Shown here: positions 1 to 64,000 of the stretch, in pieces | How the letters are laid out: each line of letters starts with the position of its first letter | Position numbering within the stretch: position 1 is the first letter of the stretch | DNA from: Saccharothrix sp. | GTDB taxonomy: Bacteria > Actinomycetota > Actinomycetes > Mycobacteriales > Pseudonocardiaceae | Direction: 5' to 3' | Length of the DNA stretch: 64,000 nucleotides | NCBI RefSeq assembly: GCF_031180885.1 | Contig: NZ_JAPSLK010000012.1 | Coordinates: forward strand, 1 to 64,000 | Position numbers and translations under genes: made by a program | The notes under the pieces: generated by a model | What the model saw: the letters and a program-made list of their open reading frames with translations, nothing else | The model's database searches: none | What the model was told of the DNA's origin: nothing

Positions 1-897
1 GTTGTCGGCGTACTTGTCCTTGAACACCTCGGGGATGTAGTCGAACATGAACCGCTTGCCGTCGGAGTTGCGCAGCACGCCGCCGTCGCCGCGGACCGAC
101 TCGGTGACCAGGATGCCCTTCACCGACGGCGGCCACACCATGCCGGTCGGGTGGAACTGGATGAACTCCATGTTGATCAGCGACGCCCCGGCGCGCAGCG
201 CCAGCGCGTGCCCGTCACCGGTGTACTCCCACGAGTTCGACGTCACCTTGAACGACTTGCCGATGCCGCCGGTCGCCAGCACCACCGCGGGCGCCTCGAA
301 CAGCACGAACCGGCCGGACTCGCGCCAGTAGCCGAACGCGCCGGCGACCGCCCCGTCGTCCTGGACCAGGTCGGTGACGGTGAACTCCTGGAAGACCTTC
401 AACCGGGACTCGTAGTCGCCGGTCGCCGCGAAGTCCTCCTGTTGCAGCGACACGACTTTCTGCTGCAACGACCGGATCAGCTCCAGCCCGGTCCGGTCGC
501 CGACGTGCGCCAGGCGCGGGTACTCGTGGCCGCCGAAGTTGCGCTGGCTGATCCGGCCGTCCTTGGTGCGGTCGAACAGCGCGCCGTAGGTCTCCAGCTC
601 CCACACGCGGTCCGGGGCTTCCTTGGCGTGCAACTCGGCCATGCGCCAGTTGTTGAGGAACTTCCCGCCGCGCATGGTGTCCCGGAAGTGCACCTGCCAG
701 CTGTCGTTGGAGTTGACGTTCCCCATCGCCGCGGCGATGCCGCCCTCGGCCATCACCGTGTGCGCCTTGCCGAACAACGACTTGCACAGCACCGCCGTGC
801 GCATCCCGTGCTCCCTGGCCTCGATCGCCGCCCGCAGACCCGCGCCACCGGCGCCGATCACGAGCACGTCGAACGAATGCCGTTCCACCTCGGGCAA
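1..897 (-). CDS. sdhA: Succinate dehydrogenase / fumarate reductase flavoprotein subunit, 5' part only
   Basis: Oxidises succinate to fumarate at the membrane, passing electrons through FAD to the iron-sulfur subunit. Only the first 299 codons are present; the gene runs off the left edge. Seen: a dinucleotide-binding motif VIGAGGAGLRAA near residues 13-24, the segment HTVMAEGG near residue 46 (its His is the usual covalent FAD attachment site), FHPTGM, and the RGDGG active-site stretch. The chosen start is a TTG 10 nt after the stop of the membrane-anchor gene, preceded by GGAG. The order anchor-flavoprotein matches the mycobacterial Sdh1 operon (Rv0249c-Rv0248c-Rv0247c), so the iron-sulfur gene should lie just outside the window. 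Confidence 0.93.
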   Translation of the reverse strand, partial: MPEVERHSFDVLVIGAGGAGLRAAIEAREHGMRTAVLCKSLFGKAHTVMAEGGIAAAMGNVNSNDSWQVHFRDTMRGGKFLNNWRMAELHAKEAPDRVWELETYGALFDRTKDGRISQRNFGGHEYPRLAHVGDRTGLELIRSLQQKVVSLQQEDFAATGDYESRLKVFQEFTVTDLVQDDGAVAGAFGYWRESGRFVLFEAPAVVLATGGIGKSFKVTSNSWEYTGDGHALALRAGASLINMEFIQFHPTGMVWPPSVKGILVTESVRGDGGVLRNSDGKRFMFDYIPEVFKDKYADN

Positions 898-907
898 AAC
901 AGGCTCC

Positions 908-1669
908 TCAGTTGATGATGCGAAGGTCGGAGATGGCACCGGACGCGACCAGCGCGACGTACAGGTCGGTCACGCAGACGAAGATCAGCGACGCCCAGGC
1001 CAGCTGCATGTGCTTGGCGTTCAGCTTGGAGATCTGCGTCCACATCCAGTACCGCGCCGGGTGCTTGGAGAAGTGCTTGAGCCGCCCGCCCGCGATGTGC
1101 CGGCACGAGTGGCACGACAACGTGTACGCGCCCAGCAGCGCCACGTTCACCAGCAGCACGATGTTGCCCAGCCCGAGCCCGGTGCTCAGCGCGTAGAACG
1201 CGTCGAAGATGTTGATGAGCAGCAGGATCGAGGCGGCGTAGAAGAAGTACCGGTGCAGGTTCTGCGCGATCAGCGGGAACTTGGTCTCACCGGTGTACTT
1301 GCCGTGCGGCTCGGCGACGGCGCACGCGGGCGGGGACAGCCAGGCCGCGCGGTAGTAGGCCTTGCGGTAGTAGTAGCAGGTGACCCGGAACCCGAGCAGG
1401 AACGGGATGATCACCACCGGGGGCGTCAGGAACCCGGGCAGCTCGGGCAGCGGTCGGCCGAAGTGCGCGGCCGCCGGGAGGCACTCCTCGCTCAGGCACG
1501 GTGAGTACATGGGCGTCAGGTACCGGTACTCGTCGACCCAGTAGAAGTCGCCCATGAACGTGCGCACCGCCGCGTAGATCGAGATCAGCAGCAGGCCGGT
1601 GAACGTGACCAGCGGCGGTAGCCACCACCGGTCCGTCCGCAACGTGCGCTGGGCGATCTGCGCCCTCAT
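908..1669 (-). CDS. sdhC: Succinate dehydrogenase membrane anchor subunit (Rv0249c-like)
   Basis: Membrane anchor that should bind heme and quinone for the succinate dehydrogenase encoded next to it. The 253-residue protein shows about five hydrophobic segments (roughly residues 16-38, 81-100, 141-160, 168-186 and 221-244). Histidines at 139, 187 and 191, the last two in SCHSCRH, are candidates for heme ligands. It has the size and position of the single-chain anchor of the actinobacterial Sdh1 complex. Only 10 nt separate its stop from the flavoprotein start, so the two are probably co-transcribed. Assignment rests on topology and neighbour, not on a strong motif. Confidence 0.85.
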   Translation of the reverse strand: MRAQIAQRTLRTDRWWLPPLVTFTGLLLISIYAAVRTFMGDFYWVDEYRYLTPMYSPCLSEECLPAAAHFGRPLPELPGFLTPPVVIIPFLLGFRVTCYYYRKAYYRAAWLSPPACAVAEPHGKYTGETKFPLIAQNLHRYFFYAASILLLINIFDAFYALSTGLGLGNIVLLVNVALLGAYTLSCHSCRHIAGGRLKHFSKHPARYWMWTQISKLNAKHMQLAWASLIFVCVTDLYVALVASGAISDLRIIN

Positions 1670-1728
1670 ACCTCACCTCGGTTCCACTTCGCTGTGGCGG
1701 GGACGGGAATGTTCACGGAAAAACCGAA

Positions 1729-1761
1729 GCCGGCCCCCGCGTCGAGATCGCGGGGGCCGGC
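1729..1761 (-). terminator. Intrinsic terminator of the small conserved gene
   Basis: A perfect 13-bp stem (arms 1729-1741 and 1749-1761) with a 7-nt loop. On the minus strand it is followed within about 6 nt by TTTTT. It lies just past the stop of the 96-residue gene and before the sdhC start, so it should end transcription of the small gene upstream of the sdh operon. Confidence 0.8.
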
Positions 1762-1772
1762 CTGCGTCGGGC

Positions 1773-2063
1773 TCAGGTGTGGCGGTAGCCACCCAGACCT
1801 TCGTCGTCGGCGTCGTGCCAGAGCTTCGGGTCGTACGGCGTGTCGGGCACGACGACGACCTCCCGCTCGACCCGGGGCGCCTCGCGCTGCCGGGGTGTGC
1901 TGTCCAGGTCGAGCAGCTCCGTCGCGTCGATGTCCATCCGCTCGACGTCGTTCGCGAGCCGCTGCACGGCCGCGACGTCGCCGTACCGCGACCGCAGCGA
2001 ACCGACGCACTGGCGAAGCTGGCCGAGCACGCGGCGCAGTTCCACGATCTCCGAGGCCGTCAT
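1773..2063 (-). CDS. Small conserved hypothetical protein
   Basis: A 96-residue protein of unknown function. Residues 3-50 look helical, with regularly spaced Leu, Val and Arg, and could dimerise. The C-terminal 25 residues carry a distinctive acidic stretch around PYDPKLWHDADDEGLGG. The longer reading frame continues upstream, but the ATG at 2063 is chosen because GGGAGG lies 6-8 nt before it. No signal peptide or membrane segment is seen. It stands alone, followed by a strong terminator and divergent from edd-eda. No function is proposed. Confidence 0.7.
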   Translation of the reverse strand: MTASEIVELRRVLGQLRQCVGSLRSRYGDVAAVQRLANDVERMDIDATELLDLDSTPRQREAPRVEREVVVVPDTPYDPKLWHDADDEGLGGYRHT

Positions 2064-2167
2064 GGTCAGCACCTCCCTTGGGGGTCCGTGTGCCGACTCT
2101 GCCCGCTCCAGGCGCTTGTGACAAGCACCACAAGTCGCCGCGTCGCGTCTCACCCACTGAATCGTTT

Positions 2168-2210
2168 TTGTGACGATCATGTGTCGTGACATAGTGTGCG
2201 TGCTGTCACG
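2168..2210 (+). promoter_or_regulatory. Candidate edd-eda promoter with an inverted repeat
   Basis: TTGTGA (2168-2173) and TAGTGT (2192-2197) are separated by 18 nt and form a plausible sigma-A type promoter about 95 nt upstream of edd. CGTGACA (2185-2191) and TGTCACG (2204-2210) form a 7-bp inverted repeat around the -10 element, the usual position for a repressor operator. The regulator is unknown. Confidence 0.45.
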
Positions 2211-2290
2211 TCCGTCCGTGCGACGCCAGCGCTGCCGTCCCACCGGGCCCCACCACGGCCCGTGATCACCACCCCGGGAGACAGCGAACC

Positions 2291-4156
2291 ATGAGCGTGC
2301 ATCCCGTCGTCGCCGAAGTGACGGCTCGTATCGCCGCCCGCAGCGCCGCCGGTCGGTCCGCCTACCTCGACAAACTCGCCGCGGCCCACACCGAGGGCCC
2401 GGTCCGCCGCGACCTCGCGTGCTCCAACTTCGCGCACGGTTTCGCGGGCATCACGGGTGGCGACAAGGAGGCGCTGCGTGCGCTCCGTCGCCCGAACCTG
2501 GCCATCGTGTCGGCGTACAACGACATGCTGTCCGCGCACCAGCCGATGCACGAGTACCCCGCGTGGATCAAGGACGCGGCCCGGGCTCAAGGCGGGGTCG
2601 CGCAGTTCGCCGGCGGGGTGCCGGCGATGTGCGACGGCATCACGCAGGGCCGCGCGGGCATGGAGCTGTCCCTGTTCAGCCGGGACGTGATCGCGATGGC
2701 GACCGGGATCGCGCTGTCGCACGACATGTTCGACGCGACCGTGCTGCTCGGGGTGTGCGACAAGATCGTGCCGGGCCTGCTGATCGGCGCGCTGTCGTTC
2801 GGGCACCTGCCCGCGATCCTGATCCCCGCCGGGCCGATGGCGTCGGGCCTGCCGAACAAGGAGAAGGCGCGGGTCCGGCAGCTGTTCGCCGAGGGCAAGG
2901 CGACCCGGGAGAACCTGCTCGAAGCCGAGGCCGCGTCCTACCACAGCCCCGGGACCTGCACGTTCTACGGCACGGCCAACTCCAACCAGCTCGTCGTCGA
3001 GGTCATGGGCCTGCACCTGCCGGGCGCGAGCTTCGTCCCGCCGGGCACGAAGCTGCGCCGCGCGCTCACCGAGGAGGCCGCGCGCCGGGCCGTGGAGATC
3101 AGCCGGGGTGACGAGTACACCCCGATCGGCCGGGTCGTGGACGAGAAGGCCGTGGTCAACGGCGTGATCGCGCTGCTGGCGACCGGCGGGTCGACCAACC
3201 ACACCATGCACCTGGTGGCCATCGCCTCCGCCGCCGGCATCGAGCTGAGCTGGGACGACTTCGCCGACCTGTCCTCGGTGGTGCCGCTGCTGGCCCGCGT
3301 CTACCCCAACGGCAGCGCGGACATCAACCACTTCCAGGCCGCCGGCGGCGTGCAGTTCCTGGTCTCGACGCTGCTGGACGCGGGTCTGCTGCACGAGGAC
3401 GTGCACACCGTGGCGGGCTTCGGCCTCAACCGCTACCGGCAGGAGCCGGTGCTCATCGAGGGCGCGCTGACCTGGCGAAACGGCCCGGACCACTCGCTGG
3501 ACACCGACGTGCTGCGGCCGGTGTCGGACCCGTTCGCGGCCGACGGCGGGCTGCGGATGCTGTCGGGCAACCTGGGTCGCGCGGTGATCAAGGTGTCCGC
3601 GGTGCAGCCGGAGCACCGGGTGGTGGAGGCGCCGGCGCGGGTGTTCACCTCGCAGGAGGACTTCAGCGCCGCCTTCAAGGCCGGTGAGCTGGACCGGGAC
3701 GTCGTGGTCGTGGTGCGGCAGCAGGGTCCGCAGGCCAACGGGATGCCCGAGCTGCACAAGCTGACCCCGGGCCTGGGCGTGCTGATGGACCGGGGCTTCA
3801 ACGTCGCGCTGGTCACCGACGGCCGGATGTCGGGCGCGTCGGGCAAGGTCCCGGCCGCGATCCAGGTCACGCCCGAGGCCGCCGTGGGCGGTCCGCTGGC
3901 GCGGGTGCGCGACGGCGACGTGCTGCGGGTGGACGCCGAGACCGGCACGCTGGAGGCGCTCGTGGACCCGGCGGAGCTGGCCGCGCGCGACCTGGTGGAC
4001 TTCCCGCCGGACGCCCAGGCGTGGTCGGGCACCGGCCGGGAGCTGTTCGGCGCGCTGCGCCGGGCGGTCGGACCGGCCGACCGGGGCGCCAGCGTGTTCG
4101 GACCGATCGCGGCCTCGCACTTCGCGGGCCAGTTGAACCAGGAGGTGAGTCGGTGA
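2291..4156 (+). CDS. edd: 6-phosphogluconate dehydratase
   Basis: First committed enzyme of the Entner-Doudoroff pathway: dehydrates 6-phosphogluconate to 2-keto-3-deoxy-6-phosphogluconate using a [4Fe-4S] cluster. The 621-residue length fits Edd rather than the shorter IlvD. Cluster-type cysteines are visible at about residue 114 (PAMCDG) and 156 (GVCDKIVPG, IlvD/Edd signature 1). Signature 2, [11 protein letters not shown], lies near residue 513. The stop overlaps the eda start by 4 nt (GTGA), so the two enzymes are translationally coupled. The pathway is scattered in actinomycetes, so its presence is a useful metabolic marker here. Confidence 0.96.
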
Positions 4157-4773
4157 CCACCAGCAAGGACCTGCTGGAGCTGTCCCCCGTCATCCCCGTC
4201 GTCGTGCTGGACGACGCGGCCCACGCCGTGCCGCTGGCGCAGGCGCTGCTGCGCGGGGGCATCCGGGTCATCGAGCTGACCCTGCGCACGCCCGCCGCGC
4301 TGCCTGCCATCGAGCGGATCGCGGCGGAGGTGCCGGACATCGTGCTGGGCGCGGGCACGGTCACCGCGCCGGAGCACGCCGAGCAGGCGTTGAAGGCCGG
4401 GGCGTCGTTCTTGGTCACGCCGGGTTCGACGGACCGGGTGCTGGACGCGGTGGAGGACACCGGCCTGCCGTTCCTGCCGGGCGCGGCGACCGTGTCGGAG
4501 GCCATGAAGCTCGCCGAGCGCGGCCTGACGGCCCTGAAGTTCTTCCCGGCCGAGGCCGCGGGCGGCGCGGACTACCTCAAGTCCATCGGCGGTCCGCTGC
4601 CCGGCCTGCGCTTCTGCCCGACCGGCGGCATCACCCCGGAGACCGCGCCGAAGTACCTGGCGCTGCCCAACGTGGGCTGCGTCGGCGGCTCCTGGCTGAC
4701 CCCGAAGGACGCCCTGGCCACCGGCGACTGGGCCCGCATCGAGTCCCTGGCCAAGGCCGCCGCCGCCCTCTGA
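4153..4773 (+). CDS. eda: KDPG aldolase
   Basis: Cleaves 2-keto-3-deoxy-6-phosphogluconate to pyruvate and glyceraldehyde-3-phosphate, completing the Entner-Doudoroff route started by the overlapping edd. The 206-residue class I aldolase has the Schiff-base lysine Lys129 in LKFFPAE, and Glu41 and Arg45 in IELTLRT. The phosphate-binding glycines are in TGGI (158-160). The GTG at 4153 is chosen because it overlaps the edd stop in the common GTGA arrangement; the open frame extends further upstream inside edd but has no reason to be used. Confidence 0.96.
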
Positions 4774-4778
4774 CGGCT

Positions 4779-4814
4779 GGTGCGGGCGCCGCCGACCGCG
4801 GTGGCGCCCGCACC
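4779..4814 (+). terminator. Hairpin after eda
   Basis: A perfect 12-bp stem, GGTGCGGGCGCC pairing with GGCGCCCGCACC, with a 12-nt loop, begins 5 nt after the eda stop. No T-run follows, as is common for actinobacterial terminators. It also lies downstream of the convergent HAD gene. Confidence 0.65.
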
Positions 4815-4880
4815 GCGCGCCGACCCGCCGTTCGAGTCCGCTCGGACCCGCCGGCCGCCCCGGGTCCCCGTGCGCGTGGG

Positions 4881-5516
4881 TCAGGCGATGAGGGCGAGGG
4901 CTTCGGGGATCGAGTCGACCACCGGCATCCCGGTCGCCGCCAACCTCCGCCGCTCCCCCACACCCGTGGTCACCAGCACGGCCTGCGCACCGACGTGCCG
5001 CGCGGCCTCGGCGTCGTCCACCACGTCACCGATCACCACGACGTCCCGCGGGTCGAGCCCCTGGTGCTCCAGGTGCTCGGCCAGGTGCTCGGCCTTCGAC
5101 CCGCCGCCCACGTCCACCCGCAGGCCGTCGATCCGGGTGAACAGACCGGTCAGGCCCATCCGCTCGACCAGCGGCACCAGTTCGTCGTGGAACCACATCG
5201 ACAGCAGCGACTGCGTCCCGGACCACGTGCGCAGCAGGTCGGGCACGCCCACCGCCAGGCCGCACGTGTCCAGCAGCGCCCGGTACTCGACGTGGTAGAC
5301 GAGGTCGATGTCGGCCCAGTCCTGTTCGGACAGCGCCCGGCCCAACACGCCTTCGTAGCAGGCGATCAACGGCCGGCTGAACACCGCGCGCCACTCTTCC
5401 AGGGTCAGCGCGGCCCGGCCGTACCGACCGCACACCTGGTTCACCGCGTGCAGCACGGCGTGCGTGTCGTCGAGCAGCGTCCCGTTCCAGTCCCACACCA
5501 CGTGCTTCACGCGCAT
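4881..5516 (-). CDS. HAD-superfamily phosphatase
   Basis: A 211-residue soluble phosphatase-like protein; substrate unknown. HAD motif I reads DWNGTLLDD with the nucleophile Asp9. The usual second Asp is Asn11, a variant common in this actinobacterial subgroup. A Lys in GGGSK (motif III) and GDVVDD (motif IV) are present, and a helical cap lies between motifs I and II as in phosphoglycolate-phosphatase-like enzymes. The ATG at 5516 follows GGGGGGA and starts directly at the HAD fold; the open frame upstream is not protein-like. It converges on eda and diverges from the YqeB-like gene 82 nt away. Confidence 0.82.
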
Positions 5517-5598
5517 TCCCCCCACGGTCCCGGTTCCGCCCAGCCTGCCATGCGCGCTGCGATAGGTTTGGACCGCACTCGGGGAGGGGTGGGGGGAC

Positions 5599-6282
5599 AT
5601 GCGGACGACCACGGTCGCCGAACCCGGCTGGCAGGTCGGCCTGGTGTGGGCGGGCTTTCCGATCGTCGGCGCGGGTCTGCTGTGGGGCGTGCGGGCGGCG
5701 GCGGGGTGGCTGTTGTCCCTGCCGTGGATACCGTTCCGCGGTCCGCTGACGCTGATTGACTCCATCCCGGAGCCGTGGGGGACGCTGGTTGCCCTGGCCG
5801 TCGGCGCGGCGGTCGGCCTGTTCATCGCCGCCTGGGCCGCGCACGAGCGCCTCACCGTCGAACTGTCCGACGAGGCCGTCACGCTGACCAGCCGGGGCAA
5901 GTCCCACACCTTCGACCGCACCGAGGTCTCCGCGGCCTTCCTCGACCACAAGAAACTCGTCGTGCTCGGTCGCTCCTCGGAGGAGTTGGCCCGCGAGTCC
6001 CACGACCTGCCCGCCGACGCGGTGGCCGACGCCTTCCAGCGCCACGGCTACCCGTGGCTGGACGCCGACCCGCACCGCGACGACTTCCGCCGCTGGGTCG
6101 AGGACATGCCCGGCCTGCCCCCGGCCGCGAACGCCCTGCTCAAGGCCCGCGCCAAGGCGTTGAAGAAGCGCGATGACGAGGACGTCCGCGAGCTGCGCAC
6201 CGAACTCGCCCGCCTGGGCGTGGTCGTGCGCGACGACCGCAAGCGCCAGTTCTGGCGCCTGACCGGCCAATCCGGCGACTGA
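5599..6282 (+). CDS. YqeB-like membrane protein
   Basis: A 227-residue protein with two N-terminal membrane helices (about 13-35 and 61-80) followed by a soluble domain rich in charged residues. The C-terminal part (from about 150) has repeated Arg/Lys/Asp helices ending in a domain that reads as a small DNA/RNA-binding-like fold. It resembles the uncharacterised YqeB family of actinobacteria. GGGGGG just before the ATG decides the start. Function unknown; it stands alone between a HAD phosphatase and the minisatellite. Confidence 0.65.
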   Translation: MRTTTVAEPGWQVGLVWAGFPIVGAGLLWGVRAAAGWLLSLPWIPFRGPLTLIDSIPEPWGTLVALAVGAAVGLFIAAWAAHERLTVELSDEAVTLTSRGKSHTFDRTEVSAAFLDHKKLVVLGRSSEELARESHDLPADAVADAFQRHGYPWLDADPHRDDFRRWVEDMPGLPPAANALLKARAKALKKRDDEDVRELRTELARLGVVVRDDRKRQFWRLTGQSGD

Positions 6283-6374
6283 CTCCCCGTCCAGTCCGGC
6301 ACCCGGCCAGTCCAGCGCCCAGCTAGCCCCCGGCGCCCGGTCAGCCCGACACCTGGCCAGCCCCGGTGCCCAGC

Positions 6375-6518
6375 CAGTCCGGCGCCCGGTCAGCCCGGCG
6401 CCCGGTCAGCCCGGCGCCCGGTCAGCCCGGCGCCCGGTCAGCCCGGCGCCCGGTCAGCCCGGCGCCCGGTCAGCCCGGCGCCCGGTCAGCCCGGCGCCCG
6501 GTCAGCCCGGCGCCTGAC
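6375..6518. repeat. 16-bp minisatellite, seven perfect copies
   Basis: The unit CAGCCCGGCGCCCGGT is repeated perfectly seven times (6391-6502), flanked by variant copies at 6375-6390 and 6503-6518. More degenerate copies trail back to about 6295, just after the upstream stop codon. The array fills the convergent gap between the YqeB-like gene and recX. A 16-bp period is not a multiple of 3, arguing against a coding role. Confidence 0.9.
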
Positions 6519-6523
6519 CCCGG

Positions 6524-7120
6524 TCAGTCCGGCAGGTAGTCCTCGACGTCGGCCTTCAGCTCGTCGCGCACCACCCGGTACGCCATGCCCTCGGCGTACC
6601 CCTTGCGCGCCAACGCGGCCACCAGCCGACGCAGCTTCGCCTGCTCGTCCACACCGGACATGGTGCGCAACTTCTTGCGCACCAACTCCCGTGCCCGCTC
6701 CTGCTCCGCCTCGTCGTCCACCGCCGCCAGCGCCTCGGCCGCGACCTCGTCGGCCACGCCCTTGCGCCGCAACTCCTGCACCAGCGCCCGCCGCCCCAGC
6801 CCCTGGTGGGTGTGCCGCGACCGCACCCACACCTCGGCGAACGCGGCGTCGTCGATCAACCCGGCCCGGTCGAACTTGCCGAGCACCAGTTCGGCCGTCT
6901 CCTCGCGGATGCCCTTGCGCAGCAGGGCGTCCTTCAGCTCCACGCGGGTCCGGGCCCGAGCGGTCAACAACGCGTAGCAGATGTCGGTGGCCTTGCGCTG
7001 CTCCTTGACCGGGTCCACCGGCGCGGCCGACTCCGGAGAGCCCTCAGCCCCCTCGGCCGACCGACCACGCCGCCGGGAGCCGCCGAACCGCCCCCGGCCA
7101 CCGGACGACCCGTCAGTCAC
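6524..7120 (-). CDS. recX: Regulatory protein RecX
   Basis: Binds RecA filaments and limits recombinase and co-protease activity. The 198-residue protein has a basic, low-complexity N-terminus (about 1-40) and then the three-helix repeats of RecX, with conserved segments such as RARTRVELKDALLRKG, FDRAGLIDDAAFAE and the final GYAEGMAYRVVRDEL. It lies downstream of recA on the same strand, as in mycobacteria and streptomycetes, but with a 168-nt gap rather than the usual overlap. The start is GTG (7118-7120). The 3' end runs directly into the 16-bp minisatellite. Confidence 0.93.
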   Translation of the reverse strand: MTDGSSGGRGRFGGSRRRGRSAEGAEGSPESAAPVDPVKEQRKATDICYALLTARARTRVELKDALLRKGIREETAELVLGKFDRAGLIDDAAFAEVWVRSRHTHQGLGRRALVQELRRKGVADEVAAEALAAVDDEAEQERARELVRKKLRTMSGVDEQAKLRRLVAALARKGYAEGMAYRVVRDELKADVEDYLPD

Positions 7121-7288
7121 AGCTCACGCCTCCCCACCGCCACACACGCCACCGCCGGCACGGCACACTGCGCGACACCGCCGGCACCCGCCCCACCGCG
7201 GGCACCCGCACGCCACCGCCGGCATCCGCGCGGCACCGCTCATGCCTCCCACCGCCGGCACCGCGCACCCGGTGCCGGCCGCTCAGCC
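7121..7288. repeat. recA-recX spacer with degenerate CACCGCCGGCA repeats
   Basis: The 168-nt gap contains at least five imperfect copies of CACCGCCGGCAC-like units about 25-35 nt apart. No open frame and no clear promoter is seen. It may separate recX expression from recA, since the two genes overlap in many relatives. Confidence 0.5.
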
Positions 7289-8329
7289 TCAGAACTCGAC
7301 CGGCGCGGGCGCGGTGTCGTCGGCTTCGAGGGTCGCCCCGATGCCGAGCTTCTCCTTGATCCGCTTCTCGATCTCGTTGGCCACGTCCGGGTTCTCGCGC
7401 AGGAACTTCCGCGCGTTCTCCTTGCCCTGCCCCAGCTGGTCGCCCTCGTAGGTGTACCAGGCGCCGGACTTGCGCAGGATGCCCTGGTCCACGCCCATGT
7501 CGATGAGCGAGCCCTCGCGCGAGATGCCCACGCCGTAGAGGATGTCGAACTCGGCCTGCTTGAACGGCGGCGCGACCTTGTTCTTGACGACCTTGACCCG
7601 GGTCCGGTTGCCGACCGGCTCGCCGCCGTCCTTCAGGGTCTCGATGCGCCGCACGTCCAGGCGCACCGACGCGTAGAACTTCAGCGCCTTGCCACCGGTC
7701 GTGGTCTCCGGCGAGCCGAACATCACGCCGATCTTCTCGCGCAGCTGGTTGATGAAGATCGCCGTGGTGTTGGACGCGTTGAGCGCACCGGTGATCTTGC
7801 GCAGCGCCTGGCTCATCAGGCGGGCCTGGAGGCCGACGTGGTTGTCGCCCATCTCGCCCTCGATCTCGGCGCGCGGCACCAGCGCGGCCACCGAGTCGAC
7901 CACCAGGATGTCCAGCGCGCCGGAGCGGACCAGCATGTCCGCGATCTCCAGCGCCTGCTCGCCGGTGTCGGGCTGGGAGACCAGCAGCGCGTCGGTGTCG
8001 ACGCCGAGCTTGCGGGCGTAGTCGGGGTCCAGCGCGTGCTCCGCGTCGATGAACGCCGCGATGCCGCCGTTGCGCTGCGCGTTGGCCACCGCGTGCAGCG
8101 CCACCGTCGTCTTACCGGACGACTCCGGGCCGTAGATCTCCACGACGCGGCCGCGGGGCAGGCCGCCGATGCCGAGCGCGACGTCGAGCGCGATCGCGCC
8201 GGTGGGGATCACCTCGATCGGGGCGCGGCCTTCCTCGCCGAGCCGCATGACCGAGCCCTTGCCGAACTGCTTGTCGATCTGGGCCAGGGCCAGTTCGAGG
8301 GCCTTGTCCCGGTCGGGTGCCTGTGCCAT
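7289..8329 (-). CDS. recA: Recombinase RecA
   Basis: Forms filaments on single-stranded DNA, performs strand exchange, and stimulates LexA self-cleavage. The 346-residue length is standard and no intein is present. Walker A is GPESSGKT at 67-74 and the DNA-binding loops are intact (for example the [10 protein letters not shown] region and the following INQLREKIG segment). The ATG at 8329 begins the normal [15 protein letters not shown] terminus. A perfect LexA-type operator lies 138 nt upstream, and recX follows downstream. DUF3046 directly upstream is the usual actinobacterial neighbour. Confidence 0.98.
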
Positions 8330-8466
8330 CTGGAGTCCACCTCGTCGAAGTCTGCTGGGTCGCCGTTGCGATGTCGGGGCCGACGTTACGGGCGGGGTAC
8401 GACATTTTTCGGCGGGGCCGGGTCACCTGCGGGGTTTCGTCACCCGGTCGTGCTGGGCACTATAGC

Positions 8467-8480
8467 CGAACAGGTGTTCG
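8467..8480 (-). promoter_or_regulatory. LexA operator (SOS box) of recA
   Basis: CGAACAGGTGTTCG matches the actinobacterial/Gram-positive SOS box CGAACN4GTTCG with perfect 5-bp half-sites. It sits between DUF3046 and recA, about 138 nt before the recA start. It should make recA, and probably recX, DNA-damage inducible through LexA. Confidence 0.85.
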
Positions 8481-8502
8481 ACCGCCTGTCCGACACGCCG
8501 GG

Positions 8503-8697
8503 TCACCGGCGGTGTTCCGGCACGTCGAAGGCGTCGCAGACGGCGAGCCAGATCTCCTTGGCCGGCACGCCCGCGTCCAACGCCTGGTCCGGGGTCCGGC
8601 CGCCGAGGGCGGACAGGACGTGGTCCCTGGCCACCATCTCCGCCCGGACCTCGCCGAACTCGTTCGCCATCAACTTGCGGAACACCGTGTTGCGCAT
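8503..8697 (-). CDS. DUF3046 family protein
   Basis: A 64-residue protein of unknown function that is characteristically encoded just upstream of recA in actinobacteria. Seen: the family's opening RNTVFRKLMANEFGEVRAEM, then LGGRTPDQALDAG and the closing IWLAVCDAFDVPE. The ATG at 8697 starts the family's usual N-terminus; the longer open frame upstream is not protein-like. The recA LexA site lies 23 nt downstream of its stop, so recA has its own promoter rather than relying on read-through. Confidence 0.9.
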   Translation of the reverse strand: MRNTVFRKLMANEFGEVRAEMVARDHVLSALGGRTPDQALDAGVPAKEIWLAVCDAFDVPEHRR

Positions 8698-8707
8698 CGG
8701 CCCCAGG

Positions 8708-8869
8708 CTAGCGCGCGGCCCGCCACGCGGGACTGTCGACGTAGTGGTTGTCGAAGCGGTCCCGCGAGGCCCGGATCTCGGCCGGGTCGGCCTGCCCGCG
8801 CTGCACCCGGTCCAGCAGCCGGTAGTGGTCGAACCGGACAACGACCGAAACCGCACTGATCCATAACAC
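8708..8869 (-). CDS. Possible small protein or gene remnant
   Basis: A 53-codon frame (GTG at 8869) whose last 40 residues look protein-like (VRFDHYRLLDRVQRGQADP, then DRFDNHYVDSPAW). I do not recognise a family. No convincing ribosome-binding site precedes the GTG. It ends 10 nt before DUF3046 and lies divergent from the HxlR regulator, where such regulators usually face their target. It could be a short real gene or the 3' end of a decayed one. Confidence 0.35.
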   Translation of the reverse strand: MLWISAVSVVVRFDHYRLLDRVQRGQADPAEIRASRDRFDNHYVDSPAWRAAR

Positions 8870-8923
8870 CACGGTTATCGATCTGGCTATAGCGACAACA
8901 AGCCAGGTGGTAGCCTGGATCTC

Positions 8924-9391
8924 ATGGCCATGACCTTGGACGGTCCGCTGGCCGACCGGGACCGCTGGCAGGCCACGCGGTGCTCGATCGGCAAGGCGAT
9001 GGACGTGATCGGCAACCGCACCGCCGTCCTCCTGCTCCGCGAGGCCTTCTACGGCACCACCCGCTTCCACGACTTCGCCACCCGTGTGGGCGTCACCGAG
9101 GCGTCGGCGGCGGCCAGGCTGCGCGAACTGGTCGACCTCGGCGTGTTCGAGAAGCGCCCCTACCGGGAGCCCGGACAGCGCACGCGGCACGAGTACGCGC
9201 TCACCGAGATGGGCCGGGACCTCCTGCCCACCGTCCTCGCCCTGATGCAGTGGGGCGACCGCCACCTCCAATCCGACGGCGCACCCCTGCGCGTGGTCGA
9301 CACGTCAGGGGCGCCCGTGCGCGTGCAGGTCCGAGCCGACGACGGCCACGACCTGGCCGCCGAAGACCTGGTCCTCCAGGTGAACCGCTAG
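8924..9391 (+). CDS. HxlR-family transcriptional regulator
   Basis: A 155-residue winged-helix repressor/activator. Residues 20-100 show the family pattern: Cys20 in CSIGKAMDVIG, then LLLREAFYGTTRF and the recognition helix region TEASAAARLRELVDLGVFEKRPY. Residues 108-155 form a variable tail. Two in-frame ATGs (8924, 8930) precede the domain. The upstream region has CCAGG-N6-CCTGG and GCTATAGC palindromes that could be its operator. No obvious target gene remains next to it, only the small frame described at 8708-8869. Confidence 0.85.
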   Translation: MAMTLDGPLADRDRWQATRCSIGKAMDVIGNRTAVLLLREAFYGTTRFHDFATRVGVTEASAAARLRELVDLGVFEKRPYREPGQRTRHEYALTEMGRDLLPTVLALMQWGDRHLQSDGAPLRVVDTSGAPVRVQVRADDGHDLAAEDLVLQVNR

Positions 9392-9540
9392 ATCACGCAG
9401 AACTCGTTGCCCTCCGGGTCCGCCATCACCACGTGGTCGGGGACGCCGTCGATCGAGTCCTCGCGCAGCACCGTCCCGCCCGCCGCGACCAGTTCCCGGA
9501 CCTTCGCCTGGACCAGCGGGCGGCGCACCTCGACCGGTGT
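9388..9540 (-). pseudogene. VOC/glyoxalase-like protein, 3' remnant
   Basis: About 50 codons that read as the C-terminal end of a VOC (glyoxalase-like) protein: QAKVRELVAAGGTVLRE, then DHVVMADPEGNEFCVI and stop. The same DPEGNEFCV ending occurs twice in the intact VOC protein at 22.2-22.9 kb. Upstream of about 9540 the frame loses all family similarity and turns into antisense of the LysR remnant. Its stop overlaps the HxlR stop by 4 nt. It looks like a gene truncated by a deletion. Confidence 0.65.
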
Positions 9541-9542
9541 CT

Positions 9543-9687
9543 CCCTGCCCCCGCCGTCGCCGACCTCGTCCCCCCGAAGATCGCCTTCCTGCCGCTGGTC
9601 GACGTGCCGGACGTCGAATGGGGGCTGGTCTGGCGCACGGCGGGCGAGACGGGTCGGGTCCGGGAGTTCGCCGCCGCCGCGCGCTAA
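9543..9687 (+). pseudogene. LysR-family regulator, 3' remnant
   Basis: The last 45 or so codons of a frame ending at 9687 read like the C-terminus of a LysR effector domain: ADLVPPKIAFLPLVDVP, then VEWGLVWR and REFAAAAR before TAA. No helix-turn-helix or effector domain precedes it; the frame upstream is antisense to the VOC remnant. It probably shared a divergent promoter with that VOC gene before both lost their 5' halves. Confidence 0.55.
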
Positions 9688-9696
9688 CCTCGACCT

Positions 9697-9810
9697 ATGG
9701 AAGACCCCACCGGCCTGTCGTCGCCGATCGGCCAGATCCTCATCTTCGCGAGCCTGGTCGCCGCGCTCGTGGTGGGTCTGCGCGCCTGGTGGCACAACCG
9801 CAACCGCTGA
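9697..9810 (+). CDS. 37-residue single-pass membrane peptide
   Basis: ATG at 9697 opens a 37-codon frame: a short polar head (MEDPTGLSSP), one hydrophobic helix (about residues 12-28) and a basic end (HNRNR). It ends exactly one base before the stop of the convergent MFS gene. The sharp head-helix-basic-tail layout suggests a real small membrane protein inserted with its C-terminus inside. A ribosome-binding site is weak (CGACCT precedes the ATG), so expression is uncertain. Function unknown. Confidence 0.5.
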   Translation: MEDPTGLSSPIGQILIFASLVAALVVGLRAWWHNRNR

Positions 9811-11052
9811 TCAACGCACCCGCTGCATCGACGCGAACAGGCACACCGCCAACAGCGGCAACGCGGTGAACCCCACCACGAGCCCCAACGCGGCATAAGA
9901 CCACGCCGTCACCACTACGCCCGCCGCGACACCACCTATAGCGCCACCGATGTTCATGCACAGGTCGGACAGTCCTTGCGCGGCGGGCCGATCGGTCACC
10001 GCCACTGACTCGGTGAGCAGCGCCGACCCCGCGACCAGGCCCGCCGACCAGCCGAAACCCAGCAACGCCAACCCGGCCCCGAGCTGCGGCGCGTCGTGCG
10101 CGGGCGCCATGCCCGCGATGCCCGACGCGGCCACCACCAGCGCCGCGCCGATCGCCAGCACGGAGACCCGGCCCAACCGGTCCGCCATCCACCCGAACAA
10201 CGGGCTCGCGATGTACATGGCGGCCACGTGCAGGCTGATGACCATCCCGACGACACGCAGCGACGACCCGGCGTGGTCCATGTGCACGGGTGTCATCGAC
10301 ATGAGCCCCACCATCGCCGTGTGGCACAGCGTGATCCCGCCCAACGCGAGCTTCGCGCCCGCGGGCAGCGACCGCCACACGGCGCCGGACCCCCGTGTGC
10401 CCCCCGCTCCCCCTGCGCAGTGCGCGGGCACCACGGCCTCCCGCGCCAGCACCAGCGGGTCCGGGCGCAGCAACCGCGCCACCACCAGGGCGGCCAGCCC
10501 GAACAGCACCGCCGACAGCAGGTAAGGCCCTGAGCCGACGGGCAGGCCGACGGCCACCGCGAACCGCCCGGCGGGGTCGGCCAGGTTCGGCCCGACGACC
10601 GCGCCCAACGTCGCCGCCCACACCACGACGGCCACCGACCGCGCCCGCTTGCGCGGGTCGGCCAGGTCCGCGCCGGCGTACCGGGCGGCGAGGTTCGCGC
10701 TGGTCGCGGCCCCGAACAGGACCAGGGCGGGCAGCAACACGTGCCACGACCGGAGCACCACCGCGCACGCCGCCAGCACCGCGCCCACCGCGCCCGCGAC
10801 GTAGCCGAAGACCAGCGCCGGCCGGCGTCCGTGCCGTGCGGCGACCCGGGCCGCGGGCACCGCGAACACCGCCGCGCCGACCACGGCCGCGGTCTGCGCC
10901 AGGCCGCCCACGGCGTCGGAGTCCGACAGCCCGGCGGCGAGCAGCGTCGACACCGCGAGGCCGATGGTGACGCCCGCGGCGCCCAGCACCTGGGTGGCCG
11001 CCAGCACGCGGAGCACCCGGCGCTGCACCACCTCCACCCCGGTCATGATCAT
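9811..11052 (-). CDS. MFS transporter, drug-efflux type
   Basis: A 413-residue integral membrane protein with about 12 predicted helices in two halves split by a polar loop near residues 205-235. The segment RVAARHGRRPALVFG at the loop between helices 2 and 3 fits the MFS motif GxLxDRxGRK/R in degenerate form, and the second half has WMADRLGRVSVL. The substrate cannot be read from sequence; efflux of drugs or metabolites is the likely role. It is 44 nt downstream of the Hsp70-like gene on the same strand. Confidence 0.85.
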   Translation of the reverse strand: MIMTGVEVVQRRVLRVLAATQVLGAAGVTIGLAVSTLLAAGLSDSDAVGGLAQTAAVVGAAVFAVPAARVAARHGRRPALVFGYVAGAVGAVLAACAVVLRSWHVLLPALVLFGAATSANLAARYAGADLADPRKRARSVAVVVWAATLGAVVGPNLADPAGRFAVAVGLPVGSGPYLLSAVLFGLAALVVARLLRPDPLVLAREAVVPAHCAGGAGGTRGSGAVWRSLPAGAKLALGGITLCHTAMVGLMSMTPVHMDHAGSSLRVVGMVISLHVAAMYIASPLFGWMADRLGRVSVLAIGAALVVAASGIAGMAPAHDAPQLGAGLALLGFGWSAGLVAGSALLTESVAVTDRPAAQGLSDLCMNIGGAIGGVAAGVVVTAWSYAALGLVVGFTALPLLAVCLFASMQRVR

Positions 11053-11096
11053 GGATCGTGCCAGGGCGGCGGGTGGCGGGGCAGCCCCCGTCCGGG

Positions 11097-13004
11097 TCAG
11101 GTACCAGGCTGAACGGTGTTTTCGAAGAAGTCGGCCACGTTGTCGGCGCTCACGTCGTCACCGCTGCTCTTGGTCACGATGCCCAGCAGCGGAAGGTCGT
11201 TCGCGGTGAACGCGAGCAGCCCCACGCCGCCGTTCGCGGTGGCCCGGTACTTGCCCTTGAGGCCGTTGCCGCCCCACTCCGCTTCGACCATGTCCGTCTT
11301 CAAAGAGCGCGCCAACGCGTCCGCGCTCTGCTGCGCGCCCGTGACGGTCTCGGTGAGCACGTACTGCACCGAGTAGTCGTCCTTGAGGGCGCAGCTCACC
11401 ACCGTGCCCTTGATCTCGGCGATGCCCGACACGCCCGCCGAACCACCCGCCTTGCACGTGCTGGTGTCCGGGATCGTGCCCGCGAGCCGGCGCAGGCACT
11501 CGGTGAAGCCCTTGTCGTCTTTAGCGGTGTCGTTCTTGCAGTCTTGCGCGCTCAGCTCACCGGGACCGTTGAGCACGAAGATCCCGCCGATCACGGCGAG
11601 CACCAGCACCACGGCCGCGCCGACCGCGATGTAGACGTTCTTGCCCGGCTTCTTCTCTTGAGCGCGCGGGGACACGCTCGGGAAGTTGAACTGCTGCGGC
11701 ACCTGGTACGGCCCGCTGACCGCCGGGTTCACCTGGTAGGGGCCGCTCACCGCGGGGTTGACCTGGTACGGCCCACTGACGCCCGGGTTCACCTGGTACG
11801 GGCCGCTGACCACGGGGTTCGGGCCGCTCTGCGCCGGGTTCCGGGGCGGGCTCTGGACCGGGGTCGGGCCGGTCACCGGCTTGGTGACCACCGTGGGCGG
11901 CTCGTTGGACACCTTCACCGGGTCCTTGGAGCGCGGCGTGATGCCGTCCTTGGGCACGTGGTGCGCGCCCAGCGCGACGGCGGTCTCCGGCTGGTCCAGG
12001 CTGGTCGGCACCACCCGCACCTGCTCGGCGATCATCGTCGCCACCAGCGGGATCCGGCTCGACCCGCCGACCAGGTAGATGCCCGCGAGCTGGTTGGGGG
12101 CCATGCCGGTGGCGCGGATCGTGGCCGCCAGCAGCTCCACGCTGCGCAACATGCTGGGGCGGATCAGCGCCTCCAGGTCCGACCGGTTGACCAGCACGTC
12201 CTCGAACGGCTCCGGCATCGGCACCTCGGTGTGCGCATGCCGGGACAGGGACTCCTTAGCGGCCCGCACGTCCTCTTGAAGAGCGCGGCGTGCGCGACGG
12301 TCGGCCGTGGTCTCCGGGCGCAGCAGCCGCTGCCAGCCCGCCGGGTCGCGATGGGACACCTGGCGGCCCACGTGCTCCAGCAGCGCCTGGTCGACGTCGA
12401 GGCCGCCCAGGTCGGGCAGGCCGTCCTCGGCGAGCACGGTGAACCCGTTCTGGGTGGCGCCGACGATGGCGACGTCGAACGTGCCCGCGCCCAGGTCGTA
12501 GACGGCCAGCGCCTGGCCCACGGCCAGCGAGGCGTAGTGCGAGGCGGCGGCGACCGGTTCGGGCACCGGCGCGATGTCGCAGGTCACGCCCGCCAGGCGG
12601 GCCGCGGACAGCAGCACGTTGCGGCGCGTGGGACCCCACTGCGCGGGGTGGGTCAGGCGGACCTCGTCGAGGGGCTCGCCGCCGAGCTGGCGGGTGGTCT
12701 CCTCCAGCACGCGGCGCAGCACGGCGGCCAGCGCGTCGGTGACCGGGACGACGTTGTCGCCCAGCAGCAGCATCCCGTCGTCGACCCGCCGCTTGGGGTT
12801 GGGCTCGAACCGCGAGGGGTCGAGTCGGGCGCGCCGCTCGGCGTCCCGGCCCACGACCAGCGAGCCGTCCTCCTCGCAGTAGACGGCCGAGGGCATGGTG
12901 GCGGACCCGTCCACCTCGACAACCCGGGGCGGCCTGCCGTGCGCGGCGAGCACCGCGACGGTGTTGGAAGTGCCCAGGTCGATGGACAGGACTCGCACAG
13001 TCAC
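11097..13004 (-). CDS. Membrane-anchored Hsp70-like protein
   Basis: A 635-residue chimera. Residues 1-350 are an Hsp70/actin-type ATPase with the phosphate loops DLGTSN (9-14) and DLGAGTFD (170-177) and the adenosine motif GGSSRIP (313-319). Instead of a substrate-binding domain it has a Pro-rich linker with four copies of VSGPYQV (399-435), a basic stop (EKKPGKN), one membrane helix (457-478) and an outside domain of about 155 residues with four cysteines at its start. The ATPase should be cytoplasmic and the C-terminal part exported. Start is GTG (13002-13004). It diverges from the Lhr helicase gene. Confidence 0.85.
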   Translation of the reverse strand: MTVRVLSIDLGTSNTVAVLAAHGRPPRVVEVDGSATMPSAVYCEEDGSLVVGRDAERRARLDPSRFEPNPKRRVDDGMLLLGDNVVPVTDALAAVLRRVLEETTRQLGGEPLDEVRLTHPAQWGPTRRNVLLSAARLAGVTCDIAPVPEPVAAASHYASLAVGQALAVYDLGAGTFDVAIVGATQNGFTVLAEDGLPDLGGLDVDQALLEHVGRQVSHRDPAGWQRLLRPETTADRRARRALQEDVRAAKESLSRHAHTEVPMPEPFEDVLVNRSDLEALIRPSMLRSVELLAATIRATGMAPNQLAGIYLVGGSSRIPLVATMIAEQVRVVPTSLDQPETAVALGAHHVPKDGITPRSKDPVKVSNEPPTVVTKPVTGPTPVQSPPRNPAQSGPNPVVSGPYQVNPGVSGPYQVNPAVSGPYQVNPAVSGPYQVPQQFNFPSVSPRAQEKKPGKNVYIAVGAAVVLVLAVIGGIFVLNGPGELSAQDCKNDTAKDDKGFTECLRRLAGTIPDTSTCKAGGSAGVSGIAEIKGTVVSCALKDDYSVQYVLTETVTGAQQSADALARSLKTDMVEAEWGGNGLKGKYRATANGGVGLLAFTANDLPLLGIVTKSSGDDVSADNVADFFENTVQPGT

Positions 13005-13075
13005 CCCTTTGGTCAGAACCGCGCTGATCGTGCCACAACCGAAAATTGTCGTACCCCTGGTTCAAGATGGTTGCC

Positions 13076-16000
13076 ATGGATGTCCAGGCCGATTTCTCGC
13101 CCGCGACCCGGCAGTGGTTCGCCGGGGCCTTCGAGGCACCCACCTCGGCACAGGTGGGCGCCTGGGAGGCCGCCGCGGCGGGCGAGCACGCCCTGGTCAT
13201 CGCACCCACCGGCTCCGGCAAGACGCTCGCCGCTTTCCTCTGGGCCCTCGACCGGCTGGCCTCCACGCCGCCGCCGGACGACCCCAAGAAACGCTGCCGC
13301 GTCCTCTACGTCTCCCCGCTGAAAGCCCTGGCCGTCGACGTGGAGCGCAACCTCCGGGCACCGCTGGCGGGCATCCGGCAGGCGGCCCACCGCCTGTCCC
13401 TGCCCGAACCGTCCATCACGGTCGGCATGCGCACCGGCGACACCCCGGCCGAGGACCGCCGGGCGTTCGCCCGCCGCCCGCCGGACGTGCTGGTCACCAC
13501 GCCGGAGTCGCTGTTCCTCATCCTCACCTCCTCGGCCCGCGAGTCGCTGCGCGGGGTGGAGACGGTGATCGTCGACGAGGTCCACGCTGTCGCGGGCACC
13601 AAGCGCGGCGCGCACCTCGCGCTGTCACTCGAAAGGCTGGACGCGCTGCTGGAGCGGCCCGCCCAGCGGATCGGGCTGTCGGCCACGGTCCGACCGGTCG
13701 AGGAGGTGAGCGCGTTCCTCGCCGGCGGCCGGCCGGTGAAGGTCGTGCAGCCCAGGACCGCGAAGACCGTCGAGGTGGAGGTCGAGGTCCCGATCGAGGA
13801 CATGTCGGCGCTGGGCGAGCCCACCGGCGAGGTGTCCGGGTCGGCGGCGGGCGCGGAGCAGCGGGCGTCGATCTGGCCGTCGGTCGAGCAGCGCATCCTC
13901 GACCTGGTCCGGGAGCACCGGTCCACGATCGTGTTCGCCAACTCGCGCAGGCTGGCCGAACGGCTCACCGCGCGGCTCAACGAGCTGGCGGAGGAGGCCG
14001 CGGAACTGGAGCAGGACCGGTTCCCGGCGGAGGCGATCGGGCAGTCCGGGCTGACCACCCAGCGGTCGGCGACGATCGCCCGCGCGCACCACGGCTCGAT
14101 GTCGCGCGAGCAGCGGACCGTGGTGGAGGAGGAGCTGAAGTCGGGGCGGCTGCCGTGCGTGGTGGCCACGTCCTCGCTGGAACTGGGCATCGACATGGGC
14201 GCGGTCGACCTGGTGGTGCAGGTCGAGGCGCCGCCCACGGTCGCGTCCGGGCTGCAGCGGGTCGGCCGCGCCGGGCACCAGGTGGGCGCGGTGTCGCGCG
14301 GGGTGATGTTCCCGAAGTTCCGGGGCGACCTGGTGTCGTGCGCGGTGGTCGCGGAGCGGATGCGGGACGGCGCGATCGAAGCCGTGCGGTACCCGCGCAA
14401 CCCGTTGGACGTGCTGGCGCAGCACGTGGTGGCGATGACGGCGATGGAGCCGTGGACCGTCGAGGAACTGGCCGGGTTGGTGCGGCGGGCGGCGCCGTTC
14501 GCCGCGCTGCCCGAGTCAGCTCTCCAGGCGGTGCTGGACATGCTCGCGGGCCGGTACCCGAGCGAGGAGTTCGGGGAGCTGCGCCCGCGCATCACGTGGG
14601 ACCGGATCACCGGCGAGCTGCGCGGCAGGCCGGGGTCGCAGCGGCTGGCGGTCACGTCCGGCGGCACCATCCCCGACCGCGGTCTGTTCGCGGTGATGAC
14701 ACCGCCGTCGGAACGCGGTCCGGGCTCGCGGGTGGGCGAGCTGGACGAGGAGATGGTGTACGAGTCGCGGGTGGGCGACACGTTCCTGCTCGGCACGTCG
14801 TCCTGGCGGGTCGAGGACATCACCCACGACCGGGTGATCGTGGTGCCCGCGCCGGGGCAGCCCGCGCGCATGCCGTTCTGGAAGGGCGACGCGCCGGGTC
14901 GTCCGCTGGAACTGGGGCGGGCGCTGGGGAAGTTCCTCCGCGAAGTGTCCACGATGGACAACGAGACCGCGGCGGCGCGGGCCGCGGACGCCGGGCTGGA
15001 CGAGTGGGCCACGTCCAACCTGCTCGCCTACCTGGGCGAGCAGCGCGAAGCCACCCGCCACGTGCCCAACGACCGGACCGTGCTGGTGGAGCGGTTCCGG
15101 GACGAGCTGGGCGACTGGCGGCTGGTGGTGCACTCGCCGTTCGGGGCGCAGGTCAACGCGCCGTGGGCGTTGGCGATCGCGGCCCGGCTGCGCGAGCGGC
15201 GCGGCATCGAGGTGCAGGCGGCGCACTCCGACGACGGGATCGTGGTGCGGCTCCCGGACGCGGTGGACCTCGACGGCGCGCAGGTGGTGGCGGGCGCGGA
15301 GGACGTGCTGCTCGACCCCGAGGAGGTCGAGCAGGTCGTGGTCGCCGAGGTCGGCGGGTCGGCGGTGTTCGCGGCCCGGTTCCGGGAGTGCGCGGCCCGG
15401 TCGCTGCTGCTGCCCCGGCGCGACCCGAAGCGCCGGACACCGCTGTGGCAGCAGCGGCAGCGGGCGGCGCAACTGCTGTCCGTGGCGGCGAAGTACGAGA
15501 GCTTCCCGGTGGTCCTGGAGGCGATGCGCGAGGTCCTCCAGGACGTGTACGACGTGCCCGGTCTCCGCGAGCTGATGGCGGACGTGCGGGCGCGGCGGGT
15601 GCGCGTGGTGGAGGTGGAGACTCCGGCGCCGTCGCCGTTCGCGCGCAGCCTGCTGTTCGGCTACGTCGGGATGTTCCTGTACGAGGTGGACGCGCCGCTG
15701 GCGGAGCGGCGGGCGGCGGCGCTGTCGCTGGACTCCGCGCTGCTCGCGGAGCTGCTGGGGTCCGAGGCCATCCGGGAGTTGCTGGACCCGGAGGTGGTCG
15801 AGGAGGTCGAGCGGTCGCTGCAACGGCTGACACCCGACCGGCACGCCCGGGACGTGGAGGGCGCGGCCGACCTGCTGCGGTTCCTGGGCGACCTGTCCGA
15901 GGCGGAGGCGGCGCAGCGCGGGGTGCGGCCGGAGTGGCTGGCCGAGCTGGTGTCGGCGCGACGGGCGATCCGGGTGCGCATCGCGGGCGAGGACCGGGTG

Positions 16001-17626
16001 CTGGCCATCGAGGACGCGGGCCGGGTGCGGGACGCGTTGGGCGTGGCGCTGCCGGTGGGCGTGCCGGAGGCGTTCACCGAGCCGGTGGCCGACCCGTTGG
16101 GCGACCTGCTCGCCCGGTACGCGCGAACACACGGGCCGTTCCCCGCGGCGCAGGCGGCGGAGCGGTTCGGGCTGGGCGTCGCGGTGGTGACCGGTGTGCT
16201 GGAGCGCATGGCGGCCACCGGACGGCTGGTGCGCGGCGAACTGCGGCCGGGCGGCACGCACACCGAGTACTGCGACGCCGACGTGCTGCGGCGGTTGCGG
16301 CGGGCGTCGCTGGCGCGGCTGCGGGCCGAGGTCGAGCCGGTGGAACCGGAGGCGCTGGGCCGGTTCCTGCCCGCGTGGCACGGCGTGGGCCGGCGGCTGC
16401 GCGCCGCGCCGACCGTGGACGACGTGTACGCGGTGGTCGAGCAACTGGCCGGCGCGCCGCTGCCGGCCAGCGCGGTGGAGTCCCTGGTCCTGCCCGCGCG
16501 GCTGCCCGGCTACTACCCGGCGCTGCTGGACGAGCTGACCGCGGCCGGCGAGGTGACGTGGACCGGGTGCGGTTCGCTGGCGGGCGGCGACGGGTGGATC
16601 GCGCTCGCGCCGGCGGACGTGGCCGACCTGCTGCTGCCCGATCTGGTGCCCGAGGCGGCGCCGGACTCGCCGCTGCACCGGGCCGTGGTCGAGGCGCTGG
16701 CGGGCGGGGCGCTGTTCTTCCGCCAGGTCGTCGACCGGGTGTCGTTGCAGGGACCGACGACCGACGGCGAGGTCGTCGGCGCCCTGTGGGACCTGGTGTG
16801 GGCGGGCGTCGTCACCAACGACACGTTGGCGCCGCTGCGCGCCCTGGTGGCGGGCGGCGGCACCGCGCACAAACCCAAGCGCGCCGCTCCGCGCGGCCGG
16901 TACGCGCGGATGCGCGCGGGTCGACCGGACATGCCCAGCCGCACCGGTCCGCCCACGGTCGCCGGCCGGTGGTCGCCGGCCGTGGTCCCGGCGACCGACC
17001 CGACCCGGCGCGCGCACGCCCGGGCGGAGGCGTTCCTGGAGCGGCACGGCGTGCTGACCCGGGGCGCGCTGGACACCGAGCGAGTGACCGGTGGCTTCTC
17101 CGGGGTGTACCGGGTGTTGCGGGCGATGGAGGAGTCCGGCCAGGTGGTGCGCGGTTACGTGGTCGAGGGTCTGGGCGCGGCCCAGTTCGCGGCGCGCGGA
17201 GCCGTGGACCGCCTGCGGGCCCTGTCCCGTCCGCCGGGCCAGGAGCACACGGGCACGCCGGAGGCGGTCGTCCTGGCCGCCGCCGACCCGGCCCAACCGT
17301 ACGGCGCGGCCTTGCCCTGGCCCGACCCACTGGGTGAGGGCAAACACCGCCCGGCGCGCAAGTCGGGTGCCCTCACGGTCCTGGTGGACGGCCAGGCAAC
17401 GCTGTACGTCGAACGCGGTGGCCGCTCCCTGCTGTCGTTCAGCGAGGACGACGACGTCCTGCGCGCGGCGGCGCAGGCGTTGAGCAGGGCGGTCCGCGAC
17501 GGCTGGCTGGGCCAACTCGCGGTCCAACGCGCCGACGGCGGGATCGCCCTCGGCTCCCGGCTCGCCGGAATCCTCCAGGAGGCGGGATTCCGCGCGACGC
17601 CCAAGGGCCTCCGGCTCAGGGCCTGA
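13076..17626 (+). CDS. lhr: Lhr-family ATP-dependent DNA helicase
   Basis: A large superfamily 2 helicase (about 1516 residues) that translocates 3'-5' on DNA, implicated in repair. Counting from the ATG at 13076: Walker A APTGSGKT (43-50), DEVH box (167-170), SATVRP motif III and the helicase C-terminal motif QRVGRAGHQ near residue 400. After these come the winged-helix and Lhr-core domains and the long C-terminal extension typical of actinobacterial Lhr. An in-frame ATG at 13067 could also serve; neither has a strong ribosome-binding site. It diverges from the Hsp70-like gene, leaving about 70 nt for both promoters. Confidence 0.94.
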   Translation: MDVQADFSPATRQWFAGAFEAPTSAQVGAWEAAAAGEHALVIAPTGSGKTLAAFLWALDRLASTPPPDDPKKRCRVLYVSPLKALAVDVERNLRAPLAGIRQAAHRLSLPEPSITVGMRTGDTPAEDRRAFARRPPDVLVTTPESLFLILTSSARESLRGVETVIVDEVHAVAGTKRGAHLALSLERLDALLERPAQRIGLSATVRPVEEVSAFLAGGRPVKVVQPRTAKTVEVEVEVPIEDMSALGEPTGEVSGSAAGAEQRASIWPSVEQRILDLVREHRSTIVFANSRRLAERLTARLNELAEEAAELEQDRFPAEAIGQSGLTTQRSATIARAHHGSMSREQRTVVEEELKSGRLPCVVATSSLELGIDMGAVDLVVQVEAPPTVASGLQRVGRAGHQVGAVSRGVMFPKFRGDLVSCAVVAERMRDGAIEAVRYPRNPLDVLAQHVVAMTAMEPWTVEELAGLVRRAAPFAALPESALQAVLDMLAGRYPSEEFGELRPRITWDRITGELRGRPGSQRLAVTSGGTIPDRGLFAVMTPPSERGPGSRVGELDEEMVYESRVGDTFLLGTSSWRVEDITHDRVIVVPAPGQPARMPFWKGDAPGRPLELGRALGKFLREVSTMDNETAAARAADAGLDEWATSNLLAYLGEQREATRHVPNDRTVLVERFRDELGDWRLVVHSPFGAQVNAPWALAIAARLRERRGIEVQAAHSDDGIVVRLPDAVDLDGAQVVAGAEDVLLDPEEVEQVVVAEVGGSAVFAARFRECAARSLLLPRRDPKRRTPLWQQRQRAAQLLSVAAKYESFPVVLEAMREVLQDVYDVPGLRELMADVRARRVRVVEVETPAPSPFARSLLFGYVGMFLYEVDAPLAERRAAALSLDSALLAELLGSEAIRELLDPEVVEEVERSLQRLTPDRHARDVEGAADLLRFLGDLSEAEAAQRGVRPEWLAELVSARRAIRVRIAGEDRVLAIEDAGRVRDALGVALPVGVPEAFTEPVADPLGDLLARYARTHGPFPAAQAAERFGLGVAVVTGVLERMAATGRLVRGELRPGGTHTEYCDADVLRRLRRASLARLRAEVEPVEPEALGRFLPAWHGVGRRLRAAPTVDDVYAVVEQLAGAPLPASAVESLVLPARLPGYYPALLDELTAAGEVTWTGCGSLAGGDGWIALAPADVADLLLPDLVPEAAPDSPLHRAVVEALAGGALFFRQVVDRVSLQGPTTDGEVVGALWDLVWAGVVTNDTLAPLRALVAGGGTAHKPKRAAPRGRYARMRAGRPDMPSRTGPPTVAGRWSPAVVPATDPTRRAHARAEAFLERHGVLTRGALDTERVTGGFSGVYRVLRAMEESGQVVRGYVVEGLGAAQFAARGAVDRLRALSRPPGQEHTGTPEAVVLAAADPAQPYGAALPWPDPLGEGKHRPARKSGALTVLVDGQATLYVERGGRSLLSFSEDDDVLRAAAQALSRAVRDGWLGQLAVQRADGGIALGSRLAGILQEAGFRATPKGLRLRA

Positions 17627-17654
17627 CCTTTCCCGACGGCTTGGATTGGGGGCT

Positions 17655-18127
17655 GTGGATCTTCCCGGCGACGGACACGTGCACACCGAGTGGTCGTGGG
17701 ACACGGTGCTCGGCTCGATGGAGGCGTCCGGCGCGCGGGCCGTCGAGGTCGGGTTGCCGTCGGTGGCCTTCACCGAGCACGCGGACCTCACGCCATGGCG
17801 CATCCCCGACGACATCGTCCCGCGGCTGCCCGAGCACTTCCGGGTCAGGTTGCGGCCCGACGGCATCCTCGAAGCGCCCGACCTCGACGTCGAGGGGTAC
17901 CTGGAGTGCGTCGCGCGGTGTCGGGAGCGGTTCCCGGGGTCACGAAGGTGCCGCTGCACACCGATGTCGTCCGCTGGTGGCACGAGGTCGGGGGCGACGC
18001 GGTCGCGTTCGGCAGCGACGCCCACGAACCCACCCTCGTCGGCCACGGCTTCGACGAGGCCGCCGCCATGGCCGAGTCGTACGGCTTCCGCCCCGGCCGA
18101 ACCGCCCACGACCTCTGGCGCCAATAG
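17655..18127 (+). pseudogene. PHP-domain (histidinol-phosphatase-like) gene with internal deletion
   Basis: The N-terminal 98 or so codons (GTG at 17655) show a PHP metallophosphoesterase start: DGHVHTEWSWD and VAFTEHADLTPW with metal-binding His/Asp. At about 17940 the sequence jumps to a different frame carrying the family's C-terminus: WWHEVGGDAVAFGSDAHEP and then EAAAMAESYGF. The roughly 120-residue middle (more metal ligands) is missing and the two parts are out of frame. Neither half can make an active enzyme. It follows lhr by 28 nt. Confidence 0.75.
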
Positions 18128-18280
18128 CCGCCCGACGCCGGTGACCGTTCGGCGTTGGCGACCGTCCGGCGCCGATGACCGCCCGGCGCCGATGACCGTC
18201 CAGCGCCCGTAGCCGCCCGATGCCGGTAGCCGCTCGACGTTGGTGGCCACCCGGCGTTGGTCGTCGTCCTGTTCGGGCGA
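18128..18280. repeat. Degenerate 15-16 bp repeats after the PHP remnant
   Basis: The gap between the PHP remnant and the convergent acdS carries about eight imperfect copies of a CCGATGACCGCCCGGCG-like unit, with CGGCGCCGATGACCG nearly exact twice. No gene is seen. It resembles the minisatellite before recX in composition and in lying in a convergent gap. Confidence 0.55.
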
Positions 18281-19276
18281 CTACCGGAACAGGCTGCTGT
18301 ACGCGTTGAGCGCGGGCTGGCCGCCGAGGTGGGCGTACAGGACCGTCGAGTCGCGCGGGATCTCGCGGGACGACACCATTTCGATCAAGCCCGCCAACGA
18401 CTTCCCCTCGTACACCGGGTCCGTGATCATGCCTTCGAGGCGCGCGCCGAGCTTCATCGCGTCCACGGTGGACTCACCGGGCACGCCGTAGATGCCCTCG
18501 TGGAACCGCTCGTCCAGCACCACGTCCGACTCGGCGACCTCGACCTCCAGCAGCTTGCCGGTGGCCTGCGCGATCCGGGTGATCTGCGCCCGCGTGTCGC
18601 AGGGCTCCGCCGACGCGTCGATCCCGATGATCCGCCGGTCGGTGCCCGCGAACCCGGCGACCATCCCGGCCTGCGTGCTGCCGGTCACCGAGCACACCAC
18701 GATCGTGTCGAACCGGACGCCCAGCTCGACCTCCTGCCGCTCGACCTCCGCCGCCCACCCGGCGAACCCCAGGCCGCCCAACGGGTGGTCCGACGCCCCC
18801 GCCGGGATCGGGTACGGCTTGCCGCCGGCCGCGCGGACGTCCTCGATCGCCTGCTCCCACGCGGGTTTCACACCGATGCCGAAGCCCGCCTCCACCAGCC
18901 GCACCTCGGCGCCCATCAGCCGGCTGAGCAGGATGTTGCCCACCCGGTCGTACACCGCGTCCGGCCAGTCCACCCAACTCTCCTGCACCAGCACGCACTT
19001 CAGCCCGGCCCGCGCCGCCGCGGCCGCGACCTGGCGGGTGTGGTTGGACTGCACGCCGCCGATGGACACCAGCGTGTCGCACCCGGTGGCCAGCGCGTCG
19101 GCCACCAGGTACTCCAGCTTGCGGGTCTTGTTGCCGCCGTAGGCCAGCCCGGAGTTGCAGTCCTCCCGCTTGGCCCACACCGCCGCGCCGCCGAGGTGCT
19201 TGGTCAACCGCTCCAGCGGGTGCACCGGCGACGGGCCGAAGGTCAGCGGGTAGCGGGGGAAGTCGCGCAGCGCCAT
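18281..19276 (-). CDS. acdS: 1-aminocyclopropane-1-carboxylate (ACC) deaminase
   Basis: PLP enzyme that opens ACC, the plant ethylene precursor, to 2-oxobutyrate and ammonia. The 331-residue protein keeps the residues that separate true ACC deaminases from D-cysteine desulfhydrases: PLP lysine Lys50 (GGNKTRK), Tyr263, Tyr289-Glu290 (DPVYEGKS) and Leu317 (YAHLGG), aligned with Lys51, Tyr268, Tyr294, Glu295 and Leu322 of the Pseudomonas enzyme. Its ATG lies one base after the stop of the GntR gene, so the two are coupled. It suggests a plant- or soil-associated lifestyle. Confidence 0.93.
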
Positions 19277-19277
19277 G

Positions 19278-19916
19278 TCAGTTCTCCTCCAACAGGTCGA
19301 ACAGGGTCGCCCAGTTCCGCTCGACCAGCCGCGCCGCGGAATCGGCGTCGGCGTCGGCGCACGCGGCGACGATCTCGTCGTGCATCACCACGGAGTGCCG
19401 CCCGGGCGCACCGGCGAACCGCAGTCGTTCGAGCCGGCGCACCAGGGGCGTGTAGCGCTCGATCGTGGCCGCGAGGGCGAAGTTCTCCGCGCACCGGACC
19501 GCGACGCCGTGGAACTCGTCGTCCGCGGCGAGCGCCGCCGGCACGTCCTCGGCGTCCAGCGCGGCGGCGAACCGGGCGTTGGCGGTGCGCATCGCGGCCA
19601 GGTCCGCGTCCTGCATGCGCGGCACGGCGAGGCGCGCGGCGAGGGCGTGCATCGCCTGCACGACCGCGAGGGCGTCGCGCACGGGTTCGGTGCGCAGCGG
19701 CGTGACGCGGGTGTAGCTGTGCGGCTTGGACTCGACCAGGCCCTCGTCGGCCAGCCGGGCGAGCGCTTCGCGGACCGGCGTGCGGGACAGCCCCAGGCGT
19801 TCGGCCAGCTCGACGTCCTTGATCGCCTCGCCGGGCGCGAGGTCACCGCCCAGGATCGCGTCGCGGATCGCGGAAAGCGCCTGGTCACGGTACAGCGCCC
19901 GACTGATATATTGCAT
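19278..19916 (-). CDS. GntR-family (FCD) regulator of acdS
   Basis: A 212-residue transcription factor: winged helix at about 8-70 ([25 protein letters not shown] is the signature region) and an all-helical FCD ligand domain at about 80-205 with conserved Asp/His positions ([13 protein letters not shown]). It is immediately upstream of, and coupled to, the ACC deaminase, so ACC or a relative is the likely ligand. The ATG at 19916 has no ribosome-binding site but sits 8 nt after TACAGT, which suggests a leaderless mRNA. Activator or repressor role cannot be told. Confidence 0.88.
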
Positions 19917-19930
19917 ACCACGACACTGTA
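19916..19930 (-). promoter_or_regulatory. Candidate -10 element for a leaderless GntR-acdS transcript
   Basis: On the minus strand TACAGT (19925-19930) lies 8 nt before the ATG at 19916, and no Shine-Dalgarno is present. This is the spacing seen for leaderless actinobacterial genes whose transcript starts at the A of ATG. The adjacent GGTATGCAATATATC stretch at the start codon is AT-rich and partly symmetric, a possible autoregulatory site. Confidence 0.5.
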
Positions 19931-20119
19931 GACGTCTCGCGGACCCACCGCTACCCCAGACGGCCGGCCCCGTTCAACCGGACGGCGAGCCGGGCGAACG
20001 GTCCGCGGCGAACGGGTCGAGACGTTCCGTGCGAGCCGGTTGAGAAGTTTCGCGTCGAGGGGCGGAAGTTTCCGGGCGGTAGCCGGAACCGGTCGTGGCG
20101 TGCCAGGCGTCGACACGGT

Positions 20120-21163
20120 GTGACTCGACGAATTCCCTTATCCAGAGCCGGTTCGTGGGCATGGGGCGTCGTCGCGGTGGCCCTCGCGCTCGCCGCGCTG
20201 CACATCTGGGGCATCACCGAGACGCCCGAGCGGAGCTTCTTCTGGTTCCTCACCGCCGCCGACCTCCTCGTCGCCGCGGTCGCCGCCGTCCACGCCCTGC
20301 GGTGGCCCCGGTACGCCGTCTTCGAGGAGGACGCGCTGGTCCTGGCGGGCCTGCGCGTGCCCTACGACTCGATCACCTCCGCCCGCACCGGCTGGGTGTC
20401 CGCCAAACCGTTCTGGCTCGCGTTCTGGCTGCCGAACTCGCTGGTCATCGGGCTCATCGTGGCCGCGCAGAACTCGACCAAGTTCGCCCGCGAGGTCGTG
20501 GAGGTCGACACGAACCACGGCCGCTTCCGCGCCCGGTGGCGGGACACCTACGGCCAGCGCGCGTTTGTCGACGCCCTGCGCGCCGCCCGCCCGGACGTCG
20601 AGCCCACCTACGGCCTCGACGGCACCAACCCCGCCCGCGACTGCACGCCCCGGCTCGGCGTCCCCGGCGGCCTGCTCGCGTGCGCGCTCTCGGTGTGGGC
20701 GCTGTTCGCGGGGCTGCTGAGCGTGGAGCTGACGGACCGGTCCACCTACCGCAAGCCCGCCTCCACCGAGGCGACCTCCGCCGCGGTGCGCACCCTCGCC
20801 GCCGGCTTCCGCGACTACGAGACCCTGCCCGGCGTCGCCGTCGACTTCCGCACCTGGCGGTGCGAGCGCCGCAACGGCATCCTCGGCCCCGCGCCCGACC
20901 TCGTCGAACTGCACCTCGTCCTGGAGAGCCGCGATCTGCCCGCGACCACCGCCGCCGCGGTCGAGGCGAAGATCCGCGAGGACGCCGGGATGGATGAACG
21001 CAGCTACGTCATGACCGTCGACGAGAACTCGGACCTGCGCCTGAACCTCCCCGAGACCAAGGGGCTGTCGGTGTGGGTCTCCACGGGCTGCGTCGACGTC
21101 GACGACGCCGAGCGGCTGCGCGGCGAACTGCGCGCCCTGGCCGCCGCCGTGGGCGTCCGCTGA
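20120..21163 (+). CDS. Hypothetical membrane protein
   Basis: A 347-residue protein I do not recognise. Hydrophobic segments at about 12-30, 41-60, 97-116 and 183-203 predict four membrane helices. Between helices 2 and 3 lies a short PH-like stretch (YAVFEEDALVLAGLRVPYDSI) that resembles bacterial PH-domain membrane proteins. The last 145 residues are soluble and acidic. The GTG start reads directly into a basic terminus. It converges with the propeller-like gene, separated by 2 nt. Confidence 0.65.
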   Translation: MTRRIPLSRAGSWAWGVVAVALALAALHIWGITETPERSFFWFLTAADLLVAAVAAVHALRWPRYAVFEEDALVLAGLRVPYDSITSARTGWVSAKPFWLAFWLPNSLVIGLIVAAQNSTKFAREVVEVDTNHGRFRARWRDTYGQRAFVDALRAARPDVEPTYGLDGTNPARDCTPRLGVPGGLLACALSVWALFAGLLSVELTDRSTYRKPASTEATSAAVRTLAAGFRDYETLPGVAVDFRTWRCERRNGILGPAPDLVELHLVLESRDLPATTAAAVEAKIREDAGMDERSYVMTVDENSDLRLNLPETKGLSVWVSTGCVDVDDAERLRGELRALAAAVGVR

Positions 21164-21165
21164 CG

Positions 21166-22200
21166 TCAGTCGGCCAGGGCCCAGAAGTGGACGGCGGAAC
21201 CGTCGGCGGCGACGGTGTACCAGCGGCCCGGTCCCGCCGACCAGGGAGGACCCGAGATCGGGAACGGGTAGGCGATCCGGCCGCGCACCGTGATCGTCGT
21301 CGGGTCGACGCACCAGTGGCGCGGCTCGGGCGCGTGCGACCCGGTGCCCAGCACGGCGACGTCGTCGTGCGGGAACCCCGCCTGGTAGTCCCAGAACACC
21401 CGGTCGTCCCCGGCCGGCGGCGGCACGGCGGAGTCGCACTTCCACTCGCCCAGTTCCACGCCGTCCGCCGACCGGTGCACGTACACCGACCACTGGCCGG
21501 GATCGGTGGTGAGGAAGCGTTCCCCGGACGGGCTCATCGCGAGGAACACCTCCTCCGCGAACCGCTCGACGACGAGTTGCCCGCCGTCCAGCCGCCCCAT
21601 GAGGACGGGTGAGTCCTCCTCGCCCTCGCCGACGGTCAGCGCCATGCGCGTCGGGTCGGGGAGGGGGAAGTGCCAGGAGTCCGAGCCGACCGTGCCGGTG
21701 TCGGCCCGGGCGAGCACCGAGCCGTCGGCCGAGTCGAGGACCAGCCACTCCTCGCGGATCTCGTCGCCGTCGTAGTTGCGGACGTGCGCCCACACGAGCT
21801 TGCCGTCCGGCGAGAACGCGGCCGAGCCGGTGTCCGCGTGCTCGTGGTTGCGGTCGTCGGCGTACTCGGCGAACGAGGCGTGAGCCTGCGTGCACACGAC
21901 AGTGGACCAGCAGCCGTGCCGGACCTCCCACCGCACCGCGCCGGTCGCGTCCACGGCCCGCAGCGCGTGCAGGCCCGCGAACACCGCGAGGTCCGCCGCC
22001 GGCGACACGGCCACCGCCCCGTACCCGCGCGGCCAGGGCGCGGGGAACCGGACTTCACTCTCGCCCCGCACGACCAGTTCGGCGTCGCCGCGCTGCACCA
22101 GCAGCCCGTGGGTGATTTCCGGAGCGTCCGCCGATGTGGCGTCGAGCGGAGCGGCGACGGTCTCGAGGAGGCGTGCGGGGCACACAAGATCATGCGGCAT
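21166..22200 (-). CDS. Hypothetical protein, beta-propeller-like
   Basis: A 344-residue soluble protein of unknown function. It has about six weak repeats built around patterns such as AAFSPDGKLVWAHV, LAMSPSGERFLTT and GSAVHFWALAD, which resemble WD40/propeller blades. No catalytic motif or signal peptide is visible. The ATG at 22200 is preferred over a TTG at 22209 because GGAGAA lies 9 nt before it. It follows the double VOC gene on the same strand with a 24-nt gap, so the two may be co-transcribed. Confidence 0.65.
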   Translation of the reverse strand: MPHDLVCPARLLETVAAPLDATSADAPEITHGLLVQRGDAELVVRGESEVRFPAPWPRGYGAVAVSPAADLAVFAGLHALRAVDATGAVRWEVRHGCWSTVVCTQAHASFAEYADDRNHEHADTGSAAFSPDGKLVWAHVRNYDGDEIREEWLVLDSADGSVLARADTGTVGSDSWHFPLPDPTRMALTVGEGEEDSPVLMGRLDGGQLVVERFAEEVFLAMSPSGERFLTTDPGQWSVYVHRSADGVELGEWKCDSAVPPPAGDDRVFWDYQAGFPHDDVAVLGTGSHAPEPRHWCVDPTTITVRGRIAYPFPISGPPWSAGPGRWYTVAADGSAVHFWALAD

Positions 22201-22224
22201 GGTGGTCAATTCTCCACGAACGCC

Positions 22225-22935
22225 TCAGCGCGGCGTGAGGACGCAGAACTCGTTGCCCTCCGGATCGGCCAGCACGACCCACTCGACGTCACGCTGACCC
22301 ACGTCCGCCCGCACCGCGCCCTGCGCCTCCAGGCGCGCCACCTCCAGCCGCAGGTCGCCGTCGGCGGGCGGCACGACATCGAAGTGCAGCCGGTTCTTCA
22401 CCGACTTCGGCTCGTCCACGCGCACGAACTCCACCCAGAACCCGGTTTCCCGGCGCAGCGACGCGAACTCGGGGTGTGACCGCGTCAGCGGCAGGCCGGT
22501 CGCGTGCGACCAGAACCCGGCCAGCGCGACCGGGTCCAACGCGTCCACGACCACCGCCGCCACCGGCCCGACGCTCAGGTACTCCTCACGCGGCTCCAGC
22601 ACGCAGAACTCGTTGCCCTCCGGGTCCGCCAGCACCACCCACGGCACGGACGCCTGACCGATGTCCGCCTCGCGCGCGCCCAGCGACTTCGCCTTCGCCA
22701 CCAACTCCGCCTGGTGCTCCGCCGAGGTCGACGCCAAGTCGAGGTGCAGCCGGTTCTTGACCCGCTTCACGTCCCCCACCGGCACGAACACCAGCTCGAC
22801 ACCCTCGTCCAGCGCCACGTCCACCTCGTCGGCGCTCTCCCCCGTGATCGGCTTGTCCAGCAACGCGGACCAGAACCGGCCCAGCGCGCCGGGATCGGCC
22901 GAATCCACCACGACGTCGTACAGCCTGGTTGTCAT
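22225..22935 (-). CDS. Two-domain VOC (glyoxalase-like) protein
   Basis: A 236-residue protein with two tandem VOC/glyoxalase-like domains (about 1-115 and 122-236). Each repeats the pattern: a start such as LYDVVVDSADPGALGRFW, a middle VKNRLHLDL or VKNRLHFDV, and an end WVVLADPEGNEFCVL. Such proteins bind a metal and small molecules and can act as antibiotic-sequestering or isomerase-like enzymes; the substrate is unknown. Its start is only 24 nt from the divergent phoD-like start. Confidence 0.88.
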   Translation of the reverse strand: MTTRLYDVVVDSADPGALGRFWSALLDKPITGESADEVDVALDEGVELVFVPVGDVKRVKNRLHLDLASTSAEHQAELVAKAKSLGAREADIGQASVPWVVLADPEGNEFCVLEPREEYLSVGPVAAVVVDALDPVALAGFWSHATGLPLTRSHPEFASLRRETGFWVEFVRVDEPKSVKNRLHFDVVPPADGDLRLEVARLEAQGAVRADVGQRDVEWVVLADPEGNEFCVLTPR

Positions 22936-22959
22936 GCAGCGAAGGTAACGTCTGCGCGC

Positions 22960-24741
22960 ATGGCGGAACTGGTGCTCGGTCCGGTGCTGCGACACGTAGA
23001 CGCGACGTCGGCCACGGTGTGGGTGGAGACCGACGCCGCGTGCGAGGTGGAGATCGCCGGGTACCGCGCGGCGACGTTCCAGGTGGGCGAACAGCACTTC
23101 GCGCTGGTGGTGCTGGACGGGTTGACGCCCGACACGACCACGCCCTACCGGGTGCGCTTGGACGACCACGTGGTGTGGCCGCCGCCGGACTACTCGTTCC
23201 CGGCGCCGCGCATCCGGACGTCCGGTGTTCGACGCATCGTGTTCGGGTCCTGCCGTGCGGCGAAGGGTCACCACGGTCCGGGGCACGACAAGCTGGGGCC
23301 GGACGCGCTGGACGCGTTCGCCAAGCAGCTCAAGGAGTTGCCGGAGGAGCAGTGGCCGGACGCGCTGCTGCTGCTCGGCGACCAGGTGTACGCGGACGAG
23401 CCGACGCCGAAGGTCAGGCGGTGGCTGGCGGAGCGCAGACCGGAGCCCGAGGGCGAGGTGGTGTCGTTCCGGGAGTACGCCGAGCTGTACCACGAGTCGT
23501 GGGCTGATCCGGAGATCCGGTGGCTGATGTCCGTGCTGCCGACGTCGATGATCTTCGACGACCACGACATCCGGGACGACTGGAACACGTCGCGGGTGTG
23601 GCGGGCGCAGATGGCGGAGTACCGGTGGTGGGGGCAGCGCATCCGGGCCGGGCTGGCGTCGTACTGGGTGTACCAGCACCTGGGCAACCTGGGCCTGGAC
23701 GAGCTGGCGCGAGACGAGCTGTGGGCCAAGGTCCGCACGGCAGGCGGTAACGTGCAGGGTCTGCTGGAGGACTTCGCCGAACAGGCCGACCGGGAGGCCG
23801 ACGGCCGCAAGCCCACGCGCTGGAGCTACCGCCGTGACTTCGGCCGCACCCGCCTCTTGGTCATCGACACCAGGGCGGGCCGAATCCTGGACGGCCCCGA
23901 GCGCCTGATGGTCAGTGACGAGGAGTTCGACTGGATCGAGCGCAACGCCGAGGGCGACTACGACCACCTGCTGATCGGCTCATCCCTGCCGTGGCTGATG
24001 CCCCACGCCCTGAGCCACTTCCAGTCCTTGAACGAAAAGGCCGCGGCCCGCCCCGGCCGACGCGGCCGCGTGGCCGAACGAATCCGCCAACTCGGCGACC
24101 TGGAACACTGGCCCGCTTTCCGCGCGTCGTTCGAACGCCTGGCCCGCCTGGTCCACCGCATAGGCACGACCCCGCAGGCCCCCAGCACCATCTGCATCCT
24201 CTCCGGCGACGTCCACCACAGCTACGCCGCAAGAGCCGAGTTCACCACCCCAACCCACTCAGAGGTCCTGCAACTCGTCTGCTCCCCGGTCCACAACGAC
24301 CCCCCATGGTTCTTCCGCCCGATCTTCGCCCTGTCCTGGTCCAGACCTTTGGCCCGCTTCCTGCGCTGGCGAGCCACCCGCGCCGGCGTCTCGCCGGACC
24401 CGGTGAGCTGGCGCAAGATCAGCGGCCCCCACTTCGGCAACTCGATAGCCCTCCTAGACCTGACCACCACCCCCGCCCACTACCACCTCGAAACCGCCAC
24501 CCCAACCGGCCTAACCACCGCCACCGACCTAACCTTCCCCCACCCACACCCCCACTTCGATCCCACTAACGAATCCACCCCCAACGCCGCCCCCACCGCC
24601 CACTCCGACCCCACCGCCGACCCTCACCCCACCGCCGCCCCCGGCCCCACCGCCAACCCCGGCCCCACCGCCAACCCCGGCACAGGCCCTAACTCCACCC
24701 CGGCCCCCGACTCCGGCCCCGCCCCCGGCCAGCACCCCTGA
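22960..24741 (+). CDS. PhoD-like phosphatase with Pro/Thr-rich tail
   Basis: A 593-residue member of the alkaline phosphatase D / PhoD-like family. Metal-site motifs are visible in order: VFGSCRAAKG (about 90), LLGDQVYADEP (about 140), FDDHDIRDDW (about 205), GSSLPWL and SGDVHHSY (about 415). No twin-arginine signal is present, so unlike secreted PhoD it is probably cytoplasmic. The last 70 residues are a low-complexity Pro/Thr/Asn tail of NPGPTA-like repeats, which the family does not need. Codon use becomes less GC-skewed (more C/A-rich) toward this end. Confidence 0.85.
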   Translation: MAELVLGPVLRHVDATSATVWVETDAACEVEIAGYRAATFQVGEQHFALVVLDGLTPDTTTPYRVRLDDHVVWPPPDYSFPAPRIRTSGVRRIVFGSCRAAKGHHGPGHDKLGPDALDAFAKQLKELPEEQWPDALLLLGDQVYADEPTPKVRRWLAERRPEPEGEVVSFREYAELYHESWADPEIRWLMSVLPTSMIFDDHDIRDDWNTSRVWRAQMAEYRWWGQRIRAGLASYWVYQHLGNLGLDELARDELWAKVRTAGGNVQGLLEDFAEQADREADGRKPTRWSYRRDFGRTRLLVIDTRAGRILDGPERLMVSDEEFDWIERNAEGDYDHLLIGSSLPWLMPHALSHFQSLNEKAAARPGRRGRVAERIRQLGDLEHWPAFRASFERLARLVHRIGTTPQAPSTICILSGDVHHSYAARAEFTTPTHSEVLQLVCSPVHNDPPWFFRPIFALSWSRPLARFLRWRATRAGVSPDPVSWRKISGPHFGNSIALLDLTTTPAHYHLETATPTGLTTATDLTFPHPHPHFDPTNESTPNAAPTAHSDPTADPHPTAAPGPTANPGPTANPGTGPNSTPAPDSGPAPGQHP

Positions 24742-25516
24742 CCCGGCGCCCACGACCAAGCCAGCCACCACGACCACGAACCCGAGCCGCCAGCCACGAC
24801 CGCCACACCAGCCACGGCGACCGCGCGGTGGCGGGGCGACGGCGGTGGGGGCGATGACGACCGCGACGGCGACCAGGCGATCACGACCGCGACCGCGGCG
24901 GCCGGGGCGATCACGACCGCGACCGCGGCGGCCGGGGCGATCACGACCGCGACCGCGGCGGCCGGGGCGATCACGACCGCGACCGCGGCGGCCGGGGCGA
25001 TCACGACCGCGACCGCGGCGGCCGGGGCGATGGCGACAGCGACCCGGACCGCGAGCGCGACGGCTGGGTCGACGGCAGCGCGACCGCGACTGTGACTGCA
25101 ACGGCAACGGCAACGGCGACGGCAACGGCAACGGCGACGAGTGGGCCCGACGGCGACGAGTGAGCCCGGCCTCGGCGTTCGTGAGGTCGCCGAAGGGCCG
25201 CCCTAGAGCCGTTTTACGCTGGCCGAAGGGCCGCCCCCGGGACCGGTTCACGCCGCCGAAGGCCGCCCCCGCCGCCGCCGCCCCGAGGGCCGAGGGCGTC
25301 TGACGTCGCCGGGAAGCCCGGAACCCTGGGCCGCCGGGGACGCCGGGGAGCGGGCCGGGTGCCGCGCCGCCGACTCCTTTCCAAATCACGGGACGCGCGA
25401 GGCGAAGATTGGTTCCGGATCCTGCATGTCACTCGATAGAGGGAAGTCGTCGGAGGCTGTCGTCCGGACCATTTTCGCAGGTCCGGACGCACCCCACGCC
25501 TGTCACACGTTGGTGG
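24742..25516. repeat. Gene-free spacer with tandem repeats
   Basis: 775 nt without a convincing gene. It holds a 30-bp tandem array with four identical copies (24901-24930, 24931-24960, 24961-24990, 24991-25020) and partial copies at both ends, a run of (GGCAAC)n/(GGCGAC)n hexamers at about 25099-25140, and three copies of GCCGAAGGGCCGCCC-like sequence at about 25188-25275. The 30-bp period keeps frames open on both strands (RSRPRPRRPG repeats on plus), which explains long but low-complexity open frames. Confidence 0.85.
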
Positions 25517-26278
25517 TCACTTGGTGGCCAAGCGCAAAAGCGCCCAGAGTTGGGCGATCGCGTCGTGATCACCGATCGGCTCCACCTCCCGGTCCGGGAT
25601 GCGACCCCACAGCCACCGGTACACCGCCATCGGGCTCCCCGTCACCTCCGCGTCCGCCGACTCCGCCTCCTCCGGCGTGGCGCGCCAAGCCAGCGACGGG
25701 TTGGGGCCCGTCCGTGTGAGCCACACGCGGTTGCCCACGCGGATCGCGACCGTCGACTCCCTCGTCCCCCGCACGCCCAGCACGTCCAGGCGGTGGCCGA
25801 GCCACAGTGACAGGACCTCATCTACACCGTCCTCCGCAACGTCATCGGGCACCGCGGTCACCGGGAGGCCGGCTGCCGCCTGGATGTCCATCCGGTGCAT
25901 GGTCGCCTCGTGCGCGAGACGCCTGGCCCAGAAGCCGCACGTCCGGTCCTCCGGCCACCACGTCTCGCACGGGTCGTCCGCCGAACGCGCCGAAAGGGCC
26001 TCGACCAACGGACCGACAGCGGCGCGCACGTAGTCCGACAACGACTCACCCGGGAGCGGGTCCTGTTGCCACGTCACGGGTTGCAGGCCGTCGCGGACCC
26101 ACTTGCCGGCCATCCGGAACAGGCTGCCCACGTGCCGGACGGTCTCGCCCAGGTTCAGACCCGGGCACGCGGGCACCTGGCGCTCGGGGCGCTGGTGCTC
26201 TGCCGACGCGGCCAAAAGCTCCGCCTCGGAAGCGATCACCTCGATCAAGCGGGCGTAGTCGAGAAGTCCCCTGGTCAC
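25517..26278 (-). CDS. Maleylpyruvate isomerase/DinB-fold family protein
   Basis: A 253-residue protein of the mycothiol-dependent maleylpyruvate isomerase family (DinB-like four-helix fold). The N-terminal domain has the spaced metal-type histidines: ETVRHVGSLFRMAGKW (about 48-63) and RRLAHEATMHRMD (about 128-140, two His). The C-terminal part (about 170-253) is the family's SCP2-like domain. Its GTG start overlaps the stop of the HEPN gene by 4 nt (GTGA), so the two are an operon. Substrate unknown; thiol transfer is a family property, not shown here. Confidence 0.8.
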   Translation of the reverse strand: MTRGLLDYARLIEVIASEAELLAASAEHQRPERQVPACPGLNLGETVRHVGSLFRMAGKWVRDGLQPVTWQQDPLPGESLSDYVRAAVGPLVEALSARSADDPCETWWPEDRTCGFWARRLAHEATMHRMDIQAAAGLPVTAVPDDVAEDGVDEVLSLWLGHRLDVLGVRGTRESTVAIRVGNRVWLTRTGPNPSLAWRATPEEAESADAEVTGSPMAVYRWLWGRIPDREVEPIGDHDAIAQLWALLRLATK

Positions 26279-26697
26279 AGCCCGTCCTCGCGGGGGTGCA
26301 TGAGTGACTCGACCAGGTCGGCGAACTGCCCGGCCTGGCGGACCAGGTCGTCGGCGCTGCGCGGGTTCACCTGCCGGGTGATGCCCGCCAGCACCGCCGC
26401 CCGCGCCGGGGAGAACGACGCGAAGTACGTCGCCCACTCCGCCAGTTCCGGCGCCAAGCGCGGCAACAACACCCACACGCTGGTCGGCTTGGCCCGGCCC
26501 CGGTGCGGTCGGCCGCGCAACGCCAACACAGCCGCGGCGGATCGCATCGCGCCCAGGTAAGCGGCGGCGAAGCGGTCGGCGGGTTCGGTGGTGTGTTCGG
26601 CTTCGCGCAAGCACTCCCGGGCCTGCGCGAGGAGGCTGACGGCGGACGCCGGGGGCAGCGGGAGCGGGATGGAGGGGAAGTCGGTCGCGGTGGACAT
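26275..26697 (-). CDS. SAV_6107-type HEPN-domain protein
   Basis: A 140-residue all-helical protein resembling the SAV_6107 HEPN family. Seen: LLAQARECLREAE, FAAAYLGAMRSAAAVLALRGRP, SVWVLLPRLAPELAEWATYFA and a final DDLVRQAGQFADLVE. Many HEPN proteins are RNases in toxin systems, but the canonical R-x(4-6)-H pair is not evident; the nearest is RGRPH. The ATG at 26697 follows a strong GAGGAGG; the open frame upstream runs through a promoter and hairpin. A perfect SOS box lies about 100 nt upstream. The maleylpyruvate isomerase-like gene overlaps its end. Confidence 0.8.
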   Translation of the reverse strand: MSTATDFPSIPLPLPPASAVSLLAQARECLREAEHTTEPADRFAAAYLGAMRSAAAVLALRGRPHRGRAKPTSVWVLLPRLAPELAEWATYFASFSPARAAVLAGITRQVNPRSADDLVRQAGQFADLVESLMHPREDGL

Positions 26698-26753
26698 TTG
26701 CGGCCTCCTCGCGGCGTCGGGACGTCGACGACCGCCGCGGGGAGACGGCGGCA

Positions 26754-26790
26754 CTTGGTGGTGGGGCGCTTCCCCCGCCCCACCACCAAG
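26754..26790 (-). promoter_or_regulatory. Perfect 15-bp hairpin in the leader of the HEPN operon
   Basis: Arms 26754-26768 (CTTGGTGGTGGGGCG) and 26776-26790 (CGCCCCACCACCAAG) pair perfectly around a 7-nt loop. It lies between the SOS box and the HEPN start codon, so it would be in the 5' leader of that mRNA. No T-run follows on either strand. It may be an attenuator, an mRNA stabiliser or a protein site. Confidence 0.7.
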
Positions 26791-26796
26791 GCATAG

Positions 26797-26814
26797 CTCG
26801 AACACATGTTCGAG
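26797..26814. promoter_or_regulatory. LexA operator between the HEPN operon and ybaK
   Basis: CTCGAACACATGTTCGAG has perfect 7-bp half-sites around a 4-nt centre and contains the SOS box core GAACN4GTTC. It lies about 100 nt from the HEPN ATG and 65 nt from the divergent YbaK-like GTG, so LexA could control either or both. Confidence 0.8.
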
Positions 26815-26878
26815 CCAGGTCAGCGTAACCCGGAAACCCGCTACTCCTCAACCCGCCCGCACGTGGTCTCATGAACAG

Positions 26879-27379
26879 GTGAGCGCACTTGACCACCCCG
26901 GTATCCGAAAGGTGGCGGCGGCCCTGGCCGAGGCGGGCCACCACGAGGCCGCCGACGGCATCGTCGTCCTCGCCGACGCCGTCCGCACCGCCGCCGCGGC
27001 GGCCGAGGCCGTGGGGGTGCCGGTCGGGGCCATCGCGAACAGCCTGGTCTTCGCCGCGGTCCGGGACGGTGTCCCGAGCCCGCTGCTGGTCCTGACCTCG
27101 GGCGCGCACCGCGCGGACACCGACCTGCTGGCCGGACTCGCCGGGGCCGACAAGATCGAGCGGGCCAAGCCGGACTTCGTGCGCGAGCACACCGGTCAGG
27201 TGATCGGCGGCGTCTCCCCGCTGGGCCACCCCGCGCCCATCCAGACCTTCGTGGACGTGGACCTGGAGCAGTACGACGCGGTGTGGGCCGCCGCCGGGCA
27301 CCCGCACGCCGTGTTCCCCACCACCTACGCGGGCCTGGTCGAGCTGACCGGCGGCACACCGGCGCGGGTCGCCCGATGA
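26879..27379 (+). CDS. YbaK/ProX-type aminoacyl-tRNA deacylase
   Basis: A 166-residue YbaK-family protein expected to hydrolyse mischarged aminoacyl-tRNA in trans. The family pattern is visible: VGVPVGAIANSLVFAA (about 42-57), LLVLTSGAHRADTDLLA, the KIERAKPDFVREHTGQVIGGVSP stretch around residue 100 and HAVFPTTYAGLVELTGG at the end. The exact specificity (Ala, Pro or Cys) is not clear. GTG at 26879 is the first start that fits; the ribosome-binding site is weak. The stop overlaps the following GNAT start (ATGA). Confidence 0.85.
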   Translation: MSALDHPGIRKVAAALAEAGHHEAADGIVVLADAVRTAAAAAEAVGVPVGAIANSLVFAAVRDGVPSPLLVLTSGAHRADTDLLAGLAGADKIERAKPDFVREHTGQVIGGVSPLGHPAPIQTFVDVDLEQYDAVWAAAGHPHAVFPTTYAGLVELTGGTPARVAR

Positions 27380-27936
27380 CCGCCGCGCCCTCCCAGCGCC
27401 TGGTCGAGGTCTCCGCGCGCGAGCTGAACTCCCGCCTGGGCGAGGCCCTGGCCCTCTACGTCAGCGCGATGAACTACCCGCCGGGCACCGCCGAGCAGCG
27501 CGCCCCGATGTGGCTCGCGCACATGCTGCGCGACGGCTGGCGGTGCGTGGTGGCGCTGGGCGAGCAGGACGAGCTGATCGGCATCGGCTACGGCTACCGC
27601 GGCGCGGTCGGCCAGTGGTGGCACGAGCAGGTCCGGCACGGCCTGACCGCCGTCTCCGGGCCGCGCGCGGTCGAGGAGTGGATGCACGACTACTTCGAGC
27701 TGACCGAGCTGCACGTCCTGCCGCGCGCACAGAGCCGGGGCATCGGCGAGGGCCTGCTGCGCAACCTCTTGAGCGGCGTGACGACCTCGCGCGTGCTGCT
27801 GTCCACCCCGGAAGGCCCCAGCAAGGCGTGGCGGCTGTACCGGCGGCTGGGGTTCGTGGACGTGCTGCGGCACTACCAGTTCACCGGGGACCCGCGGCCG
27901 TTCGCCGTGCTGGGCCGGACGCTGCCTCTCGACTAG
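27376..27936 (+). CDS. GNAT-family N-acetyltransferase
   Basis: A 186-residue acetyltransferase of unknown substrate. The acetyl-CoA pyrophosphate loop is RAQSRGIGEGLLRNLL (about 121-136), preceded by the beta-4 strand LTELHVLP and followed by the late motif KAWRLYRRLGFVDVL typical of GNAT proteins. Its ATG overlaps the stop of the YbaK-like gene, so tRNA deacylation and acetylation may serve one process. The 3' end overlaps by 4 nt the stop of the convergent CHAP-like gene. Confidence 0.85.
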   Translation: MTAAPSQRLVEVSARELNSRLGEALALYVSAMNYPPGTAEQRAPMWLAHMLRDGWRCVVALGEQDELIGIGYGYRGAVGQWWHEQVRHGLTAVSGPRAVEEWMHDYFELTELHVLPRAQSRGIGEGLLRNLLSGVTTSRVLLSTPEGPSKAWRLYRRLGFVDVLRHYQFTGDPRPFAVLGRTLPLD

Positions 27937-28556
27937 AACGGCGAGACGAAGCCGCTCACCTTGAGGCCGGCGCCGTTGGCCAGGTCGCTGATCTTGCGCC
28001 ACTTCGTGTAGACGACGCGGTCGCTGACGTTGCCCTCGACGGTCCGGATGTGCGTGGCGTGCCGGCCGGTGCGGTCGTAGGCGACCTCCACCACGACGCC
28101 GACGTGCGCGAACATCGACGGGTAGTCGCCGTAGACGATCACGTCGCCCATCTCGGCCTCGCCCGACGACAACGGCCGCCACTTGCCGTTCTGCTGGCCC
28201 CACTTCTGCCAGTACGTGGCCCAGTGCCCCTGGTCGACGCCGGGCGCGCCGGGCGCGGGCGACATGGACGGCTTGTCCTTCACACCCGCCTTGGTCCACA
28301 CCCAGTTGACGAAGATGCCGCACCACTCGACCGGCCGCCGGATCGCCGGGTCGATCGCCTGGTACTTCAGCGGGTAGCCGTTGGGGCCGTCCTCGCGCTG
28401 CCCGATCTGGCTGAACGCGAAGTCCACGATGTCCTGCCGGACCCGCCACTCGGCCGGGTCCACGACCTCGTCCTGGGCCAGCGCGGGCGCCGCGCCGAAC
28501 AGCAGCGCGCCCACCGCGGCCAACCCGACCGCGGACCGCGCGACTCGTCTCGACAT
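27933..28556 (-). CDS. Secreted CHAP-like cysteine amidase
   Basis: A 207-residue protein with a Sec signal peptide (basic start RR, hydrophobic 8-23, cleavage after APALA at about residue 27). The mature part resembles the CHAP/NlpC-type amidase fold: catalytic Cys in VEWCGIFVNWVWTKAG (about residue 79), His in FAHVGVVVEV (about 150) and a later HIRTVEGNVS. It probably cuts peptidoglycan cross-links or acts on envelope peptides outside the cell. The ATG at 28556 is supported by GGGGGA. A terminator of the upstream gene separates it from the DUF885 gene. Confidence 0.75.
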   Translation of the reverse strand: MSRRVARSAVGLAAVGALLFGAAPALAQDEVVDPAEWRVRQDIVDFAFSQIGQREDGPNGYPLKYQAIDPAIRRPVEWCGIFVNWVWTKAGVKDKPSMSPAPGAPGVDQGHWATYWQKWGQQNGKWRPLSSGEAEMGDVIVYGDYPSMFAHVGVVVEVAYDRTGRHATHIRTVEGNVSDRVVYTKWRKISDLANGAGLKVSGFVSPF

Positions 28557-28599
28557 GGCGTCCCCCTGGAAGCTCGGTGCCCCAGCATATGCAACAGAA

Positions 28600-28636
28600 G
28601 CCCCGGTGACACCGCCGTAAAGGCAGTCACCGGGGC
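28600..28636 (-). terminator. Hairpin terminator after the DUF885 gene
   Basis: GCCCCGGTGAC (28600-28610) and GTCACCGGGGC (28626-28636) form a perfect 11-bp stem with a 15-nt loop, 20 nt after the DUF885 stop on the minus strand. No strong T-run follows. It insulates the CHAP-like gene downstream. Confidence 0.7.
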
Positions 28637-28656
28637 ACTGTTCACCTCTCAACCGT

Positions 28657-30336
28657 TCACAGTTCGGCCAGGCGCTCCCGCAGCGTGTCCAGGCCCATCG
28701 CGCCCATCTCCAGGGCATCCTTGTGGAACTTCTTCAGGTCGAACGCGTCGCCGTGCCGGCCGCGGGCCTCGTCGCGGGCCGCGAGCCACAGCCGCTCGCC
28801 GAGCTTGTACGACGGGGCCTGGCCCGGCCAGCCCAGGTAGCGGTCGATCTCGTCGCGCACGTGGTGCGGGTCGGTGATGGTGCGGGTCAGCATGAACTCC
28901 AGGCCCAGCTCCGGCGTCCACCGCTCGCCCTCGTGGAAGCCGGTGCCCTTCGGGATCTCCAGCTCCAGGTGCATGCCGATGTCGATGATCACGCGGGCCG
29001 CGCGGAACAGGTGCGCGTCCAGCATGCCCAGCAGGTCGCCGTCGTCCTCCAGGTAGCCCAGCTCGCGCATCAGGCGCTCGGCGTAGAGCGCCCAGCCCTC
29101 GCCGTGGCCGGACACCCAGCACAGCAGCCGCTGGAAGTTGTTCAGCTTCTCCGCCTGGTAGACCGCGGTGGCGACCTGGAGGTGGTGGCCCGGGACGCCC
29201 TCGTGGTAGACGGTCGTGACCTCGCGCCACGTGGAGAACTCGGTCTTGTCCGCGGGCACCGACCACCACATGCGGCCGGGGCGGGAGAAGTCCAGGGTCG
29301 GGCCGGTGTAGTACGCGCCCACGCCACCGCCGGGCGGCGCGATGCGGCACTCCAGCTTCATCAGCTCGTCGGGCAGCTCGAAGTGCACGTCGCGGACGTC
29401 GAGCAGCGCCTTGTCCGACAGCTGCTGCATCCACTGCTGGAGACCGTCCTGGCCGTGCACCAGGTAGCGCGGGTTGGCGTCCAGCGCGGCGGCGGCCTCG
29501 GCGAGCGTGGCGCCCGCCTTGATCCGGTTCGCCACCTGCTTCATCTCGTTCTCGATGCGGGTGAACTCCTCCCAGCCCCACTGGTAGGCCTCGGCGAGGT
29601 CCAGGCGGGCGCCGGTGAAGTAGCGCGACCACAGGCGGTAGGTGTCCTCTCCGACGGCGTCCTTCCGCGGGGCCTTCGGGGCCAGGTCGGTGCGCAGGAA
29701 CTGGGCGAAGTCCGCGTAGGCCTCGGCGGCGGCCTTCGCACCGGCTTCCAGGTCGGTGCGCAGCGACGCGTCCACGTCGGCGTTCGCGATGAGGTTCGCG
29801 AAGTAGGACTTGCCGTTGGTGCGGCCCGCGTACGTGTCGCACTGCTCGGCGACCCGGGTGACCTGGCGCAGCGCCGCGACCTGGCCGCGGTCGGCGGCGT
29901 TGGCCAGGCCCGCGCGCAGGTTCGCGACCGCGTCGGGCATGGCCGCGAGCCGCTTGGCGATGGTGGCCCACTGCTCGGCGTTGTCGGTCGGCATGAGGTC
30001 GAAGACCTCGCGCAGGCTCTGCACGGGACCGGCGATGACGTTGAGTTCGCCCTCCCACAGCCCGGCCTCGTGGATCTCGAGGTCCAGGCCGACGCGCTCC
30101 AGGAACACGGCCTTGGCGTCCGCCTCCGACTTGTCCGCGGGCTCGGCGGCGGTGATCGCCGCGAGCGCGCGCTGGGCGATCTCCTTGCGGGCCGCGTGGC
30201 CGTCCGGCGAGTAGTCGGTCAGCTCGTCGTCGTGGCCGGGGGTGCCGATGAACGTCGCCGCGAGCGGGTCCGCCGCGGCGTAGTCGACCACGAACTGGTT
30301 GCTGATGCCGTGCACGCCGGCCGGAGAGGTTGCCAT
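28657..30336 (-). CDS. DUF885 family putative zinc metallopeptidase
   Basis: A 559-residue protein of the DUF885 family, probable zinc carboxypeptidases/dipeptidases. The zinc motif HEGVPGHH is at about residue 377, within VTTVYHEGVPGHHLQ; a downstream Glu occurs in GHGEGWALYAERLM about 30 residues on, matching an HExxxxH-type metal site with a distant Glu ligand. No signal peptide is seen, so it is probably cytoplasmic. The ATG at 30336 is chosen over an upstream frame start. It diverges from lppM. Confidence 0.88.
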   Translation of the reverse strand: MATSPAGVHGISNQFVVDYAAADPLAATFIGTPGHDDELTDYSPDGHAARKEIAQRALAAITAAEPADKSEADAKAVFLERVGLDLEIHEAGLWEGELNVIAGPVQSLREVFDLMPTDNAEQWATIAKRLAAMPDAVANLRAGLANAADRGQVAALRQVTRVAEQCDTYAGRTNGKSYFANLIANADVDASLRTDLEAGAKAAAEAYADFAQFLRTDLAPKAPRKDAVGEDTYRLWSRYFTGARLDLAEAYQWGWEEFTRIENEMKQVANRIKAGATLAEAAAALDANPRYLVHGQDGLQQWMQQLSDKALLDVRDVHFELPDELMKLECRIAPPGGGVGAYYTGPTLDFSRPGRMWWSVPADKTEFSTWREVTTVYHEGVPGHHLQVATAVYQAEKLNNFQRLLCWVSGHGEGWALYAERLMRELGYLEDDGDLLGMLDAHLFRAARVIIDIGMHLELEIPKGTGFHEGERWTPELGLEFMLTRTITDPHHVRDEIDRYLGWPGQAPSYKLGERLWLAARDEARGRHGDAFDLKKFHKDALEMGAMGLDTLRERLAEL

Positions 30337-30440
30337 GAGCCGCACGTTACCTGCGCGTCGCTTCACCCCGACAGGTAATTAGCCGTCCGAACGACCACAC
30401 TCGAGCGGTCAACTTTTGACCCGGCCGGCAGGATGGCCGC

Positions 30441-31091
30441 GTGTCCAGGGCCACAGCGCTCCTCCTGCCGGTGTTGCTCCTCGCGGTCTTCTCGCTGACG
30501 GGGTGCGTCCGGCTGCACGCCGCGATGGCGCTGTCACAGGACGACCGCGTGTCCGGCGAGATCGTCGCGGCCACCCCGCCGACCCGGGACAACGACCCCG
30601 GCCCGCAGCTCAGGGTGCCCAACGAACTGGCCAGCCGGGTGACCACCAAGCCGTACGCGGCGGACAACTACACCGGCACCCAGCTGTTCTTCAGCGGCTT
30701 GACCTTCGACGAGGTCCGCGGGCTGGCGGCGGCGACCAGCGCGTCGTCGAGCCGGTACCAGCTGAACTTCCGCCGGTCCGGCGACCTGGTGACGATGAAC
30801 GGCTCGGTGGACCTGACCCAGGTGCCGGTGGAGCGGGCCGACATCCAGGTCAAGATCAGCTTCCCGGGTGAGGTCGTCGAGACGAACGGGCGGGAGGAGG
30901 AGTCGTCCACCATCGCTTGGTCGCCCAAGCCGGGTCAGGCTTCGATGTTGCAGGCGACGGTGCGGTACGCGGGGGAGAATTCGCCTTCGTACTTCGGGTG
31001 GACGATGCTGCTGGCCGGGTTGACTGGTGGGGCTACGCTGATCGTGGTCGTGTTGGCGATCGTGGCGCATCGTCGCAGCCAGGTGGCCTGA
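30441..31091 (+). CDS. lppM: LppM-family lipoprotein
   Basis: A 216-residue predicted lipoprotein like M. tuberculosis LppM (Rv2171). The signal peptide ends in a lipobox with Cys22 (SLTGC). The central LppM domain spans about 25-175, and a C-terminal membrane helix (about 185-207) is followed by HRRSQVA, giving two membrane attachments. The mycobacterial protein affects phagosome handling; the role in a soil actinomycete is unknown. It opens the region that is collinear with the mycobacterial lppM-metF-idsA2 block, though a sigma-factor pair is inserted before metF here. Confidence 0.85.
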   Translation: MSRATALLLPVLLLAVFSLTGCVRLHAAMALSQDDRVSGEIVAATPPTRDNDPGPQLRVPNELASRVTTKPYAADNYTGTQLFFSGLTFDEVRGLAAATSASSSRYQLNFRRSGDLVTMNGSVDLTQVPVERADIQVKISFPGEVVETNGREEESSTIAWSPKPGQASMLQATVRYAGENSPSYFGWTMLLAGLTGGATLIVVVLAIVAHRRSQVA

Positions 31092-31165
31092 CTGGCCCGA
31101 CACACGCAACGGCCGCTTTTGCTTCTCGCCGCGCTCCGCGCGGCGGGCTGCTCCCAGCCACGGCG

Positions 31166-31323
31166 GGGCTTCGGTTCCCCCACCGTATGCCTGCCCGAAG
31201 GGCTACCACGGATTCCCCGGGTGCAGCCAAAAAGTTTTGCGAGGAACGAGCAAAAGTTTTTAGCGGCACCCGGGGAATCCGTGGTTGGCTTTGCCGGGCC
31301 ATGCGGTGGGGGAACCGAAGCCC
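31166..31323. repeat. 158-bp imperfect foldback palindrome
   Basis: The two halves (about 31166-31238 and 31251-31323) are near-perfect inverted copies: the outer ends GGGCTTCGGTTCCCCCACCG and CGGTGGGGGAACCGAAGCCC pair exactly, CCACGGATTCCCCGGGTGC pairs with its complement, and AAAAAGTTTTG pairs imperfectly near the centre. It sits in the convergent gap between lppM and the CU044_5270-type gene. The size and mismatch pattern suggest a dispersed MITE/REP-like element or a bidirectional terminator. Confidence 0.85.
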
Positions 31324-31635
31324 TTCCCTCCCCCATCGGCGGCCTCCAGGCCGCTTTTGATCTTGAGAGCGCGTCAGCGCGTTCAAGCTTGAGAGCGCGT
31401 CGGCGCTGTTCAAGAGCGCGAAGCGCGTTCATCCTCCAGCAGCGCGGAGCGCGTTGCGTCTACACGCGCGAAGCGTGGATTTGAGCGGGGAAGCGCAATT
31501 TCAAAGATTAAAAGAGCCTCGCCGGCGGGCGAGCCACCGAGGATGACACAACTACAACTGCGGGGAGTTGAGGTGTGTGCCCCGGCGGCACCTCCCGCCG
31601 GCGCTGCGCGCCGAAAAGCAGGCGCTGCGCGTGGA
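31324..31635. repeat. Gene-free spacer with short AGCGCG repeats
   Basis: Contains two direct copies of CTTGAGAGCGCGTC (about 31361 and 31388) and several AGCGCG-based hairpins up to about 31480, then an unusually A-rich stretch for this window (31496-31515). No credible gene is seen. It continues the foldback element toward the CU044_5270-type gene. Confidence 0.6.
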
Positions 31636-32667
31636 TCAGCGGGTGGTGCCGATGGTGTCGACCACTGTCGTGGTGACCGAGGAGTAACTGGTGACGGTGC
31701 CCTTGGGGATGCCGGCGAACATCGAGTCGGATACCTTGCGTTCGCCGATCACCTCACCGGTGGTCGGGTCGAGAATGATTTCCTGGCGTTCGCCGTCCTC
31801 CGACATGCCCAGGGCCACGCCCTTTCGGCCGTCCAGGTCGGCGGCGTTGTCGGTGACGTCCAGGCCTGGGAGGTGGGTCAGCGCCCGGAGCAGGTTTGCG
31901 CGGATGTGGGCGGGAACCAGGCCCGTGCGCAATGCGTCCGCCACGTAGACCAAGACCTGCTTGCCGCCGCCGCTGTCGGTGCGCAGCCGTTCGTACAACT
32001 GCTCGGGGTCGGCGGGCAGGCCGGCCAGGAACTGCGGTTTCGGGAATTGCCAGGTGCCCTGGTCGGGGAGGCCCTGGGTGAATGCGCCGCCCTTCGCGCG
32101 CTGTTCCGGCCACGGCGACTCTTCCACCACTGCTCCGGCGGCGCGGGCTTCGGCCTCGGTGCCCTTGACCCACTTGCGGTTGCCGGTTTCCCGGCGGCGT
32201 TGCAGCCACTCGCCCGCGACTGGGTCGGCGGGAATCCACGTCTCGATGAGGTTTTCGTTGAGGAAGGAGAAGCTGTTGTTTTCCGCGCCGATCGTCTTCA
32301 TCCACCAGGCGTGGGTGGTCACGTAGCGGTACTGGCCGTTCGCGACCGGTGGGTCGGTGGTGCGGGCGGCGATGTCGGCGGCGGTGGTCAGGGTTTCCCG
32401 GGCCTCGGCGGTGGCGGTGCTGGGCGAGAGCAGGGTTGTTTGCACGACTACGGCGATGGCCAGGATTGCGGCGGCTGCGGCTGCCAGGCGGCGTAGTGGG
32501 CGGGGCTGGGACGGGGCGGTTTTGATCAGCTTCAGGGGGGTTCGGGGTTCCGCCGCGGCCACCACGGTTGCCCGGACGGCGCCGAGGTTGCGGTGGTCGG
32601 GCTGGATCTCGTGGTACAGGCCGTCCAGGGCCCGGTCCAGTTCGTCGTCGGTCCACACTTCACGCAT
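31636..32667 (-). CDS. CU044_5270-family membrane protein, sigma-factor partner
   Basis: A 343-residue protein with a short cytoplasmic N-terminus (about 1-50, MREVWTDDELDRALDGL), one membrane helix (about 54-76) and a large outside domain. It resembles the CU044_5270 family often paired with ECF sigma factors. No zinc-finger anti-sigma motif is present, so whether it inhibits the sigma factor is unproven, but the layout suggests it senses an envelope signal. Its ATG overlaps the stop of the sigma gene by 8 nt. Confidence 0.78.
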   Translation of the reverse strand: MREVWTDDELDRALDGLYHEIQPDHRNLGAVRATVVAAAEPRTPLKLIKTAPSQPRPLRRLAAAAAAILAIAVVVQTTLLSPSTATAEARETLTTAADIAARTTDPPVANGQYRYVTTHAWWMKTIGAENNSFSFLNENLIETWIPADPVAGEWLQRRRETGNRKWVKGTEAEARAAGAVVEESPWPEQRAKGGAFTQGLPDQGTWQFPKPQFLAGLPADPEQLYERLRTDSGGGKQVLVYVADALRTGLVPAHIRANLLRALTHLPGLDVTDNAADLDGRKGVALGMSEDGERQEIILDPTTGEVIGERKVSDSMFAGIPKGTVTSYSSVTTTVVDTIGTTR

Positions 32668-33277
32668 CGCCGTCCTCCGCTCCCCTGCTCGTAACCGCAC
32701 TGTGTGACTGCAACCACCGGCGGACCCGGTGCAGGCGCGAGTGGACCGTGCCCACGGGAATGCCCAGGGCCTGGCCCACCTCGGTCGCGTTGAGCCGACC
32801 CCACGAGGTCAGCAGGAGCACGTCCCGGTCACCTGGCTCGAGTGCGGCGAGGGCGCCGGCCAGCTGACGGATCTGCTGCTGGGCGGTCACCCGCTCTGCC
32901 GTGCGGTCCTCGGGGGACTCCTGGGACCGGTCCGTCCCGACCATGCGGGACCTGGCCTGCCAGCCTCGGACTTCCTGGCGCACGTGCCGCCGGAGCAGGT
33001 TGCTGGCGATGCCGAACAGCCACGGCCGGACACCTGCCCGCGCGGGGTCGTAGGTGTGGCGTTGTTGAAGCGCCACCAGGAAGGTTTCCGAGACCAGGTC
33101 GTCGGCGGACTGGTTGCCGACCCGGCGGGACAGGTACGCGTGCAGCGGCACGGCGTGCTCGTCGAAGAGGAGTCCGAACGTGGCTGCCGGGTCCGGGCCG
33201 GTCAGGTCCGGGCCGGTCGCGGTTGGGCCGTCGTCGGGGGGTGGGCTCGGGGTTGGCCTCGCGGTCATCCTTGTCAC
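32660..33277 (-). CDS. ECF-type RNA polymerase sigma factor
   Basis: A 205-residue sigma-70 family protein. Region 2 (about 38-105) contains DDLVSETFLVALQQRHTYDP and RPWLFGIASNLLRRHVR; region 4 (about 145-195) has LEPGDRDVLLLTSWGRLNATEVGQALGIPVGTVHSRLHRVRR. The N-terminus is Pro/Thr-rich and disordered. GTG (33277) or the ATG nine bases on (33268) may start it; neither has a clear ribosome-binding site. The overlapping membrane gene downstream is the probable regulator. Confidence 0.92.
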   Translation of the reverse strand: MTRMTARPTPSPPPDDGPTATGPDLTGPDPAATFGLLFDEHAVPLHAYLSRRVGNQSADDLVSETFLVALQQRHTYDPARAGVRPWLFGIASNLLRRHVRQEVRGWQARSRMVGTDRSQESPEDRTAERVTAQQQIRQLAGALAALEPGDRDVLLLTSWGRLNATEVGQALGIPVGTVHSRLHRVRRWLQSHSAVTSRGAEDGDA

Positions 33278-33332
33278 GCAACTACTTGCCCGCAGGCCGC
33301 CGCGCCCTTCACGGGGCGCGGCGGGCTGACGG

Positions 33333-34217
33333 TCAGGTGCGTGCGGGGACCAGGCCCAGCCGGGCGACCACCTCGCGGGTCGCCTTCGAGCGGTTGAACG
33401 TGTAGAAGTGCAGCGCCGGCACGCCCTCCGCGAGCAGACGCTCGCCCATCTCGGTCACCAGGTCCACGCCCGCCTTGCGGAACGCCACCGGGTCGTCCGA
33501 CAGGTGCTCCAGGCGGGCCGCCACCGACGCGGGCAGGGGCGCGCCGGACAGCTCCACCGACTTGGCCAGCGTGCGGGGCGTGGTCAGCGGCATCAGGCCG
33601 GGGATGAGCGGGGTGTCGCAGCCCGCGGCGGCCAGGCGGTCGCGCAGGCGCAGGAAGTCGTCCGGGTCCAGGAAGAGCTGCGCGATCGCGAAGTCAGCGC
33701 CCGCCCGCAGCTTCTGGACCAGGTACTTGGTGTCGGTGTCCAGGTCGGCCGACCTCGGGTGGCCGTACGGGAAGGCCGAGACGCCCACGCAGAAGTCACC
33801 CAGTTCGCGGCACAGCCGGACCAGTTCCTCCGCGTAGGTCAGGCCCTCCGGGTGCCGGACCCACTCGCCGTTGGGGTCGCCCTTGGGGTCGCCGCGCACG
33901 GCCAGGATGTTGCGCACGCCGACCGCCGCGTACCAGCCGATGACGTTGCGCAGCTCGGCCACGGAGTGGTCCACGGCGGTGAGGTGCGCCATGGTCACCA
34001 GGGTCGTCTCCTGGACCACGCGGCCGGTGGTGCGGATCGTCCGGTCCCGGGTCGAGCCGCCCGCGCCGTAGGTGATGGACACGAACGCGGGGTCCAGCGC
34101 CTCCAGTTCGCGGATCGCCTTCCACAGCACGCGCTCGTCATCGTTGTCCCGGGGCGGGAAGAACTCCACGGAGAACACGGGGCGGTCCGTGGTGATGCGT
34201 TCGACGACCGACGTCAT
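33333..34217 (-). CDS. metF: Methylenetetrahydrofolate reductase
   Basis: Reduces 5,10-methylene-THF to 5-methyl-THF for methionine synthesis. The 294-residue TIM-barrel protein has the opening VFSVEFFPPR with the catalytic-type Glu, SITYGAGGSTRDRTI, the folate/flavin loop LAVRGDPKGDP (about 118-128) and GLMPLTTPRTLAK. It is the counterpart of Rv2172c, placed between LppM and the prenyl synthase as in mycobacteria, and diverges from idsA with about 105 nt between. Confidence 0.94.
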   Translation of the reverse strand: MTSVVERITTDRPVFSVEFFPPRDNDDERVLWKAIRELEALDPAFVSITYGAGGSTRDRTIRTTGRVVQETTLVTMAHLTAVDHSVAELRNVIGWYAAVGVRNILAVRGDPKGDPNGEWVRHPEGLTYAEELVRLCRELGDFCVGVSAFPYGHPRSADLDTDTKYLVQKLRAGADFAIAQLFLDPDDFLRLRDRLAAAGCDTPLIPGLMPLTTPRTLAKSVELSGAPLPASVAARLEHLSDDPVAFRKAGVDLVTEMGERLLAEGVPALHFYTFNRSKATREVVARLGLVPART

Positions 34218-34322
34218 GCCCCTCAGCCTAGAGGTAGGTCCGAGCAGTGGGAGAACCCTTTCACTGAGTGGAACGAGCCCCCCGGTGGGAGCCGCTCCGA
34301 CGCGAGAGGTGACGATAGACGG

Positions 34323-35393
34323 GTGCCGCCCCACCCGTTGGACCTGGAACTGCCCAAGCACGTCGACGCAGCCCTCGCAGGCTACTTGGCCGACCGCAGG
34401 ACCAAGGGTGCGCGCACCGAGGAGAACTTCGCGGGCGTGGTCGACGCGCTGGCGGACTTCGTGCTCGGCGGGGGCAAGCGGGTCCGGCCGACGTTCGCGT
34501 GGTGGGGCTGGCGGGCCGCGGGCGGCGACCCGGACGGTCCGGCCGCCGCGGCCGTGCTCACCGCGGTCAGCTCACTGGAGCTGATCCAGGCTTGCGCGCT
34601 GATCCACGACGACCTGATGGACGCCTCCGAGACCCGGCGCGGGATGCCGACCGTGCACGTCCGGTTCGCCCAGCAGCACCGCGAGCAGGGCTGGCTGGGT
34701 GCGCCGGAGCGGTTCGGGCTCGCGGCCTCGGTGTTGATCGGCGACATCGCGCTGGCGTGGGCGGACGACATGCTCTTCGCCGCCGGCCTGCCCACCGACG
34801 CCCTCCAGCGGCTGAGCATCCCGTGGCGGGACATGCGCACCGAGATGCTCGCCGGGCAGTACCTGGACGTGCTCACCCAGGCCCGCGGCGACGCCTCCCC
34901 GGACGCGGCGCTGCGCATCGACCGCCTCAAGACCGCCGCGTACACCGTCGAACGCCCGCTGCACATGGGCGCGGCGATCGGTGGCGGCAGCGCCGACCTG
35001 GTGGACGGCCTGCGGTCGTTCGGCACCGACATCGGCGTGGCCTTCCAGCTCCGCGACGACCTGCTGGGCGTGTTCGGCGACCCGGCCGTGACCGGCAAGC
35101 CCGCCGGGGACGACCTGCGCGAGGGCAAGCGGACGCTGCTGGTGGCGCTGGGCATGGAGTTCGGCGCGGACGTGCTGCACGACGCCCTGGGCAAGCCCGA
35201 CCTGGACGTGGCCACCGTGGACGTGGTGCGCGCCAAGCTGGTCGAGGTGGGCGCGGTGGACGCCGTGGAGGAGCGGATCGCCGAGCTGACCGAGTCCGCC
35301 CTGACCGCCCTGGACCGCGCCCCGATCGAGGAGCCGGCCGCCCGCGAGCGGCTCGCGCAGCTCGCCGTCAGCGCGACGAAGCGGACCTCGTGA
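34323..35393 (+). CDS. idsA: Polyprenyl (geranylgeranyl) diphosphate synthase
   Basis: Trans-prenyltransferase that condenses IPP onto allylic diphosphates; likely supplies GGPP for the carotenoid genes that follow. The 356-residue protein has the first Asp-rich motif in LIHDDLMDASETRRG (about residue 97), GKRVRPTF before it, and the second motif QLRDDLLGVFGDP (about 240). The GTG at 34323 begins VPPHPLDLELPKHV. It is in the position of idsA2 (Rv2173), and crtI starts 1 nt after its stop. Chain length cannot be read with certainty. Confidence 0.93.
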   Translation: MPPHPLDLELPKHVDAALAGYLADRRTKGARTEENFAGVVDALADFVLGGGKRVRPTFAWWGWRAAGGDPDGPAAAAVLTAVSSLELIQACALIHDDLMDASETRRGMPTVHVRFAQQHREQGWLGAPERFGLAASVLIGDIALAWADDMLFAAGLPTDALQRLSIPWRDMRTEMLAGQYLDVLTQARGDASPDAALRIDRLKTAAYTVERPLHMGAAIGGGSADLVDGLRSFGTDIGVAFQLRDDLLGVFGDPAVTGKPAGDDLREGKRTLLVALGMEFGADVLHDALGKPDLDVATVDVVRAKLVEVGAVDAVEERIAELTESALTALDRAPIEEPAARERLAQLAVSATKRTS

Positions 35394-35394
35394 C

Positions 35395-36888
35395 ATGAGG
35401 ACGGTCACCGGTCGCACCGACCACGTCGTCGTGGTGGGCGCGGGCCTGGCGGGGCTGTCGGCCGCGCTGCACCTGCTCGGCGCGGGCCGGCGGGTCACCG
35501 TGGTCGAGCGGGACGCGGTGCCCGGCGGCCGGGCCGGGCGGCTGGACCTCGACGGCTTCCGCTTCGACACCGGCCCGACCGTGCTGACCATGCCGGAGCT
35601 GGTCGAGGAGGCGCTGGCGGCGGTCGGCGAGTCCCTGGCCGACCGGCTCGACCTGCTGCCCGTCGACCCCGCCTACCGGGCCCGGTTCGCCGACGGCTCG
35701 GTGCTGGACGTGCACGCCGACCCCGAGGCCATGGAGGCCGAAGTGCGGCGGTTCGCCGGACCCGGGCAAGCGCAGGGCTACAAGGCGCTGCGGGCCTGGC
35801 TGACCGAGCTGTACCGGGTGGAGCGGGACGCGTTCATCGGCGCGAACTTCGACTCCCCGCTGGACCTGCTCACCCCGCGCCTGGCCAAGCTGGCCGCACT
35901 GCGCGGCTTCGCCCGACTGGGGCCGCAAGTGGCCCGGTTCCTCACCGACGAACGCCTCCAGCGCGTCTTCTCGTTCCAGTCGCTTTATGCGGGTGTTCCG
36001 CCACGCAAGGCGCTCGGCGCGTACGGCGTCATCGCGTACATGGACACCATCGCGGGCGTCTACTACCCGCGCGGCGGCATGAGGGCACTGCCTGACGCGA
36101 TGGCCGCCGCCGCCCAGGACGCGGGCGCGGACCTGCGCTACCGCACCAAGGTCGCGTGGCTGGAACGCATCGGCCGCCGCGTCACCGCCGTGCGCACGAC
36201 ACAGGGCGAACGCATCCCGTGTGACGCCGTGGTCCTCACGCCGGACCTGCCGATGTCCTACCGCCTGCTGGGCCACCGCCCGCGCCGCCCGGTGCCGATC
36301 ACGTGGGCGCCTTCGGCGGTCGTGCTGCACGCGGGCGTCGACCGGACGTGGCCGGAACTGGCCCACCACACCCTGTTCTTCGGCCGCGCCTGGGACCGCA
36401 CGTTCGACGAGCTGACCCGCCGGGGCAGCCTCATGACCGACCCGTCCCTGCTGGTCACCGCGCCGCCGGACAAGGGGATGTTCGTCCTGGCACCGGTGCC
36501 GAACCTGCGGCTGGGCCCGGTCGACTGGGAGCGCGTCGGCCCCGCCTACCGCGACGAGCTGGTGCAGACCCTCGAACGGCGCGGCCTGACCGGGTTCGGC
36601 GACTCGATCAAGGTGGAGAAGCTGGTCACCCCGCGCGACTGGGCCGCCATGGGCCTGGCCGCCGGCACCCCGTTCTCCGCCGCGCACACGTTCGCCCAGA
36701 CCGGCCCGTTCCGCCCGCGCAACCTCGTGCTGGACAACGCCGTGCTGGCCGGCTGCGGCACGACACCGGGCGTGGGCGTGCCGCCGGTGCTGATCTCCGG
36801 GAAGCTCGCCGCCCAGCGGATCACGGGGTCCGTCGGCGCAGGGTCGCGGCGCCGAGCAGCAAGGCCGCGAGCGCACAGCCCGCGATGA
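35395..36888 (+). CDS. crtI: Phytoene desaturase
   Basis: FAD enzyme that introduces double bases into phytoene to give neurosporene or lycopene. The 497-residue protein has the dinucleotide motif VVVGAGLAGLSAALHL (about 12-27), the family pattern GGRAGRLDLDGFRFDTGPTV and the C-terminal FAD segment LAGCGTTPGVGVPPVLISGKLAA. It starts one base after idsA, so GGPP supply and desaturation are coupled. Its last 68 bp overlap the 3' end of the convergent ABC permease gene, and the overlapping C-terminal tail (SRRRAARPRAHSPR) is not family-like. Confidence 0.93.
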   Translation: MRTVTGRTDHVVVVGAGLAGLSAALHLLGAGRRVTVVERDAVPGGRAGRLDLDGFRFDTGPTVLTMPELVEEALAAVGESLADRLDLLPVDPAYRARFADGSVLDVHADPEAMEAEVRRFAGPGQAQGYKALRAWLTELYRVERDAFIGANFDSPLDLLTPRLAKLAALRGFARLGPQVARFLTDERLQRVFSFQSLYAGVPPRKALGAYGVIAYMDTIAGVYYPRGGMRALPDAMAAAAQDAGADLRYRTKVAWLERIGRRVTAVRTTQGERIPCDAVVLTPDLPMSYRLLGHRPRRPVPITWAPSAVVLHAGVDRTWPELAHHTLFFGRAWDRTFDELTRRGSLMTDPSLLVTAPPDKGMFVLAPVPNLRLGPVDWERVGPAYRDELVQTLERRGLTGFGDSIKVEKLVTPRDWAAMGLAAGTPFSAAHTFAQTGPFRPRNLVLDNAVLAGCGTTPGVGVPPVLISGKLAAQRITGSVGAGSRRRAARPRAHSPR

Positions 36889-37546
36889 CCAGCAGGTTGC
36901 GCACCAGCGTCCCGTCCACCTCGGACGACCGGGTGACCTGGGTCAACGCGTCCACCGCGTAGGACAGCGGCAGGGCGTCGGAGATCCAGTTCAGCGCGGT
37001 CGCCATCTCGTCGCGCGGCACGAACAGCCCGCACAGCAGCACCTGCGGCATCACGATCGCGGGCATGAACTGCACCGCCTGGAACTCGGTCCGGGCGAAC
37101 GCGCTGGCGAACAGCCCCAGCGCCATGCCCAGCAACGCGTCCAGCACCGCGATGAGCACCAGCAGCGCCACCGAGCCCTCGATCTCCAGCCCCAGCCAGG
37201 TCAGCGCGACCGTCGCGGCCACCGCCACCTGCACGACCGCCACCAGCCCGAACGCCAGCGCGTAGCCCAGCAGCAGGTCCAGCTTGCCGATCGGCATGGT
37301 CATCAGCCGTTCGAGCGTCGCGGTCAGCCGTTCGCGCAAGGTGGTGATCGACGTGACGATGAACATGATCGCGAACGGGAAGACGCCCAGCAGCGCCGGC
37401 GCGGCCCGGCTGAACGCCTGCTCCGAGTCGAACACGTACCGGAGAAGCACGAGCAGCACCGAGGGCAGCAGGACCATCAGCGCCACGGTCCGGTGGTCGT
37501 GCCGCAGTTGGGTCAGGATGCGGCGGGTGGTGGCCAGGGTGTTCAC
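36821..37546 (-). CDS. ABC-2 type exporter permease
   Basis: A 241-residue integral membrane protein with about six helices (for example 23-43, 52-68, 96-121, 130-150, 161-180, 216-235). The pattern TLRERLTATLERLMTMPI between helices 2 and 3 is typical of ABC-2 (DrrB-like) permeases. Its GTG overlaps the stop of the ATPase (GTGA), so the pair forms one exporter. It converges on crtI with a 68-bp overlap. Substrate unknown; lipid or drug export is typical. Confidence 0.88.
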   Translation of the reverse strand: MNTLATTRRILTQLRHDHRTVALMVLLPSVLLVLLRYVFDSEQAFSRAAPALLGVFPFAIMFIVTSITTLRERLTATLERLMTMPIGKLDLLLGYALAFGLVAVVQVAVAATVALTWLGLEIEGSVALLVLIAVLDALLGMALGLFASAFARTEFQAVQFMPAIVMPQVLLCGLFVPRDEMATALNWISDALPLSYAVDALTQVTRSSEVDGTLVRNLLVIAGCALAALLLGAATLRRRTP

Positions 37547-38259
37547 GCCGTCCCCCTCACCAGCGCCAGGAACGCCTGTTCCAGGTCCGGCGACCCGGTC
37601 CGCTCGCGCAGCGCTTGCGGGGTGTCGTCGGCGAGGAGTTCGCCGTCGCGCATGAGCAGCAGCCGGTCGCACCGCGCGGCCTCGTCCATCACGTGGCTGG
37701 ACACCAGCAGCGCCGCGCCCCGGTCGGCCAGGTCGTGGAACAGGTTCCACAGCTCCTCGCGCAGCACCGGGTCCAGGCCCACGGTCGGCTCGTCCAGCAC
37801 GATCAGCTCGGGCCGGCCGAGCAGCGCCACGGCGAGACTCGCCCGGCCGCGTTCACCACCCGACAGGGTGTTGACCAGTTGGTCGGCCTGTCCTTTAAGA
37901 CCTACTTCGTCCACCACGCGGTCGACGTCTGAAGCGGGCGCTTTCAAGACGGACGCGAAGTAGCGCAGGTTCTCCCGGACGGTGAGGTCCGCGTAGACCG
38001 ATGGACTCTGGGTCGAGTAGCCGATCCGGTCCCGGAGGACCGCACTGCCCGCCGGGTGCCCCAGAACCGTGACCGTTCCGCCCGCCACGACCTGCACACC
38101 CACTACGGCCCGCAGGAGGGTCGTCTTGCCGCACCCGCTCGGGCCCAGCAGCCCCGTGACCGTGCCGGACGGCACCTCGAAGGCCACCCCGCGGACGACT
38201 TCCCGCCCGCCACGCACCACCCGCAAGCCGTCGACGCTGACGGCCACCGAATTGGCCAT
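37543..38259 (-). CDS. ABC exporter ATP-binding protein
   Basis: A 238-residue ATPase: Walker A GPSGCGKTTLL (about 39-49), Q-loop in YSTQSPSVYADLTVREN, signature LSGGERGRASLAVALL (about 129-144), Walker B LIVLDEPTVGLDP and the switch His in LLVSSHVMDEA. It has the DrrA-like form. The ATG at 38259 follows a TTG-rich leader; the open frame upstream lies within the stem-loop element and is not used. It partners the overlapping permease. Confidence 0.92.
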   Translation of the reverse strand: MANSVAVSVDGLRVVRGGREVVRGVAFEVPSGTVTGLLGPSGCGKTTLLRAVVGVQVVAGGTVTVLGHPAGSAVLRDRIGYSTQSPSVYADLTVRENLRYFASVLKAPASDVDRVVDEVGLKGQADQLVNTLSGGERGRASLAVALLGRPELIVLDEPTVGLDPVLREELWNLFHDLADRGAALLVSSHVMDEAARCDRLLLMRDGELLADDTPQALRERTGSPDLEQAFLALVRGTA

Positions 38260-38299
38260 GCGTTGAATTGTCACCCCGCCGGGCCACCTTGGAAACCCC

Positions 38300-38416
38300 G
38301 CGAGGCCGCGTCGGCTCGTCGCGCGGCGTTTTCCGCCGATCGAAGGACGTGATCGACGGAAAACGCCGCGTGACGAGCCGACTACAGGCGGCCGAGCCGC
38401 CGGGACGAGGTCGCGG
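38300..38416. repeat. Dispersed stem-loop element, copy 1
   Basis: Core palindrome 38310-38382 with 32-nt arms differing at two positions (GTCGGCTCGTCGCG... pairing with ...GTGACGAGCCGAC), closing on GATCGAAGGACGTGATC. An outer region continues to about 38416 (GCGGCCGAGCCGC). It is in the reverse orientation compared with the other three copies and lies between the divergent ABC ATPase and mannosyltransferase genes. Confidence 0.85.
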
Positions 38417-38568
38417 CAATCCAACACCGCAAAGCACCACTTACTCCAAGTGGTCACTCGCTCGTGTGACCTGCCCGTGCGAAGATCCCCCAGGCTGTTA
38501 CGACCCTGTCACGCGTGTCCGCCATTGCGTGCCGACGCGCGCTCGCGTTGTGCGACGATGTTGCCGCG

Positions 38569-40083
38569 ATGGCCGCGACCCCGTCCCTTCCCAGATCGAG
38601 CGCCGCACGTGTCGAGCCGGTGCGGCCCGGTGCTACCCAGGCGCCGGATCCCGGTGGCATACCCGTCCGGACCATCCTGCTCGGCGTCGCCGGCGTCATG
38701 CTGGTCGCGTTGGGCGGCACGGGCGCGGGCGCGATCCTCAAGCGCGACCCCCTGCTCACCGACACCTCGCTGAGCTGGATCCGCTACGGGCACGGGCACG
38801 ACCTGGCCACCGCCGTCCTCTACCTCGGCCTCGGCATGGTCATCTGGGCGTGGGTGCGGCTGGGCCGCATGGTGCGCAACCGGCACGTGGGCAGCCAGGC
38901 CGTGCTCACCGCCGTGGTCGCCTGGACCCTGCCCCTGCTGTTCGCGCCGCCGCTGTTCAGCAAGGACATCTACAGCTACCTCGCCCAGGGCCAGATCGCC
39001 CTCAACGGCCTCGACCCGTACAAGGTCGGCCCGGCGGTCCTGCAAAGCCCGCTGTCGGACAACGTGAGCTGGGTGTGGCAGAACACGCCCGCCCCCTACG
39101 GCCCGTTGTTCCTCATGCTCGCCATGGGTGTCGTGGGCGTCACCAACGCGTCCGTCATCGGCGGCGTGGTCCTCATGCGCCTCGTGCTCGCCATCGGGCT
39201 CGGGATGCTCGTGTGGGCGCTGCCGGGCCTCGCGCGACACCTGGGCGGGCGGCCCGCCATCGCGCTGTGGCTGGCCGCCGCGAACCCGCTGATGCTGGTC
39301 CACCTCATCGGCGGCGCGCACAACGACCTGCTGATGGTCGGCCTGCTCGCGGCGGGCTGCCTGTTCGTGCTGGACGGCAAGCACGTGCTGGGCATCGCCG
39401 TGGTGACCCTCGCGTTCGCGGTGAAGGCCACCGCCGTGGTCGCGCTGCCGTTCCTGGTCCTGGTGTGGGCGCGGCGGCTCGACGGCACCCGCGGCGCCCA
39501 GCTGGGCAAGGCCATCGCGGGCGGGCTGGCGGTCTTCGTCGTGGTGTTCGGGGGCACGACCCTGGTCTCCGGGCTCGACCTGGGCTGGATCCCGGCGCTC
39601 AGCTCGTCGTCCACCATCGTCAACTGGCTGTCGCTGCCCAGCGCGGTCGGTGACTTCGTGCACACCGTGGTCAGCGCGTTCGTCCGGGTCGAGCCGGGCT
39701 GGTTCATGACCGTCGCGCGCGGCCTCGGGTCGCTCCTGCTGCTCTACATCGCGTGGCGGCAGTGGCGGGTGGCCGAGGACGGCGGTCCGGAGGCGGTGCG
39801 CCGCGCGGCCATCACCATGCTCGCGGTGGCCCTGCTCTCCCCCGCCACCCTGCCCTGGTACTTCAGCTGGGCGCTGGTGCTGGGCGCGGGCCTGGCGTGG
39901 ACCACCGGTGGCCTGCGGAAGGTGACGTTCTTCTCGATCTTCCTGCTGCTGGTGACCTTCCCCAACGGCGACACGGCCCTGTACTCGTGGGGCTACCTGG
40001 CGCTGACCGTGGCCGTGTCCGCGCTGGCGAGCGTGACCCTGGTCAAGCCCGACCCGCTGAAGCTGTCCAGCAGGTACGCGTGA
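38569..40083 (+). CDS. mptB: Polyprenol-phosphate-mannose-dependent mannosyltransferase (MptA/MptB type)
   Basis: GT-C membrane glycosyltransferase expected to add alpha-1,6-mannose to the lipomannan backbone. The 504-residue protein has about 13 hydrophobic segments and the family stretch [22 protein letters not shown] (about 139-160) in the first large loop, followed by [10 protein letters not shown]. It is in the place of M. tuberculosis Rv2174 (mptA), after idsA2 and before Rv2175c-pknL. The ATG at 38569 starts a polar N-terminus of about 30 residues. Its stop overlaps the crtB start (GTGA). Confidence 0.87.
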
Positions 40084-40997
40084 CCGACCTGCAGGCCGCC
40101 TACGACCGCTGCCGAGCCCTCAACGCCCGCCACGGCCGCACGTTCTACCTGGCCACCCGGCTGCTGCCCAAGCGCCAGCGGCCCGCCGTGCACGCCCTGT
40201 ACGGCTTCGCCCGGTGGGCCGACGAGATCGTGGACAGCGGCGCTTCCGCCGACCCGGCCGCCGAGCTGGACGACCTCGAACGCCTGCTGGCCGACGAGCT
40301 GGCGGGCCGCCCGACCGGCCACCCGGTGCTCACCGCCCTGGCCGACACCGCCCGCCGGCACCGCATCGACCCGGGCCTGTTCACCGACTTCCTGGGGTCC
40401 ATGCGGATGGACCTGCACGTCACGGAGTACGCGTCGTTCACCGAGTTGGACAAGTACGTGCACGGTTCGGCGGCGGTCATCGGACTGCAACTGCTGCCGG
40501 TGTTCGGCACCGTCGTCCCGCGCGCCCACGCCGAACCGGCCGCCGCCGCGCTGGGCCGGGCGTTCCAGCTGACCAACTTCCTCCGCGACATCGGCGAAGA
40601 CCTCGACCGGGGCCGCGTCTACCTGCCCATGGACGTCCTCGACGCCCACGGGGTCGACCGGGACCTGCTCGCTTGGTCACGTCGCACGGGACGCCCGGAC
40701 CAGCGCATCAGGCGCGCGATCGGGCACGTCATGGCCGTGACGTTGGCCACCTACCGCGAAGCGGAGGACGGCGTCGACCTGCTCCAACCGGCGGCACGAC
40801 CGTGCGTGCGGACGGCCCTGGTCCTCTACCGGAACATCCTGGAGGAGATCGCGGCGGCCGACTACAACGTGCTGGACAAGCGGGTCGTCGTCCCCCGCGC
40901 GAGACGGGCCGCGGTGGCGCTGCCAGGCCTGGTCAAGGCCGTGACCGCGCGAGCCGTGTCCGGGCGGCTCGCCTGGAACCGCCCGGACGACCACTGA
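40080..40997 (+). CDS. crtB: Phytoene synthase
   Basis: Condenses two GGPP to phytoene, the first C40 carotenoid step; works upstream of the crtI product. The 305-residue protein shows both Asp-rich motifs: [10 protein letters not shown] (about 45-54) and [18 protein letters not shown] (about 168-185), plus RRFYLAT-like opening [20 protein letters not shown] overlapping the mannosyltransferase stop starts it, so carotenoid and mannan synthesis share a transcript. The squalene synthase family is the only close alternative, made less likely by the nearby crtI. Confidence 0.92.
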
Positions 40998-41005
40998 AAC
41001 GGAAC

Positions 41006-41380
41006 TCAGAAACCCATCGCCTGGGCGCGCCGCTTGACCTCGCGACCGCGGTCGCCGCGCAACGCCTCGATCGGCGTGCCCGGCAGGGTGTCGTCTTCGG
41101 TGAACAGCCAGCGCAGGATCTCATCGGTCGAGTAGCCGGAGTCGCGCAGCACCGTGATGGTGCCGGGCAGCCCCTTCACCACGCCTCCGGCGGCGAGGAA
41201 TGCGGCGGGGACGACGAGGACACCGTTGCGGCGCTCGGCGAGCAACTGGCCGTCGCGCAGCAACTGGTGGACACGGTTGATCGGCAAGCCGAGACGCTCG
41301 GCGACCTGCGGGAGGTCGAGCACCTCCAGGTCGGGAGCCAGCACATCCGCAGCGGCAGGAATCGCACTCACAGGCGCCAC
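41006..41380 (-). CDS. Rv2175c-like DNA-binding protein
   Basis: A 124-residue protein with a helix-turn-helix at about 22-50 (LPQVAERLGLPINRVHQLLRDGQL) and a conserved C-terminal half with GVVKGLPGTITVLRDSGYSTDEILRWLFTEDDTLPGTPIEAL. In mycobacteria Rv2175c is a DNA-binding substrate of PknL, encoded next to it; the same divergent pairing is seen here. GTG at 41380 or 41371 may be the start. A phosphorylatable Thr near the N-terminus, as in Rv2175c, is not obvious. Confidence 0.87.
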   Translation of the reverse strand: MAPVSAIPAAADVLAPDLEVLDLPQVAERLGLPINRVHQLLRDGQLLAERRNGVLVVPAAFLAAGGVVKGLPGTITVLRDSGYSTDEILRWLFTEDDTLPGTPIEALRGDRGREVKRRAQAMGF

Positions 41381-41556
41381 GATGCCACAACGCGAGGAGC
41401 AACGCCCTGCGCCAACCGGGTGGTCGGGGTACACCCGCGGGTCGCTTCCCGGACACCCCCTGTTTCATGCGACTTTGACACGGATCCCACACGCGGGTGG
41501 GGATGCTCGCAGCGCACGGCATCGGTCGGTTCCACCCCACCGTACGATCCACGGCT

Positions 41557-43665
41557 GTGGAAAGGTCGGCGACGAACGTGATCGGCGGGCTGCTCGAGCA
41601 GCGCTACCGAGTGGGCGCCCTGGTGGCACGCGGCGGCATGTCCACCGTGTACCGGGGTGTCGACACGCGCCTGGAGCGGCCGGTGGCGATCAAGGTCATG
41701 GACCCCCAGTTCTCCTCCGACCCGCAGTTCGTGGCGCGGTTCGAGCGCGAGGCGCGGGCCGCGGCCGGGCTGCACCACCCCGGCGTGGTGGCGGTGCACG
41801 ACCAGGGCGTCGACGAGGACCGCGTGTACCTCGTGATGGAACTGGTGGAGGGCGGCACCCTGCGCGACCTCCTCAACCAGCGCGGCAAGCTGGACGTGCC
41901 GCTCGCCCTGACGGTGCTGGAGCGGGTCCTGTCCCCCCTGGCCGCGGCGCACCGGGCGGACCTGGTGCACCGGGACGTGAAGCCGGAGAACGTCCTCATC
42001 GGGCGCGGCGGCGCGGTGAAGGTGGCGGACTTCGGCCTGGTCCGGGCGGTGTCGACGCCGGGCATCACCAGCGACAACACGACCATCCTGGGCACCGTCG
42101 CCTACCTTTCACCCGAACAGGTGACCAACGGCTCGGCGGACGCCCGCAGCGACGTCTACGCGGCCGGCGTGCTGCTGTACGAGATGCTGACCGGCACGCC
42201 CCCGTTCGTCGGCGAGAACGCCATCTCGGTGGCCTACCGGCACGTCAACGACGAGGTCCCGGTGGTGCCGGACGTGCCCGCCGAGGTCGCCGAACTGGTC
42301 CGCCGGGCGACCCGCAAGGAGCCGTTCCTCCGACCGGCCGACGCCGAGGCGTTCCTGTCGGAGGTGGAGACGGCCCGGGCCGCGCTGGGCATCGCCGCGG
42401 TCGACGTGCCGGCGGTGACGCCCGCTGCACCGACGCCGCCCGGTTCGCTCGGCTCGTCGGGCTCGTCGGGCTCGTCGGCGGAGGCCACCGCCATCGCCCC
42501 GCTGAACCCCGCCGCGGAACCGGCGACGGTCCGCGTGCAGCCCGTGGGAGTGGGCGCCGGCACCGCCGTCGCCTACGCCGAACCGACCGTGCCGGTCCGC
42601 CGCCCGGAGCCGGCCGGCCCGCGGGGCACCATGGCGATGCCCCGCGGCCTGCTGACCGACCCCGCCACCGGCACCCCGCCCGGCGGCACCCGGACCGGCG
42701 GCCCTGGTGGTTCCAGACCGCGCCCCAAGCGGCCCCCGCGCAAGAAGACGCCCGAACAGCTCCAGGAGGAGATGCGGGCGCGCAGCAAGAAGCAGCTCAT
42801 CACGTGGATGAGCATCGTGGTCGTGGCGGCGATCGTCATCGGCCTGACGACCTGGTGGCTGTCCATCGGCAAGGTCGCGTCGGTGCCCAACGTGGTCGGC
42901 AAGGAGCAGGAGGTGGCCACCTCGATCATCGAGGACGCCGCCCTGAAGACCGCCGTCAGCACGGAGAACAGCAACGACGTGCCGAATGGCCAGGTCCTGC
43001 GCACCGACCCGCCGGCCGGGACCGAGCTGACCCGGGGCGACCTGGTGAAGGTCGTGGTGTCGCGGGGCAAGCCGGTCGTCCCGCAGGTGGCGGCCGGGTC
43101 GGAGACGGCGGTGGCCGAGCGGGAGATCGCGTCGGCGGGCTTGAAGTCCCAGCTCAACCCGGCCGATGACGCGTTCAGCGACCGGGTGCCGAAGGGCAAG
43201 GTGGTGACGCTCAAGCCCGCGCCCGGCACGCCCGTGGACATCGGGACGACGGTGACGATCGTGCTGAGCAAGGGCGTGGAGCCCAAACCGGTGCCGAACG
43301 TGAAGGGCAAGACGAAGGACGAGGCCTTCGCCGAGCTGTCGGCCGCGGGCTTCGAACCGGTGGAGGGGCCGCAGGAGCCGTCCGGCGAGGTGGAGGGCGG
43401 CCGGGTGGTCCGCACCAACCCGGCGGCCGGGACGACGTTGACCGGGGACAAGCGGGTGACGGTCATCATCGCGGCGGACCGGGGCGTGCTGGTGCCGAAC
43501 GTGGAGGGGAAGAAGGTCAAGGAGGCCAAGGAGGAGCTGCAGAAGGCCGGGCTGGAGGTCGAGGTGCAGTTCAACAACCGGGACCGGGCGACCGTGGTGA
43601 ACCAGTCCGTCCGCGGCGGCGAACGCGTCCCGAAGGGCACCAAGATCGTCCTGATCGCCGTCTGA
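41557..43665 (+). CDS. pknL: Serine/threonine protein kinase PknL with PASTA repeats
   Basis: Transmembrane kinase sensing the cell wall. The 702-residue protein has a kinase domain at 17-290: VARGGMSTVYRG glycine loop (23-34), Lys46, HRDVKPEN (138-145), DFG (158-160) and activation-loop threonines 175/176 (DNTTILGT). A Pro/Gly-rich linker (about 310-410) leads to one membrane helix (about 416-438). Four PASTA domains follow, each with a VPNV/VPQV start, and should bind muropeptides outside. The GTG at 41557 begins just before the kinase domain. Next to it is the Rv2175c-like gene, its likely substrate. Confidence 0.93.
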   Translation: MERSATNVIGGLLEQRYRVGALVARGGMSTVYRGVDTRLERPVAIKVMDPQFSSDPQFVARFEREARAAAGLHHPGVVAVHDQGVDEDRVYLVMELVEGGTLRDLLNQRGKLDVPLALTVLERVLSPLAAAHRADLVHRDVKPENVLIGRGGAVKVADFGLVRAVSTPGITSDNTTILGTVAYLSPEQVTNGSADARSDVYAAGVLLYEMLTGTPPFVGENAISVAYRHVNDEVPVVPDVPAEVAELVRRATRKEPFLRPADAEAFLSEVETARAALGIAAVDVPAVTPAAPTPPGSLGSSGSSGSSAEATAIAPLNPAAEPATVRVQPVGVGAGTAVAYAEPTVPVRRPEPAGPRGTMAMPRGLLTDPATGTPPGGTRTGGPGGSRPRPKRPPRKKTPEQLQEEMRARSKKQLITWMSIVVVAAIVIGLTTWWLSIGKVASVPNVVGKEQEVATSIIEDAALKTAVSTENSNDVPNGQVLRTDPPAGTELTRGDLVKVVVSRGKPVVPQVAAGSETAVAEREIASAGLKSQLNPADDAFSDRVPKGKVVTLKPAPGTPVDIGTTVTIVLSKGVEPKPVPNVKGKTKDEAFAELSAAGFEPVEGPQEPSGEVEGGRVVRTNPAAGTTLTGDKRVTVIIAADRGVLVPNVEGKKVKEAKEELQKAGLEVEVQFNNRDRATVVNQSVRGGERVPKGTKIVLIAV

Positions 43666-44143
43666 CCTCAGCCCCCGCCGGCCGCCCCCGCCCAACGCTC
43701 CACCACGTGGCGGGCGGCGGGCGGCAGGCAGTGGTGGCCAGCCGCAGCGGCGGCGGCAGCGGTCGGGCGGCGACGGCCGGCGGGCTGTTCGACCGCGCCG
43801 GAATTGTCGGTGTCGGATGAGATAATGGTTCCGGGGGCCGGAGGCCACGCCCGCCGCAAATCACCGCACGTCCGGCGACCGCATGCCCGCTGGCTGTCGC
43901 CAAGCCGCCGAGCCCGGCCCGCGCTCAATCAGCCGCGCCCAGCCAGCCAGCCCACGCCAGCCCACGCCAGCCAGCCAGCCCACGCCAGCCAGCCAGCCCA
44001 CGCCAGCCAGCCAGCCCACGCCAGCTAGCGCGCCAGCCAGCCAGCCCGCCAACCCGCGCGCCAGCCAGCCCGTCCGCCCGAGCCAGCGCCGAGCCCTGCC
44101 CTGCCCGGCCCGTCCGTCCGCGCCCAGCCGGCCACGAAGCACA
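43666..44143. repeat. Convergent pknL-aroG spacer with 18-bp repeats
   Basis: No gene is seen in this gap. From 43941 to 44022 the unit AGCCAGCCAGCCCACGCC occurs four times plus one partial copy; degenerate CCAGCC tracts continue to about 44070. The first part (43680-43860) is GC-rich without clear structure. Open frames across it are driven by the 18-bp period, a multiple of 3. Confidence 0.8.
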
Positions 44144-44178
44144 ACGCCCCGGCGGTCCGGAAAGGACTGCCGGGGCGT
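44144..44178 (-). terminator. Terminator of aroG
   Basis: ACGCCCCGGCGGTCC and GGACTGCCGGGGCGT form a 15-bp stem with one G-T type mismatch and a 5-nt loop, 20 nt past the aroG stop on the minus strand. It marks the end of the aroG transcript next to the repeat-filled gap. Confidence 0.75.
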
Positions 44179-44198
44179 CTCGGTCGAAACTCGGTGCG

Positions 44199-45590
<1,392 letters not shown>

Positions 45591-45639
45591 TTAAGGGTAG
45601 GGCGTCCACACTGAGAGACGGGCCCGGGTTGGCCTGGGC

Positions 45640-46671
45640 ATGATGAGCGTCATGCCCGTCACCCCTGCGGATGACCACCTGGTGGACGACGACACCGCCC
45701 AGCGCCTCCTGTCGACCGCGACCGCGAACGTCCTGCGCGACCACCCCGTGCACTGGACGCACGTGATCGATTCCGACGCGGGGCTGGTGCCGCAGCGGGT
45801 GCTGCACCCGGTGTTCGCGGGGTCTTTCGACTGGCATTCGTGCGTGCACCAGACGTGGTTGATGGTCCGCCTGCTGCGCCTGCGCCCCTCCCTGACCGGC
45901 GCGGACGAGGCTCGCGCCGCACTCAACGCCTTGATCACGCCCGAGGGCTGCCGGGCCGAGGCGGACTTCTTCGCCGGTCCGATGGGCAAGTTCTGGGAGC
46001 GCCCCTACGGCTGGGCGTGGCTGCTCGTGCTGGACGCCGAGCTGCGGACGTGGGGAACGTCACCGTGGTCGCTGGAGCCGCTGTCGAACGTCCTCCGTGA
46101 CCGGTTCCTCGAATGGGTGTCCCACGCCCGCCTGCCCATCCGCGCCGGCACGCACGCCAACACCGCCTTCGCGACCGGCCTGGTCCTCGACGCGGCCCGC
46201 GCGGTCGGTGACACCGAACTCGCCCGGGCCTGCGCGGAGGCCGCCCTGCGCTGGCACCGCGAGGACCGCGACTACGGCGGCTTCGAACCGGACGCGGCGG
46301 ACTTCCTGTCCCCCGCGCTCACCGAGGCCGACCTCATGCGCCGGGTCCTGCCCGACTTCCCGACCTGGTTCGAGGCGTTCCTGCCGAACCTGGAGGAGGC
46401 GCGCTGGAAGGTCCTGCGCGAACCGGTCCCCATCGACGACCCGGGCGACCCGTACGGCTCCCACCTGGTCGGGCTGGCCCTGTCCCGGGCCTGGTCGTGG
46501 CGGTCCATCGCCGAGGCCCTGCCCGAGGGGCACCGCTACCGGGAGCCCGCGCTGACCGCGGCCGACGACCACCGCGAGGCCGGCCTGCGGTACGTCTCCG
46601 GGCACGGGTACTACGCCGAGCACTGGCTCGGCACGTTCGCCGCCTACCTGTCCCTGGGCGCGTTCTCCTAG
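45640..46671 (+). CDS. DUF2891 family protein
   Basis: A 343-residue protein of the uncharacterised DUF2891 family. It is rich in Trp/His motifs: DWHSCVHQTWLMVRLLRL (about 66-83), ERPYGWAWLL, GTHANTAFATGLVLDAAR and a closing GLRYVSGHGYYAEHWLGTFAAYL. The helical pattern with paired aromatic helices resembles an alpha/alpha toroid as in glycoside-active proteins, but no activity is known. Starts at 45640, 45643 or 45652 are all possible. It shares the promoter gap with aroG. Confidence 0.83.
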   Translation: MMSVMPVTPADDHLVDDDTAQRLLSTATANVLRDHPVHWTHVIDSDAGLVPQRVLHPVFAGSFDWHSCVHQTWLMVRLLRLRPSLTGADEARAALNALITPEGCRAEADFFAGPMGKFWERPYGWAWLLVLDAELRTWGTSPWSLEPLSNVLRDRFLEWVSHARLPIRAGTHANTAFATGLVLDAARAVGDTELARACAEAALRWHREDRDYGGFEPDAADFLSPALTEADLMRRVLPDFPTWFEAFLPNLEEARWKVLREPVPIDDPGDPYGSHLVGLALSRAWSWRSIAEALPEGHRYREPALTAADDHREAGLRYVSGHGYYAEHWLGTFAAYLSLGAFS

Positions 46672-46678
46672 ACGCAAA

Positions 46679-46710
46679 AAGGCGCCTCCGGACGGGTCCG
46701 GAGGCGCCTT
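46679..46710. terminator. Bidirectional terminator between DUF2891 and pfp
   Basis: AAGGCGCCTCCGGAC and GTCCGGAGGCGCCTT form a perfect 15-bp stem with a 2-nt centre. On the minus strand, 12 nt past the phosphofructokinase stop, it is followed by TTTTT, a classic intrinsic terminator. On the plus strand it starts 8 nt after the DUF2891 stop. Confidence 0.88.
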
Positions 46711-46721
46711 CCGCAAAGACC

Positions 46722-47747
46722 TCAGCCGAAGAAGACCTCGGCCTCCGCGTACCGCTCCAGCGGCACCGTCTTCAGCTCCGCCGTCGCCTCGGACAGCTTC
46801 ACCCGCACGATGTCCGTGCCCTTCAGCGCGACCATGACGCCGAAGTCGCTCTCGGCCACCGCGTCCACCGCGTGCAGGCCGAACCGGGTGGCCAGGACGC
46901 GGTCGTACGCGGTCGGGATGCCGCCGCGCTGGGTGTGGCCCAGGACGACCGCCCGCGACTCCTTGCCGGTGCGCTCCGCGATCTCCTCGGCCAGCCAGGT
47001 GCCGACGCCGCCCAGCCGCACGTGGCCGAACGCGTCCTTCTCACCCGAGTGCAGCACCTCCGCGCCGCCCTCCGGCACCGCGCCCTCGGCGACGACGATG
47101 ATCGGCGCGTACTGGCGCTCGAACCGCCGCTCCACCCACTCGACGACCTTTTCGACGCTGAACTGCCGCTCCGGCACCAGGATCACGTTCGCGCCGCCGG
47201 CGAGACCCGAGTGCAGCGCGATCCAGCCCGCGTGCCGGCCCATGACCTCGACGACCAGGGCCCGGTGGTGGGACTCGGCGGTCGTGCGGAGCCGGTCGAT
47301 GGCCTCGGTGGCGATGTGCACGGCCGTGTCGAAACCGAAGGTGTAGTCGGTCGCGCCGAGGTCGTTGTCGATGGTCTTCGGCACGCCCACGACGCCGATG
47401 CCGTCGTCGGTCAGCTTCTTGGCCACGCCGAGGGTGTCCTCGCCGCCGATCGCGATCAGCGCGTCGACGCCCTGGTCGGCGAGCACCTGCCGGATCTTGT
47501 CGACACCACCCTCGATCTTGTACGGGTTGGTGCGCGACGAACCCAGGATCGTGCCACCCCGGGTCAGGATGTCCTCGACGTCAGCGAGCCCGATCGGCTT
47601 GGACAGGCCCTCGACGGGACCCTGCCAGCCGTTGCGGAACCCCACGATCTCCCAGCCGTGGACCTCGATGCCCTTGCGGACGACCGCGCGGATGACCGCG
47701 TTCAGCCCCGGACAGTCACCACCGCCGGTGAGCACACCGATGCGCAT
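46722..47747 (-). CDS. pfp: 6-phosphofructokinase with PPi-type active site
   Basis: Phosphorylates fructose-6-phosphate. The 341-residue protein has the standard opening GVLTGGGDCPGLNA, and two positions that decide the phosphoryl donor: Asp104 (GGED, 101-104) and Lys124 (VPKTIDND). ATP enzymes usually have Gly at both; Asp104/Lys124 is the hallmark of pyrophosphate-dependent enzymes such as that of Amycolatopsis methanolica. The catalytic TIDND aspartates are present. PPi use would make the step reversible. Start ATG 47747. Confidence 0.9.
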   Translation of the reverse strand: MRIGVLTGGGDCPGLNAVIRAVVRKGIEVHGWEIVGFRNGWQGPVEGLSKPIGLADVEDILTRGGTILGSSRTNPYKIEGGVDKIRQVLADQGVDALIAIGGEDTLGVAKKLTDDGIGVVGVPKTIDNDLGATDYTFGFDTAVHIATEAIDRLRTTAESHHRALVVEVMGRHAGWIALHSGLAGGANVILVPERQFSVEKVVEWVERRFERQYAPIIVVAEGAVPEGGAEVLHSGEKDAFGHVRLGGVGTWLAEEIAERTGKESRAVVLGHTQRGGIPTAYDRVLATRFGLHAVDAVAESDFGVMVALKGTDIVRVKLSEATAELKTVPLERYAEAEVFFG

Positions 47748-47824
47748 TTGCTTACCAATCTCTTCGTGGCGTGGGTCACCCAAGACTGACACGACCTGGA
47801 TCGGTGCAGCAAGGCAGGGTCCAC

Positions 47825-48337
47825 CTAGCGGACGGCGAACCCGCGGCGCAGGCGCTCGGCCTCGATCACCTTCCACCGGGCGAGGTTGTGCCGGGCGTCG
47901 GCCAGGGCGTCGTGGGCGTCCGCCGGCGCCTGCGGCAGGCGGGGTTTGCCGACGTCCTCCCAGCGCTGCCGCAGGTCCCGGGTGAACCGGGGCAGGCAGC
48001 GCGGGAGCGCCGGCATCGGACCCCACAGCTGGGCCAGGGCCACGTGGTCGTAGGCGGCGAACCACGCCCACAGCTCGATGTCGTCCCGGTTTGCCTTCGG
48101 GCCGCCGAGGAACTCCAGCAGGTCGTGGCGGATGCGCTCACGGCTGCGCCACGCCTTGTCCGCGGGCGGCGGCAGCTGGTTGAGCACGTTCGCCCGCACC
48201 CACGGCCCGGCCTTGTCCGGGTCGAACTCGGTGGAGACGGCGTAGAACTCGCGGCCTTCCTCGTCGACGACGCCGATGGAGACGAGGTCGATGGTCAACC
48301 CGTCTTCGATGAACTCACAGTCGTAGAAGAACCGCAC
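47825..48337 (-). CDS. RNase AS (Rv2179c-like 3'-5' exoribonuclease)
   Basis: A 170-residue DnaQ-fold exoribonuclease specific for adenylate in RNA in mycobacteria. The first acidic motif is FYDCEFIEDG (Asp6 and Glu8), then ELWAWFAAYDHVALAQLWG (about 88-106) and DAHDALADARHNL with the catalytic His/Asp near residue 146. It is in the same relative order (aroG, RNase AS, acyltransferase) as in M. tuberculosis; here pfp lies between. Start is GTG at 48337. Confidence 0.92.
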   Translation of the reverse strand: MRFFYDCEFIEDGLTIDLVSIGVVDEEGREFYAVSTEFDPDKAGPWVRANVLNQLPPPADKAWRSRERIRHDLLEFLGGPKANRDDIELWAWFAAYDHVALAQLWGPMPALPRCLPRFTRDLRQRWEDVGKPRLPQAPADAHDALADARHNLARWKVIEAERLRRGFAVR

Positions 48338-48402
48338 CCACCAACCTTAGGGGTGACCGTCCGCCGACCATGAGGCCGGCTCGACCATGAGCACCGCTCG
48401 TC

Positions 48403-49119
48403 TCAGCCCGCCTTCGTCTCCGGCAGCCGGTCCGCGTCCGGCGCGGGCTGCTCCTTGGCCTTGGCGGCGTAGACGTCGACGTACTCCTGGCCGGACAGCT
48501 CCATCAGGGCGTACATGATCTCGTCGGTGATCGACCGCAGCACGAACCGGTCCCCGGACAGCCCCGCGTAGCGGGAGAAGTCCAGCGGCTTGCCGATCTT
48601 GATCCGGATCGGGTACGGCTTCCACATCCTGGAGCCGATCGGGTTCGCCTTGTCGGTGCCGAACATGGCGACCGGGATGACCGGCGCGCCGGACTCCAGC
48701 GCGATCCACGCGACGCCGACCTTGCCCTTGTAGAGGCGGCCGTCGGGCGAGCGGGTGCCCTCGGGGTAGATGCCGAGCAGCTTGCCCTCGCGGACGATCC
48801 GGACACCGGTGTCCAGCGCGGCCTGTGCTGCGGACGCGCTGGACCGGTCGATCGGCACCTGGCCGACGCCGGAGAAGAACCAGCGCTGGAAGGCGCCCTT
48901 GAGGCCCTTGCCGGTGAAGTACTCGATCTTGGCCGGGAAGGTGACCCGCCGGGAGAGCTTCAGCGGCAGGAAGAACGAGTCGGAGACCGCGAGGTGGTTG
49001 GAGGCGAGGATCGCCCCGCCCTCCTTCGGGATGTTCTCGGCGCCCTCGATGATCTTCGGTCGGAAGAACAGGTTCAACAGAGGCCCGAGAAAGATGTGTT
49101 TCATCAACCAGTAGAGCAC
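48403..49119 (-). CDS. plsC: 1-acyl-sn-glycerol-3-phosphate acyltransferase (Rv2182c-like)
   Basis: Membrane-bound acyltransferase that makes phosphatidic acid. The 238-residue protein opens with a hydrophobic segment (LYWLMKHIFLGPLLNLFF) and contains the HX4D motif NHLAVSD (about 38-44), VPIDR, and the substrate motif YPEGTRSPDG (about 117-126). The GTG at 49119 aligns with the mycobacterial start and follows AGGAGG at 11 nt. The polar C-terminal 30 residues are variable. It fits the envelope-lipid theme of the nearby fadD15 and pimB'. Confidence 0.91.
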   Translation of the reverse strand: MLYWLMKHIFLGPLLNLFFRPKIIEGAENIPKEGGAILASNHLAVSDSFFLPLKLSRRVTFPAKIEYFTGKGLKGAFQRWFFSGVGQVPIDRSSASAAQAALDTGVRIVREGKLLGIYPEGTRSPDGRLYKGKVGVAWIALESGAPVIPVAMFGTDKANPIGSRMWKPYPIRIKIGKPLDFSRYAGLSGDRFVLRSITDEIMYALMELSGQEYVDVYAAKAKEQPAPDADRLPETKAG

Positions 49120-49314
49120 CGCTGGGAGCGCCTCCTCGACGTGCTTCGATCCCCGGCGGCCAGCGTACGGATGCGACCGCACCAGGCACAACGAAGACGC
49201 GCGTTCGGCCGGTACGGTCGCAAGTGCCACCGGCTGCCGTAATCCGCAACACAACGGGCCCGTGGGACGATGAACCCTGGCAGAGGACGCGCCTGGAGGG
49301 GTTGGAACACGCCG

Positions 49315-49788
49315 ATGAACTCCCGACGGGACCCGACGGACGGCCCGGAGGACGTGGACGCCACGTTCGCCGAGATCGTGGCCGGGCTCGAACGCGAAGG
49401 CGTGGGCCGGACCTGGTCCGACCCGGCGGACCCGGACGCGTTCGACGACGACGAGACCGAAGCCGAACCCGCGCGCCCCACCCGGCCCGAGGGGCAGCCG
49501 GCCGTGGCCACGGCCGACGACGACGAGGACGACGACGACCCGGACGACCACTTCGTACCGCCGGAACCGCCCCCGCTGCCCGCCCTGCGCCCCGGCACGA
49601 TCGCGGCCCTCCTCCTGATGCTGCTCGGCGTGGTGCTCCTGGTTGCGCCCGGCCTGTTCGGCCTGACGGCCGGCATCGGCACCCCGCTGGCCCTGATCGT
49701 GCTGTGCTCGGGCGCCGGTTGGCTGGTGCTCCGCATCCGCAACGGTCCTCCGCCGGACTCCGGCTGGGACGACGGCGCGGTCCTCTGA
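49315..49788 (+). CDS. Small acidic membrane protein
   Basis: A 157-residue protein of unknown function. The first 100 residues are very acidic (a run with ten Asp/Glu around residues 70-85) and Pro-rich; two membrane helices follow at about 107-131 and 133-150. The layout suggests an acidic cytoplasmic domain with a hairpin anchor. ATG 49315 is preferred over 49270. It diverges from plsC and faces the repeat-filled convergent gap. Confidence 0.7.
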   Translation: MNSRRDPTDGPEDVDATFAEIVAGLEREGVGRTWSDPADPDAFDDDETEAEPARPTRPEGQPAVATADDDEDDDDPDDHFVPPEPPPLPALRPGTIAALLLMLLGVVLLVAPGLFGLTAGIGTPLALIVLCSGAGWLVLRIRNGPPPDSGWDDGAVL

Positions 49789-49800
49789 CGATGGGGCGGT

Positions 49801-49862
49801 CCTTTAGGGGGACGGTCCTTTAGGGGGACGGTCCTTTAGGGGGACGGTCCTTTAGGGGGTTG
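49801..49862. repeat. 16-bp tandem repeats CCTTTAGGGGGACGGT
   Basis: The unit CCTTTAGGGGGACGGT occurs three times perfectly (49801-49816, 49817-49832, 49833-49848) with a partial fourth to about 49860. It starts 12 nt after the stop of the small membrane gene, whose last codons (GACGGCGCGGTCCTCTGA) look like a diverged copy of the unit. Confidence 0.88.
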
Positions 49863-49878
49863 TCTCGCGTCGGTCGGG

Positions 49879-50075
49879 GGTTGTCTCGCGTTGGGCGTTC
49901 CGCCCGCCCACCCCCTCCCAGGCCTACCCCGCACAAGCCAGGCGCGCGGCGCGCGCCAAGCGCGCTTCGCGCGCAAGCCGCCGCAGGCGGCCCCGCCGAA
50001 GGCGGGTGCATTTGGGGCTTTTGCGAGGGGGCCTGGGAGGGGGTGGGTGGGCGGAACGCCCAACGCGAGACAACC
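49879..50075. repeat. Near-perfect 45-bp inverted repeat
   Basis: Arms 49879-49923 and 50031-50075 are complementary at 44 of 45 positions; each begins or ends with GGTTGTCTCGCGTTGGGCGT or its complement. The 107-nt interior has its own small hairpins (GCCGCAGGCGGC, CCCGCCGAAGGCGGG). It lies in the convergent gap between the membrane protein and the ROK kinase. Confidence 0.93.
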
Positions 50076-50186
50076 TCCAATGAACCCCGAGCGCCGGCCC
50101 CAACCCCGAGCGCCGAACCCCGAGCGCCGACTCTAAGCTCCCCGATCGCCGAACCGCCGTTCAGCGCCGCCGTTCAGCGCCCTCGT

Positions 50187-51158
50187 TCAGCGCCTGCCGT
50201 TGCGTACCGACCGGGTGGTTGCCGCCTCCCGGGCCAACGTCGCCACCCCGACGATCCCCGCGTCGTCGCCCAACTGCGCCGTCCGGATTCGGGCAAGCGG
50301 CCGGTGCCCCGCGCCGGTCACCACCGCCGCGTACCGCTCCCGCGCGTCGTCCAGGAACAGCGGCGCGGACTCGGACACCCCGCCGCCGATCACGACCACC
50401 TCGGGGTCGTAGACGTCGGCCACCAGCGCCAGGCCCTCGCCCAGCCACCGCGCCAGGTCGGCCATCGCCCGCTTCGCCAGCGGATCACCGTCCCGCGCCG
50501 CCGCCGCGACCCGCCGACCGGTCACCGCCCGCGAGTCGCCCAGGGCCTCGCGCGCCAGCAACGTCGACACCCCGGGGTGCCGCGCCAGCAGTTCCACCGC
50601 GGTCGTGGTCAACGCGGTCCCCGAGCAGTACCGCTCCCAGCACCCGTTCTTGCCGCACGGGCAGGGCCGCCCGTCCGGCACCAACCTCAAGTGCCCCAGT
50701 TCCGGCGCCACCCCGTGCGCGCCGCGGAACACCTTGCCGTCGATCAGCAGCGCCCCGCCGATCCCGGTGCCGATCGCGACCAGCGCCGCGATCCGCGCCC
50801 CGCGCGCCGCGCCGAACCGGTGCTCGGCCAGCGCCGCCGCGTTGGCGTCGTGCTCCAGCACCACCGGCATCCCGACCCGCTGGGCGATCCGGTCCGCCAC
50901 CGGCGCCTGCCGCCACGCCAGGTGCGGCGCGAACCGCACGGTCCGCCGGTCCGGCGCGACGAACCCGGCCACCGCCAACCCCACCGCGGACACCCTGTGC
51001 CGGGACGCGACCTCGGCGACCGCCGCCCCGATCGCCTCCTCCAACGCCTCCTCGCCGGACGGCGTCGCGGCCCGGGCGGTGTCCAGCACGGCCCCGTCCG
51101 CGTTCACCACCCCGGCCCGCACGCTGGTCCCGCCGACGTCCACGCCGACGGTCAGCAA
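50187..51158 (-). CDS. glk: ROK-family glucokinase
   Basis: Phosphorylates glucose at the entry of glycolysis. The 323-residue ROK protein has the ATP-binding DVGGTSVRAG (about 6-15), the catalytic EHDANAAALAE (about 101-111) and the zinc motif GH...CPCGKNGCWERYCSG (about 150-175). The TTG at 51158 overlaps the stop of the preceding gene by 7 nt, so it is translated within the operon. A sugar regulator is unlikely since there is no N-terminal helix-turn-helix. Glucose is inferred; other hexoses are possible. Confidence 0.88.
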   Translation of the reverse strand: MLTVGVDVGGTSVRAGVVNADGAVLDTARAATPSGEEALEEAIGAAVAEVASRHRVSAVGLAVAGFVAPDRRTVRFAPHLAWRQAPVADRIAQRVGMPVVLEHDANAAALAEHRFGAARGARIAALVAIGTGIGGALLIDGKVFRGAHGVAPELGHLRLVPDGRPCPCGKNGCWERYCSGTALTTTAVELLARHPGVSTLLAREALGDSRAVTGRRVAAAARDGDPLAKRAMADLARWLGEGLALVADVYDPEVVVIGGGVSESAPLFLDDARERYAAVVTGAGHRPLARIRTAQLGDDAGIVGVATLAREAATTRSVRNGRR

Positions 51159-51547
51159 GGCGACGACTTCTTCCGCACCACGGGGATGCGCTGCACCCGC
51201 GGCTTGGCCTCGGCCGGCTCCTCCGGCGGCGCGGGCTCGGGCTCGGCCAGCGCCGCCCGCAGCACCGCGATCAACCCGGCCACGTGCTCGGCCGCCTTGG
51301 CCGCCAACTCCGACCGCTCCCCGCGCACCAACGCCACCGCGTTGCACAACGGGCACCACCCGCACGTGCCCGGGTCGTGCGCACCGCCGGCGTGGGCAGA
51401 TCCGCCGGCGTGGGCAGATCCGCCGGCGTGGGCGGACCCGCCACCATGGGCGGCGCCTTCCCCGGACAGCTTGTGCAGCCAGGGTTGGGCGCGCTCGGCG
51501 GCGGCGTCGAGCAGCAGGCGCAGTTCTTCGGCGAGCTTGGGGTCCAT
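51152..51547 (-). CDS. Rv2183c-like conserved protein with SAHAGG repeats
   Basis: A 131-residue protein in the place of, and the same size as, M. tuberculosis Rv2183c. Residues 1-28 are helical (PKLAEELRLLLDAAAERAQPWLHKL), 29-55 are a low-complexity stretch of AHAGGS units, then TCGWCPLCN forms a possible CxxCxxC metal site, followed by a helix and a basic end (RIPVVRKKSSPC). The repeat is also visible at DNA level: an 18-bp unit three times at about 51393-51447. Its ATG overlaps the stop of the ATPase gene by one base. Function unknown. Confidence 0.75.
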   Translation of the reverse strand: MDPKLAEELRLLLDAAAERAQPWLHKLSGEGAAHGGGSAHAGGSAHAGGSAHAGGAHDPGTCGWCPLCNAVALVRGERSELAAKAAEHVAGLIAVLRAALAEPEPAPPEEPAEAKPRVQRIPVVRKKSSPC

Positions 51548-52737
51548 CACCGCATCCAGAGATCGGGGTCGGGGCGGAACCGCACCGCCAACCCGGTGTC
51601 GTCCAGTTCCGCGCCGACCACCACGCACCGCCGCAGCAACGACGGCAGCGCGACCAGCTTGCGCCGCCCGTCCACGGTCACCGCGAGGTCGTCGCCGACG
51701 CGCACCAGATCCAGGTCCGAATCCCCCACCGCCACGGCCAGCCGCAGCTCGTACTCGTCGTCCACGCGGACGACGTCGATCAGCGGCCCCTCCGCCGCCG
51801 CACCCTCCAACGGGTCGCCGTCCCCGTACAGCCGGGCGGCGATCTCCAGCAACGCCGGCAACCCCACCGGCTCGCCCGCCCGGTGCTCCACGCAGCGCAC
51901 CGCACCGAGATCGGCCAGCGACGCCAGCACCGCGTCCTGCTCGGCCCGCCGCGTCCGCATCCACGAAGCCGCCGCGCCACGCGCCGCACCGGGGTGCGGC
52001 ACGAGCCGGTTGGCCACCACGCCGTCCACCCGGATGCCCTGCAACGCCAGCGCGGTCACCGTCCGCCGGGTCTCCGCCGCGACCACCCGCTCCGGCGTGA
52101 GCACCAGCCGCACGCTGGTGGCCGGCGAGGTCAGCAGCACCCGCAGCTGTTCCAGGCTCTCCGCGAGCCGTCCGAGCGCGTCCGCGGTGGCGTCCCAGCG
52201 CTCGACCGACGTGCTGCCCGCGAGCCCCGCCAACAACCCGCGCACCACACGGCGGTGCGTGGGGAAAAGTCGCTCCAGATAGGACCCGAGGGCTTCCGGC
52301 AGCGACAGCAGCCGCAGGGTCTCGGCGGTCGGCCCGCAGTCCACGACCACGACGTCCCACGGCCCGGTCCCGGCCAGCCGCCGCACCTCCGCCAGCGCCA
52401 GCAGCTCCTCCACGCCCGGCAGGACGGTCAGCTCCTCGGCGTCCAGCTCGTCTACGCCCGCGCCGGCGAGCACCGTCCGCAGGTGACCGCGCAGCTCGCG
52501 CCAGGCGTCGTCCACCAGCGACCGGGGGTCGATCTGGGCGGCGTGCAGGCCCGCGTCCACCTCGGACACCGCACCGCCGAGCGGCACGCCGAACGCGTCG
52601 CCCAGCGAGTGGGCCGGGTCGGTGGACACGACCAGCGCCTTGCGCCCGCCGGCGGCCAGCGCGGCGGCGGTCGCGGCGGCCAAGGTCGTCTTGCCGACCC
52701 CGCCCTTACCGGTGAACAGCAGCAGGCGTGCGCTCAT
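51547..52737 (-). CDS. ArsA-like ATPase (Rv2184c-like)
   Basis: A 396-residue P-loop ATPase of the ArsA/Get3 family. The deviant Walker A is TGKGGVGKTT (9-18), the switch I STDPAHSLGDAFG (about 38-50) and Walker B VVVVDCGPTAETLRLLSLPEAL. Arsenite-binding cysteines are not evident, so a role in protein or lipid handling at the envelope is more likely than arsenic export. Overlapping starts and stops link it to the SRPBCC gene before it and the Rv2183c-like gene after it, as in mycobacteria. Confidence 0.9.
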   Translation of the reverse strand: MSARLLLFTGKGGVGKTTLAAATAAALAAGGRKALVVSTDPAHSLGDAFGVPLGGAVSEVDAGLHAAQIDPRSLVDDAWRELRGHLRTVLAGAGVDELDAEELTVLPGVEELLALAEVRRLAGTGPWDVVVVDCGPTAETLRLLSLPEALGSYLERLFPTHRRVVRGLLAGLAGSTSVERWDATADALGRLAESLEQLRVLLTSPATSVRLVLTPERVVAAETRRTVTALALQGIRVDGVVANRLVPHPGAARGAAASWMRTRRAEQDAVLASLADLGAVRCVEHRAGEPVGLPALLEIAARLYGDGDPLEGAAAEGPLIDVVRVDDEYELRLAVAVGDSDLDLVRVGDDLAVTVDGRRKLVALPSLLRRCVVVGAELDDTGLAVRFRPDPDLWMR

Positions 52738-53171
52738 CCAGCGTTTTCCACCCGGCGCTTCAGCTCCTTGAGCGCGGTGTCCATGATCATCTTCTCCGCC
52801 TTGCGGCGGAACAGGCCGATCATCGGCACGACCAGCTGCACCGACAGCGTGTAGGTCACCTCGGTCGAGCCGCCGCGCGGGGCGAAGGCGTAGCTGCCCT
52901 CCTGGGACTTCTGCATCTGCCCCTTGACCAGGTGCCACGAGATCCGCTGCTCGGACCACTGGTCGTAGGCCAGCACGTACTCGTCCTTGATCGGCCCCTG
53001 GTCGATGTTGAACTTGACCTGCGCCGCGTACCCGTCCGCCCCGGTCTCCAGCACCTCGGTGCGCTTCACGCCGTTGGCCCACTCGGGGTAGGCGGCGAAG
53101 TCGGCGATCACCGCGACGATCTTCGCGGGATCAGCGTCGATCACGATGGACTGGGTGGACTCGTCGGCCAT
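52734..53171 (-). CDS. SRPBCC-family lipid-transfer-like protein (Rv2185c-like)
   Basis: A 145-residue START/SRPBCC fold protein, expected to hold a hydrophobic ligand. Seen: DADPAKIVAVIADFAAYPEWANGVKRTEVL, SWHLVKGQMQKSQEGSYAF and LVVPMIGLFRRKAEKMIM. It is first in an operon in which every junction overlaps (ATGA with the ArsA-like ATPase), so a carrier and an ATPase are made together. The ATG is at 53171. Upstream lies copy 2 of the stem-loop family. Confidence 0.88.
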   Translation of the reverse strand: MADESTQSIVIDADPAKIVAVIADFAAYPEWANGVKRTEVLETGADGYAAQVKFNIDQGPIKDEYVLAYDQWSEQRISWHLVKGQMQKSQEGSYAFAPRGGSTEVTYTLSVQLVVPMIGLFRRKAEKMIMDTALKELKRRVENAG

Positions 53172-53199
53172 GCACGGCAGGCTAACAGTGTTGAACTGC

Positions 53200-53320
53200 C
53201 GCGACTCCGTCGCGGCGGCTCGGCCGCCCGGAGGGTCGGCTCATCGCGTCGCCTTTCCCGCCGATCGGAAAAGCTGATCGGCGGGAAAGGCGACGCGACA
53301 AGCCGACGGCGGCCTCGCGG
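53200..53320. repeat. Dispersed stem-loop element, copy 2
   Basis: Core palindrome 53235-53307 with 32-nt arms differing at two adjacent positions; closing sequence GATCGGAAAAGCTGATC. The inner arm (GCGTCGCCTTTCCCGCCGATC) differs from the other copies yet is matched on the other side. Outer arms CGGCTCGGCCGCC and GGCGGCCTCGCGG extend it to about 120 nt. It lies between the metallophosphoesterase and SRPBCC genes. Confidence 0.85.
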
Positions 53321-53326
53321 TGGTGG

Positions 53327-54115
53327 TCACCATCGCAACACGTGGGGCGTGCCGCTTCGTTGGAAATGACCAACGTTCACGCACTCGGTCCACCCCACCC
53401 GAACCCGGCGAGCCAACGGCTGGTGGACGTGCCCGAACACCGACCACCGCGGCCGGACTTTGCGGATCATCTCCAGCAGTGACGTCGACCCCAGCTCCGG
53501 CCGTCGCGCCACCACGTCGTAGGTCAGCTCGGCCACCGCCGGCGGCACGTGCGTGCACAGCACGTCCACCTCGCCCAACCCCGCCAACGCCGCCCCGAAC
53601 TCGTCGTCCGTGCGCAGGTACGGGTACCAGGGCGCGCCCGGCCGCCGCACGTACCCCGGCGACATGATCGCCCCGCCGGCGAACCCGAACCGCAGCCCGC
53701 CGATCTCCACCGACTCCCCGTCGAGCACGTGCACGCCCTCGCGCGCGAACGACGGCCACAGGTCCGGGCTGTCGACGTTGCCCGGCGTGGCGTAGGTCGG
53801 GGCGCTCATCGCCGGGAACAGCTCGGCGTACTGCTCCAGCACCGCCTCGCGGACCACCGACTCGGCGTCGTCGAGGCTGTCCCACAGCGACCGCATGTAC
53901 CGGACGGTCTCCACGCCCATCCGGCCGCGCCGCAACCGCGCGAACACCTCGACCTTCTCCGGCCCGAACACCCGCCCGAGGATGCCCTTGCCGTGGTCGT
54001 AGTAGTCGACGAAGTCGACCAGGTCCCCCAGGACCACCAGGGCGTCCGCGCCGTCGCCTGCCCGGGCGAGGGCCTCGGCGTTGCCGTGGACGTCCGAGAC
54101 GACATGTACCCGCAC
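53327..54115 (-). CDS. Metallophosphoesterase
   Basis: A 262-residue calcineurin-type phosphoesterase. All metal motifs are present in order: SDVHGN (7-12), GDLVDF (about 32-37), a GNVDS variant of GNHD (about 110), THVPP (about 180) and FGHVHQPLA (about 227). The Asp/His pattern suggests a nuclease or nucleotide phosphodiesterase; the substrate is unknown. The GTG at 54115 starts directly at the fold. It follows the second SRPBCC gene by 11 nt on the same strand. Confidence 0.87.
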   Translation of the reverse strand: MRVHVVSDVHGNAEALARAGDGADALVVLGDLVDFVDYYDHGKGILGRVFGPEKVEVFARLRRGRMGVETVRYMRSLWDSLDDAESVVREAVLEQYAELFPAMSAPTYATPGNVDSPDLWPSFAREGVHVLDGESVEIGGLRFGFAGGAIMSPGYVRRPGAPWYPYLRTDDEFGAALAGLGEVDVLCTHVPPAVAELTYDVVARRPELGSTSLLEMIRKVRPRWSVFGHVHQPLARRVRVGWTECVNVGHFQRSGTPHVLRW

Positions 54116-54126
54116 AGCCCCCGAAT

Positions 54127-54525
54127 CTACGGCAGCGCGGGCGGCAGCCCCGGAGCCCGGCCGCCCTCCAAGGTCAACTTGAGGCCCAGCGAGACCTCCT
54201 TCGCGGCCAGCTGGCGGCGGCGCACCTCCTGCCGGACCCGCTTGGGCGTGACGTCGCCGCGGAGGTCGGCCCGGAGGAAGTAGTGCAGGAGCGTCCCGTC
54301 GAGCATCGGCTCCAGCCACACCTCCATCGTTCCGACCAATGCCCCCGCGACCGTCCAGCGCAGTCCCCGGATGCCCCGATCGAGGTAAACGTCCAGAATG
54401 AGGTCGGGCCAGTACCGCGCCCAGTCGGAGGGCTCGGCGAAGGCGCCCACGACCACCTCGGGAGGGACTGCGAGGAACGTCTCGTCCACCACGTCAACGC
54501 TCGGCACGGGTGGGAAGAGTGCCAC
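54127..54525 (-). CDS. Polyketide cyclase/SRPBCC-like protein (Rv2186c-like)
   Basis: A 132-residue protein with the length and position of Rv2186c. The START-like pattern includes VVDETFLAVPPEVVVGAF, SDWARYWPDLILDVYLDRG and LEPMLDGTLLHYFLRADL. The GTG at 54525 begins MALFPPVPSVDV. It is divergent from fadD15 and 11 nt upstream of the metallophosphoesterase, with which it is probably co-transcribed. It may bind an acyl or isoprenoid ligand; this is inferred from the fold. Confidence 0.8.
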   Translation of the reverse strand: MALFPPVPSVDVVDETFLAVPPEVVVGAFAEPSDWARYWPDLILDVYLDRGIRGLRWTVAGALVGTMEVWLEPMLDGTLLHYFLRADLRGDVTPKRVRQEVRRRQLAAKEVSLGLKLTLEGGRAPGLPPALP

Positions 54526-54618
54526 GACACGGTCACGGAACGGTCCGCCGGCCTGTTTATCGCCGGAATCACACGCTAAGTTTCCTCACCGGTAACAAAC
54601 AACCGTCCGGAGGTTGAC

Positions 54619-56427
54619 GTGCGCGAGTTCAGCGTCCCGGCCACAGCGACCGTGGCCGCCGAGGAGAACCTCACCGACATGGTGTGGGCCAACGCGGAGC
54701 GCTTCGGCAACGCCGTCAGTTTCCGCCGCCGCGTCGACGGGACCTGGGTCGACGTGACCGCCCGCGACTTCGCCGCCCAGGTGCTGGCAGTTGCGAAGGG
54801 CCTGATCGCGGCGGGCCTCCAGCCCGGCGAGCGGATCGGCCTGATGTCGAAGACCCGCTACGAGTGGACCCTGCTCGACTTCGCCATCTGGCAGGCAGGC
54901 GGCGTGAGCGTGCCGATCTACGAGACCTCCTCCGCGGAGCAGGTCGAGTGGATCCTGTCCGACTCGGCGGCGAAGGCCGTGATCGTGGAGACCGCGGCGC
55001 ACCGCGCGACCGTCGACTCCGTGGTCGCGGGCCTGCCCGAGGTGCGCAACGTGTGGACCATCGACGGCCCGAACGGCGACTCGGCGGGCGTGATCGACGA
55101 GCTGACCGGCCTGGGTGCCGCCATCACCGACGAGGAGGCCGCCGCCCGGCGCAAGGCGGTCGGCGCGGACGACACGGCGACGATCGTCTACACCTCCGGC
55201 ACCACCGGCCGGCCCAAGGGCTGCGAGCTGACCCACCGCAACCTGCTGTCCGAGGTGCGCGCCGACATCCACGCGTTCCCGCAGCTCATGCAGGCGGGCG
55301 GCTCGCTGCTGGTGTTCCTGCCGCTGGCGCACATCCTGGCCCGCGCGATCGCCCTGTGCGGCACCTACACGCGGGTGACGCTGGGCCACACCGCGGACGT
55401 GAAGAACCTGGTCGACGACCTCCAGTCGTTCCGGCCGACGTTCGTGGTGGCCGTGCCGCGCGTGTTCGAGAAGGTCTACAACGGCGCGAAGCAGAAGGCG
55501 CACGCGGCGGGCAAGGGCAAGATCTTCGACGCCGCCGAGGCGACCGCCGTCGCGTACAGCCACGCGCAGGCGAGCGGGGGCGCGGGGCTGGGCCTGAAGC
55601 TCAAGCACGCGGTGTTCTCCAAGCTCGTCTACTCCAAGCTCCAGGCGGCGCTGGGCGGCCGGTGCATCGCGGCGGTGTCCGGCGGCGCGCCGCTGGGCGA
55701 GCGGCTGGCGCACTTCTTCCGCGGCGTGGGCGTGCCGGTGCTGGAGGGCTACGGCCTGACCGAGACCAGCGCGGCGGCGTGCGTGAACACCGAGGCGGCG
55801 TACCGGGTCGGCACGGTCGGCCGGCCGGTCGCGGGCACGTCGGTGCGCATCGGCGAGGACGGCGAGATCCTGATCAAGGGCGAGATCGTGTTCCGGTCCT
55901 ACTGGAACAACGAGGCCGCGACCGCCGAGGCCCTGGAGGACGGCTGGTTCCACACCGGCGACCTGGGCGAGCTGGACGACGACGGCTTCCTCAAGATCAC
56001 CGGCCGGAAGAAGGAGATCATCGTCACGGCCGGCGGCAAGAACGTCTCCCCGGCCGTGCTGGAGGACCGCCTCCGGGCGCACCCGCTGATCAGCCAGTGC
56101 ATGGTGGTCGGCGACGCGCAGCCGTTCATCGGCGCGCTGATCACCATCGACCCGGAGTTCTTCCCGGCGTGGAAGGAGCAGAACGGCAAGCCGGCGTCGG
56201 CCACGGTCGCGGACCTGGTCGACGACGAGACGCTGCGCCAGACCATCCAGGCCGCGGTGGACGAGGCGAACCAGGCGGTGTCCAAGGCGGAGGCGATCAA
56301 GAAGTTCCGCATCCTGCCGGTGGACTTCACCGAGGCCGGCGGCGAAATGACGCCGAGCCTCAAGTTGCGCCGGGCCGTGGTGGCCAGCACCTACAAGCAG
56401 GACATCGAAGCGATCTACTCGGCGTGA
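54619..56427 (+). CDS. fadD15: Long-chain fatty-acid-CoA ligase FadD15
   Basis: Activates fatty acids to acyl-CoA through an acyl-adenylate. The 602-residue protein has the AMP-binding P-loop YTSGTTGRPKG (about 193-203), VPRVFEKVYN, GGAPLGERLAHFF, YGLTETSAA (about 376) and the hinge GRKKEIIVTAGGKNVSP (about 467-483) with a C-terminal acylation lysine region. GTG at 54619 is preceded by a strong GGAGG. Position and length match Rv2187, in the same order before pimB', although a regulator gene is inserted between them here. Confidence 0.95.
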   Translation: MREFSVPATATVAAEENLTDMVWANAERFGNAVSFRRRVDGTWVDVTARDFAAQVLAVAKGLIAAGLQPGERIGLMSKTRYEWTLLDFAIWQAGGVSVPIYETSSAEQVEWILSDSAAKAVIVETAAHRATVDSVVAGLPEVRNVWTIDGPNGDSAGVIDELTGLGAAITDEEAAARRKAVGADDTATIVYTSGTTGRPKGCELTHRNLLSEVRADIHAFPQLMQAGGSLLVFLPLAHILARAIALCGTYTRVTLGHTADVKNLVDDLQSFRPTFVVAVPRVFEKVYNGAKQKAHAAGKGKIFDAAEATAVAYSHAQASGGAGLGLKLKHAVFSKLVYSKLQAALGGRCIAAVSGGAPLGERLAHFFRGVGVPVLEGYGLTETSAAACVNTEAAYRVGTVGRPVAGTSVRIGEDGEILIKGEIVFRSYWNNEAATAEALEDGWFHTGDLGELDDDGFLKITGRKKEIIVTAGGKNVSPAVLEDRLRAHPLISQCMVVGDAQPFIGALITIDPEFFPAWKEQNGKPASATVADLVDDETLRQTIQAAVDEANQAVSKAEAIKKFRILPVDFTEAGGEMTPSLKLRRAVVASTYKQDIEAIYSA

Positions 56428-56429
56428 AG

Positions 56430-56590
56430 CACCGACCCGCGCCACGGCAAGCCGTGTCGGATGGCGCCGCCTCCGGCGTCGCGGCTCGGCCGCCTGGAGG
56501 TCGGCCCATCGCGGCGTGATTCCACCGATCGGAAGGGCTGATCGGCGGAATCACGCCGCGACAGGCCGGCGCGGCCTCGCGGGTGGCGCG
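56430..56590. repeat. Dispersed stem-loop element, copy 3
   Basis: Core palindrome 56500-56570 (31-nt arms, 27 paired) around GATCGGAAGGGCTGATC. The left flank GGCTCGGCCGCCTGGAGGTCGGC and the right flank GCGCGGCCTCGC match copies 2 and 4. It begins a few bases after the fadD15 stop and could be part of its 3' end. Confidence 0.83.
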
Positions 56591-56654
56591 GGATCTCGCG
56601 CAGCAGTGGTTCGAAGTTGCGCCAATTGAGACCCTGGCGGTGTGATCGGCGCTA

Positions 56655-56708
56655 CAGTTGGCCGGGAACAGACGAGTGGCCCGCACCGGAACCCGGTGCG
56701 GGCCACTC
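56655..56708 (+). promoter_or_regulatory. TACAGT element followed by a 16-bp hairpin
   Basis: TACAGT (56653-56658) resembles a -10 box. Shortly after, GAGTGGCCCGCACCGG (56674-56689) and its perfect complement (56693-56708) form a 16-bp stem with a 3-nt loop. This could be the terminator of fadD15, or a promoter with a structured leader or short RNA upstream of the SARP gene. No T-run follows. Confidence 0.45.
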
Positions 56709-56872
56709 GACCCCCAGTGTTCGTTATCCGCTGGCGCGGATTCGAGAAGTTCTGTTGTCCCGGTCCCCCAACCGGGACGTGCTCAAGACTGCCTGAGCGC
56801 GCTGTCGTATCGCTGACGCGGCGATGACACGGGCCGTCAGCGGCCACGCGCGGAGGGCGGGGAACGGACGGG

Positions 56873-59758
56873 ATGGCTGTCGGGTCGGGTCCGTGGTTCG
56901 GGCTGCTCGGCCCCCTCGACGTGCGCATCGGCGACCGGCCCGTGCCCGTCCGCGCGGGCAAGCACCGGGCGCTGCTGGCGGCGTTGTCCCTGCGTGCGGG
57001 CCGGGTGGTGGCCGTGGCGGAGCTGGTCGGGTTCCTGTGGGGCGACGACCCGCCGGCCCGGACCCGGGGCACCTTGCAGACCTACGTCATGCGGTTGCGC
57101 CAGCTGCTCGGGGACGCTTCGCTGATCCGCACCACCGCCGACGGCTACCGCTTGGTGGTGTCGCCGGAACAGGTCGACGTCCACCGGTTCACCACCGCGG
57201 CGGGTCTCGCGCGCCGGGCGGCGCTGGCCGGTGAGGCCGTCCGCGCCGCCGACCTCTACGCCGACGCGCTGGCCCTGTGGCGCGGGCCGGCGCTGGTCGA
57301 CGTGCCGTCCGAGGCGCTGCGCCGCGCCGAAGCGCCCCGGCTCGCCGAACGGCTGCTGACCGTCCACGAGGAGCGCAACGACGTCGAACTCGCGCTGGGC
57401 CACCACGAGCGCCTGGTGCCCGACCTGCGCGCGCTGACCGCCGACCACCCGCAGCGGGACCGGTTCCGGGCGCAGTTGATGACCGCGCTCTACCGGTGCA
57501 GCCGGCAGGCCGAGGCGCTGGAGGTGTTCCGGCAGGCGGCCAACCCCGGCCCCGAGGTGCGCGCGCTGCACCGGGCGATCCTGCTCGGCGACCCGGCGCT
57601 GGCCGCCCCGGGCGGGCCGCCCGACCCGGACGTGCCCGACCAGTTGCCGCCGGACGCGCCGGACTTCGCGGGCCGGGCCGACGCCGTCGCGCGGGTCACC
57701 GATCTGATCGCCCCGACCGGGACCGCGGTGCCCGTGGTGGCGGTCACCGGGCCGGCGGGGGTGGGCAAGACCGCGCTGGCGGTGCACGTGGCGCACCGGC
57801 TGCGGGACCGGTTCCCGGACGGCCGGCTGTACGCGGACCTGCGCGGCTCGGACCGCGGCCCGGCGACGGCGGACGTGCTGACCCGGTTCCTGCGCGCCCT
57901 GGGCGTGCCGCCCGAGCAGATCCCGGTGGACTCCGACGAGCAGGGCACCCTGTTCCGCACGCTGCTCGCGGGCCGCCGGATGCTCGTGGTGCTCGACGAC
58001 GCCACCGCCCCCGACCAGGTCCGCCCGCTGCTGCCCGGGACCGCCGACTGCCCGGTCCTGGTGACCAGCCGGCACGACCTGCGCGGCCTGATCGCCGTGG
58101 ACGGCGCCCGCCGGGTCGCCCTGGACGTCCTGAGCACCGAGGACTCCCTCGAACTGCTCGGCGCCACCGGGCCCGCCGCGCGGGAACTGGCCCGGCGCTG
58201 CGGCGGGCTGCCGCTGACCCTGCGCGTCGCGGCGGCGGCCACGACGAACGGATCCGTCGACCGGTTCCTGGCCCGCCTGGGCGACCGCGACCCGGTGGCG
58301 GCGGCCCTCGACGGCCTGCCCGAGGCCGCCCGCCGGCTGTTCGGCCTGCTCGGTGTCGTGCCGGGCCCGGACATCACCGCCGAGGCCGCCGCGCACGCCG
58401 CCGACCTGCCGGTGGACGCCGCCGCGACCCTGCTCAACCAGTTGGCCGCCGCCCGCCTGGTCCAGGCCCACGGTGGCCGCTACCGCCGGCACGAGGCCCT
58501 GACCGGCCCGCCCGCGTCGCCCGAGGAGGTGTCCGCGGCCCGCGTGCGGCTGCTGCGCTTCTACGTGCGGGCCGTGGACCACTGCGCCGAACTGCTCTAC
58601 CCGGACCTGATGCGCCTCCCGCCGTCCGACGGGACCGCCGTCCGCCTGCCCCGCGTCGAGACCGCCGCCCAGGCCCGGGCGTGGCTGGACGCGGAACGCC
58701 CCAACCTGACCGCCGCGATCCGCTCCGCCGCCGAGCACGGCCCCGCCGACGTCTCCTGGCGGCTGGCCGACGGCCTGCGCGGCTACCTGTGGATCGGCAA
58801 GCACGTCACCGAGTGGCGCACCGCCGCCCGCTACGGCCTCGACGCCGCCTCCGCCCACCACGACCGGGCGGGCCTCGCCGCGATGCACCAGAACCTGGGC
58901 GCGCTCCACTGGCGCCTGGGCGACTTCCGCACCTCCACCGCCCACTACACCCGGGCCGTCGAACTGCACCGCGCGGCCGGCGACCACGTCTGGGAGGCCG
59001 GCGTGCTCGGCAACCTGGGCCTGGTCAAGCTGGACGCAGGCGACCTCGCGGGCGCCCGCGACGACCTGGAGACCTGCCTGGCGCTGACCCGCGAGGCGGG
59101 CTGCGCCAAGAGCGAGGCGGCGGTCCTCACCGGCCTGGGTGTGCTGGCGATCGACACCGGCGAGCTGGCCGAGGCCGAGGACCTGCTCACCGAGGCCCTG
59201 TCGATCAGCACCGGACGCGGCAACCCGGTCGGGCGGATCTCGGCGCTGACCCTCCTGGGCCTGACCGCGCGGCTCCGGGGCGACCCGACCCGCGCGTTGA
59301 CCCACCTGGACGAGGCCCTGCGGCTGAGCACCGAGGCGGGCTTCCGCGAGTCGACCGCCCGGGCCCTGGAGAACGCCGCCGCGGTCCACCTCGACCTGGG
59401 CGACCCGGGCACGGCGCTGGCGCTGGCCAACCGGGCTTTGACCGAACTGGCCGAGGACGGCGACCAGCGCACGACCACGAACGTCCTGGTCGTCCTGGCC
59501 GCCACCAGCCGGGCCACCCGGGACCTGCGCACCGCGGACGAGCAGTACCAGCAGGCCTTGACCAAGGCCCGGCACATCGGCTACCGGTTCGGCGAGGCCA
59601 ACGCTTTGGTGGGCCTGGCCGCCGTCCGACGCGAGCGCGGCGAACTGGTCGAGGCGAAGGCCCTGGCCACCCGGGCGGTGGACCTCACCGCCACCCACGG
59701 GTTGAAGCTCATCGAGACGGCGGCCCGGGCGGAGCTGGCGAACCTCACAGATCGATGA
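56873..59758 (+). CDS. SARP/AfsR-type regulator with NB-ARC and TPR domains
   Basis: A 961-residue transcription activator. Residues 8-95 are the OmpR-like DNA-binding domain (LLGPLDVRIGDRPVPV, RTRGTLQTYVMRLRQLLG); 100-240 the bacterial transcription activation domain; 260-500 an NB-ARC-like ATPase with P-loop TGPAGVGKTALAV (about 290) and VVLDDA (Walker B). From about 640 TPR-like repeats such as LGNLGLVKLDAGDLAGARDDLE continue to the end. Such proteins switch on antibiotic or developmental genes in streptomycetes; no biosynthetic cluster is adjacent, so its targets lie elsewhere. Its 3' end overlaps pimB' by 14 nt. Confidence 0.92.
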   Translation: MAVGSGPWFGLLGPLDVRIGDRPVPVRAGKHRALLAALSLRAGRVVAVAELVGFLWGDDPPARTRGTLQTYVMRLRQLLGDASLIRTTADGYRLVVSPEQVDVHRFTTAAGLARRAALAGEAVRAADLYADALALWRGPALVDVPSEALRRAEAPRLAERLLTVHEERNDVELALGHHERLVPDLRALTADHPQRDRFRAQLMTALYRCSRQAEALEVFRQAANPGPEVRALHRAILLGDPALAAPGGPPDPDVPDQLPPDAPDFAGRADAVARVTDLIAPTGTAVPVVAVTGPAGVGKTALAVHVAHRLRDRFPDGRLYADLRGSDRGPATADVLTRFLRALGVPPEQIPVDSDEQGTLFRTLLAGRRMLVVLDDATAPDQVRPLLPGTADCPVLVTSRHDLRGLIAVDGARRVALDVLSTEDSLELLGATGPAARELARRCGGLPLTLRVAAAATTNGSVDRFLARLGDRDPVAAALDGLPEAARRLFGLLGVVPGPDITAEAAAHAADLPVDAAATLLNQLAAARLVQAHGGRYRRHEALTGPPASPEEVSAARVRLLRFYVRAVDHCAELLYPDLMRLPPSDGTAVRLPRVETAAQARAWLDAERPNLTAAIRSAAEHGPADVSWRLADGLRGYLWIGKHVTEWRTAARYGLDAASAHHDRAGLAAMHQNLGALHWRLGDFRTSTAHYTRAVELHRAAGDHVWEAGVLGNLGLVKLDAGDLAGARDDLETCLALTREAGCAKSEAAVLTGLGVLAIDTGELAEAEDLLTEALSISTGRGNPVGRISALTLLGLTARLRGDPTRALTHLDEALRLSTEAGFRESTARALENAAAVHLDLGDPGTALALANRALTELAEDGDQRTTTNVLVVLAATSRATRDLRTADEQYQQALTKARHIGYRFGEANALVGLAAVRRERGELVEAKALATRAVDLTATHGLKLIETAARAELANLTDR

Positions 59759-60875
59759 GAGCCGCCAAGCGGTCGGCCAGGTCGTCCCAGCGCCACTCCC
59801 TGGTGACCCAGTCACGGCCGGCCTCGCCCATCTTCGCGGCCAGGTCCCGGTCCGCCAGCAGGCGACCCACCTCGGCCGCCACCGACGACACCGCGCGCCC
59901 GTCCACCACCGTGCCGGTGATGCCGTCCCGCACGGTCTCCGGCGCGCCACCCGACTGCCCGGCGACCACGGGCAACCCGGTCGCCGAAGCCTCCAGGTAC
60001 ACGATCCCCAGACCCTCGACGTCCAAGCCACGACCCCGTGTCCGGCACGGCATGGCGAACACGTCACCGGCGTTGTAGTGGGCGGGCAACTCCGACCACG
60101 GCACGGAACCCGTGAACACCACGTGCTCCGCGACGCCCACAGACTCGGCCAGGCGCTGCAACGACTTCCGGTACGGCCCGCCGCCCACCAGCAGCAGCGC
60201 GGCGTCCGGGGCCAGCCGCCGGATCTCCGGCAACGCCCGCACCAGCACGTCCTGGCCCTTGCGCGGCACCAGACGGGACACGCACACGACCACCGGCCGG
60301 TCACCCAAGCCGTACCGGGCGCGGATCTCCACGCGGGCCACGGGGTCCGGGGCGAAGATCGAAGTGTCCACACCGGACGGAAGGTGTTCCAGCGCCGCCA
60401 TCGGACCGAAGGCGGCGGCGAAGCGGGAACGGGTGTAGCGGCTCACGAACGTGACGACGTCCACAGAGGACCCGATGGCGCGCAACGACTGCCGTGCCGC
60501 GGGCAGCATCGACCACCCCACCTCGTGGCCGTGGGTGGACGCGACGACCCGCGCGGCGCCCGCGTTGCGCAGCCACGGCGTCATGAGCGCCAACGGTGCC
60601 GCCGCGCCGAACCACACCGCCTCGCAGCGCTCGGCGCGCATGATGTCCGACGCCCGGCGCAGCACGTCCGGTGTCGGCAGCATCAACGTGCCCGGGTGGC
60701 GCACCACGGGGAACGGCTGGGCCGCGTCGAACTCCGGGTGGGACCCGGAGGGCGACTCCCACGACGGCGCGTAGACCACCAGGTTCGGCAGGCGGGTGGC
60801 CAGGGCGTGCAGGTAGGCCTGGATGCCACCGGGCCGGGGCGGGAAGTCATTGGTCACCAGCAGGGTCCGACGCAC
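59745..60875 (-). CDS. pimB: Phosphatidylinositol alpha-mannosyltransferase PimB' (Rv2188c-like)
   Basis: GT4 glycosyltransferase expected to add the second mannose in PIM synthesis at the inner membrane. The 376-residue protein has the donor-domain opening TLLVTNDFPPRPGGIQ, HGHEVGWSM, and the GT-B motifs FVSRYTRSRF, VCVSRLVPRKGQD and EGLGIVYLEASATGLPVVAG with the conserved EX7E pair. It matches the Rv2188c position after fadD15. A GTG at 60884, one base after the upstream stop, is an alternative start; 60875 has GGGG at a better distance. Confidence 0.92.
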   Translation of the reverse strand: MRRTLLVTNDFPPRPGGIQAYLHALATRLPNLVVYAPSWESPSGSHPEFDAAQPFPVVRHPGTLMLPTPDVLRRASDIMRAERCEAVWFGAAAPLALMTPWLRNAGAARVVASTHGHEVGWSMLPAARQSLRAIGSSVDVVTFVSRYTRSRFAAAFGPMAALEHLPSGVDTSIFAPDPVARVEIRARYGLGDRPVVVCVSRLVPRKGQDVLVRALPEIRRLAPDAALLLVGGGPYRKSLQRLAESVGVAEHVVFTGSVPWSELPAHYNAGDVFAMPCRTRGRGLDVEGLGIVYLEASATGLPVVAGQSGGAPETVRDGITGTVVDGRAVSSVAAEVGRLLADRDLAAKMGEAGRDWVTREWRWDDLADRLAALIDL

Positions 60876-60885
60876 GCGCCCCACG

Positions 60886-62154
60886 TTACGGGAACGCCGC
60901 CCGGAGGAATTGCTGCCAGCCCCGCACCAGCCCCGCCACGTCCTCGCCGGTGGCTTCCAGCACGAGCGCGTCCATCCGCTCCGGCGACACCCGGCCCGCG
61001 CCCGCGATGCGGCGGTGCAACTGGACGAGGCCCGGTTCACCGAGCCGTTGCGCCAGGTACAGGTTGAGCGACCAGGACTGCTGGTAGGCCAGTTCCATGG
61101 ACGGGCCGCGGAAGTCGGCGTCGGCGGGCAGCCGGGTGGGCAGTTCGCGTTGCAGCTGGGCGGCCAGGGCGGGCGCCGCCTTGCGCGGGGGCACGTCACT
61201 GCCCCGGTAGCCCACGTAGTCCGCGAAGCCCTCCAGCAGCCACATGGGCGCGCCGTCCACGGTCTCGCCGCGCGCGGCCACATGCGTGATCTCGTGCCGC
61301 AGCAGGACGCGCAACGACAGCGGTGACAACACGCTCGCGCCCGTCGGGTTCAGCACCACTCGCTGGCCCTGCGCGGTGTGCGTCTCGGCGTCGACCCGGT
61401 CGGCCACCGCGACCCCGGCGATCGACCCGTCGGCGAGCCCCGGCCCGACCAGGGCGCGCATCTCCTCGACGTTCCCCGGGATCAGCACCGCCACCTGCCG
61501 CGACCAGGCTGGGCCCCACACCTGCGTCACGGTGTCCACGGCGGTGTCCAGTTCGGCCAGCACCCGCGCGGCCAGCGGCTCGCCACCGGGGTGGCTCAGC
61601 ACGAACCCGCCGGTCCCGGTCAGCACGTGGCACGGCCCGAAGTCCCACGGACCGCGCCAGGTGCGCTTGCCCAGCGGCTCCAGCGCGGTGTCGGAGTTGA
61701 GGAACCACCGGTCGCCGCGCCGGGTGAACAGGTAGGCCATCGGCTGCGTGCTGGGCACGACGTCCACCCCGCGCAGCCGGTAGGCCAGCCGCACGTCCGG
61801 CGCCCACACCTGGTCGGCGGCGGGCGGCGTGATGCCGGCGAGGTTCGTCTCGCCCTCCAGCCGGTACTCCCACTCCCCCACCGGCACGGCGGCCAGGTTG
61901 CGGAACAGCTCCCGCTGCCGGCGGACGAAGTCGGGATCGGCCTGCGGATCCAAGTCGGCGGTGAACGCCGCCTCGTCCCGCTCCAACACCGCCCGCGCCC
62001 GACGCTCAAGCAGATCGTGGACGGCCTGCTCACGCGGGTCCGACACGGCGACCGGCGGCGGCGCGGGCGTCTCCACCGGGGTCACGGCCAGCCCGAGCCC
62101 CGTCAGGAAGGTCATCGTCACCGCGATGGCCAACAACACCCGAACGCGCCTCAC
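60886..62154 (-). CDS. Membrane-anchored zinc peptidase (peptidase MA-like)
   Basis: A 422-residue protein with an N-terminal membrane segment (about 5-25) and an outside gluzincin-type domain. The zinc motif is RHEITHVAARGE with a Glu ligand in WLLEGFADYVGY about 20 residues later, as in M1-like peptidases. The N-terminal part (about 45-210) resembles a nuclear-transport-factor-like domain before the catalytic domain. GTG at 62154 follows AGGAGG and starts a clean MRRVRVLLAIAV anchor; ATG at 62190 is the longer option. It is directly before pimB' with a 10-nt gap or less. Confidence 0.78.
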   Translation of the reverse strand: MRRVRVLLAIAVTMTFLTGLGLAVTPVETPAPPPVAVSDPREQAVHDLLERRARAVLERDEAAFTADLDPQADPDFVRRQRELFRNLAAVPVGEWEYRLEGETNLAGITPPAADQVWAPDVRLAYRLRGVDVVPSTQPMAYLFTRRGDRWFLNSDTALEPLGKRTWRGPWDFGPCHVLTGTGGFVLSHPGGEPLAARVLAELDTAVDTVTQVWGPAWSRQVAVLIPGNVEEMRALVGPGLADGSIAGVAVADRVDAETHTAQGQRVVLNPTGASVLSPLSLRVLLRHEITHVAARGETVDGAPMWLLEGFADYVGYRGSDVPPRKAAPALAAQLQRELPTRLPADADFRGPSMELAYQQSWSLNLYLAQRLGEPGLVQLHRRIAGAGRVSPERMDALVLEATGEDVAGLVRGWQQFLRAAFP

Positions 62155-62224
62155 GTGCCTCCTGAAGTCGAACAGGGCCACCCTCGTCATGAGGATGGCC
62201 CTGCCCGACAGTATCCATTGCGCC

Positions 62225-62340
62225 GCCTTCGGCGTCGCGGCGAGGCCGCCTGGAGGTCTGCTCGTCGCGCCGTGTTCCGCTCCGATCGAAAAGCGTGATC
62301 GGAGCGAAGGCGCCGCGACAAGCCGACGCGGCCTCGCGTC
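62225..62340. repeat. Dispersed stem-loop element, copy 4
   Basis: Core palindrome 62256-62327 around GATCGAAAAGCGTGATC. Outer arms GTCGCGGCGAGGCCGCC (about 62234-62250) and GCGGCCTCGCG (about 62329-62339) extend the structure. The inner arms differ from other copies but remain largely complementary. It ends just before the NlpC/P60 stop codon, on the 3' side of that gene. Confidence 0.83.
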
Positions 62341-62341
62341 G

Positions 62342-63376
62342 TCAGCCCGCGATGCGGCGCATGGCGTAGATCGTGCCCGGGTCCTCCAGGTCCACGATCT
62401 TCACCGGAACACCGTCGGTGGACGCGTGCACGACGCGCGCGTTGTCCACCGCCATGGCGACGTGGTTGCCGCCGTTGTAGATGATCAGGTCGCCCGCGGT
62501 GACCTCGCCGCGGCTCACCGGGCGGCCGGCGCCCGCCTGGCCGTTGGAGGTGCGCGGGATGGTCACGCCGGCCGACGCGTACGCCTTGGACGTCAGGCCC
62601 GAGCAGTCCCACAGGTCCGGGCCGGTCGCGCCGTAGCGGTACATGTCGCCGCGCTGGGCCAGGGCGAACTCCAACGCCTCACCGGCCACGCTCGCGGGCA
62701 CCGCGATGTTGGACATGTCGCCGCGGTCGCTCAGGATGCCCCGCTCCTGCGCCGTGAGGCGGTTGAGCTGGGCCTTGACCTCGGTGATCTGGCCCTGGAG
62801 GTCCGCCTGGCGCTTCTTGACGTCCTCGGCGATCTTCGCGGCCTCGTCGGTCGCGTGCTGCGCCTTGGCCTGCGCGTCCGCGGCGCTGGTGCGCGCCTGC
62901 TCGGCGGCCTGGACGGCGCCGGACAGCTTGTCCAGGGCCTCGTTGTTGTCCGCGGCCAGCACGCCCAGGGCGGACATGCGGTTCAGGAAGTCCTGCTGCG
63001 AGTCGCTGACCAGCAGCGCCGACAGCTGGTTGAACCGCGCGCCCTCGAACGAGGCCTCGGTCAGCTTGTCGACCTGGACGCGGAAGGCCTCCTCGTCCTT
63101 GCGGGCCTGCTCGCCCGCGGCGCTGGCCTGCGCCAGCTGCGCGTTGGCCTGGTCGAGCGCGGCCTGGTTCTGGTCGCGCGCCTCCTCGGCCCGCAGCAGC
63201 TCCTCGTTGAGCTTGGTGGCCTCTTCGGCCAGCTCGTTGTACTTCTTCAGCGCGTCGGAGGCCGTGTTCGGCTGCGCACCTGCGGGAACCGGGGACGTGA
63301 GGCCCACCGCAGCGGCGGCCACCGCCGTGGCCGCGATCGCCCCGCGCACACCGCGCTTGAGTCGTTGCGACGCCAC
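62342..63376 (-). CDS. Secreted NlpC/P60 peptidoglycan hydrolase
   Basis: A 344-residue exported endopeptidase. Signal peptide at 1-34 (basic start, hydrophobic 13-28, AGA cleavage); a long coiled coil (about 42-215) rich in Ala, Glu and Gln that keeps the enzyme away from the wall or binds a partner; and an NlpC/P60 domain (about 228-344). The catalytic Cys is in WDCSGLTSKAYASAG (about 259), with His in NHVAMAVDN (about 308) and a polar third residue near VHAST. It is like Rv2190c (RipD group). A likely c-di-AMP riboswitch lies in its leader. Start is GTG. Confidence 0.93.
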   Translation of the reverse strand: MASQRLKRGVRGAIAATAVAAAAVGLTSPVPAGAQPNTASDALKKYNELAEEATKLNEELLRAEEARDQNQAALDQANAQLAQASAAGEQARKDEEAFRVQVDKLTEASFEGARFNQLSALLVSDSQQDFLNRMSALGVLAADNNEALDKLSGAVQAAEQARTSAADAQAKAQHATDEAAKIAEDVKKRQADLQGQITEVKAQLNRLTAQERGILSDRGDMSNIAVPASVAGEALEFALAQRGDMYRYGATGPDLWDCSGLTSKAYASAGVTIPRTSNGQAGAGRPVSRGEVTAGDLIIYNGGNHVAMAVDNARVVHASTDGVPVKIVDLEDPGTIYAMRRIAG

Positions 63377-63394
63377 AGTCGCGTGTCACTCCTA

Positions 63395-63515
63395 ACGGTC
63401 TTCGAACCGCCTACCGGGCGGGGACGCGCACGCGTCTACCCGACAGTCCCGACTCGCGTGGTCCGGCTCGGCACCCCGACAGGCCGATTCGGCGGTGAAC
63501 TCGCGTCGCCGCCCA
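63395..63515 (-). promoter_or_regulatory. Probable c-di-AMP (ydaO-type) riboswitch
   Basis: The leader of the NlpC/P60 gene on the minus strand contains blocks typical of actinobacterial ydaO riboswitches: CACCGCCGAATCGGCC (63482-63497), GTCGGGGTGCCGAGCCGG, GACTGTCGGGTAGAC and, near the 3' end, CCCGGTAGGCGG (63407-63418), 30 nt before the start codon and followed by AGGAG. This class is known to control peptidoglycan hydrolases of the NlpC and Rpf types. The pairing was judged by eye only. Confidence 0.6.
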
Positions 63516-63679
63516 GGCTGGACGGCTGCCCGCCGCGAGATCTCGGCCAGGTTACGAAAGGTGAGGCCCCACGTCCAGCCACGGGGTCCGGAAAACCGTT
63601 CTCCTTCACCGATTTCCCCGAACGGCCCACCGTTGACCTCGGGGTGTGACCCGCCGTGGTGTGAAAAACACGACGCGTG

Positions 63680-64000
63680 TCACACCCGGCCCAACCGGGC
63701 GAGCAGCACCGCCGAGGGCACCGGGTGCGCGCCCCGCCGCCGGACGGAGTCCGCGACCGCCCGGTCGGAGGTCACCACGACCACCGGACGGCCCTCCGGC
63801 TCGGCCGTCACCAGCGCCCGGATCACGTCGTCGGCCAGCACGCCGGGGTCGCTGAACAGCACCCGCACCCCGCGCGGCGCGCTGGTCGGCACGGCCACCA
63901 CGCCCGCGCCGTCGAACACCAGCGTCACCTCCGCGCCGGTGCGGGCGGCCAGGACGGCGAGCTGGTGCACCAGCCGGTCCCGCTGGTCGGACAGCGACAG
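63680..64000 (-). CDS. NYN-domain (YacP-like) protein, 3' part
   Basis: The last 106 codons of a protein that continues past the right edge. Seen: DRLVHQLAVLAARTGAEVTLVFDGAG, an acidic PIN/NYN nuclease motif, then RVLFSDPGVLADDVIRALV and VVVVTSDRAVADSVRRRGAHPVPS, matching the YacP-like NYN RNase family with Asp residues at the metal site. The protein is probably an RNA-processing nuclease. Its stop is about 300 nt upstream of the NlpC/P60 gene, just before a small stem followed by TTTTT. Confidence 0.85.
   Translation of the reverse strand: MSLSDQRDRLVHQLAVLAARTGAEVTLVFDGAGVVAVPTSAPRGVRVLFSDPGVLADDVIRALVTAEPEGRPVVVVTSDRAVADSVRRRGAHPVPSAVLLARLGRV

Follow-up and report, generated by a model that had tools for sequence, protein, structure and literature searches.

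A dispersed family of structured hairpin units, probably mobile, in Saccharothrix and other actinobacteria

Four units and their architecture

The window analysed here, a 64,000-nt stretch of a Saccharothrix genome (assembly GCF_031180885.1, contig NZ_JAPSLK010000012.1, positions 1 to 64,000), contains four full copies of a hairpin-forming unit of about 131-135 nt. Copy 1 (38298..38429, minus strand) is located in a divergent gap between genes at 37543-38259 (-) and 38698-40083 (+), as placed by our own gene caller. The long stem of copy 2 (53186..53320, +) is almost perfect, and 6 nt separate its CTCGC end from the end called for the gene at 53327-54115 (-). Copy 3 (56452..56582, +) lies 24 nt past the called end of the gene at 54619-56427 (+), and in copy 4 (62209..62339, +) the distance from the CTCGC end to the end called for the gene at 62342-63376 (-) is 2 nt. 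A first-pass annotation of this DNA had described four intergenic hairpin copies, one of them inverted. All four are present and fall between genes according to our gene-calling script, copy 1 being the inverted one, and their folds exceed those of dinucleotide shuffles (z -7.4, -10.3, -6.8 and -5.5; 0 of 200 shuffles in each case).

The extent and content of the units had been seen in part. The annotated ranges covered copy 3, but the units in copies 1, 2 and 4 start 13-16 nt farther out, and although the two-tier long hairpin had been recognised, neither the 5' box nor the separate small hairpin had been named. The loop given for all four, GATCGGAA..GCTGATC, occurs in copies 2 and 3, whereas copy 4 has GATCGAAAAGCGTGATC and the loop of copy 1 is flipped relative to its outer part. 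A fifth copy is located just beyond the window (L019, G000:C121:65073-65201), giving five copies in 27 kb, where the genome as a whole averages about one per 105 kb.

Alignment of 43 copies with their flanks gives the order of the unit: the box CNGTGTTGRATKG, hairpin 1, GGC(GA/TC)GGCCGCC, a short spacer and then the long hairpin. In copy 2, the box is at 53186..53198 (+; consensus from a logo of 89 copies and from other genera), hairpin 1, as folded, at 53196..53218 (+), and the inner long hairpin, inside the outer stem, at 53235..53307 (+). The inner hairpin starts with GTCGG and ends with CCGAC, and is followed by GCGGCCTCGC, the pairing partner of the first outer arm. The position of the box is the 5' end in every copy. 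The logo of 89 copies shows a sharp edge here, where C (93%) is followed by N and GTG; upstream of it, a purine preference at one base is all that is left, while the 3' edge fades past CTCGC. Head-to-tail neighbours in another genome of the genus, G015, repeat with a period of 129-132 nt, consistent with the unit length.

Family size, distribution and fold

Copy 1, used as a query against the genome, produced 67 matches and a covariance model of 40 copies produced 145, both strands being counted in each case. Such a genome-wide search had been proposed as a check on the first description of the family; 90 distinct places were tabulated in the 9.46-Mb genome, from 175 matches in 80 sources, and the family is thus not refuted. 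Searching with the 5' box alone gave 74 matches, compared with one in the control (seven three-mismatch matches outside known copies were left unread), and recovered two full units with very different stems, L194 and L204, outside the 90 places. A 3'-end pattern gave 56 matches, again with one in the control. Two of these were outside the tabulated copies: L252, which consists of the far end only, and L253, which has both ends and an internal deletion.

Matches occur in 21 of 24 Saccharothrix genomes, including this one, and are absent from G004, G011 and G013, as well as from all of 16 genomes from other families in the order. The number per genome ranges from 0 to at least 85, a level reached both by G015 and by the genome studied here (both strands counted). 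Under stricter filters, 27 of 200 genomes of the family Pseudonocardiaceae match, spanning five of 46 genera. When named genomes were scanned with the 5' box, 85 stretches were found, belonging to Saccharothrix, Lentzea, Kutzneria, Amycolatopsis and ten Nocardia species, and 18 of these loci were read. Those in Lentzea and Kutzneria include full units, and the single Amycolatopsis locus is a cut unit. Of 11 Nocardia loci, five were folded. Each shows the box, hairpin 1 and an outer stem, and its inner hairpin differs in sequence; three of the folds are far beyond shuffles (z -7.7, -9.1 and -7.5) and two mildly so (-2.5 and -2.7). The six remaining loci are either cut or unclear. The units of Lentzea, Kutzneria and Nocardia have an architecture in common with those of Saccharothrix but different stems, and the inner stem is largely rewritten in other genera with its pairing retained. 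The family spans at least two actinobacterial families.

The arms had been reported to differ between the four copies while staying complementary within each, as would be expected of a fold under selection, and covariation across many copies had been named as the test. The alignment used here, A1, holds 40 copies (44 clusters less one weak fragment, leaving 43, and less L017, one of L026, and L037), and the signal persists in it. Paired cells make up 91.5% of A1, compared with 86.4% after shuffling, the covariation score is 0.133 against 0.054, and none of 500 shuffles matches A1 on any of five covariation measures. The signal is lost when the partner is slid. Double changes are present in 22 of the 47 pairs named on A1, and 11 of the 47 have at least three Watson-Crick types; a tree of the copies, a weak one given how short the repeats are, requires at least 63 changes between Watson-Crick pair types. 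The pairing has exceptions, five of the roughly 32 positions of the inner stem being unpaired in 15-27 of the 40 copies. Taken from aligned copies, these data constitute strong evidence that the fold has been kept by selection. In seven of the 90 copies the loop is flipped, suggesting that the DNA between the arms was inverted. Searches against Rfam returned no match in the window and, in further scans, only sub-threshold ones, mainly to microRNA hairpins, with none at the gathering cut-off.

Gene ends, insertion sites and arrays

Of the 90 places, four fall within called genes and the position of three is unclear. The gaps holding the other 83 copies are co-directional in 49 cases, convergent in 18 (16 of 118 among background gaps) and divergent in 16. 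These classes, and the distances that follow, are approximate, as the gene caller is a home-made codon-usage script. Gaps that contain the 3' end of a gene account for 67 copies, and in 40 of these an edge of the unit is within 12 nt of the gene end, compared with 28.5 +- 3.1 under uniform placement within the same gaps (largest of 2000: 39). There is no corresponding excess near gene starts (11 edges, 10.7 expected). In 17 of 83 copies the unit contains the stop codon of the gene, among its first ten bases, and orientation in co-directional gaps is uneven, at 33 to 16.

It may be asked whether these hairpins are a signal in RNA, terminating transcription or shielding mRNA ends, with the RNA fold selected site by site. 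The excess at gene ends and the raised share of convergent gaps would fit this, as would the strong predicted RNA folds and their covariation. However, the copies in divergent gaps and the occurrence of both orientations relative to the upstream gene do not, nor do the three genomes of the genus that have no match and the empty or decayed orthologous sites. The patchy numbers, empty orthologous sites and decayed copies argue that an RNA signal is not the main reason for the existence of the family, and we regard this explanation as improbable.

At the site of copy 2, 19 of 20 relatives are empty; the exception is G016, the closest of them here, in which a different unit lies at a distance of about 13 nt. 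At the site of copy 4, judged by eye, none of 20 relatives has a unit. The site of copy 3 is more varied: G016 lacks a unit, the unit in G012 starts at the end of a gene and provides its stop codon, and eight other relatives carry a reverse unit or remnants at one common junction. At site B, five of the eight units are decayed (the remnant in G020 is slight), and the orthologous units in G006, G001 and G023 differ in their stems. Decay at this site has removed the hairpin and left the 5' part, so loss of the palindrome after insertion does occur.

Another copy is located at a gene that, from its sequence, we take to be hpt. An empty relative reads TAC TCC AGC TGA at this point, and the genome studied here reads TAC TCA GTG TGA; a unit in another genus, L127, is found at the identical codon of the putative hpt. 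In 30 ortholog loci of this gene, the unit is present in the genome studied here, L360 has a possible remnant, 27 have none by eye and L385 was left unparsed. Because the loci are mostly empty, common ancestry of this copy and L127 is not shown. By supplying stop codons, the family illustrates how such elements shape the ends of genes.

No general target duplication was detected across 88 copies, the best of 980 settings reaching z 3.1, and a single copy, L095, has an exact 11-nt flank match. The sharp 5' end, the lack of a general target duplication and the empty sites at copies 2 and 4 indicate that the copies are insertions. They are likely to be mobile but non-autonomous elements, about 131-135 nt in length. 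Selection on the fold would then serve mobilisation: an enzyme provided in trans would recognise the hairpin formed by single-stranded or extruded DNA, and the 5' box and hairpin 1 would mark the end that is joined. Copies close to stop codons would survive because they do the least harm there and can provide a stop codon. New units have also joined into old ones, mostly at G|C. The uneven orientation in co-directional gaps is a counterpoint, as a pure DNA element need not show it. Mobility nevertheless remains the best reading of the sites and copies as compared at the sequence level.

Many units are cut. In G015, a cut unit is followed directly by a unit in the same direction at 17 of 38 loci examined by reading, many of which were selected for closely spaced boxes, and the cut is mostly, though not always, at a G that formerly preceded a C. 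The solo 5'-box matches read in the genome studied here comprise nine that end at varied points within the unit, five with internal deletions and the two full units L194 and L204. Among the solo cut copies read in this genome, nine retain the CNGTG end and one the other end, a count to be read in light of the 5' pattern, which has more ambiguous positions, is more permissive than the 3' pattern and so favours 5' fragments. In a symmetric count of truncation in G015, the sites that appeared unpaired were nearly all full copies of a variant. The asymmetry could reflect either copying from the CNGTG end or later loss of an unstable palindrome.

Copying from one end would be expected of a retroelement resembling a SINE, in which the reverse-strand RNA (3' end ..CCAACACNG) is copied into a nick and incomplete copying with template jumps leaves cut units that have a sharp CNGTG end and are followed by full units. 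The solo cut copies and the G015 loci are what such a process would leave, with the caveats just given on how both were found. However, 5' parts without the hairpin also arise when an inserted unit decays, as at site B, and insertion into an old unit combined with slippage yields the same arrays. Furthermore, the reverse transcriptase family PF00078 has no match in G015, G006 or G009. This mechanism is accordingly an unlikely one. The fuller version seems just as unlikely: a bacterial SINE-like element across Pseudonocardiaceae and Nocardia, its structured RNA copied from the ..CACNG end into nicks at gene 3' ends, with template jumps building the cut-unit arrays and a mobiliser that is neither RAYT nor a standard reverse transcriptase. 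A different kind of array is present at L246 (G015:C1:1029000-1033500), where three near-identical 195-nt tandem units at about 1682-2266 each consist of the element and a constant flank; this looks like segmental duplication rather than separate insertions.

Candidate mobilisers and known element classes

Palindromes interspersed in bacterial genomes are frequently linked to RAYT transposases, and a REP-associated transposase had been suggested for the present family. The genome contains no match to PF01797 (Y1/RAYT), and such matches are present in five of 25 genomes of the genus, leaving 20 of 25 without one. PF00078 is matched in 10 of the 25, this genome included. As mobilisers, both were rejected: among the 10 genus genomes with at least 20 family matches, only three have Y1 (G012, G014 and G019) and only five have PF00078 (G000, G010, G012, G016 and G019), and match-rich G015 and G006 have neither. 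The genes flanking the copies are ordinary chromosomal genes in appearance. Of 153 called, 117 were within the length limit, and 114 proteins were scanned after three were set aside, long ones being trimmed to 400 residues; no transposase is among the 25 listed of the 153 Pfam families matched. Nor was an autonomous parent with the same ends seen among the loci read.

A classical REP/BIME family moved by RAYT would share with these units the extragenic location, the palindromic form, the frequent proximity to gene ends and the absence of target duplication. It would not account for the distribution of PF01797, for a GTAG at the foot of the hairpin in only seven of 90 copies, or for a unit of about 131 nt where 20-40 is expected, and it is very unlikely here.

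The sites called attC in integrons are one-strand recombination hairpins with the consensus GTTRRRY. GTTGGAT in the box of the present units fits that consensus. Unlike attC sites, the units have no matching inverse core visible at the other end, and the copies are dispersed rather than arranged as a cassette array.

The first-pass designation of a REP/MITE-like family is apt in that the copies are dispersed, palindromic, intergenic and, judging from the empty sites, inserted, but the hallmarks of either class were absent when tested. In Di Nocera 2013 (PMC3733652), GTAG-tagged REPs associated with RAYTs are described as many dispersed extragenic palindromes, mostly behind genes. The present family resembles them in these respects, being high in copy number and mostly extragenic, but differs in its modular unit of about 131 nt (20-40 bp for REP palindromes), its 5' box and extra hairpin, the rarity of GTAG and the lack of a genomic Y1 match. 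The same paper describes CGTC-tagged REPs as palindromic, without a known transposase, and with 8-9 bp stems and an unpaired CGTC end, whereas here the inner stem is several times that length and GTC is part of the stem. That paper never names Actinobacteria and mentions untagged REP-like repeats of M. tuberculosis in passing. Relative to MITEs, as outlined in a review (PMC10969869), the units are likewise short, non-autonomous, mobile, hairpin-forming and found beside genes. No terminal inverted repeat is present, however (mean 30% identity over 12 nt), and neither a general target duplication nor a parent element was found. The family is therefore of the REP/MITE kind without the tested hallmarks of either class, and is undescribed as far as the literature was searched, a search that left most subscription journals outside it and found no description of such a family.

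The result is a large family with a fold that bears a clear mark of selection, numbers that vary among sister species and no mobiliser among the candidates searched for. Since complete genomes range from those lacking copies to those with scores of them, the family is well suited to the search for a new enzyme that recognises hairpins.

Several other repeats occur in the window. Within 49793-49924 and 50030-50078, four 16-nt tandem units of the GGGACGGTCCTTTAGG type (49793-49856) are found shortly before a 49-nt inverted repeat (96% complementary, arms 105 nt apart), which encloses further small palindromes; these may be iterons or the end of an element. Another inverted repeat, of 43 nt, at 31198-31292, is 86% complementary, has 9 nt between its arms and is A/T-rich at its tip; it may represent a terminator or the end of an insertion sequence. 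At 24816-25085 and 6330-6530 there are tandem repeats with units of 30 nt and 16 nt, several of which are identical.
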